From Oscillospiraceae bacterium (GTDB lineage: Bacteria; Bacillota; Clostridia; WRLR01), in the NCBI GenBank assembly GCA_009777515.1, contig WRLR01000002.1, forward strand, positions 1 to 64,000: a stretch of 64,000 bases of DNA, given 5' to 3'. The position numbers and the translations under genes were made by a program. Below are positions 1 through 64,000 of the stretch, one piece after another. The stretch's first letter is position 1. Each line of letters opens with the position of its first letter. The notes under the pieces were generated by a model that had not been told where the DNA came from, made no database searches, and was given only the letters and a program-made list of their open reading frames with translations.

Positions 1-660
1 TACACACAGCCTGAAGGCGGCGGCGCTGCTGGCGAGGACTTTTCGCGCTGGATCACAGATGCGCACTATAATTCGCTACAGGATTATTCGATATACGAAG
101 GCTGGTACAAGACATCTACCATTGAAGATGTAATATTTTCCGGTGACGTGGCTTTGCTTGAAAAGAAGTTCCGCCGCTGGCGCGACAAAATCGCAATGCT
201 TGGCGGCACTACATATCTTGGTATAATTTGGAACAGCTCTCTATCCCCTGAACAAAGGCTATTAGAGTTTGTTACCATTGTCACGGTCGGAGCCATGCTA
301 CACGACGATAATAAGCTGATGTTTAGTGATCTGCCCAGTGATATCCGTAAAAAAGCGGCTGACATGTTCAAGTTGTGCTCATCCTCTCCTGCGCTCAGGC
401 TCAATGGGCAAAGGGAAGTTATTATATGCGGCGATGGAATCTACGCCTTCAAGCGGTATAACAATTTTAAAAACTCTGCCGTTGTTGCTATGAACTTTTC
501 CGAAAAAACACGCGACTTAGTACTCGACATGCCTACGCATAGACTAACAGGTTCGCTAACAAGCGATGGCCTGCCGCTCCCATTGTCCGGGGCGGCGACT
601 CCGGGGCCATTAAAAATCCGTTTAGAGCCATATGGATACGCAATTTTAATTTTAAATTAG
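1..660 (+). CDS. C-terminal part of a probable glycoside hydrolase (5' end outside window)
   Basis: The reading frame is open from the first base to a TAG at 658-660, so the window holds about 219 C-terminal residues of a longer protein. The last 80 or so residues form a pattern typical of the beta-sandwich domain that closes GH13-type alpha-amylase-family enzymes: 'YAFKRYNNF', then 'AVVAMNFSE', and a final 'LEPYGYAILIL' strand. No catalytic residues are in view, so the substrate cannot be stated. An ATG at 148 is internal, not a start. The GH13-like assignment is an inference from fold pattern only; another glycosidase family with a similar C-terminal sandwich is possible. Confidence 0.5.
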   Translation, partial: YTQPEGGGAAGEDFSRWITDAHYNSLQDYSIYEGWYKTSTIEDVIFSGDVALLEKKFRRWRDKIAMLGGTTYLGIIWNSSLSPEQRLLEFVTIVTVGAMLHDDNKLMFSDLPSDIRKKAADMFKLCSSSPALRLNGQREVIICGDGIYAFKRYNNFKNSAVVAMNFSEKTRDLVLDMPTHRLTGSLTSDGLPLPLSGAATPGPLKIRLEPYGYAILILN

Positions 661-777
661 TAATTGTCTAACAAAATCAACTTCGTTATCATCGCGCCTT
701 TGTATATGACCGTAACATTGCCGCATGCAATCGCGTACATTACGTTGTACATCATCATTTCGCTGTCGGTTATTTTA

Positions 778-1217
778 TCAGCCATATGCGTAAAACTCCG
801 TCGCCCAATCCTTTATAGCGTTAAACCTGTCGGCGTACTGCGGCGAAATTCGCAGCCCATCAAAACTTTTGGTATTGCTGTAATAATAATCAGCCAGCGC
901 TTGAACCATTGATTGTTCGTCAATCATATCGTAATCGCGGAGCATATCGTTTACGGTCTGGTTAAATGATGTGCATCGCAGCTCACTGATTTTTACAATG
1001 TCTAAACTATCGTAACTGTCAACGACATATTGATTGATATTTTCGTAAGGTTCGAGGGCCGTATTGAAATGTCTATTTGATCTTCGTTGACGTAACCGGG
1101 GAACAGCCCCAAGCACTCAAGCGCGGAGGTATGACAAAGCACAACGTCCTTGCCGCCAAGGGTGTTGCGAAACCATTCACGATTTGATGTATAGTTGCAA
1201 CGGGTATCAACACGCAT
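778..1217 (-). pseudogene. Frameshifted small protein, AbiEi-antitoxin-like remnant (tentative)
   Basis: Two minus-strand frames join into one protein. 1217 to about 1070 gives 'REWFRNTLGGKDVVLCHTSALE...GYVNEDQIDI'. A second frame, open to the TGA at 778, continues with 'YENINQYVVDSYDSLDIV...FNQTVNDMLRDYD...FDGLRISPQ'. The switch lies near 1065-1085. Together they give about 140 residues, resembling from memory a clostridial family found beside AbiEii-type nucleotidyltransferases, which would make it antitoxin-like. No nucleotidyltransferase gene is adjacent, because the next gene leftwards is on the other strand. The break may be genuine decay or a sequencing error. The family name is a weak recollection; the frameshift is visible directly. 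Confidence 0.5.
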
Positions 1218-1368
1218 ATTTGAATACCTGTTTTGTTACGACTTTCATGTCATATTATGCCCCAGGAATGTTGAATTGTAAAGAAACAGTATAATTGGAG
1301 TCAGGTTTATCATTGCTTTTATGTGTATGACCTATTTAATATTTAATATGAAATAAGTTCAGTCATAT

Positions 1369-1404
1369 AATGGGCGCGAACGGAAGATGCCGCGCGCGCC
1401 CATT
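1369..1404 (-). terminator. Hairpin downstream of the oxidoreductase pair
   Basis: AATGGGCGCG at 1369-1378 pairs perfectly with CGCGCCCATT at 1395-1404 (10 bp stem, 16 nt loop). It lies about 60 bases past the stop of the minus-strand oxidoreductase. No U-run follows the stem on that strand, so it may be a weak or factor-dependent terminator, or a 3' stabiliser. Confidence 0.45.
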
Positions 1405-1466
1405 TATGATATGTTTTATTGTTTTATTGCTTATGTTTTATTGTAGTATTATATTGCCATTTATTT

Positions 1467-2582
1467 TCAACCTATGCGCCAGTGGATGGAATCGACGGTC
1501 TCCAGCTTGCCCGAGTCTGCTGAGCGCACGCCTGCGTCCAGCGTCGCCATGGCGCGAACGTTGTAATCCCGCTCAAGGAGCAGGTACAGCGGCTCGCCGG
1601 TCGTTTTGTGGTGTACGTACTCCGCAGCCGTGCTGTCGCGTCCTTCCGGCAGGGGCGGGGCGGCTACCGTCCGCTCGGTTCCGTCGGCGGAGTAGATGGT
1701 TATGCCGTCCTTGGTTTGCAACATCGTCCCATCGGTTCCGTATAGTATCGGGCCGCCCGGCGCGCCGGGGTGGAACGTGGCCCATGTGCCTTCCAATATG
1801 ACCATCGCGGAGGGGAAACGGACGATCATGGCGGAGGTGTCCTCCACGTCGCCGTATTCGCTGTTCAGGTTCGCTCGCGAGCCAATGACCGATGTGGCAA
1901 AATCGCCGATGAACCACTGCGAGAGCAGGCAGCCGTAGCAGCAGAAGTCCAGCATTGATCCGCCGCCCATCGCGTGGCGGTGCCACCAAGTGTGCGCCCG
2001 CTCGTAGCCCGACATGGGGGCGGCCGTCTCCGACACCCCGGAATGCTTCGCGCCCGATCCCAAGGGCCCGCTGTGCCCTGTGCGCATGCGCATCTGGATT
2101 ATCCTGCCGATGGCGCCCTCCGCTGCCAGGCGCTGCATCTCGCGGCTGGGCGCCGACCAGGCGATTGGCCAGTTGACCATCAGCAACGTCCCCTGCTCGC
2201 GCACTTCGCGGACCATCAGCAACGCGTCCGAAAGGTTATACGCCATGGGCTTTTCAATGCATACGTCGACGCCCGCTTTGGCGCACGCGACGACCACTTC
2301 GCCATGGAGGCGCAGCTCGGTGGTGATGATGGCGAGGTCGAGTTGTTCATTTTCGAGCATTTTGTGGTAACAGTCGTACACCTTTGCCTCGGGGTAGTTC
2401 TGATGAGCGCGATCCAGGTTCCATTCGCGCGTGTAGGGCGCCGAGCGCAGCTCCGCGACGTCGGGCTTCGTGTCGGCTATAGCTGCGATGCGCACATTGG
2501 GGTTTTTATGGAAGCTGAGGGCGACTTCGTTGATATGCATATGCCCAAAGCCGATGATTGCGATATTGAATTTTTTATCCAT
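1467..2582 (-). CDS. Gfo/Idh/MocA family oxidoreductase
   Basis: 371 residues, a normal length for this NAD(P)-dependent sugar or inositol dehydrogenase superfamily. The N-terminus has a Rossmann beta-alpha-beta start ('IAIIGFGHMH', residues 7-16), an 'AIADTKPD' second strand and the EKP signature in 'CIEKPMAYN' near residue 110. The remainder fits the C-terminal alpha/beta dimerisation domain. The ATG at 2582 follows GAGGAG at good spacing. It lies 52 bases downstream of a second oxidoreductase of the same superfamily on the same strand, so the two are probably co-transcribed and act on consecutive or alternative sugar substrates brought in by the neighbouring ABC importer. Substrate is not readable from sequence. 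Confidence 0.88.
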   Translation of the reverse strand: MDKKFNIAIIGFGHMHINEVALSFHKNPNVRIAAIADTKPDVAELRSAPYTREWNLDRAHQNYPEAKVYDCYHKMLENEQLDLAIITTELRLHGEVVVACAKAGVDVCIEKPMAYNLSDALLMVREVREQGTLLMVNWPIAWSAPSREMQRLAAEGAIGRIIQMRMRTGHSGPLGSGAKHSGVSETAAPMSGYERAHTWWHRHAMGGGSMLDFCCYGCLLSQWFIGDFATSVIGSRANLNSEYGDVEDTSAMIVRFPSAMVILEGTWATFHPGAPGGPILYGTDGTMLQTKDGITIYSADGTERTVAAPPLPEGRDSTAAEYVHHKTTGEPLYLLLERDYNVRAMATLDAGVRSADSGKLETVDSIHWRIG

Positions 2583-2634
2583 TAATGGCTCCTCTGGTTA
2601 GCCGCTTCAGCTGCGATGTTATTAGGCGATGTTT

Positions 2635-3777
2635 TTATTCAAAATCTATTACGGCGCCCTTTTCGTCTGACTCGAATGCGGCTTCCATGAGCTTTAAGCA
2701 GCGCAGAGCCTCCTCGCAGGTGACAATCTGCTTGACTGCGGCGCCGCTTTCCAGCCCGTCGACAACGTCGACGAGGTTGGAGTACAGCTCGTTCGAGTCA
2801 AATATTACCTTGGGCAGCTCAAATTCCGTTATGGAGTCCCCGATGCGCGGGGCCATAGTCTTTGTCAGCCCCTCGCCGGCGAGGATGGGCACAGCGTCCT
2901 TATCCTCCCAGCTTTCCAGGCGGACAATCTTGCCCTCGCACTGCCAGTTGTAGACGACTGCCGTGCCTTGCACGCCGGCGATGTACCACAGGGGCAGGTT
3001 GATGAAATTGCACGTACCCACCTCGATGACTACTGTGATCCCGCTTTCAAACGTCATGTGCATTTTGAAGCCGTCGTCGCAGTCGTCGTTGGTTATGTGC
3101 GTCATTTTAGCGAACACCTTTTTGACCTTGCCGGGAATCATATCGAGCATGCGGTCGAGCAAGTGGACGCCCCAGTCCAGCATCATGCCGCCGCCGTATT
3201 TCTTGACGCCGCGCCAGTCGCCCGGGATACCGCGCGAGCCGTGCACCCGGCTTTCGATGTTGAAGACCTCGCCGACGAGCTTTTCGTCGTAGATCCTTTT
3301 AATGATGAGATAGTCCTCGTCCCAGCGGCGGTTCTGCCGGGGGTAGAAGACCTTCCCGGTCTCTTTCGCTACCGCCATGACTTCAATCAACTCGTCGCTG
3401 GAGAGCATGACCGGCTTTTCGCACAGGACGTGCTTGCCGGCGCGCATGGCTTTGATCGCCTGGTCTTTATGCAGATGGTTCGGAGTGGCGATGAGCACGA
3501 TGTCCACGCGGCTGTCGGCAAGGACGTCCTCAAAGCTCTCATATGCGTGGTAGCCCTGCGCCCGGGCCCAGTCCTGGCGATCGGGGGCGATGTCGTAGGT
3601 CCCCGCCAGCACAAGCTTTTTCGATATGTCGGTGTCGCCTTCCCTAAGCTTGACCCCGCCCTCGACGCTTTGAATCTTCCATATGGCGGTGCCGCTCCCT
3701 GTGCTGATTGCCACAGCGTGGCCGCCGCCCATCCCGCCGCATCCAACAACGGCAATTGCGCGTTTTCCGTCTATCAT
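2635..3777 (-). CDS. Gfo/Idh/MocA family oxidoreductase
   Basis: 380 residues. A Rossmann start 'IAVVGCGGMGGGHA' (residues 8-21) and 'VLCEKPVML' (EKP motif) mark the NAD(P)-binding domain; 'GGGMMLDWGVHLLD' is the conserved stretch in the C-terminal domain that carries the catalytic His in this superfamily. About 25 extra residues (the 'IQSVEGGVKLREGDTD' region) sit between the first helix and second strand of the Rossmann fold, which is unusual. GGGGG precedes the ATG at 3777. It is upstream of the second oxidoreductase, forming a two-gene unit, and is separated from the transporter lipoprotein gene by a terminator and an AT-rich repeat, so it may have its own promoter. Confidence 0.88.
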   Translation of the reverse strand: MIDGKRAIAVVGCGGMGGGHAVAISTGSGTAIWKIQSVEGGVKLREGDTDISKKLVLAGTYDIAPDRQDWARAQGYHAYESFEDVLADSRVDIVLIATPNHLHKDQAIKAMRAGKHVLCEKPVMLSSDELIEVMAVAKETGKVFYPRQNRRWDEDYLIIKRIYDEKLVGEVFNIESRVHGSRGIPGDWRGVKKYGGGMMLDWGVHLLDRMLDMIPGKVKKVFAKMTHITNDDCDDGFKMHMTFESGITVVIEVGTCNFINLPLWYIAGVQGTAVVYNWQCEGKIVRLESWEDKDAVPILAGEGLTKTMAPRIGDSITEFELPKVIFDSNELYSNLVDVVDGLESGAAVKQIVTCEEALRCLKLMEAAFESDEKGAVIDFE

Positions 3778-3837
3778 AGTTTACCCCCACATTTTGAAAT
3801 GGTATATCGCATTCAATGACCGTATATCAGTATAACC

Positions 3838-3899
3838 ATATGATATATCATAATATATCATATTTATCATTATATATATCATATATATCAAATATGATA
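3838..3899. repeat. AT-rich short tandem repeat
   Basis: About 60 bases made of variants of ATATATCAT and TATCATATT, immediately upstream of the minus-strand oxidoreductase pair. It is almost free of G and C, in sharp contrast to the flanking genes, and may overlap the promoter of that pair. No clear -35/-10 pair could be assigned within it. Confidence 0.6.
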
Positions 3900-3939
3900 A
3901 AGACATAAAATCGTCGCTACGTGTATAAAAATTGTCCAT

Positions 3940-3984
3940 AAAAAAACCTGCCGCATGATCCGCATGGTCGTGCGACAGGTTTTG
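3940..3984 (-). terminator. Rho-independent terminator of the sugar ABC operon
   Basis: Read on the minus strand, AAAACCTGTCGCA pairs with TGCGGCAGGTTTT (one G-U wobble), followed by a run of Ts. It lies about 100 bases past the stop of the lipoprotein gene that ends at 4082, so it closes the transporter transcript before the oxidoreductase pair. Confidence 0.78.
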
Positions 3985-4081
3985 TATGTTGCGTATAAAA
4001 TATGGACACCGTAGTGCACAGTACGCAGCGGGGGCAAGCATCACCACTCCGCATGCCTGCCGCCGCCGCATCGCTTTTACG

Positions 4082-5755
4082 TCAGCTCCCGGCTATAAAA
4101 TCGTCCAGTTGCGCCTGGCACTCGTCGATTATTTTTTGCAGGCCGCCCGCGTTGAGCTCAGCCAATACTTTTGGCATATCGGTTTCGGGGTTGAGCGTGC
4201 CTGTCGCGAACCCATCCACAAACTTTGTCCATGCGGCCGAGCAGGCAGCCAGTTCCGTCTCCACGTTGACAGGATCAAACGAGAAGCCGATTGTCTTTGT
4301 CGCCTTCGCCTCTGAATAACCGTCAAATATTACGTTCCACATGTTCGGGTCCACGTCTACACCTTCCGCCGCTTCAACAGACGACAGCGAGTACGAGCCC
4401 TGCGAGAACGCCCAAGGGGTGTAGCCCGTCCGCCCCTGGTCCGTGCGCTGCGCCAGGCCCTCGGCGGTCTTGTTCCAGTGCGTGCCCGGGATGCCGTAGC
4501 GCAGGATGTCCCGGTATTCCTGGTTGGTATTTACGAACTCCTGGTACTTGAGCGCCAGATCCACGTTTTTCGACTTGGCGTTGATGGCGTTCATCGAGCC
4601 GCGTATGCTGGCCGTGGACAGGTACGGGCCGGAAAAGCGCGATATCGCAACCGGATAGCCGACATTCCCGCTCCAGATGGCGTCGGCGCCGTAAAACCCC
4701 TGCCCGGACGCGACGGCGTACCAGGTTGTGGGCGGCAAGCTGTCCACAGTCATGGCGTCAGGCGGGATGTAGCCTTCGTTGTACCACCTGTGCATCATGA
4801 CCAGGTAATCATATGCCTCTTTGTCGTTGGGCACGAACACGACCTTGGTCTCATTGGCCGCTCCAATGGCCGAATATGGTATGCCGATCATTATGTCCCT
4901 GTTAATCATGTCATAATCCGAATAGGGACCGGCAAAACCGCCTTTCGATGTCGAGCCTGCAGGGTATTCGCCCTTCGCCAGCGGGTTGCCGTCGTTGTAC
5001 GCGTTCTTTGCGGCTTCCAGATATTTTTCCAGGTCGCCAAAGCCCATCCTGCTTGGGATGTCCATGCCCAAATCCTCATAGAGGGCCTTATCAAACATTC
5101 CAAACATCTCGGCGGCATAGTCCTTCTTGACGGGTATCGCGTAAATCTTGCCCTTGACCTTGGTGCCGTCCCAAACGACCTCCGGCATCGTGGCGTAAAG
5201 TTCCGGCGTCACGCTTTTTACCTTGTCCGTAATATCCAGAAAATAGCCCGCCGCCGCCTGGACCGCGTAATTGTTGTACCATTCGCATGTAAACGCTATG
5301 TCCCAGTCTTCGCCGGCCGACAGGGCCAGTTTTATGGCGTCGTCTTTATAATATATCGTCCTCACCCGGACGCCGACGCTCGCCTCGCTGAGTTTGTTCA
5401 GTTCCTCTTCCACTATTGCCTGGTCGGGCGGGATGTTCCCGGGGTCGCCCATGAGCCAGATTAGCTCCACAATTTCGCCCGAGTCGCCCGCATCGTCCGC
5501 TTGCGCAGCCGAAGCTTTCGTTCCGGCCACCACAGCCTCAGTTGCCGCCTGCGCCGCTTCCGCCGACGTCTGCGTGGCTGCAGGCCCGCCGCCGCCACAC
5601 GCGGCCAGCGCGAATAAAACGGCCAGCAGCAGCGCCGAAACGGCCCATGCCCTATTTGGCATATTAATGTTCTTTTTGCTCCTCACCTTGCTCCTTTTTT
5701 TGTCTGCGTGTTTGTCTACTTGCCTGTCTGCTTGCTTTGTTTTCATCGTTTTCAT
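4082..5755 (-). CDS. Extracellular sugar-binding lipoprotein (LplA/YtcQ type)
   Basis: 557 residues. A long positively charged N-region is followed by a hydrophobic stretch and a lipobox 'ALAAC', with the acylated Cys near residue 53 and a Gly-rich spacer, so this is a membrane-tethered substrate-binding subunit of an ABC importer. The rest has the layout of family 1 solute-binding proteins; the last 50 residues resemble the DUF3502 tail typical of LplA-like proteins. AAAGGAGG stands 8 bases before the ATG at 5755, which supports the long N-region over the internal Met at residue 32. It is the third gene of an importer operon after two permeases; no ATPase is encoded nearby, so a shared MsmK-type ATPase elsewhere is likely. 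Ligand is probably an oligosaccharide (family inference). Confidence 0.88.
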   Translation of the reverse strand: MKTMKTKQADRQVDKHADKKRSKVRSKKNINMPNRAWAVSALLLAVLFALAACGGGGPAATQTSAEAAQAATEAVVAGTKASAAQADDAGDSGEIVELIWLMGDPGNIPPDQAIVEEELNKLSEASVGVRVRTIYYKDDAIKLALSAGEDWDIAFTCEWYNNYAVQAAAGYFLDITDKVKSVTPELYATMPEVVWDGTKVKGKIYAIPVKKDYAAEMFGMFDKALYEDLGMDIPSRMGFGDLEKYLEAAKNAYNDGNPLAKGEYPAGSTSKGGFAGPYSDYDMINRDIMIGIPYSAIGAANETKVVFVPNDKEAYDYLVMMHRWYNEGYIPPDAMTVDSLPPTTWYAVASGQGFYGADAIWSGNVGYPVAISRFSGPYLSTASIRGSMNAINAKSKNVDLALKYQEFVNTNQEYRDILRYGIPGTHWNKTAEGLAQRTDQGRTGYTPWAFSQGSYSLSSVEAAEGVDVDPNMWNVIFDGYSEAKATKTIGFSFDPVNVETELAACSAAWTKFVDGFATGTLNPETDMPKVLAELNAGGLQKIIDECQAQLDDFIAGS

Positions 5756-5876
5756 TTTTAGCCTCCTTTAACATTGTCGTCATGATATCTGTTCCGGGCG
5801 CTATGGTTCGCCCGGCTACCGACCTATAAGTACCGATATGTATGGATATGTATGGATGAACTTTATATTGCGATGC

Positions 5877-5922
5877 TGTCAGCCCTTAACCGCACCTATT
5901 GTCAGCCTTTAACCGCGCCTAT
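5877..5922. repeat. 23-bp tandem duplication spanning a stop codon
   Basis: Two near-identical 23-base units (5877-5899 and 5900-5922) start with TGTCAGCC. The second contains the stop codon and last codons of the permease gene; the first repeats the same end of the gene just beyond the stop. It is a small local duplication of the gene's 3' terminus. Confidence 0.8.
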
Positions 5923-6900
5923 CGTCAGCCCTGAAATGAAATACTTCTGGAAAAACGGGTAGGAGCAGGCTATTGGCAGCACGACGATAACAACCAGCGC
6001 CATACGCGCCGACTCCGTGGGGATCCGCCCCCCGGACATCGTGGCGCTGAAAAAACTCGAGTTGCGGACGAGGAAATCGATGTTGCGCTCAATGCCGATC
6101 AACACGTATTGTAGCGGGTACATGTGGCTGTGGTCCGACTTCAAGTACAGCATGGCCTGGAACCAGTCGTTCCAATAGGCAAACGACAAAAACAGGCCGA
6201 TGGTCGCCAGCGCGGGCTTGGAGATCGGGATCACGATGCGGAAAAACGTCAAAAGCTGCGAAGCGCCGTCTATTTTCGCCGATTCGATGATGGAGTCAGG
6301 CACGGTCGTCTGGAAGAATGTGCGCAGGATGATTATGTAGAACGGCGTGACGGTAATGGGCAGTATCAGTGCGAAATAATTATTCAAAAGCCCCAAAATC
6401 TGCGTGTTGACCATGTACGAGGCCACCATACCGCCCGAAAACAGCATGGGGATGAAAATGACCATCGTATAAAGCTTTTTTAGCTTAAACGATGAGCGCG
6501 AGAGCACGTAGCCCATCGACGCGTTGAGCATCAGCCCAATCAACGTGCCAATCACGGTCACGCCGATAGAAACCATGAACGCCCGGCCTATGGTGTCGCC
6601 CGTGTTGGTCAGGTATGTATATGCCCCAGTCGTCAACTCAATCGGCAGGAACGAGTAGCCCACTTTTTGGATCGATGCGTCGGAAGAGATAGATATGATG
6701 GTGACGAACACCAGCGGGATGACGCAAATTAACGCCAGTACGATAAACAGCAGTGAAAATGCCGCGTTGGTCGGCGCCGAAATCCTGTTGAAAGCGCTAG
6801 TTTCGCTGCTGCTGCTTCCGCCGCCGCCCGACTTGCCGCCTCCGCTGCGCCAACCGCGCCCTTTTGCGGCCCGCGCCGCACCAATATTTCCAACTGACAT
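5902..6900 (-). CDS. Sugar ABC transporter permease (LplC/YtcP type)
   Basis: 332 residues with six predicted membrane helices starting near residue 45. The EAA loop that contacts the ATPase is clear: 'ESAKIDGASQLLTFFRIVIP'. The C-terminus 'YFISGLTIGAVKG' is typical of the second permease of LplABC-type importers. Unusual is the first 40 residues, a Gly/Ser-rich cytoplasmic tail ('GGGKSGGGGSSSS') absent from normal family members. The gene lies between the partner permease (upstream, 112 bases) and the lipoprotein (downstream, 146 bases), all on the minus strand. Confidence 0.92.
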   Translation of the reverse strand: MSVGNIGAARAAKGRGWRSGGGKSGGGGSSSSETSAFNRISAPTNAAFSLLFIVLALICVIPLVFVTIISISSDASIQKVGYSFLPIELTTGAYTYLTNTGDTIGRAFMVSIGVTVIGTLIGLMLNASMGYVLSRSSFKLKKLYTMVIFIPMLFSGGMVASYMVNTQILGLLNNYFALILPITVTPFYIIILRTFFQTTVPDSIIESAKIDGASQLLTFFRIVIPISKPALATIGLFLSFAYWNDWFQAMLYLKSDHSHMYPLQYVLIGIERNIDFLVRNSSFFSATMSGGRIPTESARMALVVIVVLPIACSYPFFQKYFISGLTIGAVKG

Positions 6901-7012
6901 GTATTGCCTCCATTTCTATCCGCTACGGACGGTAACAAGCCACGCTCTCGAGAGTCTGTCTGCTGCGGACGGCCACAGGCCGCCCGACCCCTTTGTGACC
7001 TCTTTATGCCGC

Positions 7013-8161
7013 TTAAAACAGCGAGCTCTCCGGGTTGAGTTTGCGCACGAGCCAGTTCGCACCCACAATCATAAACAGCCCCACAATCGACTGCGTGACG
7101 CTGGCCGCCGCCGCGAAACCGATGTTGTTCCGCTGGGTCAGCGCGTTATAGACATAGACGTCTATAGTCTGGGTCACGTCGTAGAGCGGCCCCGAACGCC
7201 TCGGCACATTGTAGAACAGGCCGAAGTCCGACGAGAATATGCGGCCGACGGCCAAAATGAGCATGATCGTGATGATGGGCGTCAGCAGCGGGAGCGTGAT
7301 GTTTTTGATCTGCTGCCATTTGGTCGCGCCGTCAATGGATGCAGCCTCGTAGAGGCTCGCGTCTATGCCGGTGATGCTGGCCAGGTACACGACCATCGAA
7401 TAGCCCATACCTTTCCAAATATTCACAATGACCAATAGGCCGGGCCAATACTGCGCCTGGGTGTACCACTGGATCGGGGAGAGCCCCATGTTTTTGAGTA
7501 TCTGGTTGACGAGCCCTTTGTCGACGCTGAGGAACGCGAACACGAAGTAGCCGACGACGACCCACGAAAGGAAGTGCGGCAAAAACATCAGCGTCTGGCA
7601 GAATTTTGCCAGCTTTGCCGAATATAATTGCGAAATCATGATGGCGAGCGTCACCGAAACCAAGACCCCGGAGAAGATGAAGACAAGGTTGTATAGCACG
7701 GTGTTGCGCATGATGATGTACGCGTCCGGCGTCCGGAACAAAAAGCTGAAATTTTCAAAGCCCACCCAGTCGCTCTTAAACAAGCTGTCAAAGAAATTCG
7801 CGCCCACCGGGCGGTAGCGTTTGAAGGCGATGATTATCCCAAACATCGGCAGGTAGGAAAATAGTATGAACCACACCACCACCGGCAGCCCTAAAAAGGC
7901 CAGCTCCACATTGTCCATGCCGAACCGCTGCCTTGGCCGTTCATACTTGCTCATCGCAACTGCCGGGCCTAAAGCGTCTAATGGATTCGTTGGGCTCGTA
8001 GCGCCCGATGCGCCTGCAGAACCAACTGAGCCCGCAGTTCCAACTGAGCTTGCCGAACCTGCCGCGCCTTTCGCGCCCGCCGCCCCTGCTGAATCCGCTA
8101 CGCTTGCCGCGCTCGCTTCGTCCGCCGCGCTGATCGTTTCTGTCGTTCTAAGTCCGCTCAT
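7013..8161 (-). CDS. Sugar ABC transporter permease (LplB/YteP type)
   Basis: 382 residues from the chosen ATG at 8161, which follows a GGGGG ribosome site; an upstream in-frame Met at 8311 has no such site. The first 75 residues are a low-complexity Ala/Gly/Ser/Val tail with repeated 'AGSVGSAGASGA'-like units, an expansion not expected in the family. The core starts at 'NVELAFLGLPVVVWFILFSYLPMFG', the usual first helix, and includes the EAA loop 'YEAASIDGATKWQQIKNITLP'. It pairs with the next permease to form the membrane channel, and is the first gene of the operon 8161-4082. Confidence 0.9.
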   Translation of the reverse strand: MSGLRTTETISAADEASAASVADSAGAAGAKGAAGSASSVGTAGSVGSAGASGATSPTNPLDALGPAVAMSKYERPRQRFGMDNVELAFLGLPVVVWFILFSYLPMFGIIIAFKRYRPVGANFFDSLFKSDWVGFENFSFLFRTPDAYIIMRNTVLYNLVFIFSGVLVSVTLAIMISQLYSAKLAKFCQTLMFLPHFLSWVVVGYFVFAFLSVDKGLVNQILKNMGLSPIQWYTQAQYWPGLLVIVNIWKGMGYSMVVYLASITGIDASLYEAASIDGATKWQQIKNITLPLLTPIITIMLILAVGRIFSSDFGLFYNVPRRSGPLYDVTQTIDVYVYNALTQRNNIGFAAAASVTQSIVGLFMIVGANWLVRKLNPESSLF

Positions 8162-8435
8162 AAAATCATGCCCCCGTTGATATTTACCGTTTACGCCGCT
8201 TCCCATACCGAAAACCGTTGTTGTAATTAAATCAACATGTATAGCAAATATTACTTTTTTGCGCAGTGCTTTTAGCGCAAAATCAGGATGACAAAAAAAC
8301 GCAAAAAACAAGCGTTCATAATATTTTATATTCCCAATTAACTATGTAATAATCCTTAAATAACGAGGGCGAAGAGAGAATTGATGTAGTTGCATTGTTT
8401 TTATATAGCTGTTAATGGCGTTATTAAGCGTCATT

Positions 8436-8565
8436 TAAACGATTGTAAAAGTCGGTATTTTACGGGCGAACACTGTTCGCCACTACAACATTTTGTATAT
8501 ATGCAAAATTGGCTGCCCATATGTAGGGACGCACATTGTGCGTCTGCGGTTTTTACAATCGCCTA
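8436..8565. mobile_element. MITE-like element, copy 1
   Basis: About 130 bases, nearly identical to 40016-40143. The left end reads ACGATTGTAAAAG and the right end TTTTTACAATCGCCT, so the ends are inverted repeats (imperfect here, perfect in copy 2). Inside are two smaller palindromes: GGGCGAACACTGTTCGCC and GACGCACATTGTGCGTC. There is no coding capacity. The structure fits a non-autonomous miniature inverted-repeat element whose transposase source is outside the window. Confidence 0.72.
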
Positions 8566-8672
8566 AGGCATTATTATATAAGAGGCGAAAATAATAAAAG
8601 CGCACATAGTCTGTGCGCGTGCGTTCGCGTTTGCGAGGAAGTGGATCAAGAGAACCGTCCCCCTGATCCGCT

Positions 8673-8750
8673 CCCTGGGTACGCGGGCGTCCCGCCCGCC
8701 CCGGGTATGCAGGCATCCCGCCCGCCCTGGGTACGCGGGCGTCTCACCCG
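8673..8750. repeat. Three tandem 26-bp hairpin repeats
   Basis: Units at 8673-8698, 8699-8724 and 8725-8750 share CCCTGGGTACGCGGGCG and CCCGCCCG. Each unit can fold as GCGGGCG with CGCCCGC around a 3-base loop. The array ends 4 bases before the stop codon of the LuxR-family gene on the minus strand, so it will form consecutive hairpins in that transcript's 3' UTR. Confidence 0.75.
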
Positions 8751-8754
8751 CAGA

Positions 8755-11304
8755 TCAGATTATTTTATTTTCTATCGCTATGCGGATGGCTTCCAGCAGA
8801 TTGGTCACGCGCAGTTTCTCGTATATGATGCTTATCACCATCTTAACCGTGTTGATTGAGATGTTTTGGCTTGCCGCAATCTCCGAGCGGGAGAGCCCCT
8901 GCGTGAGCTCTTTAAGAATTTCCGTCTCCCGCTTCGTCAGCGTGATTTGGTCCTCGATGCCGTGTATGGTCTTATAATATGAAATCATGTGCGCCTGGCG
9001 TTTTGCGAAAGCCGACGCCTTGCGGTTAATGTTATGCAGCCAGTCCTTGGGGATTGGGCAGTCCTCGCTCTTTAGCGCAGCCGACGTGAGCGTGCGCATG
9101 TCTTTGGCGTACTGGGTCAACAGCGCCACGATATTGTGCGGCCCCGCCAGGCGGTGGGCCTCCGCCAGCACCGCGAACGCTTCGTCCTTGCGCTTTAGCT
9201 GGTACAGCGTGAGCGCCTCCAACGCCACCAGCACCACCCTGCAAAACAGGACGATCTGGCTGCCCCGCACATTGTCCAAAAACGCCAGAAGCTCGTTGTA
9301 GCGCCGCGTCTGGTACCGGTGCTGCGCTTTGATGAGGTTGGCGTAGTTCTCCAGGTACGCCGAATGCGTATAAGGCGAAAAGTCGGCCTTCAGCCACTCC
9401 GGTATCTGTTCCGGCTGGCACAGGGCCAAATAATAGTGGCTGCTCGCGATGTCAAACGCCTCGTACCGCACGGCGTACTCCCTGACGTCGAGCAGGTCCT
9501 CTATCTGCCGCAGGAAGATGGTCGCGCTGTCTATATTGCCCTGGCAGAGCGAGATGATCATAAGGTACGACAGCGCCCGGCTGTATATAATGTACTGCCC
9601 CTTCGAGTGCGCGTTGTCCCTGGCCCGGATCAAATGCTGCTCGGCCTTGTTAATATCGAGCTGCATGAGGCACAGCTCGCCACGCGCGAGATCGTCGAGG
9701 CCGGTCAAGTTCCCGTTCAGGACATGCGCTGCGTGCGGGATGGCGCGGGACAGCGCCTCGATGTATTCCTCCGGGGCGCCCGCCCTGTTCGTCCCAATGA
9801 GGATCGCATATGCGAACTCGGGGTTCAGCGACGACGCGCCGGACGTTTCGAACGGGCTCAGGTCGTAGTATTCGCGCTGCTTTTTAAAATATTCGTCGAA
9901 GTCGTATTTGTCGGTATGGGGGCTCATCACAATGCGCAGATACGCCCACACGCAATATATCTCCGACAGCGCCCGGTTGACACCCGGGGATGGGGGGAGG
10001 GCCGTATATTCTTCGGTGTAGCGCTGTGCAAGCTCTGTCGCTTCTTCCAGCAGGCCGAGGCCCATTTTGAGCTTGATGCGCATGGCGGGGTACAGCGGGT
10101 TCGCCGTCACCGCCCCCTCCGGTATGCGCTCGAGCAGGTCCGCCGTATACCCAGCGATGCTCAGCGGCACCTGCATGTTGAACGAATGGACGATCCTCAA
10201 AATCGCATCGTAGTCGCCGGCCTTTTCATAATAGGAAAGGGCGTCTGTCAGGTAATCGTCGTTTTCGCACCACTCGCCGGTTTTTTGGTATGTGTCGCGG
10301 ATCTCATATTCCGTCAGCTCATGTTGCTTCTGCCGCAAAAAATCGAGCAGAAGATGATGAATCACATATGATCCCTGGTAAAAATCGTAGCGGATATAGG
10401 CGTTCAACTGTTCCATTTCCCGAATAATCGCCTCGTCGCCGGCTATGGACCTGATGAGGATCGCCGAATGGTTGTCGACCAGCGCGATGCGCAGCAGGAA
10501 GCGGAACAGTTTTGGTGATATGTTGTTCGCCAGCTCCGACTCGATCAGCTTGAAGATGTTCTCCTTCATCACGTCGAGCGTGTTCCGCTTGTACTTCATG
10601 TCCCTCAGCAGGGATCGCCCGATCAAGTTGATGGCGAACGCCCATCCTTGGGTGTCCTCGTATATGTCGCGAACGTCCTGCCGCGTGACGTGGATGGTGA
10701 GGCCAAAAAAATATTTGGCGATTTCGTCCTCTGTAAAGCACAGGCTGTCTTCGTTGATGATGAAGATGTCCTCTTTGATCATCATGCCGATTATGCCCGC
10801 ATCCGGCATCGTGCGCGAGATGATTATCGCCGTCGCGTTGGCGGGGAGGCTTTCCGCCGCCCTATCGAAAAAGCGCAGCACGGATGGGTTGTTCAGGAGA
10901 TGGAAATCGTCGTATACGAGAATGCATTTTTCCAGTCCCGAGAGGTGCGCGTTCCTCAGCGCCAAATACTTGGCGAACGCTTCGTCTGTCTTCGGGAACC
11001 CGATCTCCACGAAGCGCGTGCCGCTTTCGGGCCAGAGCTTCGTGATCATGTGGGTGTACTTTTCCCAGAAGTGCGATTCCACATTGTCGCGCTCGGACAG
11101 TTGCAGCCAAGTGACAGGCGTTGCGCTGTCTTTTAAAAACGAATACACCTCGCGCGTCTTGCCATAGCCCGCGCCTGCGCAGACGACGACGAGCGGACGC
11201 CGGATTGCGCTCTTCAACAGTTTATGCAGGCGCGGCCGCTCCAACTGCGAACTGCTCTGATGATAATTCTCCGTGTTGCTGTAAAACGCCAGATTGTCGG
11301 ACAT
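8755..11304 (-). CDS. LuxR-family ATP-dependent regulator (MalT/LAL type), paralogue 1
   Basis: 849 residues, the usual size for MalT-like (large ATP-binding LuxR) activators. A Walker A motif 'GAGYGKT' lies at residues 44-50 and a Walker B-like 'CILVYDDFHLL' near 125-135, followed by a helical TPR-like middle. The last 65 residues are a LuxR helix-turn-helix ('LTKRETEILKELTQGLSRSEIAA...NTVKMVISIIYEKLRV'). In this class an inducer binds the TPR part and ATP binding drives multimerisation and DNA binding. It is alignable along its whole length with the gene at 15817-18420, so the two arose by duplication and bracket a two-component pair. The inducer and targets are unknown. Confidence 0.9.
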   Translation of the reverse strand: MSDNLAFYSNTENYHQSSSQLERPRLHKLLKSAIRRPLVVVCAGAGYGKTREVYSFLKDSATPVTWLQLSERDNVESHFWEKYTHMITKLWPESGTRFVEIGFPKTDEAFAKYLALRNAHLSGLEKCILVYDDFHLLNNPSVLRFFDRAAESLPANATAIIISRTMPDAGIIGMMIKEDIFIINEDSLCFTEDEIAKYFFGLTIHVTRQDVRDIYEDTQGWAFAINLIGRSLLRDMKYKRNTLDVMKENIFKLIESELANNISPKLFRFLLRIALVDNHSAILIRSIAGDEAIIREMEQLNAYIRYDFYQGSYVIHHLLLDFLRQKQHELTEYEIRDTYQKTGEWCENDDYLTDALSYYEKAGDYDAILRIVHSFNMQVPLSIAGYTADLLERIPEGAVTANPLYPAMRIKLKMGLGLLEEATELAQRYTEEYTALPPSPGVNRALSEIYCVWAYLRIVMSPHTDKYDFDEYFKKQREYYDLSPFETSGASSLNPEFAYAILIGTNRAGAPEEYIEALSRAIPHAAHVLNGNLTGLDDLARGELCLMQLDINKAEQHLIRARDNAHSKGQYIIYSRALSYLMIISLCQGNIDSATIFLRQIEDLLDVREYAVRYEAFDIASSHYYLALCQPEQIPEWLKADFSPYTHSAYLENYANLIKAQHRYQTRRYNELLAFLDNVRGSQIVLFCRVVLVALEALTLYQLKRKDEAFAVLAEAHRLAGPHNIVALLTQYAKDMRTLTSAALKSEDCPIPKDWLHNINRKASAFAKRQAHMISYYKTIHGIEDQITLTKRETEILKELTQGLSRSEIAASQNISINTVKMVISIIYEKLRVTNLLEAIRIAIENKII

Positions 11305-11368
11305 ATAAGCTGTTTCAACCCATTATGGCATGCCAATATCGACTGATGTAAAAAATTTGATATGATCT

Positions 11369-11397
11369 ATAATATCCGACTGTCTAATGAATGTCAA
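11369..11397 (-). promoter_or_regulatory. Sigma-A-type promoter for LuxR paralogue 1
   Basis: On the minus strand TTGACA (11392-11397) is separated by 17 bases from TATTAT (11369-11374). The predicted start leaves a leader of about 55 bases before the ATG at 11304. Confidence 0.7.
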
Positions 11398-11550
11398 ATT
11401 TTTTAATCTCAATGGGCGTAATATGCGAAATGAAATTATATTAAAAGGGTGTGTTGCGCGATAGTATTTATAAAATATGGGTGTATGACGCGATAGGTAT
11501 TTTTATTCAATATAAATAATTTCTATAATATTATTAATTTCTATAATATC

Positions 11551-11594
11551 AAAACGGCGGCGGGGGACGGGCAAAGCCAGCCCGGCCGCCGCCG
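11551..11594 (-). terminator. Terminator of the kinase/HD-GYP operon
   Basis: CGGCGGCGG (11555-11563) pairs with CCGCCGCCG (11586-11594), with an inner GGGC/GCCC stem. On the minus strand the stem is followed by GTTTTGATATT. It lies about 75 bases past the stop of the HD-GYP gene. Confidence 0.6.
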
Positions 11595-11667
11595 GCGACG
11601 CCAGTCCGCCGACACGACAGCAGCGTCTGGCGCTAAGCAAGGCGACTAACGATTCACGGGTGTGTCA

Positions 11668-12753
11668 TTAATCGGCCTGCAATCTCGAAATTTCCGCGAA
11701 CTCGCGCGATACCAGCTTGAAGATATCGACAAGCTGCGGGTCAAAAAAGGTGCCGCGCCCCTCTTCGATGATCCTTTCCGCCTTTTCGGGCGAGAAGGGC
11801 TCTTTATATGGCCTTGGGGACACCAGCGCGTCATATACGTCAGCGATGGCCATGAGCCGCCCCTCCAGCGGTATGTCCTTCCCCTGGAGCCCCCGGGGGT
11901 ATCCGCTGCCGTCCCATTTTTCGTGGTGCGTCCCGGCAAATATTTTTGCGTATGCGAAGAACCTATTGTCCTCTGTTTTCTTTTCCATGCGGCTTATCGC
12001 GTCCACGCCGATCTGCGAATGCGTCTTCATGATTTCATATTCGTCGTCGGTCAGCTTCCCGGGTTTTAGCAGTATTGTGTCGCTGATGGCGATCTTGCCG
12101 ACGTCGTGCAGCAGCGCGGAGGTTATCAAAAAATCCATGTCCCAAGTTGATACTTCTTCAGCGTATAGCTCCTCTTCCGTCATTTTGTTTATCAGGTTCT
12201 GCAAATATCTCTCCGTCCGCGATACATGCCCGCCGGTGGCGCCGTCCCGAAACTCCACCATGTCCGCCACGATGCTTATGACCGCGTTTTTCAGCTCCAG
12301 GACCTGCGACATCTTGGATACGAGCTTCCTTTGAATGGATGCGTTTAGCTGCCGCAGCTCGTTTTTCATCTCCGCATGGGACAAATGCATTTCGATCCGC
12401 TTCAACAGCAGCGGGGCCGCATATGGTTTGTAAATATAATCCACTGCGCCCAGTTCAAGCCCCTCCATTTCGCTCACCGGGTCGTTCTTCGATGATACGA
12501 AGATTATCGGGATTATGCTATGTTCCAAAGTATTTTTTAAAATGCGCGCTGCTTCATATCCGTTCAGTTCCGGCATCTCGACGTCGAGCAGTATCATTTC
12601 CGGCTTGATCTTTGCGAGAAGTTCGAACATCTTCCCTGCGGAGGTCGCCGTATATACCTCGTACTGCGACTTTAGTATGTTTCGAATAGCTGTCAGGTTC
12701 GTTATGTTGTCGTCGATAGCGATAATTTTTTTGTTTGCGGGCGTCATTGTCAA
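11668..12753 (-). CDS. Response regulator with HD-GYP phosphodiesterase domain (RpfG-like)
   Basis: 361 residues. Residues 5-125 are a receiver domain: 'IIAIDDN' acidic pocket, 'MILLDVEMPELNGYE' with the phospho-acceptor Asp, 'VSSKND' and a conserved Lys in 'YIYKPYA'. Residues 170-350 are an HD-GYP domain: 'LLHDVGKIAISD' holds the metal-binding HD, 'HHEKWDGSGYPRGL' the GYP motif, and 'AIADVYDAL' a third conserved part. Such proteins hydrolyse cyclic di-GMP in the cytoplasm when phosphorylated. GGGAGG precedes the ATG. It starts 24 bases after the hybrid histidine kinase gene on the same strand, which is therefore its likely kinase. No output DNA-binding domain is present. Confidence 0.92.
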   Translation of the reverse strand: MTMTPANKKIIAIDDNITNLTAIRNILKSQYEVYTATSAGKMFELLAKIKPEMILLDVEMPELNGYEAARILKNTLEHSIIPIIFVSSKNDPVSEMEGLELGAVDYIYKPYAAPLLLKRIEMHLSHAEMKNELRQLNASIQRKLVSKMSQVLELKNAVISIVADMVEFRDGATGGHVSRTERYLQNLINKMTEEELYAEEVSTWDMDFLITSALLHDVGKIAISDTILLKPGKLTDDEYEIMKTHSQIGVDAISRMEKKTEDNRFFAYAKIFAGTHHEKWDGSGYPRGLQGKDIPLEGRLMAIADVYDALVSPRPYKEPFSPEKAERIIEEGRGTFFDPQLVDIFKLVSREFAEISRLQAD

Positions 12754-12777
12754 ACCTCCCTTGCTGTCAATTGCGCG

Positions 12778-15471
12778 CTAAGATGTAGTTTTCAGGTCAT
12801 CCAATATGACTGCTATGCGACGTGTCGCCGCGTCAAACTCCGATTCGGTAATTTTCACCTCCAGCCAGTGCATCAAATCGTCGTCGGCGCCGTCGTATAC
12901 ATAATTCAGTAGCTCGTAAAAATTTTCGATGTTTGTGATGTCATAATTTTCCAAGGCATTTGAAAGCTCCGTCAGTATGATGGTTTCAGCGGTTCTTTGT
13001 TTTGGCGTTTTCACTTTTTGGGCGCCTCTTTTTGTTGTAAACCAATCGTTTAGATTGCGCGTAAGCGCGTCCGTTTCGCGCAGCAGCGCCGGGTTCTTTT
13101 TCTGCACCCCATGCAGATCGCCTGTTTTCGCAGACGCCTCCAACGCTGCTGCCAGGGCCCTGACGCTTTCCGCGCCAATGCCGGCGCTCGCCCCTTTCAG
13201 CCCATGTACGTTGATTGCGTAATCGGAGAGTCCGCCCGACGATACTGAGCGCAGTTTATCAGCCACGACAGGCATGTTTTCGGCGTATGAGCGCAGTACG
13301 GACAGGTAGGTTTCCGCGTCGCCGGAGTACAGGGCCAGCCCGATCGCGGTGTCCAGCCCCGGCACCTTGGGCAACATATCCGCAGTGGTTGCTTTTGCTG
13401 CCACGGTTGCTTTAGCTGTAATGGCCGCCGCAGATGTCGTAGTTGCCGCGGCTGTCATAGCCGTATTTACTGCCATGGCAGCATTGGCCGCATCGGCTGC
13501 AGTAGCCGCCATAGCCGCCCATTGCTTTTCCTTTGCCTTGTCCCTGGCCCACCGCTTGACAATTATATCTAACTGTTTAAGCCCGATAGGTTTGGACAAA
13601 AAAGCCTGAAAGCCTTCGTTCAAAAACATTTCTTCATTCCCGGTAATCGCGTTTGCCGTGAGCGCGACGATGGGGACATTTTTCGCGTAATCCGTGCCAA
13701 TTTCCCTGATGTGCCGCATCGCTTCCATGCCGTCCATATTAGGCATCATATGATCCATGAATATCACATCGTATCGGACTTTCTCGGCAAGTACTGCGTC
13801 GATAGCTTCCTGGCCGCTTGAAACGCAGTCAATTTGCATTTCATACTGCTTCATCAAGCCTTTGGCGACGTCGAGATTTGTCGGTATATCGTCCACCACC
13901 AGCACTTTGGCGTACGGCAGCTTAACATACGAGAACTGGGATTCCTTTTTGCGCCTGTTGTCCGCATAGCGGAAGTTCTTTAAATTGTTCACGACGGCTT
14001 TGCCTATTTTGGCGTTTGTAACATGTTTTTGCCGAAATCTGACCGTGAAAATGCTACCGATCCCGTACTCGCTCTCCACCTCAATATAGCCGCCCATCGC
14101 TTCGAGCATTTTCTTTGTAATGGCCAGCCCCAGGCCAGTGCCTTCTATGTTGTGGTTGGCCTTCGCGTCCATTTGCGTATAGTCCAAAAACAGTTTTTCT
14201 ATGTCTTCGGGTTGAATGCCCTTGCCCGTGTCCTTGACCCAAGCCGTCACCCATACCGCGTCGTCGCCGCCGTCTCCGCCGCCGTTGCCACCGCCGTTAT
14301 CGCTACCGACGTTGTCGTTGCGGCCGTTGCCGCTGCCGTTGCCGCCGCCCTGTTCGCTTCGAATTTTCCGATCGCCGCGAACTGAATGTTCGCCGCGAAT
14401 TACACATTCGCTCCGGATGCCGAACTCCACTGTGCCTTTTTGCGTATATTTAAATGCATTTGATAATATATTGTTAAAAATCTGCTTGATTCTCAACTCG
14501 TCGCCGATCAAACGGGTAGGCATGTCGGCGCTGACGTCAAGAACGAACTCTATGGGCTTCTCGCCGATGCGCAGTATATTTTGTGTAATGGTGTCATTGA
14601 TGAGGCTGGGAATGTCATATTCGCCCTCGATCAATTCAAACTTGCCCGCTTCAATTTTGGATATATCCAATATGTCGTTAACGATATTTAATAACGTCGA
14701 GCCGGCGTTGTATATTTTTTCGAGATTACTCGTGGCCTCCTCGCCCAGCCCGTCTGTTTCCAAAATCAGCCCCGACAGGCCTATCACGGCACTGAGCGGG
14801 GTGCGCATTTCATGGCTCATGTGCGCCAAAAAATCGCTTTTTGCGTTGTTTGCAGCCTCCAGTTTGGTTTCGCTCCGGCGGATATCGTCCATCATCTTTT
14901 CCTGTTCGCGCATGTCACGAGCATACCCGGCGACAACGTATTCTCCTCCGAACGGCACCCTGACAAGCGTGACTTCCGTCGGGATCGGCGTCCCGTCCAA
15001 TGTCTGGTGCATCCAGTTCATGACGAGTCTGCCTTCTTCGAAGGCCTTTATTAGGCTCTCGGCGGCTTTTTCCGAAGATAGTTGCCCGTCCGGCTGGTAA
15101 AGGGGAGAGAACTTGTAGAAGCTATTTTTTATCTCGTATTTGTCCGAAATGTCAAACAGCCTGTTGTTTTCCTCATTGCAGTCAAACATGATAAAGTCTT
15201 TGTTCCACAAATGACAGGCAAGGGGCATCGCATCCAGCAGCAGCCGCGTGCGCTCATGCGCCTCGCGGAGCTGCTCGCCATGCGCTTCGCTGATCTGTTC
15301 GCCGTGCGCCTCGCTGATTTGTCCGCCGTACGCCTCGCGGAGCTGCTCGCCGTGCGTTTCTATATTATGCGTATCTACTTTGTACGTATCGGCCCCGTGT
15401 CTTTTGTTTATGTCTAGTTTATCCGCCCACTCGGCTGCTTTCTTTTTAGTCAGAGGGTATTTTATGTCCAT
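12778..15471 (-). CDS. Hybrid sensor histidine kinase with receiver and Hpt domains
   Basis: 897 residues from the ATG at 15471, chosen because GAAGGGTGG precedes it; an in-frame TTG at 15564 lacks a site. Order: 8-residue tandem repeats (about residues 38-72, 'GEQISEAH' units, likely coiled coil), PAS-like domain (75-190), HisKA with 'FLAHMSHEMRTPLS' (His near 220), HATPase with 'VKDTGKGI' and 'GTGLGLAI', receiver ('VLVVDDIPTN', 'DVIFMDHMMPNMDG'), and Hpt ('NVHGLKGAS'). No membrane helix is seen, so it should be cytosolic. A Gly/Asn/Asp-rich insertion splits the HATPase domain, and an Ala/Thr-rich linker joins receiver to Hpt. It probably feeds phosphate to the downstream HD-GYP regulator. 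Confidence 0.92.
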   Translation of the reverse strand: MDIKYPLTKKKAAEWADKLDINKRHGADTYKVDTHNIETHGEQLREAYGGQISEAHGEQISEAHGEQLREAHERTRLLLDAMPLACHLWNKDFIMFDCNEENNRLFDISDKYEIKNSFYKFSPLYQPDGQLSSEKAAESLIKAFEEGRLVMNWMHQTLDGTPIPTEVTLVRVPFGGEYVVAGYARDMREQEKMMDDIRRSETKLEAANNAKSDFLAHMSHEMRTPLSAVIGLSGLILETDGLGEEATSNLEKIYNAGSTLLNIVNDILDISKIEAGKFELIEGEYDIPSLINDTITQNILRIGEKPIEFVLDVSADMPTRLIGDELRIKQIFNNILSNAFKYTQKGTVEFGIRSECVIRGEHSVRGDRKIRSEQGGGNGSGNGRNDNVGSDNGGGNGGGDGGDDAVWVTAWVKDTGKGIQPEDIEKLFLDYTQMDAKANHNIEGTGLGLAITKKMLEAMGGYIEVESEYGIGSIFTVRFRQKHVTNAKIGKAVVNNLKNFRYADNRRKKESQFSYVKLPYAKVLVVDDIPTNLDVAKGLMKQYEMQIDCVSSGQEAIDAVLAEKVRYDVIFMDHMMPNMDGMEAMRHIREIGTDYAKNVPIVALTANAITGNEEMFLNEGFQAFLSKPIGLKQLDIIVKRWARDKAKEKQWAAMAATAADAANAAMAVNTAMTAAATTTSAAAITAKATVAAKATTADMLPKVPGLDTAIGLALYSGDAETYLSVLRSYAENMPVVADKLRSVSSGGLSDYAINVHGLKGASAGIGAESVRALAAALEASAKTGDLHGVQKKNPALLRETDALTRNLNDWFTTKRGAQKVKTPKQRTAETIILTELSNALENYDITNIENFYELLNYVYDGADDDLMHWLEVKITESEFDAATRRIAVILDDLKTTS

Positions 15472-15816
15472 ATGCGCGCCACCCTTCAATGCAATGTCAG
15501 TAACAATGTCAGTATCATTGTCAGCAGCAATGACAGCAATAATATCGATATATATTATTAACAATCAGCTCGTAGGCGAAAGTCTCCCTTTATTATAATA
15601 CAAGCTATTTTTATTATTTGTTACACCCACAACCATAAAAAATGTATCGCGAAATACAGCCATCAGTAATGAATATGAAACGGAGAGCACCAAAACACCG
15701 CCAAACCAAGTATTCGCAAGGCTTAGCGCGCATAACGCTTGAAGCAATTTAAGTGAAAACACCAAAAATCTGCTTAATTGCATGAAATTTTTGAATATGA
15801 ATAATACTTTTGATAT
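15472..15816. other. Gene-free interval upstream of the histidine kinase
   Basis: A TATAAT hexamer on the minus strand at 15592-15597 is the likely -10 of the kinase operon, giving a leader of about 115 bases; no good -35 was found. A 72-codon minus-strand ORF here lacks a ribosome site and family resemblance. The stretch between 15600 and 15816 is otherwise empty apart from the 3' leader of LuxR paralogue 2. Confidence 0.5.
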
Positions 15817-18420
15817 CTAGATATATCTGCGCTCTATGGCTACGCAGATGGCTTCGGGGAGGCTTGTTACGTTGAGTTTTACGTACATTGAGCTGATGAT
15901 CATTTTGACTGTGTTGACCGAGACGTTTTGGCTCGCCGCGATCTCTTTGCGCGACATCCCCAACGTGAGGTCTTTTAATATCTCCATCTCCCGCTTTGTC
16001 AGCGCAATGCTGCCGGCGTCGCCACCCGGGGCCTTGAAGCGCGATATCATATACGCCTGGCGCTTCGCGTAGGCCGACGCCTTGCGGTGGATGTTTTCGA
16101 GCCACTCCTTGGGGATGCGGCAATTATCGTCTTTTAGCGCGGCGGCGGCCAGCGTGCGCATATCTTTTGCATATTGGACGAAATGCGTGATTATTTTGTT
16201 TGGGGCGGCCAGCTTATATGCGGCTTCCAACGCGGCAAACGCCTCATCCTTCCTTTTGAGCTGATAAAGCGACAGCGCCTCCAGCGCCCCGAATGATATT
16301 TTGCCGTAAAGAACCGTCTGGTTCTCCCTCATGTACTCCATAAAAGCCAGCAATTCGTTAAAGCGCTGCGTCATGTATTTATACATCGCTTTGGTCCGGT
16401 TTGCGTAATTGGGCATGTACGCCGAGTGCGCAAACTTGGCAAAATCATCCTTTATCCAATCCGGCGCAAGCTCTGGCTGCCCGAGCGCCAAATGGAAGTG
16501 CGCGCGGGATATGTCATAGGCTTCATAGCGGACGGCGTACTCCCTGACGTCGAGCAACGATTCGATCTGCCGCAGCAGCGCGGCCGCGCCCTCGGAATCC
16601 CCCCGCGTGAGCGCCTCCAGCATGAGGTAGTGCGCCGCGCGGGCGAAAATATCGTACTGCCTTTTAGCGGACGCCTTGTCCTTCGCCTGCTTTAAAAATT
16701 GCTCCGCCCTGTCGAGATCCCATTGATAGAAGCACAGCTCGCCCTGCGTCAAGTCATCCAGCCCGAACATATAGCCGTCGGATATGCGCGAGGCGTGCGG
16801 GATTGCACGAGACAGGGCCTTTATGTAATCGTCCGGCGCCCCGGCGCGGCTGGACCCCGCGAGCAGCGCATATGCCCCAACGGTGTAGAAAACCGGCGCA
16901 GCGCCGGCAGCCGGCGCGGCGCCGTCCGCTATGTTCGCGCCGTTTGCACGATAAATGCGTTGCTTCTCTAAATAGCCGTCAAAATCGTAAACATCAACCG
17001 TTGAACACATTATCATGCGTATGATGACCCAGATGCCATATAATTCCGCGAGCGCGCGGTCCCTGCCCGCCGACGCGGGGAGCATCTCCAAGGCGGAGGC
17101 ATATTGCTGTGCCATAGCATGCGCCTCGTCAAGCATGCCGAGGCCCATTTTCAATTTCAGCCTCATGGCGGGAAACAAGGGGTTCTCCTGCGCTTCCGGC
17201 GGCATGCGGTCGAAAATTTCCGACGCGCATGCGGCTATGTCCTGCGGCGCGTGGATGTGGGTGTTGTATACGATCCGAATGATCGAATCGAAATCGCCCG
17301 CCTTCTCATAATAAAGAAAAGCGTCGGCAATATCGCCGTTGCCTTCGCACCACGCGCCGGCCTTTTGCCAAATGCCGCGCTTCTCCCCGTCGCAAAGCAT
17401 GTGCTGATCCAACCTCAAATAATCGAGCAGCAAATGGTTGAACACATACGCGCCCAAATAGAAGTCGTAGCGAATGAAAGCGTCAATGCGTTCCATTTCC
17501 CCGATCAGTGCGCCGCTGTCGCCGCGATCTCCGCCGCCGATCAATGTTTTAATAAAGCCGGACGTATAATTGTCGATCAGCGAAATGCGGAGCAGAAAAT
17601 GGTACAGCGAACCATATTTGTCAAGCAGGATCTCTGTCTCGAAGAGCTTGTAGATATGCCCCCTCATCACTTCGAGCGCATATTTGCTGTATTTATAATC
17701 GTTTAGCAACGAGAGGCCTATCAGGTTGACGGCATATGGCCAACCGCGCGTCTCCTCGTAAATATCGCGGACGTCCTGGCGCGTTGTGTCTATCGAGCAG
17801 TACCGGAAGTGGCTTGCAATTTCGTCCTCCGTATATCGCAGGGCGTCTTCGCGGATCGTAAAGATGCGATCGCTCATCGTCATGCCGATAATGCCGATCT
17901 CTGGCATCGTGCGCGTCAGTATCAGCACCGTCGCACAGGGCGGGATGCATGCGGTAGCTTTTTCAAAAAATAGCAGTATGTCTGGGTTTTCGATTAATTG
18001 GAAGTCGTCGAATACAAAAACGCTTTTTTCATCGGGCGGCAACGTTTCGCTCCATAGGGCCGCATAGTCCTCGATCTCCTCCGGCGTCTCCGGGAAGCCC
18101 ATGTCCTCAAGGCGTTCGGAAGCCAAGGGCCAAGCCTTTGAAACGGAGCGCGAAAAGCTGTCCCAAAAATGCCCGATGTCGTTATCCAAACTGGTAAGTT
18201 GCAGCCAGGCCGTATTAGTGTCATAATCCCGCAAAAAAGCGCGCGCCTCGCGTGTTTTCCCATAGCCCATCCCCGCGCAGATCATGACTATCGGGTAATT
18301 TATGGCGATCTCCAGCAGCGCCCGCACTCGTGGCCGATCAATTTGATTGCCGCCGGGAAAAAAATGATCCAAACTGGGCGCCGCGCCTGCGCCATTCCAT
18401 GCAATGATGTTGTCAGACAT
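15817..18420 (-). CDS. LuxR-family ATP-dependent regulator (MalT/LAL type), paralogue 2
   Basis: 867 residues. Walker A 'GMGYGKT' at residues 50-56, Walker B-like 'SVFVFDDFQLI', a long helical TPR-like region and a C-terminal LuxR helix-turn-helix ('LTKREMEILKDLTLGMSRKEIAASQ...NTVKMIISSMYVKLNV'). It shares motif-by-motif similarity with the 8755-11304 protein, starting 'MSDN' in both and ending with near-identical helix-turn-helix domains, so recognition sites may overlap. An Ala-rich stretch ('GAAPAAGAAP') interrupts the TPR region and has no equivalent in paralogue 1. A perfect-hexamer promoter lies upstream. The inducer is unknown. Confidence 0.9.
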   Translation of the reverse strand: MSDNIIAWNGAGAAPSLDHFFPGGNQIDRPRVRALLEIAINYPIVMICAGMGYGKTREARAFLRDYDTNTAWLQLTSLDNDIGHFWDSFSRSVSKAWPLASERLEDMGFPETPEEIEDYAALWSETLPPDEKSVFVFDDFQLIENPDILLFFEKATACIPPCATVLILTRTMPEIGIIGMTMSDRIFTIREDALRYTEDEIASHFRYCSIDTTRQDVRDIYEETRGWPYAVNLIGLSLLNDYKYSKYALEVMRGHIYKLFETEILLDKYGSLYHFLLRISLIDNYTSGFIKTLIGGGDRGDSGALIGEMERIDAFIRYDFYLGAYVFNHLLLDYLRLDQHMLCDGEKRGIWQKAGAWCEGNGDIADAFLYYEKAGDFDSIIRIVYNTHIHAPQDIAACASEIFDRMPPEAQENPLFPAMRLKLKMGLGMLDEAHAMAQQYASALEMLPASAGRDRALAELYGIWVIIRMIMCSTVDVYDFDGYLEKQRIYRANGANIADGAAPAAGAAPVFYTVGAYALLAGSSRAGAPDDYIKALSRAIPHASRISDGYMFGLDDLTQGELCFYQWDLDRAEQFLKQAKDKASAKRQYDIFARAAHYLMLEALTRGDSEGAAALLRQIESLLDVREYAVRYEAYDISRAHFHLALGQPELAPDWIKDDFAKFAHSAYMPNYANRTKAMYKYMTQRFNELLAFMEYMRENQTVLYGKISFGALEALSLYQLKRKDEAFAALEAAYKLAAPNKIITHFVQYAKDMRTLAAAALKDDNCRIPKEWLENIHRKASAYAKRQAYMISRFKAPGGDAGSIALTKREMEILKDLTLGMSRKEIAASQNVSVNTVKMIISSMYVKLNVTSLPEAICVAIERRYI

Positions 18421-18549
18421 GTATACCTTCAGTCTGTCGTGTTGTAAGGGGAACGCGCCCCCTGCGCTAGCTATCTGCCTAATTGGTTGCGCATAGTGCG
18501 TCTAATCGTTTTAGATAAATCAGCCAATGCCGAACAAGTGTCTATTAGT

Positions 18550-18579
18550 ATTATATCAAATCATTTATTCATTTGTCAA
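18550..18579 (-). promoter_or_regulatory. Strong sigma-A promoter for LuxR paralogue 2
   Basis: On the minus strand TTGACA (18574-18579) and TATAAT (18550-18555), both perfect, with an 18-base spacer. The predicted leader is about 120 bases long. Confidence 0.8.
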
Positions 18580-18692
18580 TGGTTTTTATTACACACGGGT
18601 GTTATGTGCGACTATCGCTTATGCAAAATAGGGCGTAATTGGCGATGGTGATTATTAATTTGTGGGGTATATAGCAGTGAGCATCTGGCGCT

Positions 18693-19751
18693 TTATCTGC
18701 GCGACATTTTCTCGTATGTATCGTTGTAGTACAACGCGTTTTCTACAGGCGTGTCCGGCGGGATGTGGTTGCCTACGGCCATGAAAAAGCCGGGGCAGCG
18801 CTTACCGATATCCATGCAACGCTTGACCTCGGCGTATATATCCTCCCGCGTGCCCAGTTTTAGCGCCCGGGTGTCCGCATTGCCGACTATAACATGCGTC
18901 TTTCCGTATTTTTCAGCCATGTACGCCATGTCAGTGCACGGCTCCAGCACGAAACCGTGCACCCCGCAACCGGCGACGTCGTCTATGAATGTACTGTAGT
19001 CCCCGTCCGATGTGTATATGATCCTTTTGCCGCTCTCGATAAGGGGCGCGAACAGCTTTTTGTAGTTTGGGAACACATATGCCCTGTACCAGTCCGGGTG
19101 TATGAACGCGCCCGACGTCCATACAATGTCGTCGTGTACCATCACGACCGGCGACTCGCACTGCGAAAGAGCCTGAAAATACTGCATGATCCAGTCCGCG
19201 TACCTGTCCGTCAGCGCCCCAAAGCCTTTCGGGTCGATGCCGGCGGCTTCGAGCAGCGTCTCCCAGCCGAATATTTCAATCAGCCCGGACATGCATGTCA
19301 CATAGATGCCCGTCATATTGACTGCGTCCGGGTTTTGCTCGCATTTCGCCCGGTAGTTGTCGTTGTACTCCGCAACGAGACTGCTTTGGTCGCGGGGGCC
19401 GTAGAGCTCCCATGGATCAAAGCCCAGCGCGTCCTCCGGGCTTTCAAACAGCAGCGACACTTGGTCATCGTAGTCCACAGCTCCGTCCTGATAAACCGCA
19501 TGCCCCATCCGCGTGCGCCGCTCGCCGAAAATCTGCCTGTGTGTGAGGACCGACCAAATGAAATCGTAGTTCCACGCCTTTATAAATGCAGAGGCGGCTT
19601 TTGCCTTTTCGTCGGCGCCGCTGAACGCGTCCACCCGAATGCCTGTGACCTTGTAGATTAAGTCCCAATGCATATCAGCCGAATATTCTGTGCGCGGCAC
19701 CCGCGCCGGCATGTCCAGGTGGATCGCCATATTGCCGTCAGTGTATGACAT
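18693..19751 (-). CDS. Uroporphyrinogen decarboxylase (URO-D/MtaA) superfamily protein
   Basis: 352 residues with the TIM-barrel pattern of the URO-D superfamily: 'VMVHDDIVWTSGAFIHPDWYRAYVFPNYKKLFAPL' is the characteristic mid-protein segment, followed by 'RIIYTSDGDYSTFIDDVAGCGVHGFVLEP'. At the position where corrinoid/CoM methyltransferases have a zinc-binding HxCG, this protein has TSDG, so a zinc-dependent methyl transfer is doubtful. True haem decarboxylase activity is also unlikely, as no haem genes are nearby. It lies upstream of LuxR paralogue 2 on the same strand. Two further paralogues in the window also sit beside sugar genes. Function is unknown. Confidence 0.75.
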   Translation of the reverse strand: MSYTDGNMAIHLDMPARVPRTEYSADMHWDLIYKVTGIRVDAFSGADEKAKAASAFIKAWNYDFIWSVLTHRQIFGERRTRMGHAVYQDGAVDYDDQVSLLFESPEDALGFDPWELYGPRDQSSLVAEYNDNYRAKCEQNPDAVNMTGIYVTCMSGLIEIFGWETLLEAAGIDPKGFGALTDRYADWIMQYFQALSQCESPVVMVHDDIVWTSGAFIHPDWYRAYVFPNYKKLFAPLIESGKRIIYTSDGDYSTFIDDVAGCGVHGFVLEPCTDMAYMAEKYGKTHVIVGNADTRALKLGTREDIYAEVKRCMDIGKRCPGFFMAVGNHIPPDTPVENALYYNDTYEKMSRR

Positions 19752-20051
19752 AGTGTTTAACCTCCCCCAAATCCCCTATCGCCCGCATTCGTAGGGGCGA
19801 CGCTTGCTACGCCCGCGTATTTTGGGCGCGCCGCTTGCTGCGCCCGCCGCTTACTGCGCCCGCCGCTTACTGCGCCCAATAAATATTATACCAAATACCA
19901 TTCCATACCATAGCCGGGACGCTTGAGCCGGGCGCATTGGCGTTGTTTTGGTTCAAATCGCGTTTATATAAGGATTTATGTGATAAATATACATTAATAA
20001 TATGCATTCGTTAATGTTTGCTTTGACTATTATTTTTTAGGTGCAACTAAT
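19752..20051. other. Divergent intergenic region with short repeats
   Basis: Separates the minus-strand URO-D-like gene from the plus-strand GGDEF gene. It holds the 19791-19877 GC-rich repeat and an AT-rich part (19960-20040) that probably contains the promoter of the GGDEF gene; no convincing hexamer pair was read. Confidence 0.5.
19791..19877. repeat. GC-rich 'GTAGGGGCG' leader plus 15-bp tandem units
   Basis: The stretch starts with GTAGGGGCGACGCTTGCTAC and continues with repeated CGCCGCTTACTGCGCC units (two exact, two degenerate). The GTAGGG(G/A)CG motif recurs at several other intergenic sites here. Confidence 0.6.
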
Positions 20052-22004
20052 TTGGCGAATACAGACAGCTTACCCGCGACAAATGAAAACGCGGGCACAA
20101 ATACGAGAGGCGCCGTTGGGACAGTGCAAAATACCGAAATGGCGAGAGGCGTTGAAATAACGCGAGACGCCGTCGGAGTGGCGCCAAATGCCGGTACGAC
20201 GCGAGGTTTCATCGGGGCGGCGCTTAACACCGGCACGGCGTATAGATCCGGGTTTCGGTGGCGGCTGCACAAAAAAAACGGGATAGCCATACGCTTTCTC
20301 AATATCAATTTGTTGCTATTCGCGCTGGCCATTTGCATCATGGCAACGGTCATGGCTGTGGCATATTCCGCTGTCATAGGCAACCTGTCGTCGGAATACG
20401 CGGCGCGCTACGGCGCCGGCGCCGCCGACACGTTGAGCGCGCGCGTCGACAAAGAAATCATACTAATATCTAAAACGGCCCGATCCAGCGAAGTCATCGC
20501 ATGGATGCTCGACGAGGACGACGCCGAGAAAAAATCGCTGGCGTTCACGGAACTGGAAGACGTCGTCGGTGAGCTGTACAGCTTCAACATATATATCGGC
20601 CTCAATAAATCGCTACTCGAATACAGGATAGAAGTCGACAACCCGGTAGGGGACTTTTCGTATGTCGCCGCGCTCAGCAGGGACAAACCGGAAGATGAAT
20701 GGTATTTTGACTGCATCGAGTCGGACAGCGATTATCAGGTTCTAGTCGGGATCGATAACGTACTGAATAAAAAACGTGTGTTCATTAACCACAAAGTGGA
20801 GCTGGACGGCGCTGCCCTGGGCGTCATTAGCACGGGGCTTGAGTTCTCCCATATAGCGGGCGAGCTTTTTTCCCAATATGACGACTATAACCTGCGCGGG
20901 CTCGTCATCGACGGCGGCGGCGCCATCCATATGGACAGCGACTTGCTAGACGACAGGGATTTTTTGCACCATGAATTTGAGTCCACAATTGAGGACGCCT
21001 TCGCTGGCGCCGCGCCCCTGTCCGCCATTAGGACATATTTAGACGGCGCTGCGGGCGGTAATGCGGGCGGCGCTACGGGCGGTAATGCGGGCGGTAATAC
21101 GGGCGGCAATGCGGGATCGGATATAGGCGTCGGCGCGGGCGTGGGCGGCGGGCAGCTTGCGCCGGTCAGGCTGCGCACAGGCCCATACAAATATATGGCA
21201 ATCGCCCCTGTTCTAGACACGGACTGGTATGTCGTGATTCTGTCCGGCACGCCGTCGCTGTTCGACTTGTCGCTGTTCATCCCAGTCATGCTTACCATGC
21301 TCGTATTGTTGATAGCGTTCGCCCTGGCCGCCAGCGCCGCCAACTATAGGCTCATACTGCTGCCGTTGGGGAAACTCGACCACAGCCTGGCGCTCCTGAA
21401 AGAAAACAGCGAGATGCAGATATACGGAGCGGACCGCGACGATGAGCTGGGGAACTTGTCGAACACCATTCAGGATTTGTTCAACAAGGCAAATATTGAC
21501 ACGCTTACCGGCATATATAACAGGCGTTTTATGGAAAACAACCTGGTGCACATAATGGAGATTTTGTCGCGCGCCAACGGCATGCTGAGCACGTTGATGA
21601 TCGATATAGACTTTTTTAAGAGGTTCAACGACACTTATGGCCACGATCAGGGCGATATATGCCTGCGTGAAGTCGCGGGCACGCTGGCATCGGGCGTGAC
21701 CAGGGCGAACGACTTTACAGCGCGTTACGGCGGCGAAGAATTTGTCGTCGTCCTCCCCAACACCGACGAGGCCGGTGCACGCGTCGTAGCGGAAAAACTG
21801 TTGAACAACGTGCGCGGACTGGATATACCTCATTCCGGGGGCATCGATGGCACGCCGTACGTGACGGTTTCCATTGGCGTGACGACTGGGCGGGTCTCGT
21901 TCATGCATTGCTGGGAGGACTACATAAGACAAGCCGACAAAGCGCTGTACGCCTCAAAGCAAAACGGCCGCAACCAATACACCTACATGGCGCTGACCAA
22001 ATAG
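20052..22004 (+). CDS. Membrane GGDEF protein, probable diguanylate cyclase
   Basis: 650 residues from a TTG start. Residues 1-70 are a low-complexity cytoplasmic tail; helix 1 is around residues 85-110 ('LNINLLLFALAICIMATVMAV'), an extracytoplasmic Cache-like sensor follows to about 400, then helix 2 ('LFIPVMLTMLVLLIAFALAA') and a GGDEF domain from about residue 480. The active-site loop reads 'RYGGEEF', the catalytic form, with 'DIDFFKRFNDTYGHDQGD' for metal and nucleotide binding, so it should make cyclic di-GMP from GTP. A Gly/Asn repeat ('GGNAGGATGGNAGGN') is inserted in the sensor. It is the synthetic counterpart to the HD-GYP protein about 8 kb away. Confidence 0.9.
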   Translation: MANTDSLPATNENAGTNTRGAVGTVQNTEMARGVEITRDAVGVAPNAGTTRGFIGAALNTGTAYRSGFRWRLHKKNGIAIRFLNINLLLFALAICIMATVMAVAYSAVIGNLSSEYAARYGAGAADTLSARVDKEIILISKTARSSEVIAWMLDEDDAEKKSLAFTELEDVVGELYSFNIYIGLNKSLLEYRIEVDNPVGDFSYVAALSRDKPEDEWYFDCIESDSDYQVLVGIDNVLNKKRVFINHKVELDGAALGVISTGLEFSHIAGELFSQYDDYNLRGLVIDGGGAIHMDSDLLDDRDFLHHEFESTIEDAFAGAAPLSAIRTYLDGAAGGNAGGATGGNAGGNTGGNAGSDIGVGAGVGGGQLAPVRLRTGPYKYMAIAPVLDTDWYVVILSGTPSLFDLSLFIPVMLTMLVLLIAFALAASAANYRLILLPLGKLDHSLALLKENSEMQIYGADRDDELGNLSNTIQDLFNKANIDTLTGIYNRRFMENNLVHIMEILSRANGMLSTLMIDIDFFKRFNDTYGHDQGDICLREVAGTLASGVTRANDFTARYGGEEFVVVLPNTDEAGARVVAEKLLNNVRGLDIPHSGGIDGTPYVTVSIGVTTGRVSFMHCWEDYIRQADKALYASKQNGRNQYTYMALTK

Positions 22005-22030
22005 GATACATATAAACAAGCAAGTCCAAT

Positions 22031-22133
22031 AAAATACATGTCAGCATACATATCCATTAATATACATGACAGCATGCATAACAATTAAGATACACGTCAG
22101 CATACATTTCAGTTAGCATACATATCAGTATTG
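22031..22133. repeat. 28-bp tandem repeat, about 3.7 units
   Basis: Units at 22031-22058, 22059-22086, 22087-22114 and a partial one to 22133 share ATACATGTCAGCATACAT. It is AT-rich, unlike the GC-rich arrays elsewhere, and occupies most of the gap between the GGDEF gene and the next gene. Confidence 0.75.
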
Positions 22134-22177
22134 TTTTATGATAACATATCCGTAAATTTTATATGGGGGATATGTGT

Positions 22178-22699
22178 ATGAACATGCGCCATTCCGACAG
22201 GGAAATCCGCGACAAAGAAATAATAAAGGCCATACTGGACATGTGCGAGGTCATCGACATAGGCTTCTTTGATGACGAATACCCTTATGTTTTGCCCGTC
22301 AATTTCGGCTACGAATACGAAGACGATTTAGTCTTTTATACGCACCACGCGCTCGATGGCTATAAAAACATCCTGGTGGCAAAAAACCCAAAAGTGTGCG
22401 TCATGACATACAAGTTTATCGGACATATATATAACGATTACGACCATTCGTCGCACGACTACCGATCTGTTATGGCGTTTGGCGAGATGTCGTTTATCGC
22501 GAGCGACAGCGAGGACTACGAAAGGGCGTGGCGGGCGTTGGGCAAGTCATATGGGCATACCATATCCGACTCCCTGTTCGCGCCGGAGTTCAAGGCGCGT
22601 ATATTGATGGCCAAGATTGTATGCAAGCCGGAAAATGTCGTCGGCAAGGCACAGCGCAACGTCACGAGCGTCGATCAGGTGCCGTTCACGATTAAATAA
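22178..22699 (+). CDS. Pyridoxamine 5'-phosphate oxidase-like flavin-binding protein
   Basis: 173 residues from the ATG at 22178, which has GGGGGA 8 bases upstream; the in-frame ATG at 22163 overlaps that site. The sequence 'IGFFDDEYPYVLPVNFGYE...LVFYTHHALDGYKNILVAKNPKVCVM' is the split beta-barrel pattern of the NimA/PNPOx-like family, which binds FMN or related cofactors. 'GEMSFIAS' is the next conserved strand. Members reduce nitro compounds or have unknown redox roles; substrate cannot be inferred here. It precedes an amidohydrolase gene by 39 bases. Confidence 0.8.
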   Translation: MNMRHSDREIRDKEIIKAILDMCEVIDIGFFDDEYPYVLPVNFGYEYEDDLVFYTHHALDGYKNILVAKNPKVCVMTYKFIGHIYNDYDHSSHDYRSVMAFGEMSFIASDSEDYERAWRALGKSYGHTISDSLFAPEFKARILMAKIVCKPENVVGKAQRNVTSVDQVPFTIK

Positions 22700-22738
22700 A
22701 TATACGAGATAGACTATTAGGTGGACAGAAATAATATT

Positions 22739-23695
22739 ATGATAATCGACATCCACACGCATGTTTTTCCCGACGATATCGCCCGCGGTACTATACGCAT
22801 GCTTTCGGAGAAAACAGGCAATAAATATGAGCTCTCGGGCGACGGCACGGTGTCTACATTGTTAAAAAATATGGACGATTGGGGTATTGATGTCTCCGTA
22901 GTCCAGCCGGTCGTCACAAAGCAGTCGCAGACGCGCAAGGTCAACGAATGGGCTGCCGCCATTACCGCTGTATCGGCGAAGGCATGGGCGGCTGCCGAAA
23001 AGGCGGGCGGGGCGGGCAGAGCAGGTAAGCCAGGTAAGCCAGGTGAGTCGGTCGGATCAGTCGGATCAGTCGGATCGGGCGGAACTGGCAATTCGAGCAA
23101 GGTAGGCAAGGTAGGCAAGGTAGGCAAGCCAAGCGGGCTGATTAGTTTTGGCGGTATTTATCCGCATTCCAGCGATTACATGGACGATATCGACTTTGTC
23201 GTAGGGCTTGGGCTGCGGGGGTTGAAATTCCATGCGGAATACCAGAATTTCGTACTGGACGACGACCACATGCTGAGGGTATACGACTACGCCCTGAGCA
23301 AAGGTTTGGTATTGCTGCACCACGCCGGCTTCGACCCGGGCTACCCGCCGCCATTTAAAAGCTCGCCGCAACAGTTCGCGCGCGTCGCCAAGGCAATGGG
23401 CGGCGGCGTCATCATTGCCGCCCACCTGGGCGGGCACGACCAATGGGACGACGTTGAGCGCCATTTAGTAGGAAGCGGCATATATCTTGACACGTCGATG
23501 GGGTTCGAGTTCTTCCCTCGCGATCAATTTTTACGCATCGTAAAAACACACGGCGCGGACAAAATCCTGTTCGGCTCGGACGCCCCTTGGAGCAACGCTG
23601 GTAAAGAGATCGCCAACCTTAGAGCCATGCCCCTCGGCGCAGACGAAATCGACGCCATATTGGGCGGCAATGCCGCTAGGATACTGAGCCTATAA
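22739..23695 (+). CDS. Amidohydrolase (amidohydrolase-2 family) with repeat insertion
   Basis: 318 residues from the ATG giving 'MIIDIHTHVFPD', the metal-binding HxH strand of the TIM-barrel; a GTG 18 bases earlier is the alternative start. Further ligands are visible: 'GLKFHAEYQ', 'VLLHHAGFDPG', 'IIAAHLGGHDQWDD' and 'ILFGSDAPWSN' with the final Asp. This fits the ACMSD/2-pyrone-dicarboxylate type of metal hydrolase or decarboxylase. Between residues about 75 and 130 lies a Gly/Lys/Ser low-complexity insert ('GKPGKPGESVGSVGSVGS') encoded by 9-base direct repeats (GGATCAGTC, GTAGGCAAG), between the first strand region and 'GLISFGGIYPH', a loop in relatives. Confidence 0.85.
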   Translation: MIIDIHTHVFPDDIARGTIRMLSEKTGNKYELSGDGTVSTLLKNMDDWGIDVSVVQPVVTKQSQTRKVNEWAAAITAVSAKAWAAAEKAGGAGRAGKPGKPGESVGSVGSVGSGGTGNSSKVGKVGKVGKPSGLISFGGIYPHSSDYMDDIDFVVGLGLRGLKFHAEYQNFVLDDDHMLRVYDYALSKGLVLLHHAGFDPGYPPPFKSSPQQFARVAKAMGGGVIIAAHLGGHDQWDDVERHLVGSGIYLDTSMGFEFFPRDQFLRIVKTHGADKILFGSDAPWSNAGKEIANLRAMPLGADEIDAILGGNAARILSL

Positions 23696-23729
23696 CCGCA
23701 GCCACGCATATAATATATGTTTTGCGAAT

Positions 23730-23850
23730 ATAGGGCGCGATATATATCAACTTCGTTGCGAACGTCAACTTTGTTGCAAACGTCAACTTTGTTGCGAACA
23801 TCAATTTCATTACGAACGTCAACTTTGTTGATGTGGACATCGCGCCCTAT
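23730..23850. repeat. Inverted-repeat-bounded array of 18-bp units
   Basis: The 11-base ends ATAGGGCGCGA (23730-23740) and TCGCGCCCTAT (23840-23850) are perfect inverted repeats. Between them about 4.5 copies of an 18-base unit (type CAACTTTGTTGCGAACGT) run from 23748. The reverse-complement unit is recognisably related to the 18-base unit at 61568-61621. It sits between two convergent genes. Confidence 0.78.
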
Positions 23851-23882
23851 GAATGGCTATCCAAATGTCTATCCATTTTACG

Positions 23883-24668
23883 TTATATACTGCGCAGGCA
23901 CTTGAGGCTTTCCCTCGCGCATTCGATGGACGTCATCCCCTCGGTCGGCATGTCCTGCTCGACGACGAGCCACTGTGCGCCCGCATCGACGCTCGCCTGC
24001 ACCAGGGCAGGGATGTCCTGCATGCCCGCGCCCAGATGCCGGAAGCGGAACGTCGAGTTTCGCCTTGGCGTGTCGGCGCCCGAGCTGTCGCCTTCCATAT
24101 AATAGTCTTTTAAATGCACAACAGGGGCGCGCCCCGCGTACTTCCTAACATACGCAGCCGGATCGAGACCGGCCACTTTGGCCCAGCATGTATCGATTTG
24201 GGTTTGCAACAAATCGGCTGGCACGGCTTTGTACAACAGGTCCAGCGCGTACTCCCCGTTGGATTTCGCGAATTCGAATTCGTGGTTGTGGTATAGCAGC
24301 GTCATGCCTTTCTTTTTCGCAACCTCACCAATCTTTTTAATACCGGCGATCGCCTCGTCATATTTTTCCGCGCCGATCCGGTAATGCTCGGCGAGGTGCG
24401 GTATAGCCACCCACGAGCAGCCTATCGCGGCATAGCTACCCAGCACGGCGTCGGGGTTCGCGATCATCTCGTCGTAGGCCACATGGGCGGATATCGCTTT
24501 CATGCCATAATCGTCCAGTGCCTGCCTGACTTCATATGAGCTGTAGCCGTACAAGCCGGCCAGTTCTATTCCGTCGTAGCCCATATCTTTCACCTGGCGC
24601 AAAACGCCAATCGGGTCGCGCGTTATCTCGTCGCGCACCGAATACACCTGCAGCGCTATAGGTAACAT
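23883..24668 (-). CDS. Sugar phosphate isomerase/epimerase (xylose isomerase-like TIM barrel)
   Basis: 261 residues from the ATG at 24668, which follows GGGAGGA; an ATG at 24698 is upstream of that site. 'IALQVYSVRDEI' at the start, 'GYDGIELAGLYG', 'LLYHNHEFEF' and 'TQIDTCWAKVAG' are typical of the IolE/IolI-like AP_endonuc_2 barrel, which binds a divalent metal and isomerises or epimerises sugars or inositol derivatives. 'VHLKDYYMEGD' and 'WLVVEQDMP' carry the late metal ligands. Relatives usually sit beside Gfo/Idh/MocA dehydrogenases; here the closest ones are 20 kb away. The substrate is not known. Confidence 0.87.
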   Translation of the reverse strand: MLPIALQVYSVRDEITRDPIGVLRQVKDMGYDGIELAGLYGYSSYEVRQALDDYGMKAISAHVAYDEMIANPDAVLGSYAAIGCSWVAIPHLAEHYRIGAEKYDEAIAGIKKIGEVAKKKGMTLLYHNHEFEFAKSNGEYALDLLYKAVPADLLQTQIDTCWAKVAGLDPAAYVRKYAGRAPVVHLKDYYMEGDSSGADTPRRNSTFRFRHLGAGMQDIPALVQASVDAGAQWLVVEQDMPTEGMTSIECARESLKCLRSI

Positions 24669-24778
24669 AAAATCCTCCCTCATATAATAGTAGTACAAAC
24701 TAATGTATGTAACATAATTAATTTATATAACTATTTCCCGCAACATGCAAGGCTGTCTGTCTAAAAATACGAAAGCGC

Positions 24779-24934
24779 GGACGACCGGGGGCGGTCGTCC
24801 CTACGATTGCCTACGTTATTGCCCGTGTAGGGACGGCCGCCCCGGCCATCCGCGCCCAGTCGTCCCTACGATAGCCCGCGTTATTGCCCACGCTGGGGCA
24901 TGCAGCCGTCCGCGCCCGGTCGTCCCTACGATTA
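24779..24934. repeat. Three 60-65 bp units of 'GTCGTCCCTACGAT'
   Basis: GTCGTCCCTACGAT recurs at 24794, 24859 and 24919, with shared GCGTTATTGCCC between. The last unit runs into the stop codon (24932-24934) of the minus-strand flavin-binding protein. The core is the reverse complement of the GTAGGGACG motif seen in other intergenic repeats of the window. Confidence 0.65.
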
Positions 24935-25405
24935 CTTGAATTCGCCCCAATTCTCGCTCAGCAGCGCCGATTTGCCCGTAAAATCGATTTGGTAACGTAT
25001 TGCGTGATGATCTTTAATCAACATGCCATCAGTGAGGCGGACTTCCAGAATGCAGCAATTTTTATCTTGTTCATTGTTTGCGTGGTCATACCACGCAGCA
25101 AACGCCTCGCGCAGCTTTGACCTAATATCGGCGTTCTTTGGATCCAGCACCCATCCGAGGTTCCGGCCAATGCCATGCCCTGAGAACCAGTCGACGGCGC
25201 ACACGGCTACATCCGGATGCGACTCAATTTGCCTTATTTTATTTGAGAGCGCATTCGTGCTGACATAAAAGGCGCCATCCTCATAATATGCGTCCACCAT
25301 GCGGTTATACAAGCGCTCACCGTCAGATGTCGCTATTGCGATTAAACTGTCCTTGCCAAACCGCTCGGCCATTATGCTTATTGCATTTTCATAATTATTC
25401 ATCAT
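24932..25405 (-). CDS. Pyridoxamine 5'-phosphate oxidase-like protein
   Basis: 157 residues. GGAGGG precedes the ATG at 25405. 'LIAIATSDGERLYNRMVDAYYEDGAFYVSTNALSNKIRQIESHPDVAVCAVDWFSGHG' is the split beta-barrel of general stress/PNPOx-like flavin-binding proteins; the C-terminal part ('CCILEVRLTDGMLIKDHHAIRYQIDF') is typical of the clostridial subfamily. It is only distantly like the other PNPOx-like protein at 22178. Monocistronic; its stop codon lies in a dispersed repeat. Cofactor and reaction are not determinable by reading. Confidence 0.82.
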   Translation of the reverse strand: MMNNYENAISIMAERFGKDSLIAIATSDGERLYNRMVDAYYEDGAFYVSTNALSNKIRQIESHPDVAVCAVDWFSGHGIGRNLGWVLDPKNADIRSKLREAFAAWYDHANNEQDKNCCILEVRLTDGMLIKDHHAIRYQIDFTGKSALLSENWGEFK

Positions 25406-25592
25406 AAACCCTCCACCATTAAATTTTCATAATTTTATCAATTATAAGCTGACAACAGCGCGTCATATTAAAATTTTTCATTTTAACGAGTGCACCCCGA
25501 TTTATACGACATGCAAAGCGATTTGGTGTATTATAATGTAATGAAATTAACCGTCGCAGCTATGCATTGCTGCGGTGTGGCGATGAGGCAGT

Positions 25593-27389
25593 GTGGTTAT
25601 GTGGCAATGCATTAAATTATTATATAAAAGAGGGTTTATGTCTATCGCATTGATTTTGGCATTCGCTTCGTTAGTCTGGGCTGTGGCGATAATGCTATGT
25701 CCCGCTGTACCTGTGCATGCCGCCGGAGGTTCGCAATTTTCCGAACAGCTTAAATACAACGCAGTATCTGTTCCGTCATCTTGGGCGACAGAGGAGATTG
25801 CGCTTGCGCGGGAAGCGGGGCTGGTAACAGACAGCGCGGCGCGCAACTACGCGGGGGCCATAACGCGGGAGCAGTTTTGCGAGTTGCTGGTGAGGCTGTA
25901 TGACAAGCTGGTGGGTGGCGCCACCGCGAGCACGACAGGTTCGGGCGCGGCGGGCGCGGGTATGGTGGGCGCGGACGCGGCGGGCGCGGGCGCGGCGCTT
26001 GTCGGCGGGGCGAGCCCGTTTGCGGACACCGATAACCCCGCCGTCGTCAGGGCGCACGGGCTAGGGCTGGTCAGCGGCGTGTCGACGGGCGTGTTCGACC
26101 CCAACAGGGAGATAACTAGGCAGGAGATATGCGCGATGCTTGTGCGGTGCATAGATAAGGCCGTGCAGGGCGCGGACATATCATCTTATAAAGTCAGCGC
26201 TTTCTCCGACGGTGAAAAAATTGACGCCTGGGCCAGGCCATTCGTATACTACGCATACGATCATAAAATAATGTCCGGCATGTCGGAGGGCGCCGTCACA
26301 ATCGCCCCGCTGGACAATGTGACGTGCGAGCAGGCGATTGTGCTGGTATACCGCGCACACCTCGGAAAATATGCGGCTGGGGCAACGGCAGCGTCCGGGG
26401 CTGAGGCTGGGGCAACGGCTACGGCCGGGGCTGTGGTCAGAGTCGCGCCATTCGAATTTGCCGACGGGCATGCCGATACGATCACCACGGCGATGGAGAG
26501 GGGCGAGAGCCTCTTTCAGAACAGCCGGCACATCGACCTGCAGCGCCTCGGGGCCTACAATGCGCCTGTCCAGGTCTTCGCCATATGGTGCGCGGACAAA
26601 TATGTGGCCGACGCTTATAAATACGCCAATTCGGCCATTGATTTTTTTGAGGGCGAGTTGGCGGCGCACAGCGACATTATAGAGTTGGCGCTGTCGCTGG
26701 ATGACATTGAGCGAAACGCGCGGAACGGGAAAATCAGTGCGATCCTGGCGCTGGAAGGCGGCGAGCCGCTGGACGGCAAGCTTGATAACCTCGACCATTT
26801 TTACAACAGGGGCGTCAGGCTCATCACGCTCACATGGAACCGGGAAAACGAGCTGGGGTACGGCGTCGGCTCGACGGCTAACGCAGACAAGGGGCTAAAG
26901 CCCTTCGGGGTGGATTGCGTAAAGAGGATGAACGAACTCGGCATGATTATCGACGTTTCGCACCTCAACGACGCGGGGTTCTGGGACGTGGACAGGCTGA
27001 GCGCGAAGCCATACATGGCCAGCCATTCCAACGCCCGCTCCGTCACGGCGCACGCCCGCAACCTGAGCGACGCCCAAATAAAGGCGCTGGTCAATAAAGG
27101 CGGCATCATCGGGCTGAACATGTACCCCGGGTTTTTGGCGGAGCCCGGCGACATCGCAAATATCGACAGCATTAAAGGGCATATCGAACGTTTTATTACG
27201 CTGGGCGCCGGCGACAACCTGGGCCTGGGCTCCGATTTCGACGGTATATCCGCGCCGCCTGTCGGCATTAAAGACGTATCCTCGTTAAAAACGCTGGAGG
27301 GCACGATTGCCGATGCGTTCGGCAATGATGTGGCTGCAAAAATTATGTCTGACAACTACTACGCGTTTTTCAAGCGCTTTTTTGGCTGA
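25593..27389 (+). CDS. SLH-anchored membrane dipeptidase (peptidase M19)
   Basis: 598 residues. A signal peptide (basic N-region, hydrophobic core, cut near 'VHA' at residue 44) is followed by three SLH-type modules (about 50-105, 140-195, 200-265: 'AITREQFCELLVRLYD', 'GVFDPNREITRQEICAMLVR', 'NVTCEQAIVLVYRAHLG') and then an M19 barrel. The zinc ligands are all present: 'DGHADT' (HxD), 'LALEGGEPL' (Glu), 'IDVSHLND' and 'ASHSNARSV' (His), 'LGSDFDGI' (Asp). So this is a cell-wall-bound enzyme cleaving dipeptides or a related amide outside the cell. Gly/Ala repeats separate SLH 1 from SLH 2 and SLH 3 from the enzyme. GTG start; an ATG two codons on is an alternative. A TATAAT at 25532-25537 is a likely -10. 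Confidence 0.88.
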   Translation: MVMWQCIKLLYKRGFMSIALILAFASLVWAVAIMLCPAVPVHAAGGSQFSEQLKYNAVSVPSSWATEEIALAREAGLVTDSAARNYAGAITREQFCELLVRLYDKLVGGATASTTGSGAAGAGMVGADAAGAGAALVGGASPFADTDNPAVVRAHGLGLVSGVSTGVFDPNREITRQEICAMLVRCIDKAVQGADISSYKVSAFSDGEKIDAWARPFVYYAYDHKIMSGMSEGAVTIAPLDNVTCEQAIVLVYRAHLGKYAAGATAASGAEAGATATAGAVVRVAPFEFADGHADTITTAMERGESLFQNSRHIDLQRLGAYNAPVQVFAIWCADKYVADAYKYANSAIDFFEGELAAHSDIIELALSLDDIERNARNGKISAILALEGGEPLDGKLDNLDHFYNRGVRLITLTWNRENELGYGVGSTANADKGLKPFGVDCVKRMNELGMIIDVSHLNDAGFWDVDRLSAKPYMASHSNARSVTAHARNLSDAQIKALVNKGGIIGLNMYPGFLAEPGDIANIDSIKGHIERFITLGAGDNLGLGSDFDGISAPPVGIKDVSSLKTLEGTIADAFGNDVAAKIMSDNYYAFFKRFFG

Positions 27390-27448
27390 TACGCAAAGGT
27401 ATAGTTTTTATTTACATTAATATGCATATTTGAAAGGATCCGCACGCC

Positions 27449-28444
27449 GTGAAAAATGTTTTGATACCTGAATGGATTGGTGAGGAAGGCGAAAAGATGC
27501 TTCATGGGCGCGTCAATGTTTTGCGCTGCGACGGCGTGGACGAGTTGTCGTTATGCGCCGCAGTGGCGGAAGCGGATGGCATCGTGCTACGCTCGCGGGC
27601 GCGCATAACAGAAGCTGTGCTAAAAAGCGCGCCTCGCCTGCGTGTGGTTTCGCGCACGGGCGTCGGTATTGACAATATAGATGTAGAAGCCTGCACGCGC
27701 CACGGCGTCATGGTCTGCTATCTGCCGGGCATGAACGCCTACGCGGTTGCAGAGCATGCGATGGCCCTCATGCTGGCGCTGCTCAAATGCCTGCCGGCCA
27801 TGGATCGCGCCATGCGAAGCATACGCGGCGGCGGCGAGGGCACTGGAGAGGGCAGCGGCAGCGGCGGCGGCTGGGACATCCGCCTCAAAAATCTACCGCA
27901 AGACACCTACGGAAAAGTGCTTGGCATATTAGGGCTCGGTCGCATCGGACGCGAGGTGGCGGATCGGGCCCGCGTGTTCGGGATGAAGACCATAGGCTAC
28001 GATCCGTATGTGAAGCAGATAGACGGCGTCGAGTGGATGGAACCGGACGAGGTCGTCGCAAGCGCGGACGTATTGACGCTGCACCTTCCGGAATCGGAGC
28101 AAACGCGCCGTTTCATGGACGGCGGGCGCATAGCGCGCATGAAGCCCACGGCGTACTTGATAAACACCAGTCGGGGGGGCGTCGTCGATCAGGCCGCCCT
28201 GGCTCAGGCGCTAAAAGAGGGGCGCATCGCGGGCGCGGCGCTCGATGTGTACGAGGACGAGCCGCCGGCGGCGGGCGACGCGCTGCTCGCGCTGGACAAT
28301 GTCATCCTGACGCCGCATGTAGCGGCCCTCACCGAGCAGTGCGGCGCCGCGATGATGCGCGAGGCGGTGTGGTTGTTGTTGGCCGCCCTGGACGGCGAGG
28401 CCGTTCCGCCGATGTATATAGCCAACGCGGCAGCGTTTACATAA
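27449..28444 (+). CDS. D-isomer-specific 2-hydroxyacid dehydrogenase (phosphoglycerate dehydrogenase-like)
   Basis: 331 residues from a GTG start after GAAAGGA. The substrate-binding half has 'LRVVSRTGVGIDNIDVEA'; the NAD-binding half has 'GILGLGRIGREVADRARVFGMKTIGYDPY' (GxGxxG then Asp, favouring NAD). Catalytic residues: Arg in 'INTSRGGVVDQ', Glu in 'DVYEDEPP' and His in 'LTPHVAALTEQ'. A Gly/Glu/Ser insert ('GGGEGTGEGSGSGGGW', about residues 129-144) is placed between the domain-connecting helix and the Rossmann domain, where family members have none. It heads a unit with a cupin, an aldehyde dehydrogenase and xylulokinase, so a role in sugar-acid breakdown is more likely than serine synthesis. 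Confidence 0.87.
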   Translation: MKNVLIPEWIGEEGEKMLHGRVNVLRCDGVDELSLCAAVAEADGIVLRSRARITEAVLKSAPRLRVVSRTGVGIDNIDVEACTRHGVMVCYLPGMNAYAVAEHAMALMLALLKCLPAMDRAMRSIRGGGEGTGEGSGSGGGWDIRLKNLPQDTYGKVLGILGLGRIGREVADRARVFGMKTIGYDPYVKQIDGVEWMEPDEVVASADVLTLHLPESEQTRRFMDGGRIARMKPTAYLINTSRGGVVDQAALAQALKEGRIAGAALDVYEDEPPAAGDALLALDNVILTPHVAALTEQCGAAMMREAVWLLLAALDGEAVPPMYIANAAAFT

Positions 28445-28454
28445 TGCAACCGGC

Positions 28455-28640
28455 GCGATGAGGACACCGCGCCCTACGAAAATCGACGCGATGAGGACTT
28501 CACGCCCTACGAAAATCGACGCGATGAGGACATCGCGCCCTACTAAAATCGTTGCATCTTGGACTTCGCGCCCTACGAAAATCCGCGCGATTTGGAAGCC
28601 GTGCCCTACGAAAATCGACGCGACTTGGACACCGCGCTGG
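28455..28640. repeat. 33-bp tandem repeat, about 5.6 units
   Basis: Units begin at 28455, 28488, 28521, 28554, 28587 and 28620, consensus GCGATGAGGACATCGCGCCC then TACGAAAATCGAC. There are no unique spacers, so it is not a CRISPR array. The part GGACATCGCGCCCTA also appears at the right end of the 23730-23850 element. It lies in the leader of the cupin gene, 11 bases after the dehydrogenase stop, and stays open in the cupin frame. Confidence 0.85.
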
Positions 28641-28712
28641 AAGTACATAAATCAACAATATAATCGAAACATAATAAATATCGATGAGGGGTTAAAAGAG
28701 AGGCTGATTATT

Positions 28713-29096
28713 ATGAAGTACATGGTGAATGTCAATGACAAAACGGCGGACGTGGATGCGCGTTCACTGCGCGACCATGTGAAGGACAGGGAAAAGACGG
28801 TGCTGCGGGACACATATTACCTGATAGAGCAGGGTATCGCGCCGTCGCGCACGCTGACGATGGGGCAGACCGTCATCTACCCGACCGGCTCCACGACGGG
28901 CCACAGCCACGACGACATGGAAGAAGTGTATTACGTCATTTCGGGAGAGGGCGAAATGGTCGTGGGCGAAGATCGCTACCCCGTGCGAGCGGGCGACGCC
29001 CTCTATGTGCCGCCCGGCGAGTTCCATACGACGTTCCAAAAAGGCAACCTGCCGCTGACCGTCGTGTGGGTGACGGCAAAACTGGAAAACAAATAA
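28713..29096 (+). CDS. Small cupin-domain protein
   Basis: 127 residues. The ATG at 28713 follows AGAGAGG; the frame is open further upstream through the 33-bp repeat but without a site. Residues 55-115 form a single cupin barrel: 'GSTTGHSHDDMEEVYYVISGEGEMVVG' (motif 1, with His, His and Glu metal ligands) and 'VPPGEFHTTFQ' (motif 2, final His). Such proteins bind a divalent metal and often isomerise or stabilise sugar acids, or sense them. Lying between a 2-hydroxyacid dehydrogenase and an aldehyde dehydrogenase it is probably a pathway enzyme; the reaction is unknown. Confidence 0.85.
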   Translation: MKYMVNVNDKTADVDARSLRDHVKDREKTVLRDTYYLIEQGIAPSRTLTMGQTVIYPTGSTTGHSHDDMEEVYYVISGEGEMVVGEDRYPVRAGDALYVPPGEFHTTFQKGNLPLTVVWVTAKLENK

Positions 29097-29151
29097 TAAA
29101 GTCTAAACAACGAGCAATATCCTATTGAGAAAAAATCGGGAGGATTGGCTA

Positions 29152-30594
29152 ATGACCATGTATCCATTTTATATAGCCGGAGATGCAACAATGGAGGGCG
29201 ACGGGAAAATATCCGTTGTGGATCCGGCCACTGGGGAGGCGTTCGCCACTGTCCCCGCCGCGTCCCGGGAGCAGACGGAACAAGCCGTCGCAGCCGCGCA
29301 CGGCGCATTCCCCGCATGGGCGGGCGCGTCGCCCTTTGAGCGGGGCAAGCTGCTGCGGTCAGACGCAATCAACGTGCGCTCCGCCGCCGGGGACATCGCG
29401 GCGCTGATGACGCGCGAGCAGGGCAAGCCGCTCCCGGAGGCGCTTGGCGAGGTACACAAGGGCGCGGAAATCCTGGACTATTACGCCGCCGAGGGCGAGC
29501 GGGTGTACGGGCGCGTCATCGCGGCGCCGGACGGGGCTTCGTACCGCAGCGAAGTGATCTACCAGCCCATAGGCGTCGCCGCAGCCATATCACCGTGGAA
29601 CTACCCGATAGAGCTGCTGGCTTGGAAGGCGGGCGGCGCTCTGGCCTCCGGTTGCACACTTGTAGCGAAGGTCCCCACCGAGACGCCTCTGTGCGCGCTG
29701 GCTTTCGCCCGTTGCATACTGGACGCCGGCGTCCCGGCGGGCGTTTTCTCCGCCATCGCTGGGGCGGGGCGCACTATAGGCGACATGCTGGTGCGCCACC
29801 CACAGGTGCGTAAAATTGCTTTTACGGGCTCGACGGCGGTCGGGCGCGATGTGGCGCTGGCCGCTGCGGCTTCATTTAAGAAAGTGTCGCTCGAATTAGG
29901 GGGCAGCCTGCCCATGCTTGTGTTCGGCGACTGCGATCTCGAAGCGGCGGTGAGCGGGGCGCTGCGGCGCTCGTTCCGCAACATGGGGCAGATATGCATC
30001 GCCGTCAACCGCATATACGTGCAGCGGGCGGTGTACGAAGAATTCCTGGTGAGGCTGGGCAGAGCGGCGGAGGGGCTGGTGATCGGCAACGGGTTCGACG
30101 AGGGCGTCGACCTTGGGCCAATGTGCACCGCGCGCGGGCTCGCCGTGGTGCAGGAGCATGTGCGCGACGCCGTCGAAAAGGGCGCGCGGCTCGTCACGGG
30201 CGGGGCGGCGCCGGAGGGCGCAGCATTCGAAAAGGGCCTGTTCTACAAGCCGACGGTACTGGCCGACGCCACGCCGAGCATGAAGGTGATGGCGGAGGAA
30301 ACGTTCGGACCGGTCGTGGGCGTCGCCCCATTCGAAACGGCGGACGAAGCGGTGGCGATGGCCAACGACACGCCATACGGGTTGGCTTCCATCGTATATA
30401 CGAGCAGCCTGGCCACCGCCCACAAAACCGCCATGGAAATACGCGCAGGAAATGTGTCCATCAACAACCCCGACCCGGGCGTACTCAACGCCCCATACGG
30501 GGGCTGGCAGGAGTCGGGCATCGGCTGCGAGCACGGCCCGGAGGGCCTGATGGAGTACCTGCGCATAAAACACATAAGGACACGGTATATATAA
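29152..30594 (+). CDS. NAD(P)-dependent aldehyde dehydrogenase
   Basis: 480 residues from the ATG at 29152, preceded by GGGAGGA; an upstream ATG at 29125 precedes the site. Cofactor motif 'ISPWNYPIELLAWKAGGALASGCT', the 'FTGSTAVGR' loop, catalytic Glu in 'VSLELGGSLPMLV' and catalytic Cys in 'NMGQICIAVNR' are all present, as is the late 'EETFGPVVGV'. The overall pattern is closest to succinate-semialdehyde or glycolaldehyde/lactaldehyde dehydrogenases. It lies 55 bases after the cupin gene and 12 before xylulokinase, so it is probably co-transcribed and oxidises an aldehyde made in the same sugar pathway. Confidence 0.92.
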   Translation: MTMYPFYIAGDATMEGDGKISVVDPATGEAFATVPAASREQTEQAVAAAHGAFPAWAGASPFERGKLLRSDAINVRSAAGDIAALMTREQGKPLPEALGEVHKGAEILDYYAAEGERVYGRVIAAPDGASYRSEVIYQPIGVAAAISPWNYPIELLAWKAGGALASGCTLVAKVPTETPLCALAFARCILDAGVPAGVFSAIAGAGRTIGDMLVRHPQVRKIAFTGSTAVGRDVALAAAASFKKVSLELGGSLPMLVFGDCDLEAAVSGALRRSFRNMGQICIAVNRIYVQRAVYEEFLVRLGRAAEGLVIGNGFDEGVDLGPMCTARGLAVVQEHVRDAVEKGARLVTGGAAPEGAAFEKGLFYKPTVLADATPSMKVMAEETFGPVVGVAPFETADEAVAMANDTPYGLASIVYTSSLATAHKTAMEIRAGNVSINNPDPGVLNAPYGGWQESGIGCEHGPEGLMEYLRIKHIRTRYI

Positions 30595-30606
30595 GGATTA
30601 TAAACT

Positions 30607-32094
30607 ATGCTATATATTGGGATAGACTTGGGCACGACGTCCGTTAAAATGCTGCTCGTCGATGAGGGAGGCGATATCCGCCGTACGGTATCGGTGGACT
30701 ACCCGCTCGATATCAACGACGCGGGGTGGTCGCAGCAAAACCCGGGCGACTGGTGGGACGGGGTCGTCACTGGGATGGGTGAGCTGATGCGCGGCGTCAG
30801 CGACGCGGCAGAGGTGCGCGCACTGGCGTTCAGTGGGCAGATGCACGGGCTCGTCATATTGGACGCGGACGATGAGGTGATCCGCCCCGCCATTTTGTGG
30901 AACGACCAGCGCACCGCAAAGCAGTGCGACGCCCTGAACAACGGTATTGGCCGCCGGACGCTCATCGACAACACAGCCAATGTCGCACTGACGGGCTTCA
31001 CCGCCCCCAAAATACTGTGGGTGAATGAAAATGAGCCCGAAAATTTCGCCCGCATAAACAAAATTATGCTGCCCAAGGACTATATCGCCTACAGGCTCAC
31101 GGGCATATTCGCGACCGATTATTCGGACGCTGCCGGTACGCTGCTGCTAGACGTCAAGCGGCGCGAGTGGTCGCCTTTCATGCTGGAAGCCGCCGGGGTG
31201 AAGAGGGAGCAGTTACCGGCGCTCTACAACAGCTTCGATTGCGTCGGGACATTAACGGAGGGCGCCGCGCGCGCCCTTGGCCTTAGCACAGAAACAAAGG
31301 TCGTGATCGGCGGCGGCGACCAGGCGGTCGGCGCGGTCGGCGCAGGGACAGTCATCGGCGGCATGTGCTCGGTTTCGCTGGGGACCGCCGGTGTCGTGCT
31401 CGTAGCGGGCGACGTGTTCCAGGTGGACTACTCGGACGCCGCGCTCCACTCGTTCTGCCACGCCAACGGGCAATATTACATGATGGGCGTCACCCTGGCC
31501 GCCGGCGGCTCCAACGAGTGGTGGGTGGAGGGCATCCTTGGGACAGACGACTATGGGGCGGAGCAAGAGGACATTTCAATTTCGACGCTTGGGGACAACA
31601 AGGTTTTTTACCTACCATATATAACCGGGGAGCGGACACCGCACAACGACCCGTATGCGCGCGGCGCGTTCGTCGGCATGAGCAGCGCCACGCGGCGCGC
31701 GGACATGACACAGGCCGTGATGGAGGGCGTGGCGTTCAGCCTGCGGGATTCGCTAGAGGTGGCGCGGCGGCTGGGCGCCGACGTGAAGACCGCCCGAATC
31801 ATCAGCGGCGGCGCCAAGAGCGCGTTGTGGTGCCAAATTATAGCCAATGTGTTCGGCGTAGACGTGGAGCGGATCAACAGCCAGGAAGGCTCCGCCCTGG
31901 GCGCCGCCATCCTCGCGATGGTCGGCGACGGCGCGTTCGCCACGGTGGAAGAAGCCTGTGGGACGCTCATTTCCGTGACCGACCGGTTCGCGCCGGACCC
32001 GGCGGCGGTAGCGAAATACAATGATAAATATAAAGTGTTCCGGCAGTTGTACCAAGATTTGAAATCCACATATAAAATGATGAAAGCAGATTAA
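30607..32094 (+). CDS. xylB: Xylulokinase (FGGY family)
   Basis: 495 residues, standard for FGGY kinases. 'YIGIDLGTTSVKMLLVD' is the N-terminal phosphate loop; 'FSGQMHGLVILD' and 'AILWNDQRT' are signature stretches of xylulokinases, holding substrate contacts; 'GGGDQAVGAVGAG' contains the catalytic Asp; 'ISGGAKSALWCQIIANVFG' is the second FGGY signature. It phosphorylates D-xylulose (or a close ketopentose) with ATP for the pentose phosphate route. No xylose isomerase gene is beside it. Last gene of the unit that starts at 27449. Confidence 0.92.
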   Translation: MLYIGIDLGTTSVKMLLVDEGGDIRRTVSVDYPLDINDAGWSQQNPGDWWDGVVTGMGELMRGVSDAAEVRALAFSGQMHGLVILDADDEVIRPAILWNDQRTAKQCDALNNGIGRRTLIDNTANVALTGFTAPKILWVNENEPENFARINKIMLPKDYIAYRLTGIFATDYSDAAGTLLLDVKRREWSPFMLEAAGVKREQLPALYNSFDCVGTLTEGAARALGLSTETKVVIGGGDQAVGAVGAGTVIGGMCSVSLGTAGVVLVAGDVFQVDYSDAALHSFCHANGQYYMMGVTLAAGGSNEWWVEGILGTDDYGAEQEDISISTLGDNKVFYLPYITGERTPHNDPYARGAFVGMSSATRRADMTQAVMEGVAFSLRDSLEVARRLGADVKTARIISGGAKSALWCQIIANVFGVDVERINSQEGSALGAAILAMVGDGAFATVEEACGTLISVTDRFAPDPAAVAKYNDKYKVFRQLYQDLKSTYKMMKAD

Positions 32095-32095
32095 T

Positions 32096-32220
32096 TGTCC
32101 GCCGCGCCACCCGCCGTACCACCCGCTACTCCACCCGTCGCGCCGCTTGCGGTTTCGCCCGCCGTACCACCCGCTGCGCCACATTAATCCGCGCCACCCG
32201 CCGCAGCTCCGCCCACCGCC
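32096..32220. repeat. GC-rich 'CCACCCGCCGTACC' array crossing a stop codon
   Basis: Imperfect 12-24 base repeats of CCGCCGTACCACCCGCTGCG type fill the gap between xylulokinase and the convergent MATE gene, then continue past the MATE stop codon (32184) into its last codons, which read 'AAAVGGAAAGGAD'. Confidence 0.7.
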
Positions 32221-33584
32221 GCAGCTTCGGTTAACGGCTGTATCCATTTGTACTTTACGAAATGCCACAGGCACAGCACGGTCTTGGGCGCGTTTTCGCT
32301 CAATACCATCACGGCGTAGACCAACGGGAACGAAAGGTTGAACACGAACGCGGCTAGAAATGTGACCGGCAGCCCAATTACCAGCAGGCAGGCGATGTCG
32401 ATGACCGTGCCGGTTTTTGTGTCGCCGCCCGCCCGGAATATGCCGACAATGGTGATGTACGGCACAAGCTTCACGAACGCGCACAGCGCGTTGACCATAA
32501 TTACGTCGGAGGCGGTCGCCTTCACTTCGGGCGCCACATTAAACAGCGACGTGATGGGCGCGCGCAGCAATACAATCATTATGCCCGTCAGCACTGTCAG
32601 GCCGAACACAAGCGCGACATACCTTTTCGAATCCAGTTTAGCCTTCTCCATCTCGTGCGCGCCCACGCTCTTTCCGACTATCACGGCGCAGGCGTGGCAC
32701 ACCCCGGCATAGAACACGAACGAGATGCCCTGGATGGTGTTTGCGATCGAGAGCGACGAGTAGTTGCCCGTGCCCAGGCGGCCAAACATCATGTGGTAGC
32801 CCATCGTGCCCAGCGCCCACAGCACTTCGTTCAGCACGACAGGCATACTGATGCGGATGAACTTCCAAGCGTCTGCCCTCCCAAACGCAAAAACCGTGCG
32901 CGGCGGCGCGGCGATTATGTTCCGCTGGACAACCGATATGGCGAGCAGCATGACCGGGGACGCTATCATGGACACCAACGTGGCGATTGCCGCGCCGCGC
33001 AGCCCCAGTTCCGGAAAACCGAGCTTGCCGAATATCAGCACATAGTTGAGCGCGACGTTGATGCCGACGCTAATCATGCTTACGGCCATGGGCAGCTTCA
33101 CGGATTCCGTGGAACGCAGCACTGTCGTGAATGTCATGCCCATGCTGGAAAATATGAACCCGCACGCCAAAATGGACAGGTACATCGAGCCTTCCGCAAT
33201 GACCAGCGCGTCGTCCGTGAACAGCGCCAGTATAGCGCGCGGCGCAAACAGGGCGGGCAGCGCGTATACCAGCGATATGAGCAGCGTAAAAATGAACAGC
33301 ATCCCATACGTCCGCCGGATGCCGCCCATGTCCTTGACGCCCCAGTACTGCGCGACAAACACCGCCCCGCCCGATGAAAAGCCGAACAGCATCAAATTGA
33401 AAAAGAACATCCACTGTCCGGCCATGCCCACCGACGCAAGCGCGGTCTCGCCCAATTGGCCGACCATGATAGAATCCACCATCGACCCCGAGGACATCAG
33501 CAGGTTCTGCAGCGCGACCGGCAGCGCGAGGCGCAGCGTCGCCGCCCAAAAAGCCCTATCAGAAAAAAAGCCTTTCTTCACCAT
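32184..33584 (-). CDS. MATE-family multidrug/metabolite exporter
   Basis: 466 residues with twelve predicted membrane helices. 'LALPVALQNLLMSSGSMVDSIMVGQLGETALASVGMAGQWMF' is the typical first two helices of MATE antiporters, and 'GGAVFVAQYWGVKD' follows. Such proteins expel cationic or amphipathic compounds using Na+ or H+ gradients. The C-terminal ten or so residues are an Ala/Gly tail produced by a repeat array. One base separates its start from the stop of the upstream URO-D-like gene, so the two are translated from one message. Confidence 0.92.
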   Translation of the reverse strand: MVKKGFFSDRAFWAATLRLALPVALQNLLMSSGSMVDSIMVGQLGETALASVGMAGQWMFFFNLMLFGFSSGGAVFVAQYWGVKDMGGIRRTYGMLFIFTLLISLVYALPALFAPRAILALFTDDALVIAEGSMYLSILACGFIFSSMGMTFTTVLRSTESVKLPMAVSMISVGINVALNYVLIFGKLGFPELGLRGAAIATLVSMIASPVMLLAISVVQRNIIAAPPRTVFAFGRADAWKFIRISMPVVLNEVLWALGTMGYHMMFGRLGTGNYSSLSIANTIQGISFVFYAGVCHACAVIVGKSVGAHEMEKAKLDSKRYVALVFGLTVLTGIMIVLLRAPITSLFNVAPEVKATASDVIMVNALCAFVKLVPYITIVGIFRAGGDTKTGTVIDIACLLVIGLPVTFLAAFVFNLSFPLVYAVMVLSENAPKTVLCLWHFVKYKWIQPLTEAAAVGGAAAGGAD

Positions 33585-33585
33585 A

Positions 33586-34701
33586 TCAGCGGCTCCGCCA
33601 GTCCCTTTCGGCGTGCAGCATCAGCGACTCCGCCAGCTTCTGCTCCATTTCTGGGAACTGGAAATACAGCCCGTCAGGCCCTATTTCCTTTATGATTTTA
33701 TCGGCGGCCTCAATCGAGCCTTCAGGGCCATATTCCGCAAGGCTCAGCCACAGCCCCTTGCCGCCCCTCCTTATCTTCCTGTACAGATCGAACCATCTTT
33801 CATTCGCGGCCTTGATGCTGCTCGGCCCGGCAGGCGGCGTCCATTGAATGGCGCCCAGCCTTTCCATCTTCAATAGCGAATCCAGATGCACGATGCATTC
33901 CACCCCGTCCAAGTGAAAAAGGATATTGTCCAGGCCTTCGCACTGTGCGACAAGATACGGCAAAACAAATTCGTCGAAATGCTCCGGCGATATCAGCGCG
34001 GAAAAATCTACCTGTATCTTTGCCGACTTGCCGCTCCCGTAAACGTTATACGGCCCGTAAGCCGAGCTGCCGTCCGGCTTTTTTATCAGTTCATATATTT
34101 CATTGAAGCACGCCGCATATACATCGTTTATTTGCGCCAGCGCCTTCTTCACCTCGTCGGGATAATCATACAAATCGAAACAGAAGCGGTTCGGGCCGCG
34201 CATTGCGGAGAGGATATCGACATTTTCTACCAGATCGGGCTGGCCCACTATAATATCCGTGCCGGACGCAAGCTCGACGCACCTGCGGATCATGCCCAAA
34301 TGCTTCTTCCACCATTCGTTTTTAGGATCGTACTTGAGTTCGAGCCCGTCGTAGCTATCGATACATACGGAAAACCATACCGTCTCCTCCGTGAAAACAG
34401 GCTCGGAACCAATATAGATAGCCAGCGAGCCCGGCCCCAGGAAAGCCCCGGATTGGGGATAGGATTCGGCAAGGAAATCGATCTTGTCGTAACGGTTCAT
34501 CATCCGGGGGTACCGCTTGTCCATGTTTGTGTAGCGTTCGACCAGGCTATCGATCGGCGGCTCCTCCATTAATTCATACAGCCCGCGCCCCTTTTCCCTA
34601 ATTGAACGCAGACTCATGAGCGGCCGATCCGTTTTCCCCCCGTGCAACCAAGCATCGTACCGCTGTTTCGTCTCCAGCCAATTGTCCTTAAAATTGATCA
34701 T
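33586..34701 (-). CDS. Uroporphyrinogen decarboxylase (URO-D/MtaA) superfamily protein
   Basis: 371 residues. The barrel pattern includes 'VGQPDLVENVDILSAMRG', 'QVDFSALISPEHFDEFVLPYLVAQCEGLDNILFHLDGVECIVHLDSLL' and 'IQWTPPAGP'. The HxCG zinc motif of CoM methyltransferases is replaced by HLDG. The N-terminus 'RYDAWLHGGKTDRPLM' matches a subgroup often seen beside sugar transport genes in Clostridia (from memory). It starts the segment URO-D then MATE, directly downstream of the second importer operon. Substrate unknown; a role in modifying a transported compound is possible. Confidence 0.75.
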   Translation of the reverse strand: MINFKDNWLETKQRYDAWLHGGKTDRPLMSLRSIREKGRGLYELMEEPPIDSLVERYTNMDKRYPRMMNRYDKIDFLAESYPQSGAFLGPGSLAIYIGSEPVFTEETVWFSVCIDSYDGLELKYDPKNEWWKKHLGMIRRCVELASGTDIIVGQPDLVENVDILSAMRGPNRFCFDLYDYPDEVKKALAQINDVYAACFNEIYELIKKPDGSSAYGPYNVYGSGKSAKIQVDFSALISPEHFDEFVLPYLVAQCEGLDNILFHLDGVECIVHLDSLLKMERLGAIQWTPPAGPSSIKAANERWFDLYRKIRRGGKGLWLSLAEYGPEGSIEAADKIIKEIGPDGLYFQFPEMEQKLAESLMLHAERDWRSR

Positions 34702-34723
34702 CGCAATACCTCATAAATATAAT

Positions 34724-34764
34724 ATCCCCGCCGCCCCAAGCGAAAATCGCGGAGCGGCGGGGAT
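34724..34764 (-). terminator. Strong hairpin after the second importer's lipoprotein gene
   Basis: ATCCCCGCCGC (34724-34734) pairs perfectly with GCGGCGGGGAT (34754-34764). A nested CGAAAATCG lies in the loop. On the minus strand it is followed by ATTATATTT. It separates the importer operon from the URO-D/MATE pair, as a full or partial terminator. Confidence 0.65.
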
Positions 34765-34831
34765 GCATCATTGTATATATGTGGCGCCTTTTTTCGTTCT
34801 TTTTTCGGCGGTGAAAAAAGAACACTCCCCG

Positions 34832-36553
34832 TTATGGCTTGAAGTTTTCCTTAAAGCTCTCGTAATCGGCCACCTGCTGCGCCATCAAAGCTGCTGTCTC
34901 TTCTTCGGCGGCCTTCCCGCCCTGGGCATAGAACAGGTCTACGAAGACATCAAAGTCCTCGAGCGGGCGCTGCCCGGATACTATGCCCCATATATATTCG
35001 TCGCGGATCCTTTCAAGCTCTGTCGCGTATTCGTTCCAGACAGGCCGATCCGTCGTCTTGACATAACAGATGCGATTCATGTCGTTTTGCACAAGCTCCG
35101 TGCCGCGCGCGAACTTGGCCGCTACTTCCGGCGTATTCGTGATATTGTACTCGTCCTTGCGGTTAACGAATGTGTCGAACAGGTTCCTGCCGATATTTTG
35201 CGCGGTGTTTTCGTCGCCCGTCAGAATCTGTACATATATGCCGTTGTCATGTGTGTAATGCTCGCCCTCAAAGCCATACCTGCGTACCAGATAGTCCTCG
35301 GGGCCGGTCAGCGCATCGAAGAACGCGTATATCCTTTCGGGATCCTGCGCCCTGTCGGTTATGCTGAACGCGCACCATGCCTCCGGGCTGATGGAGTTGT
35401 CGGACTCGGTGCCAAACCCGTTCGGGTACGGCTCGATGCTGACATACTCGCCATTGGGGTTGTTCTCCTTAAAAGACTTCACGCTGCCATCCTCCGGGTT
35501 GAGCCAGGCGATCCAGCGGTATGTGGAGCCGAACGTGCCCTCGACGAAGGACTCTGTGAAGTTCAAGTCCCTGACCACGATGTTCGGATCGATGACGCCT
35601 TCATTATACAGCTCCTGGATGAGTTTGAGCGCATCCTTCATTTCGGGCTGAACCGCGCCGTATCCGACGGAGCCGTCCGGCAGGAAAATGAAGTTGTCCG
35701 GTATGCAGTTGTAGTACGACCAGAACGGTTTCAAGCTGCGCAGCTCCAGCCCCGCGCCGGCAAACCCGTACGCCCCGGCGCCGCCGTGTGGGTTGTTTTC
35801 GTTCATCATGCGCAGCGCTTCCACATACTCGTCAAACGTTTCGGGAATCCCGAGCCCCACATGATCGAGCCAGTCTTTGCGTATCAGGTTGATCATATGC
35901 CCCGGTTCGCCCACGTCGCCGGGAATGGCGTACAGGCTGCCATCCGGCTCCGCCGCGTAAAACAGCGAATCGGGCGACACTTTGTCATAGTAATCTTTAA
36001 TGTTCGGGTATTTCCAATAATAATCGGACACGTCGACCAACAGCCCGGCGTCGCGCCATTGGTTGTACTCCCGGGTCCATCCGGTCTGGAACCAGATCAC
36101 GTCCGGGCGCTGGGTCGCGTCCGCCATCAGCAGGTTGATCTTTGCCTGGGCGTCGCTGTTGTCCGGGATGATGATCATGTTGATTTTGACATTGTATTTC
36201 TCTTCGAAAAACTTCTGAATCCTGCTATCGCTCTCTACATGCCCCCTGCGGACCGCCACGCTGAACTCGTAGGGCTCTTCCCCTGACGCCCCGCCTGCGT
36301 CTGCGACCGCAGCGGCGGCTGTCGTGGCACTGGCCGCCGCAGCAGTCGTCGTTGCCCCGCCGGCGGCTGCCGTGGTCGCCTCCGCCGCAGCCGCAGCCGT
36401 AGTCGCCTCTGCGGCAGCCGCAGCCGTCGTAGCCGCTGCAGCCGTGGTCGCGGCAGTGGTAGCTGCGCCCCCGCCTCCGCCTCCACATGCCGAAAGCAGC
36501 AGCAATGCCGCAAGCAGCCCGACGGCCATCTTAAATAGTGACGTTTTTTTCAT
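34832..36553 (-). CDS. Extracellular sugar-binding lipoprotein (LplA type)
   Basis: 573 residues from the ATG at 36553, which follows AAAGGAGA. Signal 'FKMAVGLLAALLLLSAC' with the lipidated Cys at residue 23, then six Gly and a 60-residue Ala/Thr/Glu low-complexity linker (repeating 'ATTAAAAAEA') before the binding domain starts at 'YEFSVAVRRGHVESDSRIQKFFEEKYNVKI'. The domain has the family 1 solute-binding layout. The very long linker would hold the binding domain well away from the membrane. It is the last gene of an importer operon with permeases 36603-37544 and 37549-38496; an ATPase is missing locally. Substrate probably an oligosaccharide. Confidence 0.88.
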   Translation of the reverse strand: MKKTSLFKMAVGLLAALLLLSACGGGGGGAATTAATTAAAATTAAAAAEATTAAAAAEATTAAAGGATTTAAAASATTAAAAVADAGGASGEEPYEFSVAVRRGHVESDSRIQKFFEEKYNVKINMIIIPDNSDAQAKINLLMADATQRPDVIWFQTGWTREYNQWRDAGLLVDVSDYYWKYPNIKDYYDKVSPDSLFYAAEPDGSLYAIPGDVGEPGHMINLIRKDWLDHVGLGIPETFDEYVEALRMMNENNPHGGAGAYGFAGAGLELRSLKPFWSYYNCIPDNFIFLPDGSVGYGAVQPEMKDALKLIQELYNEGVIDPNIVVRDLNFTESFVEGTFGSTYRWIAWLNPEDGSVKSFKENNPNGEYVSIEPYPNGFGTESDNSISPEAWCAFSITDRAQDPERIYAFFDALTGPEDYLVRRYGFEGEHYTHDNGIYVQILTGDENTAQNIGRNLFDTFVNRKDEYNITNTPEVAAKFARGTELVQNDMNRICYVKTTDRPVWNEYATELERIRDEYIWGIVSGQRPLEDFDVFVDLFYAQGGKAAEEETAALMAQQVADYESFKENFKP

Positions 36554-36602
36554 GCTGATTCTCCTTTTCGCGTTTACATTATTATTTTGCATATTATTGG
36601 TG

Positions 36603-37544
36603 TCAACCCTTTATGGAACCTATCATAACGCCTTTCACGAAATATCTTTGCAAGAACGGGTATACAATCAAAATCGGCGTGGTCGTCACAATGATCGACG
36701 CGGCTTTGATGGTGTTTTCGCTGACTGTCAGGTCTTGCGCCAACTGCACCCCGCTGTCGCGCAAGGCCTGCGACGTGTTCATGAGCAGGTTGCGCAGTTC
36801 CGCCTGCATGGACCATTTGGACTTCGATGTAATGTACAGGACGGTGCTGAAGTAGTCGTTCCAATACATGACGGCTGTGAAGAGGGCTATAGTCGCCACA
36901 GTGGCCATTGACAGGGGGATTATTATGCGGAAGAAGATGAAAACATCGTTTGCGCCGTCTATTTTAGCCGACTCCTCCAGGCTGGAGGGCAGCGAAGCGA
37001 AAAAGCTCCGCATGATTATTATGTTGAACGCGCCAGCCAAACCGGGGAGTATCAGCGCGAACAGCGTATCGAGCATCTTGAGGTCCCTGATGAGCATGTA
37101 GTTTGGGATCATGCCGCCATTGAACAGCATCGTGAACACGATAAAAAACATAAATATCGCATTGCCGCGCAAATGCAGCTTTGACAGGGGGTAAGCCAGC
37201 ATCGCGGTAATCAGCGTCCCTGCCGCAGTCCCCGTAATCGTCACTATCAGGGAGACGCGGAACCCATTCATAATGCCCCTGCTCCGCAAAACGGTCTGAT
37301 ATGTAGATAGCGTGAACTGCTTGGGCCACAAAAAGACCCCGCCCGCAGCCGCCGTGTGCACATTGCTAAGCGACATCATGAGCTGATGCCAAAACGGATA
37401 GAGCATCATCAGCGAAAGCAGCGCGAACAATACGTAATTGAATACATTGAATGTTTTTTCTAACGGGGACTGTTGGATCCTCCGAAACGAGCTAACGGAC
37501 GACTTAATGTCCGTGCTAAAATCCGTTCTCACACCGTTATCCAT
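36603..37544 (-). CDS. Sugar ABC transporter permease (LplC/AraQ type)
   Basis: 313 residues from the ATG at 37544, with GGGGGA about 11 bases upstream; an in-frame TTG at 37571 would overlap the previous gene. Six membrane helices; 'EESAKIDGANDVFIFFRIIIPLS' is the EAA loop for ATPase contact, and the protein ends 'YFVKGVMIGSIKG'. Only four bases separate its start from the upstream permease stop, so the two are translationally coupled and form the channel. It is related to the 5902-6900 permease but lacks the Gly/Ser tail. Confidence 0.92.
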   Translation of the reverse strand: MDNGVRTDFSTDIKSSVSSFRRIQQSPLEKTFNVFNYVLFALLSLMMLYPFWHQLMMSLSNVHTAAAGGVFLWPKQFTLSTYQTVLRSRGIMNGFRVSLIVTITGTAAGTLITAMLAYPLSKLHLRGNAIFMFFIVFTMLFNGGMIPNYMLIRDLKMLDTLFALILPGLAGAFNIIIMRSFFASLPSSLEESAKIDGANDVFIFFRIIIPLSMATVATIALFTAVMYWNDYFSTVLYITSKSKWSMQAELRNLLMNTSQALRDSGVQLAQDLTVSENTIKAASIIVTTTPILIVYPFLQRYFVKGVMIGSIKG

Positions 37545-37548
37545 ATTA

Positions 37549-38496
37549 TTACCATATCCCCCTCTCGCCAAGGGCTTTCACCAGGGTGTTGGAACCTGCG
37601 ATCAAAATCAACGCGACCAAGGACTTGAACATCCCTGCCGCCGCGCTGAACGAATAGTTGGTTTCTACGATACCTTTGCGGTACACGAACGTGTCGATGA
37701 TATCGCCCACCTCGTAAACCAAGGGGTTGTAAAGCATGAACACTTGGTCGAACCCGGCGTTGAGGATATTCCCCAGGTTTAATATGAACACCACGACGAT
37801 CGTGGGCCTGATTGCTGGGAGTGTAATGTAAATGACTTGCTTGAACCGGTTGGCGCCGTCGATTATCGCGGCTTCGTATTGTTCTTCGTCCACTGCGGAT
37901 ATAGAAGCGAAATAGATTATCGTCCCCCAGCCCATGGATTTATATATGTCTGAAACCACCAGCGTGGGGACAAACAGTTTTCGGCTGGTGAGGAAGTCGA
38001 TCTTCGTCCCGCCGAACAAAGCGATTATTTCGTTGATGAAGCCGGTGCTCGGGTTCAGGAACGACATAATGACGCCCGCCATTATGACCCAGGAGATGAA
38101 GTGCGGCAAATATAGGACTGTCTGCACTACCCTCTTATATGTGACGCTGCGGAACTCGTTAATCAGTAGCGCTAGGATGATGGGGATGGGGAATCCGACG
38201 ACAAGCTTGGAAATGCTGATGGTCAGCGTGTTGCGTAGGACAAGGGGGAACGAGAATGTCAAAAATAGTTTGTTGAATTGATCAAGCCCTACCCAAGGGC
38301 TCGCTTTGGGGTTAAACGGGTTGTAGTCCTGAAATGCTATCCGAAGGCCGTACATCGGCGCGTACCTGAACAATATGAAGTAAGCGATCCCAGGTATCAT
38401 CAGCAAGTACAGCCATCTGTCGCGGAGTATGTCCTTGAAAAGTTTTTTGAAATATGGTTTTTTGCGACCGCCGGGACTTGCAACAATGTCGGTCAA
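37549..38496 (-). CDS. Sugar ABC transporter permease (LplB type)
   Basis: 315 residues, TTG start at 38496 after GGGAG. Six membrane helices starting at 'LYLLMIPGIAYFILFRYAPMYGLRIAFQDYNPF', which is the signature start of LplB-type permeases. EAA loop: 'YEAAIIDGANRFKQVIYITLP'. First gene of the second importer operon; a sigma-A-like promoter and a 12-bp palindrome lie upstream, and a LacI-type regulator is divergently transcribed 376 bases away. Confidence 0.92.
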   Translation of the reverse strand: MTDIVASPGGRKKPYFKKLFKDILRDRWLYLLMIPGIAYFILFRYAPMYGLRIAFQDYNPFNPKASPWVGLDQFNKLFLTFSFPLVLRNTLTISISKLVVGFPIPIILALLINEFRSVTYKRVVQTVLYLPHFISWVIMAGVIMSFLNPSTGFINEIIALFGGTKIDFLTSRKLFVPTLVVSDIYKSMGWGTIIYFASISAVDEEQYEAAIIDGANRFKQVIYITLPAIRPTIVVVFILNLGNILNAGFDQVFMLYNPLVYEVGDIIDTFVYRKGIVETNYSFSAAAGMFKSLVALILIAGSNTLVKALGERGIW

Positions 38497-38610
38497 CTTA
38501 AAACACTCCCTTCAAATACATTTGTTAGTTGACAGTTATCATTTTAAAAGCAGCTTGCGGCCAAAATCGTAATAACGGTATAGCCCGTTTAAAATCCTTT
38601 ATGCCTGTGT

Positions 38611-38660
38611 TAAAACGTTTTATTTCGCATAAGTATTTCAAATATGCGGAGTATTGTCAA
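38611..38660 (-). promoter_or_regulatory. Promoter and LacI-type operator of the second importer operon
   Basis: On the minus strand TTGACA (38655-38660), 17-base spacer, AATACT (38632-38637). Ten bases downstream lies TAAAACGTTTTA (38611-38622), a perfect 12-bp palindrome with the central CG typical of LacI-family operators. Binding there would block transcription soon after initiation. The divergent LacI gene at 38873 is the obvious candidate regulator. The rest of the 376-base interval (38497-38872) holds no gene; a TATAAT near 38722 may serve the LacI gene. Confidence 0.6.
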
Positions 38661-38872
38661 TATATTTGTTCAATATGTGTAACAAAAGAACATTAGTTAA
38701 TACATAAAATTTATGTTATGTTATAATATTACATTGTGCGATTGCGCGGCATTTTCATTCGGCGGCAGTAATGGCGATGGAGAAGATTAAGATAATAGAT
38801 AATTGAAAACTCAGCTACGAGACGCATGGAGGAACAGGTTGAGGAACAAGTTTATGGGGAGGGACGCATTTA

Positions 38873-39976
38873 TTGAGGCCTACAATCAAAGATGTCGCCA
38901 AACGCGCCGGGGTTTCGGCAACTACGGTGTCCATGGTCCTAAACGACCCGGACAATTCCATATCCGAGCGGACCCGCAAAATGGTCATTCGCGCTGTACA
39001 GGAGCTAAATTACCGCCCCAACCGCCTCGCCGTCAGTTTGGTGACAAAAAAGACAAATATCATAGGTCTGGTTTTCCCGGTGGACATAAACTCGTTCCAG
39101 GAAACGTTTTTGAACCACATACAAGAAGAAGCGTCCGCGCGCGGCTATACGATCATTTTCAGCACGGCCAATGAAGATGCGGACCGCACCATCCTCCAGC
39201 TTTGCGACTTTACCGATCGCGGCGTCGATGGAATCATTCTTGCACAATCGTCGTTCAAAGACCCTGCCGGCACCGACGCCTGTCTCAAAGCCATCGCGGG
39301 CCTGAACACGCCGATTGTTCTTGTGGACCGCGTACCGGAGGACTGCGCGTTCGACATGATAAAAATCAATGACTATCGCGGCGGCTATGACGCCATAAAA
39401 TATCTATTGGATCTTGGGCACCGGAAAATCGGCATTATAACGGGGCCGATGTACATAAACAACTGTGTTAACAGGCTTGCCGGATGCAGGGGCGCGCTGG
39501 AAGACGCGGGTATCCCATTTTACGATGCCTTTGTATTTGAAGGCGCGTTTGACATACCTAGCGGCGCTGCCGCCCTGCCATATTTGCTTGGTCAAAATAT
39601 CACAGCGGTTTTCGCGTTCAACGACATGACCGCATATGGGGTATATAAGGAAGCCAGGAAGTATAATCTATCTATTCCTACGGATCTATCGGTAATAGGC
39701 TTTGACGATATGTTTTTTTCGGACATCATCTATCCGCCGCTGACTACGGTCGAGTTCCCTTTTAAAAAAATGGCAGTCGCTGCGGTCGAGCGCCTGATCC
39801 TGCGGATAAACGGAGCGGCGCAGGCGACGGGGGAGGGGGGGAGGCAAGGGCAAGGGCAAGGGTTGAGGCAGGAAGTGGCGCCGGGGACGGGGACGGGACA
39901 AGGGCAGAGTATAGGGCGAGAAGTCATGATGTTCGATCCGATCATAAAAGTGCGGGGCAGTACCCGCCGTTTATAA
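38873..39976 (+). CDS. LacI-family transcriptional regulator
   Basis: 367 residues from a TTG start. The N-terminal helix-turn-helix and hinge are textbook: 'TIKDVAKRAGVSATTVSMVLN' and 'YRPNRLAVSLVTKKTNIIGLV'. The following periplasmic-binding-like domain ('VDGIILAQSS', 'LLDLGHRKIGIITGP', 'DLSVIGFDDMFFSDIIYPPLTTV') binds a sugar effector. After residue 318 comes a Gly/Gln/Arg low-complexity insert ('GQGQGLRQEVAPGTGTGQGQ' region), then the usual short end. It faces the importer operon starting at 38496, which it probably represses through the palindrome at 38611. Confidence 0.92.
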   Translation: MRPTIKDVAKRAGVSATTVSMVLNDPDNSISERTRKMVIRAVQELNYRPNRLAVSLVTKKTNIIGLVFPVDINSFQETFLNHIQEEASARGYTIIFSTANEDADRTILQLCDFTDRGVDGIILAQSSFKDPAGTDACLKAIAGLNTPIVLVDRVPEDCAFDMIKINDYRGGYDAIKYLLDLGHRKIGIITGPMYINNCVNRLAGCRGALEDAGIPFYDAFVFEGAFDIPSGAAALPYLLGQNITAVFAFNDMTAYGVYKEARKYNLSIPTDLSVIGFDDMFFSDIIYPPLTTVEFPFKKMAVAAVERLILRINGAAQATGEGGRQGQGQGLRQEVAPGTGTGQGQSIGREVMMFDPIIKVRGSTRRL

Positions 39977-40015
39977 ATCCATCATTATTTTCATTATTTT
40001 TTCATCATATTATAG

Positions 40016-40143
40016 AGGCGATTGTAAAAGCCGGTATTTTACGGGCGAACACTGTTCGCTCCTACAACATTTTGTATATATGCAAAATTGACTGCCCATA
40101 TGTAGGGACGCACATCGTGCGTCCGCAACTTTTACAATCGCCT
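40016..40143. mobile_element. MITE-like element, copy 2
   Basis: 128 bases bounded by a perfect 15-bp terminal inverted repeat, AGGCGATTGTAAAAG and CTTTTACAATCGCCT. It differs from copy 1 (8436-8565) at only about ten positions. ATCATATTATAG on the left and ATCATATTCTAC on the right flank it, a possible decayed target duplication. Internal palindromes GGGCGAACACTGTTCGC and GACGCACATCGTGCGTC. Non-coding. The remaining gap to 40428 holds only AT-rich sequence and the leader of the surface-protein gene. Confidence 0.78.
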
Positions 40144-40428
40144 ATCATATTCTACTAATGGGGGCCGGAAAGTATAAGCAGCCCTTTTTTTTATCTATTA
40201 TGAACAAAAATATATATAATGAATTTATTTTGCGAAACTTGTTAATTTCTATAAAAAAGCATAGAATATAACGTGAACAATAATGAAAAGGGCAGGACGC
40301 GGGCGCAACGCCATGCATGTTTTCATGACTATTTGCGCCTGGTCAAGGCAAAGCGTTTATCATATCTCAGAGCAAAATATAGATTAAATGGTTTATTAAC
40401 ATCAGGATGGCGGGCGCCAGGGGGGCAT

Positions 40429-43400
40429 ATGATCGTGAATAATCACAAAATCGAGAAAGCGATAAAATCATTACTGGCTTGGACACTAAGCATTGCTATT
40501 ATGCTCGGTTTACTGGGCGGCGCCGGCGTGGCGCCCGCGTACGCGGACGTGGGCGAGGTTTTCACGTATATGGACGTCGACTACAGGATATTGAGCGAGT
40601 CCGGCTCGACAGGGACGGTGCAAGTTGGAAACAACGCAAGGTCAATATCGATGGATATAACGTCCGTGACCATTCCGCAGACAGTCACATACGCGGGAAA
40701 AAATTATACGGTGACCGCAATAGGCAACACGGCGTTTTATTATTGCTCAAATTTGGAAAATATTGAAATACCGGACAGCGTTACCTCAATAGGGAGCTAC
40801 GCGTTTACCGGTTGCACTAATTTAAAGAACATAGTAATCCCGGAAGGCATCACATCGATAAGCTATTATACGTTTAGCGGTTGCAGGAGCCTAACAAGCG
40901 TCGTATTACCGCAAAGCGTCACGTCCATTGGAGGCGTAGCGTTCAATGGATGCAGTGCCCTTACGGATATTACAATCCCCAGCGGCGTTACATATATCGG
41001 CGAATCCGCGTTCCTTGACTGCTTAGTCCTAAAAAACCTGGAAATCCCCAACACTGTTACATTCATTGGCGATGCCGCGTTCGGCAATTGCCGCGCCATG
41101 ACGGATATCATTTTGCAAAGCGGCAACAATTACTACACGAGTGTGGGCGGAGTATTATATAACATTGATATAACCAAGATTATCAACTATCCCGCAGGCA
41201 GGGCGGGGACATCCTATGTTATTCCAAGTAGCGTCACATCTATTGGCAGTTCGGCGTTCAACGGTAGCCGCAACCTGGAGGCTATAGAAATCCCCGACAG
41301 CGTGACGACAATTGGCGTATCCGCGTTCCAATCCTGCGCCAGCCTGCAAAGCATAAAGATCCCCTATGGTTTTGAGTTTATAAACGATAATATGTTTTCC
41401 TCCTGCGCCAGCTTGACAAGCGTCGACATCCCGGAAACAGTCAAAGTAATAAACCGGTTCGCGTTCTCTAGCTGCAATAGCCTGACCAGTTTTGATATAC
41501 CCAGCGGAGTTGAGACTATAGGTAACGCGGCTTTCTATTATTGCAATGGATTTACTAGCATGTATATCCCAAAAAATGTCACGACGATTGAAACATATGC
41601 ATTTTGCGGCTGCCGCAGCCTCACCGAAGTTGTCTTCGAGTCGGCGACGCCGCCCATAGTCCGATCCAACGCGTTTTCCGAGCTAAGGGCCGGCACAAAG
41701 GCGATTGTTCCATATGGCTCGACGGAATACGGAGCGGAAGGCTCGATTTGGAATATGCTGGTCGTCGAATACGGCGAAGCGGACCCGTATACTGTTCATG
41801 CGTCCAGTGCGGTGGGCGCGGCGGGCGGCGAAGTTGATTTAACAGTGGCTCTTGTAAACAATCAAGGCATAAAAAGTATGGGGCTGAGCCTCGGGTACGA
41901 CAGCAGCGCCTTGAAACTTGAAAGCATGTCGTCTGTTTGGGACGGCATGTCATATGTCCCTCCCGTCGATCCGGCCGCCAATCCTTTCAATGTGCAGTGG
42001 ACCAGCGGCGCGGGTTTAGGCAATAGCGACAGCGGCGAGATTCTCAATTTGAAATTTTCAATTTTGCCCGGCACGGCGGACGGATCGTATCCGATAACCC
42101 TTTCATACGACCCTGCGGCAACGTTTGATGAAAACAATGCGCCGATTACACCGACGTTGATTAACGGAAGCGTGTATGCCGGGGACCCGGAGGGGCCCGT
42201 GCTCGGCGGCGTCGTGACGATTACTGGTATTACGCGATATGGCAACAGTCTCGTAGCCAACACTGCCGCTCTCACTGCGACTTTAAATGTCGAACCGGTC
42301 AATTTAACGTTTGTATGGAGACGCGACGGCGAAATAATTCCCGGCGCCACAGCTTCTATTTACGCAATACAACCGGCGGACATAGGAAAGTCGATCACAG
42401 CCACAGCTATGGCGGCGAACTGCTCCGGGAGCGTGACGTCCGGCGCGACCGAGCCGATAACTTTGGGGGTAATCGGCGCGCTGCCGAACTTTTCCGCGCT
42501 CGTGAGCTTTATGGACACGGAAACACAGGAAGTGGAGCTGTCCGATCTGATCACCGTTTACAGGCATGATAACGATATCCCGACATATGCCCTGAACGGG
42601 GAGGTCACGGGAAACGGCGCGTACGCCATTTCCGATCTTTCGTTTACAGCCGACGGACTCGCCGTAAAAGTGACGGAAGGGATAGAAGGCCAAACGGTCA
42701 CTATCCCCTTGCGCATTAGCGGTTTTGCGTATTATGAGGACACGACCATCAACGTTGTTTTAACCTTGACCGAAAAAATTATGGCGAAAGTCGCCGTAAC
42801 CACTCCGGGGAATATAGTTTATGGTTCCGTGCTCGAAGACCCCGTCGCATCCGTAAACGGGGACATTGGGCCGCACGATTTTGTTTTCCAATATGTAGGG
42901 ACGCTGGCGGGCGGCGGTTCCACCGCGTATAACTCCGGCGACAAGCCTGTGGATCCCGGCACATATTACGCGATGGCGTCGCTTGAAAGCGAAACGCACG
43001 CGGGCAGCAGGGCTAGCGGCAGTTTTACGATATCGCGGAAAGAATTGGCATGGGACACCAATGGCATGGTTGCCTCAAAACCATATGACGGGAACACGAA
43101 CGCGACGGTTGCTACACAGCCCGCTTTGAGCGGCTTGATCGAAGGCGACACGGTGAACGTGACCGTCGGTACGGTCGCCTACACGGATGCCGCAGAGGGA
43201 ACGAACACTGTAACGGTCGCTGGGTACGGCATCAATGGCGCCCATATCTGGAAATACTACGCTCCGACTGTACAGCCGGAATTTACCGTGGGCGGGATCA
43301 CGAAACCGTTGTTGCCTGCACCTGCGGCGCCGACGATGGCAAGCAAAACAATGACGAGCATAACGCTGAACGTTATTTCCGGCGCCGAATACCGGCTCGG

Positions 43401-46263
43401 CGCGGCAGGGGGAGGGGGAGGCGAAGAAGGCGGCGCCTGGCAGGCCTCGTCTTTATTCGAGGGGCTTACCCCGAATACGGCTTATACATTTTACGCGCGC
43501 CTCACAGAGACTTCCACGCACGCGGCGTCGCCGCCCAGCCCCGCAGGAGGGCCTTTCATGACCGACAAAGCCGAGTTGGGCGGCGTCGTGACGATCATCG
43601 GGGAAGCGGAATACGGCGAAACACTATCCGCCGATACTTCCGGGTTAACCATATTTCCGGAGGGCGCCGACATGGGCGTTCTGTCATATAGGTGGATGCG
43701 CAATGACGTTAACATCAGCGGGGCGAACGCATCGGAATATGTCCTCGCGGCTGCCGACATAGGGCGTACAATTTCCGTTGCTGTGACTGCGTCCAATTGC
43801 GATGGGAGCGTGATTTCCGCAGCGACCGACATGGTCACAGGAACGGCGCCGACTCCTGATCCGACACCTACGCCAACAGCAACACCGGAACCGACGCCGG
43901 AACCTACTCCGACGCCAACGCCAACAGCGACGCCAGAACCCACGCCCACTCCGATAGTAACGCCTGAACCTACGCCTGAACCTACACCTACTCCGATAGT
44001 AACGCCTGAACCTACGCCTGAACCTACACCTACTCCGACGCCAACACCGACACCGGTACCAACACCCACGCCGACACCGATTGTGACGCCGGAACCAACT
44101 CCGACGCCCACACCGACACCTATACCTACTCCGATACCTACGCCGGTGCCTACACCAACACCTACGCCGATGCCGACACCCACGCCAACATCGATTGTGA
44201 CACCAGAACCTACTCCGACGCCTACACCAAGTCCTACACCAACGCCATCACCGACACCAACTCCAGTGCCTACACCAACGCCCACACCGATAGTGACGCC
44301 GGAACCTACACCAACGCCAACGCCGGTTCCTACACCCACACCCACACCGATTGTGACGCCGGAACCAACTCCGACGCCTACACCAACACCTATACCTACT
44401 CCAACACCTACGCCGGTACCCACACCAACACCGACTCCGGTTCCTACACCCACGCCCACACCAAGTCCTACACCGACGCCAACACCGATTGTGACGCCGG
44501 AACCGACTCCGACACCTACGCCTACACCAACACCATCACCGACGCCTACGCCGGTACCAACATCCACGCCGACACCAACTCCAACACCTACGCCGGTGCC
44601 CACACCAACACCTACACTCACACCAACGCCAACGCCGGTACCAACACCCACGCCGACACCTGCGCCAACACCGACTCCGGTTCCTACACCCACGCCCACA
44701 CCAATTGTGACGCCAGAACCAACTCCGACGCCTACACCGACACCGACACCTATACCTACTCCGACACCTACACCGGTACCCACACCAACACCGACTCCGG
44801 TTCCTACACCCACGCCCACACCGATTGTGACACCGGAACCAACTCCGACGCCCACACCGACACCTATACCTACTCCGACACCTACGCCTACTCCTACGCC
44901 GGCACCAACACCCACGCCGACGTCTACGCCTGTACCAACACCAACGCCTACACCAACGCCTACACCGACTCCGGTTCCTACGCCCACGCCCACACCGATT
45001 GTGACGCCGGAACCAACTCCGACACCTACACCTATACCTACTCCGACACCTACACCGACTCCTACGCCGGCACCAACACCCACGCCGACGCCTACTCCTG
45101 TACCAACACCAACGCCTACACCGACGCCTACGCCGGTACCAACACCTACACCGACTCCGGTGCCAACACCCACGCCAACGCCGATTGTGACGCCGGAACC
45201 GACTCCGACGCCTACACCAATACCATCAGCGACGCCAACACCGGCGCCAACGCCAGTACCATCTCCTGATCCTACACCAGTACCGACACCTATTCCGACG
45301 CCAGATCCGACGCCGGATCCGATAACTACGCCCACACCCGAGCCAACGCCGGCGGAAACACCGTCACCGTCGCCATCACCATCTCCATCGCAATCTCCGT
45401 CACCATCGCCAGATACAACGACTTCGCCATCACCACTACCGTCGCTGTTGCCATCATCCTCGCCGCCGCCTCCCGAGCAGCGAATCACCGTAGGCACATC
45501 AACAGGACTAGGCGGCGCCGCTGTGATAACGCCATTGCCGTCATTGCCACCACAGTTAGCGCCAACGGCAACCCCGGCAGACCCATCTGGATCGCAGGAG
45601 GATCAGGAGGACATGGATATAGACGATGAAACGGCTCCGCTGGGCGCCGCCGACGTAACGCCCTCCCCAGCCCCCGACGTCAGCTTCATTGGCCTATTCG
45701 AAGACGTGAATGAAGGCGCTTGGTACTACGACGACGTTATGTATGTCGCCAACCGCGGGTGGATGACAGGCGTTAGCACAACGCCGATGTGGTTTAGCCC
45801 GGACGGCCATTTAACGCGAGCAATGATTGTGACAACGCTTTATCGCATTGAAAACAGCCCGGACGTAACAGGAATACAAAACATATTTACAGACGTCGCA
45901 GAAAGCATGTGGTACGCGGATGCGTTGAAATGGGCGTCCGCTAATGGAATCGTACTGGGGTACGGCAACGGCCTGTTCGGGCCGGAAGACCCAATCACAT
46001 TTGAACAGCTTGCCACAATTTTGGTGCGTTACGCCGAGAATATTAACGTAACTCCGCCGGATTTGCACGAATATACAGGATTTGACGACGACGCGGACAT
46101 TGCGAATTACGCCAAAAACGCCGTCGAGCAATTATATAAAGCGAGAATAATTGAAGGTAAACTTGGCAACGTTTTAAATCCCAAGGAAAACGCGACTAGG
46201 GCGGAAGTCGCCGTGTTGCTGCGAAGATTTATGGAAATGGTGGAACGCGCGACTTCATTTTAG
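40429..46263 (+). CDS. Giant modular SLH-anchored surface protein (LRR, cohesin-like, Ig-like, Pro/Thr stalk)
   Basis: 1,944 residues from the ATG at 40429, which has GGGGGG four bases upstream; the frame is open back to 40273 without a site. Order: signal peptide ('[25 protein letters not shown]'-like, about 1-38); BspA-type leucine-rich repeats (about 75-420, '[20 protein letters not shown]' units); a cohesin-like domain (about 447-584, '[16 protein letters not shown]...LKFSILPG'); Ig-like, YDG-type and fibronectin-like domains (590-1140); a 540-residue Pro/Thr stalk (about 1142-1680); three SLH modules (1754-1944, '[17 protein letters not shown]', '[19 protein letters not shown]'). Secreted and held in the cell wall by SLH binding to wall polymer; the stalk projects the adhesive LRR part outward. 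Ligand unknown. Confidence 0.9.
43852..45470 (+). repeat. Degenerate Thr-Pro codon repeat (stalk-coding)
   Basis: About 1.6 kb of 6-base ACNCCN periodicity, with higher-order units of about 30 residues in which TPEPTP, PIPTP, PVPTP and PIVTPEP mark the pattern. Third codon positions vary freely (ACA, ACG, ACT; CCA, CCG, CCT), so selection preserves the peptide, not the DNA. The opposite strand is fully open as Gly-Val repeats, a by-product. Confidence 0.9.
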
Positions 46264-46416
46264 AACATAATGAGTGGACTTTGTTTTACCTACTTTATTT
46301 ATAATGCCATCTTTTGCCATTTCCAGTAGGATTACACGAATACGCCCCTCGCTCAAATTCATAATTTGAGTGAGTTCGGCGACTGTTGCCTTACTGTGGC
46401 TGGCAAGATAGTTTGT
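46255..46416 (-). pseudogene. Remnant winged-helix C-terminus of a lost gene
   Basis: The minus strand encodes about 53 residues, 'TNYLASHSKATVAELTQIMN', then 'LSEGRIRVILLEMAKDGIIN' and '[13 protein letters not shown]' with a stop at 46255-46257. This is the winged-helix end found in AlbA_2/RecG-like ATP-binding regulators ('...GLIEKVGRGRSTYYVL' type, from memory). A stop codon lies in frame immediately before it (46417-46419) and no upstream part is found, so it is the surviving tail of a deleted gene. It overlaps the end of the surface-protein gene by 9 bases. It is too short for normal gene calling. Confidence 0.5.
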
Positions 46417-46555
46417 TTATATAGGTTTCACCTCACAGACTTCACCTCGCTTCTATAATCTAAACATAATATGTAGTTTTTCACCGCCCACTATGATATT
46501 GTAGCGATAAAATTAAATCTATCATGCATGGCTATGCATGGCGGGAGGTAATATC

Positions 46556-47260
46556 ATGTTTGACAACAAGGAGAACCTGGAGATTATTGAGAAGTTCAAA
46601 AGGCTGAGGGTGACCGACGTCCGAGACGGCATGGACTGGATGGGCTACCACCACTACGGGTCGGTGCACCACTCATTCCGCCCGCTGTTCAGGCCCAGGG
46701 CTAGCACCGTCGGCATCGCGCGGACGGCGCGCTATGTGCCTTACGAGGGCCCGGTGCCGGGGCTTCCGCCCGAGGAGTACACCGAGTGGGTGAAAATGTA
46801 CTACAGTAAAATTTGCTACGATCCGTGGGGCGCGGACATAGAGCCCGGGGACTTTATGTGCATCGACCTGTGCGGCGTCGACGTCGGGCTCATCGGCTCG
46901 AACAACTCGCTCGGCCACACGAAGAAGGGCAACCAGGGGTACTTAATCAACGGCGGGGGCATACGCGACACAGACGAGGTCGTCATACAGGGTACGAACG
47001 TGTGGACCAGGTTTATATCGCACGGAATGGATCAAGCCAGGATACGCTACATCGACAAGGACTGCCCCATCGGCATCGGCGGGGTCGCCATCTATCCCGG
47101 CGACGTGGTCGTCGCCGACGGCGATGGCGTGATCATCGTACCGCGCAAGGTTTCGGCGGACGTAGCTAAGTACGCGTGGCAGGAAGCCAGCGCCGACAAA
47201 AAAGGCCGCAAGAAGCACTACACCGATCTGGGCATGGCGCTGGACGAAACGGTAGACTGA
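46556..47260 (+). CDS. RraA-like aldolase/regulator family protein
   Basis: 234 residues from the ATG at 46556, preceded by GGGAGG. 'RLRVTDVRDGMDWMG' starts the fold; 'LINGGGIRDTDEV' corresponds to the D-G-x-x-R-D active-site loop of HMG/oxaloacetate aldolases in the RraA superfamily; 'IYPGDVVVADGDGVIIVPR' is the conserved C-terminal signature. Members cleave 4-hydroxy-4-methyl-2-oxoglutarate-like acids or lack a known reaction; the E. coli founder inhibits RNase E. In this sugar-acid context an aldolase role is favoured. It is longer than RraA itself (about 160) by an N-terminal insertion around 'YEGPVPGLPPEEYTEWVKMY'. Monocistronic. Confidence 0.82.
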   Translation: MFDNKENLEIIEKFKRLRVTDVRDGMDWMGYHHYGSVHHSFRPLFRPRASTVGIARTARYVPYEGPVPGLPPEEYTEWVKMYYSKICYDPWGADIEPGDFMCIDLCGVDVGLIGSNNSLGHTKKGNQGYLINGGGIRDTDEVVIQGTNVWTRFISHGMDQARIRYIDKDCPIGIGGVAIYPGDVVVADGDGVIIVPRKVSADVAKYAWQEASADKKGRKKHYTDLGMALDETVD

Positions 47261-47316
47261 CGACGGAAAATCATTGGAAGAAAAAAGGGCGATAGAGGGA
47301 AGACATAGGGATTAGG

Positions 47317-47500
47317 GGACGTTTTTCTTGTGCTGTGATTCCAAGCACAAAAGAACCGTTCCCCTTTGTTTGTGTAAGGGCGACTTCAGGTTGCAACTTC
47401 ATATGGCGGCTTCAGGTTGCGGTTTCAGGCGGCTCCTTCAGGCGGCTCCTTCAGACGGCTCCTTCAGACGGCTTCAGGTGGCTGCCTTAGGCGATTGCCC
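47317..47500. repeat. Palindromic 'GAACCGTTCCCC' repeat followed by 13-15 bp GGCGGCTTCAG array
   Basis: AGGGGACGTTTTTCTTGTGCT and AGCACAAAAGAACCGTTCCCCT (about 47317-47370) form a long imperfect hairpin between convergent genes, usable as a two-way terminator. From 47388 to 47480 follow units of GGCGGCTCCTTCA and GACGGCTTCAGG. The right end, GGCGATTGCCCCTACGAG, supplies the stop codon (TAG in GTAGGGG) of the URO-D-like gene. Confidence 0.65.
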
Positions 47501-48583
47501 CTACGAGAAGTCGCCCCGGTGGCGGCGCACGGCGTTGACCATTTCTACGTAGTTGTCCACCGGCACGTAATCCGGTATGGAATTACCGGAACCGAACGCG
47601 AAGCCGCGCGCGTTTTGGCACTGTGCGAGCACTTCCGCCACGTATTCGCGGATTTCCGGCTTTGACAGGCGGCACACGGCGTCCGTGTCTATGCCGCCGA
47701 AGTTGCCGATGCGGTCGCCGTATTGCTCTACCCAATAAGGGAACGGGGCAATCTGGTCCTCGTTGCTGTGCTTTGCGTCGATGCGCGCCGTGTCGATCAT
47801 GTCTGGCATTACATCGAAGATGCAGCCGCAGGAATGGTACAGGAACGGCTTGCCGTACTCGTGGACGCAGGCAATGATTTTCGCGTACTCCGGCACAATA
47901 TAGCGGCGAATGTCCGACGCCGACAGCAGAGTGTTGCTCTTGTACCCCAGATCGTCGCCAAAGCGCAGCACGCAGTAGATGTCCCCATAAGCTTCCATAA
48001 ACCGCCGCCAGATTGCGAGCGACGTATCGCCGATCTTGCGGAACAGCTCGGCGTACAGTTCCGGATCGTCAGCCGATATGTACGCCAGGTTCATATAGCC
48101 GGTAATGTCCTGGGCGCATTCGAAAATACCGTTGCCCACGCCGCCGACAGCTTTCATGCCCGCAGGCAGCGCCTCGCGCAACGCAGAAAAGTTTTCGCCA
48201 AATTTTTCGAAGTATGCCTCGGGGATCCCCTCCCACGGATATTTTTTAAAGTCCTCGTAAGTGTGGATCACCGACTCGCCGTGGCCGCCCAACAACCCGC
48301 TGTATGGCATGGCCGGGCCAATACAGCATTCATACGAGACCGTGTCGTAGCCCATAATGCGGTGGAACTCACAGTAGTTTTTGAAAAACTCTACTTTATC
48401 GCCGTAGCCGCCGGAGGCCAGCGAGCCAAACTCCCTGCCCAGCACTTTCTCCATTGCCTGCACGCAGATCGAGTGTTCGTACAATGGCAGCCTCGCGGGC
48501 GTTTTGTTGTGCGCCGCGTCCGCTACATGGGAATAGTCCGGCTCAAATACGCCGCCAGCATTCGTAATAATATTTGCACTCAT
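47501..48583 (-). CDS. URO-D/MtaA superfamily protein with intact HxCG zinc motif
   Basis: 360 residues. 'CVLRFGDDLGYKSNTLLSASDIRRYIVPEYAKIIACVHEYGKPFLYHSCGCIFDVMPDMID' contains HSCG, the zinc-binding motif used by CoM and corrinoid methyltransferases of this superfamily, and 'DAKHSNEDQIAPF', 'IGNFGGIDTD' follow as in that group. Unlike the two other paralogues here it could therefore carry out thiol- or methyl-dependent chemistry, but no corrinoid protein is encoded in the window. The stop codon lies inside a dispersed GTAGGGG repeat. Convergent with the RraA-like gene. Function open. Confidence 0.78.
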   Translation of the reverse strand: MSANIITNAGGVFEPDYSHVADAAHNKTPARLPLYEHSICVQAMEKVLGREFGSLASGGYGDKVEFFKNYCEFHRIMGYDTVSYECCIGPAMPYSGLLGGHGESVIHTYEDFKKYPWEGIPEAYFEKFGENFSALREALPAGMKAVGGVGNGIFECAQDITGYMNLAYISADDPELYAELFRKIGDTSLAIWRRFMEAYGDIYCVLRFGDDLGYKSNTLLSASDIRRYIVPEYAKIIACVHEYGKPFLYHSCGCIFDVMPDMIDTARIDAKHSNEDQIAPFPYWVEQYGDRIGNFGGIDTDAVCRLSKPEIREYVAEVLAQCQNARGFAFGSGNSIPDYVPVDNYVEMVNAVRRHRGDFS

Positions 48584-48777
48584 AATCTCATATACTCTCT
48601 TTATAAATTTTTATGCGCGCGTGCGCACATGCGTAAGTTACACAACCAATGAACATATGCACATAGCTACGATAGCCGATATGAATAGCAACATACGCAT
48701 AAAAGACTATCATTTTATCGGTAAAAATGGTAGTATGTAAAATATAGGAAAATTTTCAATCCGGGGTATCGTTTTGC

Positions 48778-51700
48778 ATGTCTGACATCGAACCGGCTGA
48801 CGGGTTCGCCGCTGCAGCGTCAAGCGCCGGCCTATTTAACAGGGACATAGACGAGGCAGCCATATCAGAGGCCATGTTTTTGGCATACTCCCCTTTTTTT
48901 TCCGGCGTGCGCAATAAAAAGAAATGCCAAAAAGCTATAATTAAGGCGGCTAAGTCTATTGCCGGCGACGTTAACTGGAACAAGTTGAAAAAAAACAGCG
49001 TCGCTTTGTCGCGCGACGGCATTTTGATGGATTTTTTCGGCGGGGCCAACGGCGCGTCCGTGCCGCTGCTGATCGATGCAGCAATGAACCCACGGCCCGC
49101 GTTCCAAAAGGAGAGCAGGGATCTGTGTTTCGCGCAATGGGTCGAGGCATGCGGCTTGCTCGAATCCATCGAAGGCGCAGACGATGCATTGCGGTATTCT
49201 TTTCGTATTATCTATAGGCACTTGGAAGGCATCAAAGGTTTTTTCAACTCTGCAGATCAGCAAATAGTCCATCGGGCTGCAGAGCAGCGGGCCATTGCGC
49301 TATATGCGCTAATTGACAGAGTAGCGCCCGAAAAAGGCTCATTCCTTGAATACGTGCGCGCTTTATCCCAAAAAGTCGACCAGGCGGATGGAGCGGGGCT
49401 ATTTCAATATTCCAGCGTCAAGCTGCCCCTCGTGGGGCGCGGCGTGGAAATGCTGGAGCTGAAAAGATTCTGTTTCTCCGACAAGCAATTGTCGTGGTGG
49501 TCAGTGTCGGGGCGGGGCGGGGCAGGTAAAAGCAGGCTTGCGTCCGAACTGTGCCGCAGCATAATGGCGGATCGCGGCGCCTGGTATTGTGTTTTTTTAC
49601 CATATGATTTTTTTGCCATCGCGAAAATTTTTAATAACAACTGGCAGTTGGATCGGAATCTTCTCGCCGTCGTCGACTCGCCCGGGTTCTATAGCGGCAA
49701 AGTCGGCGAATGGTTAAAACAACTCATTGAATCGGATAGCGTAAACAGGAAAATACGGCTGCTGATACTGGAACGCGAAGCGGCATCCGGCGGCGCCACC
49801 TCGGAAGACAGTCCGCCAAGTGGGAGGTTGCCCGATGGGCCGCCCATCGGGTCGCCTAACAAGCCGTCAAACGGGTCGCAAGGCAGGCTGTCCAGCGGAA
49901 TGTATCATGAGCCGTCTAACAAGCCGCTTAGCGTGCCACCTAGCGTGCCGCTTAGCGTGCCACCTAGCGTGCCACCTAGCGTGCCGCCCAGCGGGCTTCG
50001 GTTCGGGCTTCCTATTTGGATGCGCAAATTGGTAGAGGCGATTGATATAAATGTCCTCGCCGCCCTCTGCCACACAAGAGATTTTACGCCTTTAACGCTG
50101 TACGCCCCGGATTATTCAGACTGCCTGAACACCATTGAAATGGTGGGGCGCGACAGCCCAGCCATCAAGACTACCGGCCCCTGGATAGCCGACATGTGGA
50201 TGAAGTGCGATCCGGATTTTACCCATCCGTTGATTTTATCGATGATAATTTTTGCAATGGCGCATCATATTGATATCGCTTCGTGTAGGAGCCTCCCGCA
50301 GTTATTGGAAGCGTTATATGCTTATGAGTTGAATCTTATATTGACGAAAAACGGCAATGATACCGCAGTAACCGCAAATGACGCCGGTGTCACTGATAAC
50401 GCTGATGGCGCCGATGGCGCCGATGGTGTTGATAGCGTTGATGCCGCCACATCCGCCGCTACCACTGCCATTGCCACTACCAACACCGCTGCCGCTGCCG
50501 CTGCCACCGCCACCAACACCGACTCCGACTCCGCCTCTGCCGAAGCCTCTGCCACCGCCGCCACCGCCGCCAACGCAGCCAACGCAGCCAACGCCGTGCG
50601 TTCGCTCGCATTCGACGTCATAACGTCGGGGGCAGCTTCGGCCACTGCAGACGAGCATGACTTGTTCGGCGCATACTTCGTCATGAAAGCATTAAAAACA
50701 TATAACGGCAAAGGTTCCGGCGGCATATCCGCGATAGGAAAAGCGTGGGCCAGCCATGCGCCCGCAACGGCCAATTTCCTATATCGCATGATCGACGATT
50801 ATTACCGTGAATTCGCATTATTTGATTTAATAGCCGATACTAATATATTATATGAAATACCGGCGTCGGCGAAGCCAGGCAAAAATGCCGATGTAAACGC
50901 AGTCGCCGACGGAAACGCGGAAGCCAGCGCCGACATCAACGAAAGTTCCGACGCCAGCGCCGACATCAGCGAAAGTGCCGACGCCAGAGCCAACGCCAGT
51001 GCCGATTCCGGCGTAAACGCCGAAGCCGGCGCGCTGTATAGCGAGCTGATGGTGTATCTATCCACGCTCCAAGACGAAGCGGGGATTGACGCTACGGTAG
51101 AGCGCCTTGAAGAACTCCGCTCCGGGGGCTATTCGCAGGACAGAAAAATCACGCTCGGGCTGGCGCAGGTTTTGTTTAACCTCGCCGCCACGCGCAAAAG
51201 CGCCGCCGGCATAGCTGAAGCCGCTGCGCGGTTCGCGAAATTGCGGAACGAGGGTTTCTCGCATGACAACGAGATCACGCTTAGATTATATAAGACACTT
51301 TACAATCTATTGTTATATCAGGACTGGGCAGATAGAAAGGATACGGTGTTTTTAATGGATGAGTTACGAAACCAAGGGTTCGAATATGACAGGGACATGG
51401 CGCTGATACTGGCGCAGTCATTGTTTATACTAACTGCGAAGCAAGACGAGGAAGGCATCGCCAACACCGTGGAGCGCATGGAACGCCTGCGGAACCAAGG
51501 TTTTGAACAGGACAGGGACATAACGCTGGAACTAATCAAGGCGCTCTTGAACCTGACAACCAAGCAAGACGGGGCGGGGCGCAAAGAAACGGTCTCGCGT
51601 ATGGAGCTCTTGCGGGGTCAGGGCTTTGCGCGGGACAGGGACATAACGCTGGAATTGATGAAAGCGATGCTGAACCTCACCATCAGGCAGGATGAAGCCG

Positions 51701-52797
51701 GGACGGAAGAAACGGTGCTGCGAATTGAAGAACTGCGCGCCCAGGGGTACGGGGGCGACAAGGACATGGCGCTGGTGATGGCGCAGGCGCTGCTGAACCT
51801 GACCACAAAACAGGACGAAGCGGGTATCGTCAAAACCGTGGCGCGGATGGAAACGCTGCGCAACCAAGGGTTTGAGGGCGACAGGGACATAACGCTGGAG
51901 TTGTCCACGGCTTTGTTCAACCTGTCGACGCACCAGGACGAAACCGGCATCATAAAGACCGTTACGCGGCTGGAGGAGCTGCGCGGCGCCGGTTTTAAAG
52001 AGGACAGGGACATCACGCTCAGATTGGCGCAAGCCTTTTTCAGTTTGACCACAAAACCTGGAGCCGCGCTGCGCAAGGGCGCGTCGGCCCGGATTGACTC
52101 GCTGCGCACCCAGGGCGGCTTCGAACGGGACAGGGATATAACGCTGGCGCTGGTCAAATCGTTGTACAACCTCACTATCGAACAGGATTCCGAGGGGACG
52201 AGGGAGACTGTGACGCGGATTGAAGAGATTTGCAACCAAGGCTACGCGCAGGACAAGGAAATAAAACTGCTATTCGCAAAGTCGTTGTTCAACCTGACCA
52301 CAAAACTGGACGAGACCGGGATAGAAGAAACCGTGACACGGCTCGAAACCTTGCGCAACCTTGACTATGCTTCGGATAATGCCCCGGATAACACCCCTGA
52401 TAATGCCCCGGATAATACCCCGGATAATACCCTGGATAATGCTCTTGATCAAGCTAAGACACATGGTCCGGTTCAAAATGAGACTCAAAACCAAACTCAA
52501 GATCAATCTCTAAATCAGGCTCTATATCAGGCTCAAAATCAAGCTCTAGATCAGGCTCAAAATCAAGCTCTAAATCAGGTTCAAAGTCAGGCACAAGATC
52601 AAACTCAAGATCAGGTTGAGACTCCGGATCAGGGCCTGGTTCAGGCGCCTGAACAGGTTCCGGTCCACTCTTCGGATCAGGATCATGCTCAAGATCAAAA
52701 TCTAGTCCAAAACAAAGCGCAAGATCAGACTAAGGCCCAAGAAAGAGGCCAGAAAAGGTTCGTAAAAAAAGGTCAGTCACAAGATCAGGCAACGTAA
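48778..52797 (+). CDS. STAND-like NTPase with eleven 41-residue helical repeats
   Basis: 1,339 residues. N-terminal domain of unknown kind (about 1-210); then 'LPLVGRGVEMLELKRF' and Walker A 'SGRGGAGKS' (near 245), Walker B-like 'LLAVVDSP', sensor-like 'IRLLILEREA' near 330, the arrangement of STAND NTPases (NB-ARC/NACHT relatives). Three low-complexity inserts (Pro/Ser/Gly at about 342-410; Asp/Ala/Thr at 520-605; Asn/Ser/Ala at 700-750) break it up. Residues 753-1200 are eleven repeats of about 41 residues ('LELxKALLNLTTKQDEAGxx', then 'ETVxRMExLRxQGFxxDRDIT'), two helices each, TPR-like. A 140-residue Asn/Gln/Asp tail ends it. No membrane helix. By analogy the repeats sense a ligand and the NTPase oligomerises; the effector, if the N-domain is one, is unrecognised. 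Confidence 0.78.
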   Translation: MSDIEPADGFAAAASSAGLFNRDIDEAAISEAMFLAYSPFFSGVRNKKKCQKAIIKAAKSIAGDVNWNKLKKNSVALSRDGILMDFFGGANGASVPLLIDAAMNPRPAFQKESRDLCFAQWVEACGLLESIEGADDALRYSFRIIYRHLEGIKGFFNSADQQIVHRAAEQRAIALYALIDRVAPEKGSFLEYVRALSQKVDQADGAGLFQYSSVKLPLVGRGVEMLELKRFCFSDKQLSWWSVSGRGGAGKSRLASELCRSIMADRGAWYCVFLPYDFFAIAKIFNNNWQLDRNLLAVVDSPGFYSGKVGEWLKQLIESDSVNRKIRLLILEREAASGGATSEDSPPSGRLPDGPPIGSPNKPSNGSQGRLSSGMYHEPSNKPLSVPPSVPLSVPPSVPPSVPPSGLRFGLPIWMRKLVEAIDINVLAALCHTRDFTPLTLYAPDYSDCLNTIEMVGRDSPAIKTTGPWIADMWMKCDPDFTHPLILSMIIFAMAHHIDIASCRSLPQLLEALYAYELNLILTKNGNDTAVTANDAGVTDNADGADGADGVDSVDAATSAATTAIATTNTAAAAAATATNTDSDSASAEASATAATAANAANAANAVRSLAFDVITSGAASATADEHDLFGAYFVMKALKTYNGKGSGGISAIGKAWASHAPATANFLYRMIDDYYREFALFDLIADTNILYEIPASAKPGKNADVNAVADGNAEASADINESSDASADISESADARANASADSGVNAEAGALYSELMVYLSTLQDEAGIDATVERLEELRSGGYSQDRKITLGLAQVLFNLAATRKSAAGIAEAAARFAKLRNEGFSHDNEITLRLYKTLYNLLLYQDWADRKDTVFLMDELRNQGFEYDRDMALILAQSLFILTAKQDEEGIANTVERMERLRNQGFEQDRDITLELIKALLNLTTKQDGAGRKETVSRMELLRGQGFARDRDITLELMKAMLNLTIRQDEAGTEETVLRIEELRAQGYGGDKDMALVMAQALLNLTTKQDEAGIVKTVARMETLRNQGFEGDRDITLELSTALFNLSTHQDETGIIKTVTRLEELRGAGFKEDRDITLRLAQAFFSLTTKPGAALRKGASARIDSLRTQGGFERDRDITLALVKSLYNLTIEQDSEGTRETVTRIEEICNQGYAQDKEIKLLFAKSLFNLTTKLDETGIEETVTRLETLRNLDYASDNAPDNTPDNAPDNTPDNTLDNALDQAKTHGPVQNETQNQTQDQSLNQALYQAQNQALDQAQNQALNQVQSQAQDQTQDQVETPDQGLVQAPEQVPVHSSDQDHAQDQNLVQNKAQDQTKAQERGQKRFVKKGQSQDQAT
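51034..52377 (+). repeat. Eleven in-frame tandem units of 123 bp (41 residues)
   Basis: Unit starts include 51034, 51154, 51280 and 51403, then every 123 bases with one extra codon in units 2 and 9 and one fewer in unit 1. The central units are most alike at DNA level (GACAGGGACATAACGCTGG recurs), the outer ones diverge, consistent with growth from the middle. All units keep the reading frame. Confidence 0.88.
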
Positions 52798-52818
52798 TTA
52801 TCGAAAGCGACCATAGCA

Positions 52819-54240
52819 TTGGATAATATTCCCGTAACACCGATTTCAGCCGCAGAGCAGCCCAACGTCATCACAGCCGAGGAACTGTCCGGCGCCGCGA
52901 CACCTTCGCGCGCCGATATGCGCAAGCGCATATTTACCCTCGCGTGGCCTGCCACCATCGAACTGATGCTCAGCTCGATGATCAGCATGATCAACATGTG
53001 GCTCGTCTCTTCCCTTGGCGCAGAGGCGGTCAGCGCTGTCGGCGTCACGGGGCAGCCCATCATGATCCCGTGGGTACTTATCCAGGCGTTCTCAATCGGC
53101 GGCACCGCCATTATCGCGCGCTCGCTGGGCGAACGGAACGAAATCGCCGCCCGGCGCGCGTCCGAGCAAATGCTTTTTCTCGCTGCCGGCGCCAGCATCC
53201 TCTGCGGCGCCATATTGTTTTTCTTCGGCAGTTATATCATTTCCTGGATGGGCGCGACGCCGGATTATTTTTCCATGGCCGCGCTATATATGCGTTTCAG
53301 CGCCGTCGGCGTCATTTTCCAATCCATTACTACGACAGTCGCGGCCATTCTGCGCGGCGCAGGTCGGACGCGCCTGACGATGCGCTTTAACATTATCGCA
53401 AATATCACAAACGTTTCTATTGGGTTCCCGCTCATATACGGCCTCGGACCCATCCCGTCGCTCGGGATCATGGGAGCGGGCATAGCCGTGCTGAGCGCGC
53501 ATGTCGTCGGCTGCACCCTGGCGCTTATGACGTTGTTCCGCTCAAAAAGCCTTCCCATACACCCGAATGCCCGCATGCTATTTACGCCCGACGCGTCCGT
53601 CGTCCAGCGCATCAGCCGGATTGGCGTGTCGTCGGCGCTCGAACAACTGTCGCTGCGCGTAGGCCTGATACTGTTCACCATATACGTCATACGCCTCGGC
53701 ACCGCCGAATACGCCGCCCACAACATCGCGGGCTCCGTGCACAACTATGTCGTGAACATCGGATCGGCGTTTTCAATCGCGCTCGTGTCCCTTGTGGGGC
53801 AAAACCTCGGCGCGAAGAGGGCGGATTTAGCCGACAAATACTTCATGGAGTCTATCAAGCTCTGCCTGGCCTGCTCCGCGTTTTTTATGGTCATTTTATT
53901 GCTCTTCCCACGCAATATCGCCACATTTTTTACCAAGGAAACTGACGTTATCGACAATATCGTTATAGCACTGCGCATCCTCGCGCTGTTTGTGCCATCG
54001 CAGATTATCCAAATCACGGTCTGCGGCGGCCTCCGAGGCGGGGGCGACACAAAATGGCCGCTCATATCCACGATGATCGGCGTCCTGGTGATGCGGATGG
54101 TGCTGGGCTATTTCTTCATTGTCGTGTTCGAGTGGGGCATCGCCGGCGCGTGGCTGTGCTGGCTCCTGGATCAAACGTCGCGCATGGTCATCATCCTAAT
54201 CCGCTACAAACGCGGCAAATGGAAGAACGTTACGGTATAG
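52819..54240 (+). CDS. MATE-family exporter
   Basis: 473 residues from a TTG start 21 bases after the STAND-like gene; the ATG at 52918 ('MRKRIFTLAWPATIELML') is an alternative without a better site. Twelve membrane helices; 'INMWLVSSLGAEAVSAVGVTGQP' is the MATE substrate-facing segment and 'GGTAIIARSLGERNEIAARRASEQ' the following loop. Only weakly similar to the MATE protein at 32184. It probably shares a transcript with the STAND-like gene because of the short gap, though a functional link is not evident. Confidence 0.9.
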   Translation: MDNIPVTPISAAEQPNVITAEELSGAATPSRADMRKRIFTLAWPATIELMLSSMISMINMWLVSSLGAEAVSAVGVTGQPIMIPWVLIQAFSIGGTAIIARSLGERNEIAARRASEQMLFLAAGASILCGAILFFFGSYIISWMGATPDYFSMAALYMRFSAVGVIFQSITTTVAAILRGAGRTRLTMRFNIIANITNVSIGFPLIYGLGPIPSLGIMGAGIAVLSAHVVGCTLALMTLFRSKSLPIHPNARMLFTPDASVVQRISRIGVSSALEQLSLRVGLILFTIYVIRLGTAEYAAHNIAGSVHNYVVNIGSAFSIALVSLVGQNLGAKRADLADKYFMESIKLCLACSAFFMVILLLFPRNIATFFTKETDVIDNIVIALRILALFVPSQIIQITVCGGLRGGGDTKWPLISTMIGVLVMRMVLGYFFIVVFEWGIAGAWLCWLLDQTSRMVIILIRYKRGKWKNVTV

Positions 54241-54293
54241 ATGAAATATGATAAATGGATAAAAAATATAAATGATTGGAGTATCTAAAAGAC

Positions 54294-55082
54294 ATGGACA
54301 ATAAAGTTATTATGATTTTAGTCGACGGTATGCGGCCGGACTTCGTCATGGGCAGTAAAAACGCATACATCAAAACATTCCTCGCCGGCAGCGTGTATAC
54401 CATGTCGGCCCGCACTATCATGCCTTCGGTCACACTGCCCTGCCATACATCCCTCTTTTTCAGCGTGCCGTCGGAGAGGCACGGCATCCTGACCAACACA
54501 TGGGTCCCGCAGGTGCGCCCCATCAAAGGGCTGGTCGAAACCCTTAAAGGCGCGGGCAAAAAATGCGCCTTCATCTATGACTGGGGCCCGCTCCGCGACC
54601 TTACGCGCCCCGAAGATTTAAGTTTTTCATATTATACCAACGGCAATACAATAGGGTATGAAAATACCCTGCCGCTCCACACTGCGCGCGCAGTCGAGCT
54701 TTTGAAGAGCGAAGCGCCCGACTTCCTGTTCATCTATATGGGGCTGCCTGATCACCGGGGCCATGACTTTGGGTTCACAACCGCAGAATATGCCGAGGGC
54801 ATATCACTTTGCTGGGATGCGATACGCGCAATCACAGAGGCGGCTGCGACGCAGCAAGGCTACGGCGTGATTGTGCTGGCGGATCACGGCGGCCACGGGC
54901 GCATGCATGGGGAAGACATTCCGGAAGACATGACGATCCCGCTGATAATGCATGGAGAGATATTCAAAAATATCGATTTAAGCTCCGGCGCCAACATAAT
55001 CGACGTCGCGCCCACGATAACAGGGGCGATGGGGGTCGAACCGGACGGCGACTGGGAGGGCAGGGGCATGTACCGCGCTTGA
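54294..55082 (+). CDS. Alkaline-phosphatase-superfamily phosphodiesterase
   Basis: 262 residues from the ATG at 54294 (GGAG 12 bases upstream; a TTG at 54276 is the alternative). Two-metal motifs of the nucleotide pyrophosphatase/phosphodiesterase type are in place: 'MILVDGMRPDF' (Asp), 'MPSVTLPCHTSLF' (Thr nucleophile and following His region), 'YMGLPDHRGHDFG' (Asp, His, His) and 'VLADHGGHGRMHGED' (Asp-His, His). The protein is shorter than typical NPP enzymes (about 400), lacking much of the cap, and has no signal peptide, so it acts in the cytoplasm. It starts a plus-strand run with an aminotransferase, suggesting a phosphonate- or sugar-phosphate-related substrate, but this is a guess. 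Confidence 0.85.
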   Translation: MDNKVIMILVDGMRPDFVMGSKNAYIKTFLAGSVYTMSARTIMPSVTLPCHTSLFFSVPSERHGILTNTWVPQVRPIKGLVETLKGAGKKCAFIYDWGPLRDLTRPEDLSFSYYTNGNTIGYENTLPLHTARAVELLKSEAPDFLFIYMGLPDHRGHDFGFTTAEYAEGISLCWDAIRAITEAAATQQGYGVIVLADHGGHGRMHGEDIPEDMTIPLIMHGEIFKNIDLSSGANIIDVAPTITGAMGVEPDGDWEGRGMYRA

Positions 55083-55178
55083 GCGGTATGGGCGGCGGTG
55101 CGGGCAAGGCTGCGAGGTGGCTTGTAAATATGCGCTGAATATGACATACTGAAAAAAACTTAAAAAGGGGAGCGCATA

Positions 55179-56324
55179 ATGGATAAAAGCGTACTTGTAA
55201 TGATTCCCGGCCCGACGCCCGTGATCAAATCGATCCAGGAACAAATGGGGCGGGAGATACAGGCTTTCGGCGATCCAAGGTTCGTTAAATGCTATAAAAC
55301 GCTGATCGACGATTTGGGCAAGCTGTTCAACTGCTCTGGAAAGACATTCCCGATAGCCGGCACCGGCACCCTCGCCATGGAAATGGCCATAGCCAACACC
55401 ACGAAGCGCGGCGACAATGTCTTGATCGTTTCAAACGGGTTTTTCGGCGACAGGTTCATTGAGATATGCGAGCGCAAAGGTTTGAACGTGGATGTGTTAG
55501 CGGCCGAGTGGGGCGAGTGCGTGCCCGTCGGCGACATAGACAAAAAGCTGGCGGAAAAGTCATACGCCGCCGTCACCGTCAGCCATGTGGACACGTCGAC
55601 AGCCGTCGTGGCGCCGATCGCGGAAATCGGCAAAGTCCTGAAAAAATACCCGGACACCATATATATTGTAGACGGCGTCGCCGCGACCGGCGGCGAGTTC
55701 GTAGACGTCGACGGCATGGGCATCGACCTCATGTTTACCGGCTCGCAAAAAGCCTTCGGCGTCTGCCCCGGCATCCTGATTGTGTGGGCCGGGCAGAAAG
55801 CGCTCGCGCGGCGCAAGGCGCTGGGCACGATACCCGAATATTATGTGGATTTTGAAAAATGGATACCGATAATGGACGATCCGTCCAAATACTTCGCCAC
55901 TCCGGCGGTCAACCTCGTCTTTGCGATGAGCGAGGCCACAAGGATCGTAGCGGAGGAGGGCCTGGCGGCGCGGCACGAGCGCCATAACAAAAACGCTACC
56001 GCCGTCCGCAAAGCGCTGGAGACAATCGGCCTTAGCATTCTTGCAAAGCCCGGCTGCCAGGCGAGTACGCTCAGCAACGTGATATATCCCGCCGGGGTGG
56101 ACGACGCCAAGTTCCGAAGCACCATGATAAGCGAGGGGGTCGTCGTCGCGGGCGCGCTGGGCGCATACGCGGGCAAGGCTTTCCGCATCGGCCACATGGG
56201 CAACATAACCGTCAACGACATGGTGCAGTTGATTGGCGCGATAGAACGCTCGCTGGCCGCTTGCGGCGCGCCCGTCAAGCTCGGCGCCGCCGTAGGTGCA
56301 TACATGGAAGCCATGGGCAGCTAA
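55179..56324 (+). CDS. Class V aminotransferase (alanine-glyoxylate type)
   Basis: 381 residues, ATG after AAGGGGAG. 'MIPGPTPVIKSIQEQMGREIQAFGDPRF' is the class V start; 'GTGTLAMEMAIAN' binds the cofactor phosphate; 'IVDGVAATGGEFVDVDGMGIDLMFTGSQKAFGVCPGI' contains the PLP-stacking Asp and the Schiff-base Lys (SQK). 'FRIGHMGNI' is the C-terminal signature of alanine-glyoxylate or serine-pyruvate type enzymes (PucG/AGXT). It transfers an amino group to glyoxylate or a similar 2-oxoacid. It follows the phosphodiesterase by 96 bases and precedes the FucI-like gene, which has its own promoter. Confidence 0.9.
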   Translation: MDKSVLVMIPGPTPVIKSIQEQMGREIQAFGDPRFVKCYKTLIDDLGKLFNCSGKTFPIAGTGTLAMEMAIANTTKRGDNVLIVSNGFFGDRFIEICERKGLNVDVLAAEWGECVPVGDIDKKLAEKSYAAVTVSHVDTSTAVVAPIAEIGKVLKKYPDTIYIVDGVAATGGEFVDVDGMGIDLMFTGSQKAFGVCPGILIVWAGQKALARRKALGTIPEYYVDFEKWIPIMDDPSKYFATPAVNLVFAMSEATRIVAEEGLAARHERHNKNATAVRKALETIGLSILAKPGCQASTLSNVIYPAGVDDAKFRSTMISEGVVVAGALGAYAGKAFRIGHMGNITVNDMVQLIGAIERSLAACGAPVKLGAAVGAYMEAMGS

Positions 56325-56441
56325 TACAAAACATCATAAAAAATCTGCGAAGTTCACGAAATTCATTAAAGTTCAATTGGGCTTATTTGATTCATTAGAG
56401 CTCATTTGGGTTTATTTGGCTTGCGCGAACACGCGCCGTTC

Positions 56442-56469
56442 TTGACATTGGCAAGGGGCGTATGATAAT
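56442..56469 (+). promoter_or_regulatory. Sigma-A-type promoter for the FucI-like/PfkB unit
   Basis: TTGACA (56442-56447), 16-base spacer, GATAAT (56464-56469). The predicted leader to the ATG at 56552 is about 75 bases. Confidence 0.7.
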
Positions 56470-56551
56470 ATCCAAAACGTCAGTCCGATACATTTCACAC
56501 ATTTTCTTTTAATAAATCAAATTCTATTTTATCAAAGGGAGGGTTCGCATT

Positions 56552-57952
56552 ATGTATGACTTTCGCAAATGCGTAATTGGCGTCGCCCCGACGCGCAGGG
56601 ACATGTTCCGCAGGAGCCGCCTCGATGAAATCATGCAAAAAACGGCGGAGCTGGCAAAGCGGCACGATGTAGATCTCGTAACTATCGACGGGGTCACGGA
56701 CGAAGGGCTGCTGGTTTCGAACAGCGACGCCGCGAAAGTGGCGAAGCATTTTATAGCGAACGAAGTCGACGCCGTATTTGTACCGCACGCGAATTTCGGG
56801 CAGGAAGAAGCCGCCGCGAAGCTGTGCGCCAGCGTAAATAAGCCGGTCCTGCTGTGGGGGCCGCGCGACCCCGCGCCTCTCGGCATCACGAACCAGGGCG
56901 AGGATCGCCCGTTTGACGTGCAATGCGGCCTGTTCGCGACTGGCAAGGCGCTGCTCAGCTACAATGTGCCGTTCACATATGTCGAGAACTGTTTCCTCGA
57001 CTCGCCGGTTATCGACGAGGGTTTCTCCGACTTCGCGCGCACCGTATGCGCGGCGAAAGCGTTCAAGTCGGCGCGCGTCGGCCAGCTCAGCTTGCGTCCC
57101 CGCCAGTTCCTGACCGTTAAGTATAACGAGAGTGAACTGCTGGAAAAATTCGGGATTGAGGTCGTGCCGATAGGCGAATCGGAAATCGTCGGCACAATCA
57201 AAAAAATCCTGGAGGACGAGCAGGACGCGGTCGCTGAAAAAATCAGGCAGTGGAGTGAGCGGATCGATCTGTCGGCCGAGAGCGAAGAAAACAAGAAGAG
57301 CCTCGCGGCTTCGGCTTTGGGCATTACGCGGTTAGCGGAAGGCTATGGCTGCACGGTTCTGGCGGGCGAGTGCTGGCGGATGCTCAGGACGGCGTTCGGG
57401 GTCTCGTCATGCTTCCTGTGGGGCGCTCTGACGGACGACGGCGTGCCCGTCTCGTGCGAAACGGACGTGCTGGGTGCGATTGGCACAGGCGTGGCGATGG
57501 GCGCGGCGCGCAACGATTCCCGCCCATTCTTTGCCGATATCACGATTCGCCACCCCACCAACGACAATGCCGAACTGCTCTGGCACTGCGGGCCGTTCCC
57601 CGTATCACTCGCGAAAGATACGCAGCCAAAGCCGAAGGTGATGGGATGCAAGGGCCAGTGGGAAATCAGGGGCGGAGACGTCACGGTGGTTCGCATGGGC
57701 TCGCTGAACGGGAAATACACCATGTTCGCCGACGAGGCCAAGGGCACGGACGGGCCAAAGACGAACGGCAACTATCTATGGATCGAGACGGACAACTGGC
57801 CCATGTGGGAGCGCAAGTTCGTCACGGGGCCGTACATCCACCATGTGACCGGCATCCACGGGAAGCTTCAAGCCGTCATCCATGAGGCGCTGAAATATAT
57901 GGGCGACATCGGGCCGGATTGCGCGTGCGGCTGCTCCTGCGACTGCTGCTAA
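56552..57952 (+). CDS. L-fucose/L-arabinose isomerase-like protein
   Basis: 466 residues. The N-terminal two thirds follow the FucI-type pattern ('AVFVPHANFGQEEAAAKLCASVNKPVLLWGPRD', 'ESELLEKFGIEVVPI'), and the C-terminal part has 'WRMLRTAFGVSSCFLWGALTDDGVPVSCETDVLGAIG' with the Glu and Asp of the isomerase metal site and 'ELLWHCGPFPVSLA', where His is the third ligand. Expected reaction: Mn-dependent aldose-ketose isomerisation; true FucI is about 590 residues, so this belongs to a shorter, uncharacterised branch. The last ten residues read CACGCSCDCC, an unexpected Cys-rich tail. The next gene is a PfkB kinase, fitting isomerisation then phosphorylation. Confidence 0.85.
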   Translation: MYDFRKCVIGVAPTRRDMFRRSRLDEIMQKTAELAKRHDVDLVTIDGVTDEGLLVSNSDAAKVAKHFIANEVDAVFVPHANFGQEEAAAKLCASVNKPVLLWGPRDPAPLGITNQGEDRPFDVQCGLFATGKALLSYNVPFTYVENCFLDSPVIDEGFSDFARTVCAAKAFKSARVGQLSLRPRQFLTVKYNESELLEKFGIEVVPIGESEIVGTIKKILEDEQDAVAEKIRQWSERIDLSAESEENKKSLAASALGITRLAEGYGCTVLAGECWRMLRTAFGVSSCFLWGALTDDGVPVSCETDVLGAIGTGVAMGAARNDSRPFFADITIRHPTNDNAELLWHCGPFPVSLAKDTQPKPKVMGCKGQWEIRGGDVTVVRMGSLNGKYTMFADEAKGTDGPKTNGNYLWIETDNWPMWERKFVTGPYIHHVTGIHGKLQAVIHEALKYMGDIGPDCACGCSCDCC

Positions 57953-57964
57953 CGCAGACACTAA

Positions 57965-58034
57965 TGTGGGGCAAGCCCCACACCCCAAGGCGGCGGGGCG
58001 TAAAGGTCATATACCTCGAAAATACGCCCCGCCG
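57965..58034 (+). promoter_or_regulatory. Two consecutive strong hairpins between isomerase and kinase genes
   Basis: TGTGGGG/CCCCACA (57965-57971 with 57976-57982, 4-base loop) and CGGCGGGGCGTA/TACGCCCCGCCG (57991-58002 with 58023-58034, 20-base loop), both perfect. No U-run follows, so full termination is unlikely; they may protect mRNA ends or lower expression of the kinase. Confidence 0.55.
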
Positions 58035-58103
58035 GCGCAATACATAGCAATATGTGGCAATACAGCGCAATATGTTCACATTATGAGTACAGGAAGTGCG
58101 GAT

Positions 58104-59255
58104 ATGGCGGGTGAAAAGCTAAATAGCGCGAAGCAGCCGGACTGCGCGGCCGCAGTTAATGACAATCAAGCCGCCCTACGCGGGGGCGGGGGCGTGGACG
58201 GGCCGGGCGCGGCGGCAAGCCAAGCTGTCGCAGAAACGCCAGGCAAGATTGGCGCCTGTGCGCCCGTCGACGCCAAATCCGTCGCGGACATCGTTGGGAT
58301 TGGCTCGCCCGTCATTGATCTGCTGGTCAACGTGCCGTATATTCCGATAGAAGAAGGCGCAATGCGCGCAAACGAAATTTTCCATCAGGGCGGGGGAAAC
58401 TGCGCGTCCGCCATCGCCACCGCCGCAAGGCTGGGCGCCAAGGCCGGCATCATCGGCAAAGTCGGCGGCGACGCCACCGGCGACTTCATTATAAAAGATT
58501 TCAAATACAACGGCGTCGACACGTCGCGCATCATACGAGGGGCGCCCGATACCTCCAGTACGTATTGCGTCGCAATTTCCGAAACGGACAAGGGGACGCG
58601 CAAATTTTTGGCCCGCGCCAGCACCGTCGGCAGGCTGTCGCCGGACGAGATCGCATACGACTACATCAAAACGGCAAAAATTCTGCATATTGAGACCAGC
58701 GGCGACGAAGCGTCGCTGGCAGGCGCAAAGTTCGCAAAAGAGCATGGGATAACGGTGACCATAGACGCGGGCTACTATTCCAAACAGTCGGAGACCGTGC
58801 TCCCATATGTCGACGTCTTCATCTCGTCGGAGTTCTTTTATAAAGGCATGTTTCCGGACGACAACGGGCCGGACAGCTATCGCAGAAACTTTGAAAAAAT
58901 CATGGAAATGGGCCCGTCGGTCGTATGGGTCACTCTGGGCGAGAGGGGCTGCGTCGGCCTCGTTGACGGCGAGATGCACGCGATACCAAGTTTTAAAGTC
59001 CCGGTCAAGGATACGACGGGGGCGGGCGACGACTTCCACGGCGCATATATCGCCATCATGCTTGAGGGGCTGTCGCACTACGAATGCGCCCGCCACGCAA
59101 GCGCCGTATCCGCCATAAAATGCACATTTGTCGGCGGCCGGACGGGGCTGCCGGATCGCGCCATGCTCAAGCGTTTTTTAGACGAGGGCATACTGCCGAC
59201 AAAAGAGCTGGAAGAGCGGCTTCTTTATTACCGGAGGACGTTTTTAGATTTTTAA
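58104..59255 (+). CDS. PfkB-family (ribokinase-like) carbohydrate kinase
   Basis: 383 residues from the ATG at 58104 (AGGAAG 7 bases upstream). Residues 1-55 are an Ala/Gly/Asp-rich extension with no counterpart in the family; the fold starts at 'VADIVGIGSPVIDLLVNVPYIP'. 'FHQGGGNCASAIATAARLGAKAGIIGKVGGDATG' is PfkB signature 1 and 'DTTGAGDDFHGAYIAIML' signature 2, holding the anion hole and the catalytic Asp. It phosphorylates a sugar or sugar-like alcohol with ATP; following a FucI-like isomerase it probably acts on the resulting ketose. It ends 240 bases before a convergent HPr-like gene. Confidence 0.9.
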   Translation: MAGEKLNSAKQPDCAAAVNDNQAALRGGGGVDGPGAAASQAVAETPGKIGACAPVDAKSVADIVGIGSPVIDLLVNVPYIPIEEGAMRANEIFHQGGGNCASAIATAARLGAKAGIIGKVGGDATGDFIIKDFKYNGVDTSRIIRGAPDTSSTYCVAISETDKGTRKFLARASTVGRLSPDEIAYDYIKTAKILHIETSGDEASLAGAKFAKEHGITVTIDAGYYSKQSETVLPYVDVFISSEFFYKGMFPDDNGPDSYRRNFEKIMEMGPSVVWVTLGERGCVGLVDGEMHAIPSFKVPVKDTTGAGDDFHGAYIAIMLEGLSHYECARHASAVSAIKCTFVGGRTGLPDRAMLKRFLDEGILPTKELEERLLYYRRTFLDF

Positions 59256-59494
59256 TGGCTAAAATGGCCGCCAACGGCCAAAAAAAACAAGGCATAAAAC
59301 AAGACGGCCGACACTTATTGGATAAGCGCCGCGCCTCTTTGTTTAGCCTTATTTATTTTGCATCATTCGCAGACGACGCGCAATCTCGCGCGCTTAAAAT
59401 GCGCTTACGCGCCCCGAACGCAGCGGCCATGCCGTTTCCATGCACATAAAATGCCGTCTCGGCGCAGCATTGGCAGCGCCTCGATGCCGTCTTG

Positions 59495-59722
59495 TTATAC
59501 CTCGAAAGCTTTTACTTCACTGTAGAACTTGTCAGAGTCGCCCGAGTGGACTTCCACTTTGATCGCTTTGCTCAAATCCAGGCTGAAAATGCCCATGATG
59601 GACTTTGCGTCTACGACATAGCGCCCTGAGGTCAAATCAACGTCGAAATCATATTTGTTTGACACATTTACGAAGTCTTTGACGTCATTGATTGACTTTA
59701 GTAAAATATTGAATGTTTTCAT
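59495..59722 (-). CDS. HPr-like protein lacking the phosphorylatable histidine
   Basis: 75 residues from the ATG at 59722, preceded by AAAGGAG; an in-frame upstream Met at 59806 lies inside the promoter. 'YVVDAKSIMGIFSLDLSKAIKVEVHSGD' matches the HPr segment around the regulatory Ser ('KSIMGVLSL'), so Ser phosphorylation could be retained, but the active-site loop GLHARP is replaced by 'KSINDVKDF', with no His. It therefore cannot relay phosphate to sugar permeases. Such HPr-like proteins are common in Clostridia (from memory) and are presumed regulatory. Monocistronic with a strong promoter. Confidence 0.85.
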   Translation of the reverse strand: MKTFNILLKSINDVKDFVNVSNKYDFDVDLTSGRYVVDAKSIMGIFSLDLSKAIKVEVHSGDSDKFYSEVKAFEV

Positions 59723-59777
59723 ATATCCGTCTCCTTTCATAAAAAATGTTTCGGTGCGGAAAAACCGCATCGTGTTA

Positions 59778-59806
59778 AGTGTAAACCATGGGGCGATTTT
59801 TGTCAA
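59778..59806 (-). promoter_or_regulatory. Sigma-A promoter of the HPr-like gene
   Basis: On the minus strand TTGACA (59801-59806), 17-base spacer, TACACT (59778-59783). The leader before the ATG at 59722 is about 50 bases. Confidence 0.72.
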
Positions 59807-59955
59807 GTAAATCTTAATATGTTATATTTTGTCATTGTATTGCACAATTTTGAGACAATAAACGTATGCGTACTAACATTTAGTAATATAAATTAGGTTA
59901 TATGAATATAATTAGGCAAATTAATGTTCGTTAATAAAGATAATGGCGGCGAAAT

Positions 59956-61524
59956 GTGATAACAGACAACAATATGACCGTGCTTTTTTTGACTTTGGGC
60001 TGCAAGGTCAACCAATACGATTCAGGCTCGCTGCTGAACTTGCTGTGCTCCAGGGGCTTCCTGCCATATGCTGCCGACGACACAGCACGCGGCCCGGATG
60101 CAATGATCGTCAATACATGTATTGTATCGTCGGAGAGCGAGCGGAAGTCCCGTCAAGCAATACGTAGAATGCGAGCCCGATACCCTCAGGCACTGCTCGT
60201 GGTCGTCGGGTGCTATCCCCAGAGATTTCCAAAACAAGCGGCAAGCATCGACGGCGTTGATATGATCGCGGGCACATCGGGGCACCCGGCGCTGGCCGAC
60301 GATATTGTCGCGCGGTTAAACGCCAATAAGAGTGGCCTTGGCGGCCGACGAGCCGATGATAAGTTTAATTACAAGCCGGATCGCACCCGAGCCTACATAA
60401 AAATCCAGGACGGCTGCGACAGTTTTTGCAGTTACTGCATTGTCCCCTATACGCGTGGGCGAGCCGCGAGCCGCGAACTGCCGTTGATCATGCAGGAGAT
60501 CGACGCAGTCGTATTAAAAGGCGCCCCGGAGATCGTACTGACGGGGATTCATATATCTTCTTATCGATATGAGTATGAACAAGTTATACCTGCGTGCGGC
60601 GGGAAGCCCGAAGTTTCGGCAGCCGGGCTTGGCGATCTAGTCTGCCTCGCCGCCGAGCGCATGAAGTCGGCGGCTGCCAAGCGCAAAGGGCCGCTTGTAA
60701 GCGGGGTCGGCGAGAGCGAGCCGGACGTCGCGTACAATACATCCCAAAACCATGAATGCCCGCGTATAAGGCTCAGCTCCATTGAACCTACTATAATCAC
60801 AAGCGATTTTGTCAAACGCCTGGCAGAAATCCGCGACATATTATGCCCGCATTTCCATTTGCCATTGCAAAGCGGCTGCGCGTCCACCTTGATGCGCATG
60901 AACCGCCATTATACACCCGACGATTACTACGCAGCGGTTTCGCTGCTGCGACGCGAATTCCCTGAGGCAGGGATAACAACGGACGTCATAGCCGGGTTCC
61001 CTGGCGAGAGCGAATCTGATTTTATGGAGACATATAATTTTTGCCGGCGGACAGCGTTTTCCGGTATGCACATATTCCCATATTCCGTGCGCCCCGGCAC
61101 GCCAGCGGCGGATTTTACTGATCCTGTACCGCAAGCCGACAGGCGCGAGCGAGTCAGGCGCTTGATCGCTCTCTCAGGCGAACTCTCGATGGCCTTTCAT
61201 CGCCGCCACATTGGCAAGGCCGTTCCCTTCCTGATAGAGGATGTGACAGGAGGCTTCGCTGAGGGGCTTACGGGTAATTATATAAAAGTCCACGCAAAAA
61301 TATCATGCGCTGACGCGAGCGCTAGCAGTGGCGCAAGCGGGGGCGCGGGCGGGGACGTAAGCCGGGAACCGGGCAGAGATACAAGCAGGGGCTCGGACGC
61401 AGTCGCCAGCGGTTCCCGCGCCGGATCGCCCGCTGCCCCGAAAACTGCGAAGCGCGGCTCGTATGCCTCCGTCCTGGTTACGGACGCGACACCCACGCAC
61501 ATATTGGGTAATTTATTAGAGTAA
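59956..61524 (+). CDS. mtaB: tRNA (N6-threonylcarbamoyladenosine-37) methylthiotransferase
   Basis: 522 residues from a GTG (an ATG six codons later is possible), against about 430-450 for the family. 'LFLTLGCKVNQYDSG', 'VNTCIVSSESERKSRQ' and 'VVGCYPQ' supply the three N-terminal cluster Cys; 'IQDGCDSFCSYCIVPYTRG' holds the radical-SAM CxxxCxxC; 'HLPLQSGCASTLMRMNRHYT' and a TRAM end ('GNYIKVHAKI') complete it. It adds a methylthio group to t6A37 in ANN-decoding tRNAs. 'LGCKVNQY' is characteristic of MtaB rather than MiaB. About 50 extra residues follow 'HISSYRYEYEQV' in the radical-SAM barrel, and a Ser/Gly/Asp/Arg insert of about 45 residues interrupts the TRAM domain near 455-500. Confidence 0.9.
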   Translation: MITDNNMTVLFLTLGCKVNQYDSGSLLNLLCSRGFLPYAADDTARGPDAMIVNTCIVSSESERKSRQAIRRMRARYPQALLVVVGCYPQRFPKQAASIDGVDMIAGTSGHPALADDIVARLNANKSGLGGRRADDKFNYKPDRTRAYIKIQDGCDSFCSYCIVPYTRGRAASRELPLIMQEIDAVVLKGAPEIVLTGIHISSYRYEYEQVIPACGGKPEVSAAGLGDLVCLAAERMKSAAAKRKGPLVSGVGESEPDVAYNTSQNHECPRIRLSSIEPTIITSDFVKRLAEIRDILCPHFHLPLQSGCASTLMRMNRHYTPDDYYAAVSLLRREFPEAGITTDVIAGFPGESESDFMETYNFCRRTAFSGMHIFPYSVRPGTPAADFTDPVPQADRRERVRRLIALSGELSMAFHRRHIGKAVPFLIEDVTGGFAEGLTGNYIKVHAKISCADASASSGASGGAGGDVSREPGRDTSRGSDAVASGSRAGSPAAPKTAKRGSYASVLVTDATPTHILGNLLE

Positions 61525-61530
61525 TGAAAT

Positions 61531-61643
61531 GTAGGGTGCGACGCCCCATCAACGTAGTTGATGTTATCATCGTAGTTGATGTTAGCATCGTAGTTGATGT
61601 TAGCATCGCAGTTGACGTTTGGCGCACCGCAGCAAGGCACTAC
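61531..61643. repeat. 18-bp tandem repeat with 'GTAGGGTGCG' arm
   Basis: Begins GTAGGGTGCGACGCC 7 bases after the MtaB stop. Units CATCGTAGTTGATGTTAG at 61568-61585 and 61586-61603 are identical; a longer first and a diverged last unit (61604-61621) flank them. It ends GGCGCACCGCAGCAAGGCAC, loosely inverted to the start. Same 18-base unit family as 23730-23850. The rest of the gap to 61833 holds no clear promoter. Confidence 0.75.
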
Positions 61644-61833
61644 GAACATATATTTTTACGTATATTTTTAACTTACTGTTTGCATACCGTTGGCGGATTG
61701 CATGCTGGCGCTAAATGTAATAGAATAAAGCCACTATACACAGTTGCGGAAAGGGCAGCACCGGGCGGTACGCGCCATTTTATCATGCGTGCGGTACCTG
61801 CGATATACGCGGTCCGGGCGGTGCGTGAAATGT

Positions 61834-62085
61834 ATGGTAAAGAATGAAACAATGATGTTCAAAGTAGACAAAGACAATGCTGAGGAGACGAAACAAATTC
61901 TCTCGCTTGTCTTTGCGGCGTTGAATGAAAAGGGATACAACCCGATAAATCAAATAGTCGGGTACATACTGTCCGGCGATCCGACATATATAACAAGCCA
62001 CAAAGGCGCCAGGAATATGATCCGGGATCTGGAGCGCGATGAGCTTCTTGAGGAAATAGTGAAGTACTATGTCAAGCAATTATAG
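61834..62085 (+). CDS. ireB: IreB-family regulatory phosphoprotein (UPF0297)
   Basis: 83 residues; '[48 protein letters not shown]' is the near-invariant core. In enterococci IreB is phosphorylated by the PASTA kinase IreK and modulates cephalosporin tolerance. The start is uncertain: the ATG at 61834 is taken by family length, as no strong ribosome site is visible; the next Met is six codons on. The order ireB, ruvX, DUF1292 gene is a conserved Clostridia/Bacilli block. Confidence 0.92.
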
Positions 62086-62196
62086 GTGCGGGACAGGCAG
62101 CAACAGTGCAAGGTATGGCCGTTGTTCCATGCACGGCTTCCATATCAGGTGTGGCCCCCGTGATATGTTTGGCTGTCGTGATGGGTATAGCCGCCG

Positions 62197-62679
62197 ATGA
62201 GGGCTCTGGGCGTCGACTTCGGCGACAGCCGCACAGGCGTGGCCATGTCCGACCCCATGGGGTGGACGGCCCAGGGGCTTTTGGTAGTGAAAGGCGGAAT
62301 GGGCAGGGCAGCCGCGCGCATCGCGGAAATAGTGCGCCAACATGGCGTCCGGACCATCGTGGTTGGGTATCCGATCAATATGGACGGCACGCCCGGGCAT
62401 CGGGCCGAACGCACGGACAGTTTCATAAATGCGCTATACAATGAGATGGGCAAAGGGCCGATCGACATTGACATTGTAAAATGGGACGAACGGCTTACGT
62501 CCGTGGAAGCGGCCAGAATATTGAAAACCACTGGCGCCAGGCCAACGTCTCGGGGGATGCGCGAAAAAGGCAGTCTTGACATGATGGCGGCTGCAATTAT
62601 ATTACAGAGCTATCTGGACAGTAAGATAAACGATAATGGCAGCCAACAGGAGGGAGAACCATATGAGCGGCGACAATGA
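62197..62679 (+). CDS. ruvX: Putative pre-16S rRNA nuclease/Holliday junction resolvase RuvX (YqgF)
   Basis: 160 residues. 'ALGVDFGDSRTGVAMSDP' is the RNase H-like first strand with the catalytic Asp; 'TIVVGYPINMDGTPGHRA' and 'WDERLTSVEAARIL' (second acidic residue) follow; 'EKGSLDMMAAAIILQSYLD' ends the fold with the last catalytic Asp. The family is involved in 16S rRNA 5'-end maturation and possibly recombination. The end of the gene overlaps the next gene's start by 17 bases, implying coupled translation. Confidence 0.92.
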   Translation: MRALGVDFGDSRTGVAMSDPMGWTAQGLLVVKGGMGRAAARIAEIVRQHGVRTIVVGYPINMDGTPGHRAERTDSFINALYNEMGKGPIDIDIVKWDERLTSVEAARILKTTGARPTSRGMREKGSLDMMAAAIILQSYLDSKINDNGSQQEGEPYERRQ

Positions 62680-63265
62680 CGATATCATCATCTTGATTGA
62701 TGAAAACGGTAGCGAGGTAGAGGCGGAATATGTTGATACGATTGAGTATCGCGGAAATAGCTATATCGTACTGCTTCCAAAAGAAGATGACACGCATGAA
62801 CATTCCCACGAGCATACGCATGAACATGTTCACGAACATACTCACGAACATACGGACGACTGCGACTGCGAGACGGAAGTTATTATTCTAAAGGTCGAGC
62901 AGGGCACGGGCGGCGAAGACGACACGTTTGTCGCCATCGATGATGAAGACGAACAGGACGCCGTATTTGACATTTTTACACAGCGCATGGAAGCTTCCGA
63001 ATATGACTTCGATGACGACGGCGACGACGAGTACGAAAGCGACGACGACGAAGAAGACGACGGCGACGGCACAAGCAGTAAAAGCGCCGACATCGATAAT
63101 GACGGCAGCAACGGCAGCGACGGCAGCTATAGCGACAACGGCGACGATGAAGATGGCAGTGGCGATGGCCTCAACGACGACGATAACGCTGGGGACGGCG
63201 ACGGCTCCGACATAAGCGCCGACGACAACTCCGGCGCCGAGCCCGGCGGCAAAGCCAAAACTTAA
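62663..63265 (+). CDS. DUF1292 protein with His-rich insert and acidic tail
   Basis: 200 residues from the ATG at 62663, which has AGGAGGG upstream. The DUF1292 core is split: 'DDIIILIDENGSEVEAEYVDTIEYRGNSYIVLLP' and, after an insert, 'CETEVIILKVEQGTGGEDDTFVAIDDEDEQDAVFDIFTQRM'. Usual length is about 90-100. The insert (about residues 43-64) is a repeated T-H-E-H pattern with ten or so His, which would bind Zn, Ni or similar metal. After residue 105 a 95-residue Asp/Ser/Gly/Asn tail follows. DUF1292 function is unknown. It lies in the ireB-ruvX block and overlaps the end of ispF by 4 bases, tail to tail. Confidence 0.9.
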   Translation: MSGDNDDIIILIDENGSEVEAEYVDTIEYRGNSYIVLLPKEDDTHEHSHEHTHEHVHEHTHEHTDDCDCETEVIILKVEQGTGGEDDTFVAIDDEDEQDAVFDIFTQRMEASEYDFDDDGDDEYESDDDEEDDGDGTSSKSADIDNDGSNGSDGSYSDNGDDEDGSGDGLNDDDNAGDGDGSDISADDNSGAEPGGKAKT

Positions 63266-63840
63266 CGCGCGCCGCCGGAAATGGGCATGGCGCCAAATTC
63301 GGCGGTCAATACGCACAACGCCTGTATACCCAGGCCCCTGCCAAAATCCGTCAGCCCCTCGCCGCTGGTCGCGGTTATGCACACGCTACCCATATCTATG
63401 CCGACGATATCCGCAATATGTTGCCTCATCTCCATGATCCTCGGCGAAATCGATGGACGCAAGCATTCGATAGAAAATGATATGTGGGCGATCCTGCCGC
63501 CCGCGAGGTGCTTCATCGCTTCTTTAACATAGGCGGCGCTGTCCGTGACGCCATCTTCCTTGCACATCCGATCTGCAACAGCTCCTAATATATTAACGCC
63601 CGTGACGCCCGATATCGCATTGCACAAAGCGTGCAATACCACGTCCGCGTCGCTATTGCCGGCCAGCGGCGGAGCGTCGAAAAACTCAACCCCTCCCAGC
63701 AGAAGCGCCCGCCCCCCCGCGCCGCCAATGCCGCCCGCACCACTCATACCCTCCGCGCCACAAACGCCGCCCACGCCGCTCTCATCCCCAACGCTGAAAA
63801 ACCTGTGCGAGTCCTGCCCTATAGCCACTTTTAAATGCAT
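63262..63840 (-). CDS. ispF: 2-C-methyl-D-erythritol 2,4-cyclodiphosphate synthase, divergent type
   Basis: 192 residues from the ATG at 63840 (GGGGTGG upstream); the usual length is about 158. 'AIGQDSHRF' carries the DxH zinc ligands, 'LAGNSDADVVLHALCNAI' the substrate loop and third ligand. The family's usual 'LFPD' and 'TTTEKLGF' segments are replaced by 'GAVADRMCKEDGVTDSAAY' and 'ITATSGEGLTDFGRG', a variant I associate from memory with chlamydial-type IspF. A Gly-rich insert of about 30 residues ('GVGGVCGAEGMSGAGG' region) sits right after the first metal motif, before 'LLLGGVEF'. It acts in the MEP isoprenoid pathway. Transcribed towards the DUF1292 gene. Confidence 0.88.
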   Translation of the reverse strand: MHLKVAIGQDSHRFFSVGDESGVGGVCGAEGMSGAGGIGGAGGRALLLGGVEFFDAPPLAGNSDADVVLHALCNAISGVTGVNILGAVADRMCKEDGVTDSAAYVKEAMKHLAGGRIAHISFSIECLRPSISPRIMEMRQHIADIVGIDMGSVCITATSGEGLTDFGRGLGIQALCVLTAEFGAMPISGGAR

Positions 63841-63942
63841 AGTCGCCCACCCCGCGCACATGTAAATTAACAGTCGTAAGTCAATTCCTTTACATTTTAT
63901 TAAACTTTATGTTAATATAACCACCGCAAAACCGTCAGGAAT

Positions 63943-63970
63943 TGACAAAGATTTACCATTATACTATTAT
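63943..63970 (+). promoter_or_regulatory. Sigma-A-type promoter for a gene beyond the window
   Basis: TTGACA (63943-63948), 16-base spacer, TATTAT (63965-63970) on the plus strand in AT-rich sequence at the right edge. No gene within the window uses it. Confidence 0.6.
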
Positions 63971-64000
63971 AGCATTATACTACTATACTTTAATTAGGCT

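Follow-up and report, generated by a model that had tools for sequence, protein, structure and literature searches.

Micro-tandem arrays and low-complexity insertions in conserved proteins of a clostridial family

The window analyzed here comprises the first 64,000 nucleotides of contig WRLR01000002.1 from an Oscillospiraceae bacterium, whose genome is a 4.54-Mb MAG in 272 contigs (91% complete, 7.5% contaminated). A scripted entropy scan of the translated window with a filter length of 24 aa yielded 21 low-complexity segments in its proteins. An earlier note on this DNA had listed coordinates of low-complexity insertions in these genes. The list was mostly right, with entropy segments at nearly every position named. 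The term insertion was appropriate for IspF, MtaB, and the ATPase region of the histidine kinase, but the segments in the permease, LacI, and DUF1292 proteins turned out to be tails, and that of the lipoprotein a linker.

IspF (gene 63262–63861, minus strand) contains a Gly-rich 26-aa insert at 63685–63792, after the DxH motif and before the RALLLGG strand. The recoding test found no remaining DNA repeat in this insert. MtaB (plus strand) carries two regions. The first, in the radical-SAM core (60577–60762), holds 13 + 13 + 17 extra aa, and the second, in the C-terminal part (61300–61450; alignment and translation), is a Ser/Gly/Ala-rich insert of approximately 46 aa. None of the 28 MtaB controls had an insert of at least 10 aa. 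Both stretches are therefore real insertions as claimed, although the first group is complex in sequence and does not qualify as low-complexity. The alignment of MtaB to a PDB entry was broken at residues 207/269. In the histidine kinase (gene 12778–15564, minus strand), a Gly/Asn/Asp-rich insert occupies the HATPase domain region (14242–14361) and contains a 12-bp array at 14259–14297 (TRF); the Pfam HATPase_c match begins only past this insert, at profile position 37. The insertions in IspF, MtaB (two regions), and the histidine kinase ATPase region are true insertions into conserved domains. The same kinase has an Ala/Thr/Met-rich linker behind its receiver domain (13372–13548; entropy, Pfam).

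The stretches in the amidohydrolase and the 2-hydroxyacid dehydrogenase are probably true insertions into conserved domains, too. The amidohydrolase insert (22946–23140, plus strand; TRF, entropy, recoding) consists of the adjoining 9-bp units GGTAAGCCA, (GTCGGATCA)x3, and (GTAGGCAAG)x3, and the Pfam Amidohydro_2 match starts only downstream of it. Here, perfect 9-bp arrays of different sequence directly follow one another, each unit being present two to three times, and plainly put the duplication process on display. In the 2-hydroxyacid dehydrogenase, a GGGEGTGEGSGSGGG stretch (27830–27880, plus strand) precedes the NAD-binding domain match (Pfam 2-Hacid_dh_C from residue 140, profile position 21). 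This stretch had been noticed before, and it is visible in the translation, though too short for the 24-aa filter.

Further segments on the plus strand coincide with tandem arrays. In the GGDEF protein (gene 20052–22004), a GGNAGG-type repeat insert with a 24-bp x3 array lies in the sensor region (21024–21155; recoding test p = 0.016). The SLH-dipeptidase (gene 25593–27389; TRF, entropy) contains an Ala/Gly-rich insert with a 15-bp array in its SLH part (25908–26027), and a 30-bp x2 array in the linker from the SLH repeats to the peptidase M19 domain (26355–26450; also Pfam). The STAND-like protein (gene 48778–52797) holds five low-complexity segments within 49906–52617, characterized by TRF and entropy. 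These include an (SVPP)n insert with a 24-bp x3 array (49906–50013; TRF), where the local 8-mer recurrence was 0.57 against an expected 0.06, an Ala/Asp/Thr-rich insert with several 9-bp and 24-bp arrays (50350–50619), a 30-bp repeat insert (50905–51012), and C-terminal (DNxP)n and (QAQN)n repeats with 12- and 36-bp units (52369–52617). Perfect coding arrays in the window include 23051–23128 and 50551–50596.

The remaining segments occupy tails and linkers. Two ABC permeases have N-terminal low-complexity tails (6790–6891 and 7985–8143, minus strand; entropy), and the LacI-family regulator has a Gly/Gln C-terminal tail segment (39836–39907, plus strand; entropy). The DUF1292 protein (62777–63238, plus strand; TRF, Pfam, entropy) shows a His-Glu repeat and an acidic Asp/Ser tail. 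The Ala/Thr linker of the solute-binding lipoprotein (36269–36532, minus strand; TRF, entropy) follows the lipobox, an ordinary place for a linker. The Thr-Pro repeat of the LRR_5/SLH surface protein (43849–45411, plus strand; TRF, Pfam) is an ordinary, though very long, surface linker. The extra stretch reported as an insertion in PfkB (58120–58260) exists, but it is an N-terminal extension that failed the entropy filter; the Pfam domain begins at residue 108, and the start codon is uncertain.

TRF gave 72 rows in the window, which merged into 37 arrays, as compared with 0 in an order-3 Markov simulation. The corresponding values for 400 kb from the remainder of the genome were 194 and 3, confirming the proposed density beyond chance. 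Arrays were also found between genes, with unit lengths that are not multiples of three: 26-bp x3 (8673–8751), 16-bp x3.1 (19829–19877), 28-bp x3.7 (22025–22128), and 13-bp x3.8 (47424–47473; all TRF). Unit length was divisible by three in 112/115 coding arrays (97%) but only in 20/52 intergenic arrays (38%; Fisher p = 2e-17). Coding arrays were counted in ORFs of at least 300 aa with the array below 20% of the ORF length, a restriction that lessens but does not abolish the bias of longest-ORF gene calling toward 3n arrays. This contrast implies that arrays arise everywhere and that selection purges the frame breakers. The base composition of the intergenic arrays was near the intergenic background, and hence a selective, protein-level filter seems to underlie the Ala/Gly/Ser/Thr bias within genes.

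We compared the DNA of the low-complexity segments with synonymous recodings of the same peptides. The local 8-mer recurrence was 0.149 in the segments of the whole genome, decreasing to 0.053 after recoding, and 0.209 in the window segments, decreasing to 0.064. DNA repetition is thus approximately three times that of the recoded sequences, with p < 0.05 for 50/131 segments of the genome and 11/21 of the window. Around half of the window segments, including that of IspF, had no DNA repetition above chance. For some inserts this suggests either an old age or maintenance by peptide-level selection, and we read the IspF-type inserts in this manner.

Core enzymes of bacteria are usually compact. 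Six of them (MutS, LeuS, MurD, MtaB, Mfd, and IspF) were aligned with 9–30 orthologues each from other clostridial families; these targeted alignments replaced a symmetric blastp indel count between the sampled genomes, for which there were too few orthologous pairs. The family, a group of uncultured Clostridia, was represented by the source genome (G000) and by G001 and G002, each from a further genus. Unshared inserts were found in 11/11 family sequences, amounting to 4.7–38 aa per 100 core residues. Among the controls, 5/112 sequences had any insert of at least 10 aa, all of them small and the largest 25 aa. Inserted residues per 100 core positions were 15, 8, and 38 for MurD and 17, 16, and 13 for Mfd (G000, G001, and G002, respectively), 13 (partial sequence) and 4.7 for MutS, 11.5 for LeuS, 21 for MtaB, and 17 for IspF. 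The MtaB value corresponds to insertions of 13 + 13 + 17 + 46 aa. In addition, the 5' nuclease and polymerase parts of PolA in the source genome are separated by long Gly/Ser/Glu-rich stretches.

For MurD, MutS, and Mfd, the insert sites recur across genera, while sequence and length differ. In MurD, inserts flank one conserved stretch on both sides in all three genera (totals of 37, 67, and 169 aa), and their sequences are unrelated. In MutS of G000 and G001, inserts fall within the interval 190–215 of the model; the G002 assembly breaks there. The IspF insert, present in the source genome, was absent from 27/27 IspF sequences of other families. Suggestively, the IspF match of G001 begins at that same position (13); that of G002 showed no large internal insert. 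Identical inserts in many unrelated genera, an observation that the earlier note had set down as refuting, were not found: the sites recur within the family only, with different sequence. Retention at the same sites could reflect function, and one may suppose that the inserts are kept for solubility, condensates, interaction, or habitat adaptation, with DNA repetition being secondary. The identical sites in different genera, the small, disorder-prone residues, and the many segments lacking DNA repetition are in line with this explanation. We nevertheless consider it improbable, as the inserts vary in sequence and length from genus to genus, their DNA repetition exceeds the synonymous expectation, and intergenic arrays with non-3n units are abundant as well. 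An assembly or binning artefact has a practically negligible probability. Repeats are difficult to assemble and the MAGs consist of many contigs, but 97% of the coding arrays are in frame and three separate genomes carry inserts at the same protein sites.

AlphaFold2 models were built from the core-enzyme alignments of IspF and MurD. The mean pLDDT was 87 for IspF and 82 for MurD, with values around 90 in the cores. The pLDDT fell below 50 at residues 23–39 of IspF and at residues 260–274 and 297–338 of MurD. According to these models, both enzymes keep intact folds, and their inserts form loops predicted to be disordered.

The trait reaches past the window: the rest of the genome and the two further genera of the family share it. 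The number of coding arrays per 100 kb was 48 in the window, 36 in the source genome, 61 in G002, and 19 in G001, as compared with the genomes of other clostridial families, namely 1.5–4.3 in G026, G038, G012, and G005, 8.5 in G036, and 12 in G018; G004 yielded 19, from 16 kb only. Proteins of at least 300 aa with an internal array numbered 69/206 in the source genome, 36/58 in G002, and 16/62 in G001. There were 0–2 such proteins per genome in the controls G026, G005, G038, and G012, 7/57 in G036, and 9/84 in G018. The inserts might be an ordinary outcome of a fairly high G+C content and many linkers, with no special lineage trait. G036 (60% G+C) speaks for this, having low-complexity segments in 37% of its called proteins. 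The same genome makes the explanation very unlikely, however, since it contains few arrays (12 vs 1 simulated), its DNA recurrence is near zero, and its MurD is free of large inserts. Entropy alone is inflated in this G+C-rich genome, and therefore arrays, the recoding test, and core-enzyme inserts were used as measures.

With these results in hand, the inserts are probably explained by micro-tandem duplication across the genome, with reading frame and fold acting as filters. Strand slippage, or misalignment between short direct repeats, would generate small tandem duplications at a high rate, with units of approximately 9–40 bp in 2–5 copies. Such duplications would arise everywhere, and selection would remove the frame-breaking ones from genes. 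The survivors in genes would be frame-keeping copies located in surface loops, linkers, or tails, and the proteins would gather disordered Ala/Gly/Ser/Thr-rich stretches capable of quick growth, shrinkage, and decay. By inference, the mutations come from slippage that is still under way, and the inserts are neutral for the most part. The earlier note had suggested growth by slippage, with tolerance at surface loops, and this is supported by the 3n/non-3n contrast, the DNA repetition beyond the need of the peptide, and the low-confidence loops of IspF and MurD.

The second suggestion of that note was a lineage-wide mobile micro-repeat. Such a repeat would insert into genes in the manner of Rickettsia palindromic elements, which are dispersed palindromic families forming in-frame additions within bacterial genes. 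With the Thr-Pro gene left out, 17/110 coding arrays had similarity elsewhere at E ≤ 1e-4, and a dispersed 126-bp palindromic element does exist in the genome. In a control of random regions, 2/115 had a match elsewhere, one of them to an unrelated dispersed element. However, the array matches are all short and simple, which is consistent with convergent simple units rather than one mobile sequence. Moreover, units vary between genes, and the 126-bp element is separate and mostly intergenic. No shared mobile sequence emerged, and this explanation is largely refuted and highly implausible.

As for the source of such duplications, a family-wide altered replication/repair set-up, with RecG absent and MutS, Mfd, and PolA bearing inserts, is a tentative and rather doubtful candidate for continually making them. 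If this is true, the family is a natural engine giving birth to disordered regions in essential bacterial proteins. All three family genomes lacked RecG, which 9/9 controls possess. MutS, MutL, PolA, and XseA were present in 3/3 family genomes, and RecJ in 2/3. A strong RecG match was lacking in 14/118 genomes, including G023 and the small f6 genomes. Among these, the MutS or MtaB matches of G023 and G007 showed no large inserts, and several of the others are incomplete. In E. coli, expansion of a 7-kb repeat was little affected by a recG null on its own, whereas polA raised it (PMC2656507). RecG loss as the cause of the arrays is a weak lead only.

The tRNA synthetase, cell-wall, mismatch-repair, and isoprenoid enzymes of this family tolerate tens of disordered residues, and the family thus amounts to a natural insertion scanning of essential proteins. 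It offers a bacterial system in which to study the origin of disordered regions and the mutational machinery that limits them. It also carries a warning, as insert-bearing proteins will be split up in domain searches and gene annotation. Our searches of the open-access literature yielded no report of such a core-enzyme load in a bacterial family, which is no proof of novelty.

Among known systems, slippage-grown low-complexity regions share with the present inserts a DNA repetition past the needs of the peptide (approximately threefold; p < 0.05 in 11/21 window segments) and, as predicted by the IspF and MurD models (pLDDT < 50), a location in disordered loops. Rickettsia palindromic elements likewise place in-frame additions in bacterial genes, but here no shared unit was found, nor one dispersed family in many genes. 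In Plasmodium, a eukaryote, low-complexity inserts also lie within conserved enzymes, where they are A+T-driven and Asn-rich (e.g., PMC11260460, PMC2705789), whereas the present inserts are Ala/Gly/Ser/Thr-rich at a G+C content of 54–63%. Borgs are extrachromosomal archaeal elements whose repeats are perfect and A-rich and frequently belong to membrane or extracellular proteins; their ORF units are divisible by three and their intergenic units mostly not (14–38%) (Schoelmerich et al. 2023, PMC9879509). The same frame rule holds here (coding 112/115 vs intergenic 20/52, 38%), and in both cases tandem repeats occur genome-wide, with mostly site-unique units, and create disordered regions. In contrast to Borgs, the repeats are not near-perfect (median match of 82% in coding and 87% in intergenic arrays), the coding arrays are G/C-rich (A 22%, G 34%, C 32%), and they lie inside core cytoplasmic enzymes of a bacterial genome. 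The closest parallels are the Borg repeats and the Plasmodium low-complexity inserts, to which the present family is a bacterial counterpart.

In G002, one of the two other genera sampled from the same clostridial family, both MutS and PolA were recovered in two pieces (on contigs C126 and C268, and C337 and C249, respectively). The breaks fell close to the sites where the inserts are expected, as if the assembly had been interrupted by the repeats in these genes. Separately, the genome containing the window (G000) carried an additional PolA-like frame (G000:C106:11654-13345) with a single internal TAG, which may be either a pseudogene or contamination.

RecG was absent from all three family genomes (G000, G001 and G002), searched as whole genomes, and was found in 9/9 control genomes. 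Its absence is not confined to the family: certain other Clostridia also lack RecG.

Upstream of the cupin gene, an array of 5.6 copies of a 33-bp unit occupied positions 28453-28637. The cupin ORF as called extends across this array, and the true start probably lies downstream of it. A surface protein of 1996 aa (40273-46263) combined LRR_5, cohesin, YDG and SLH domains with a Thr-Pro repeat linker of ~500 aa.

A dispersed element of ~126 bp was present at 8440-8565, with a further copy at 40019-40144. Its ends are inverted (CGATTGTAAAA...TTTTACAATCG), and it has a palindromic core, CGGGCGAACACTGTTCGCC. The element occurred ~8 times in 464 kb of G000, where the core motif was intergenic in 11 of 12 occurrences; sampled sequence from G001 and G002 contained none. 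The element is MITE- or REP-like.
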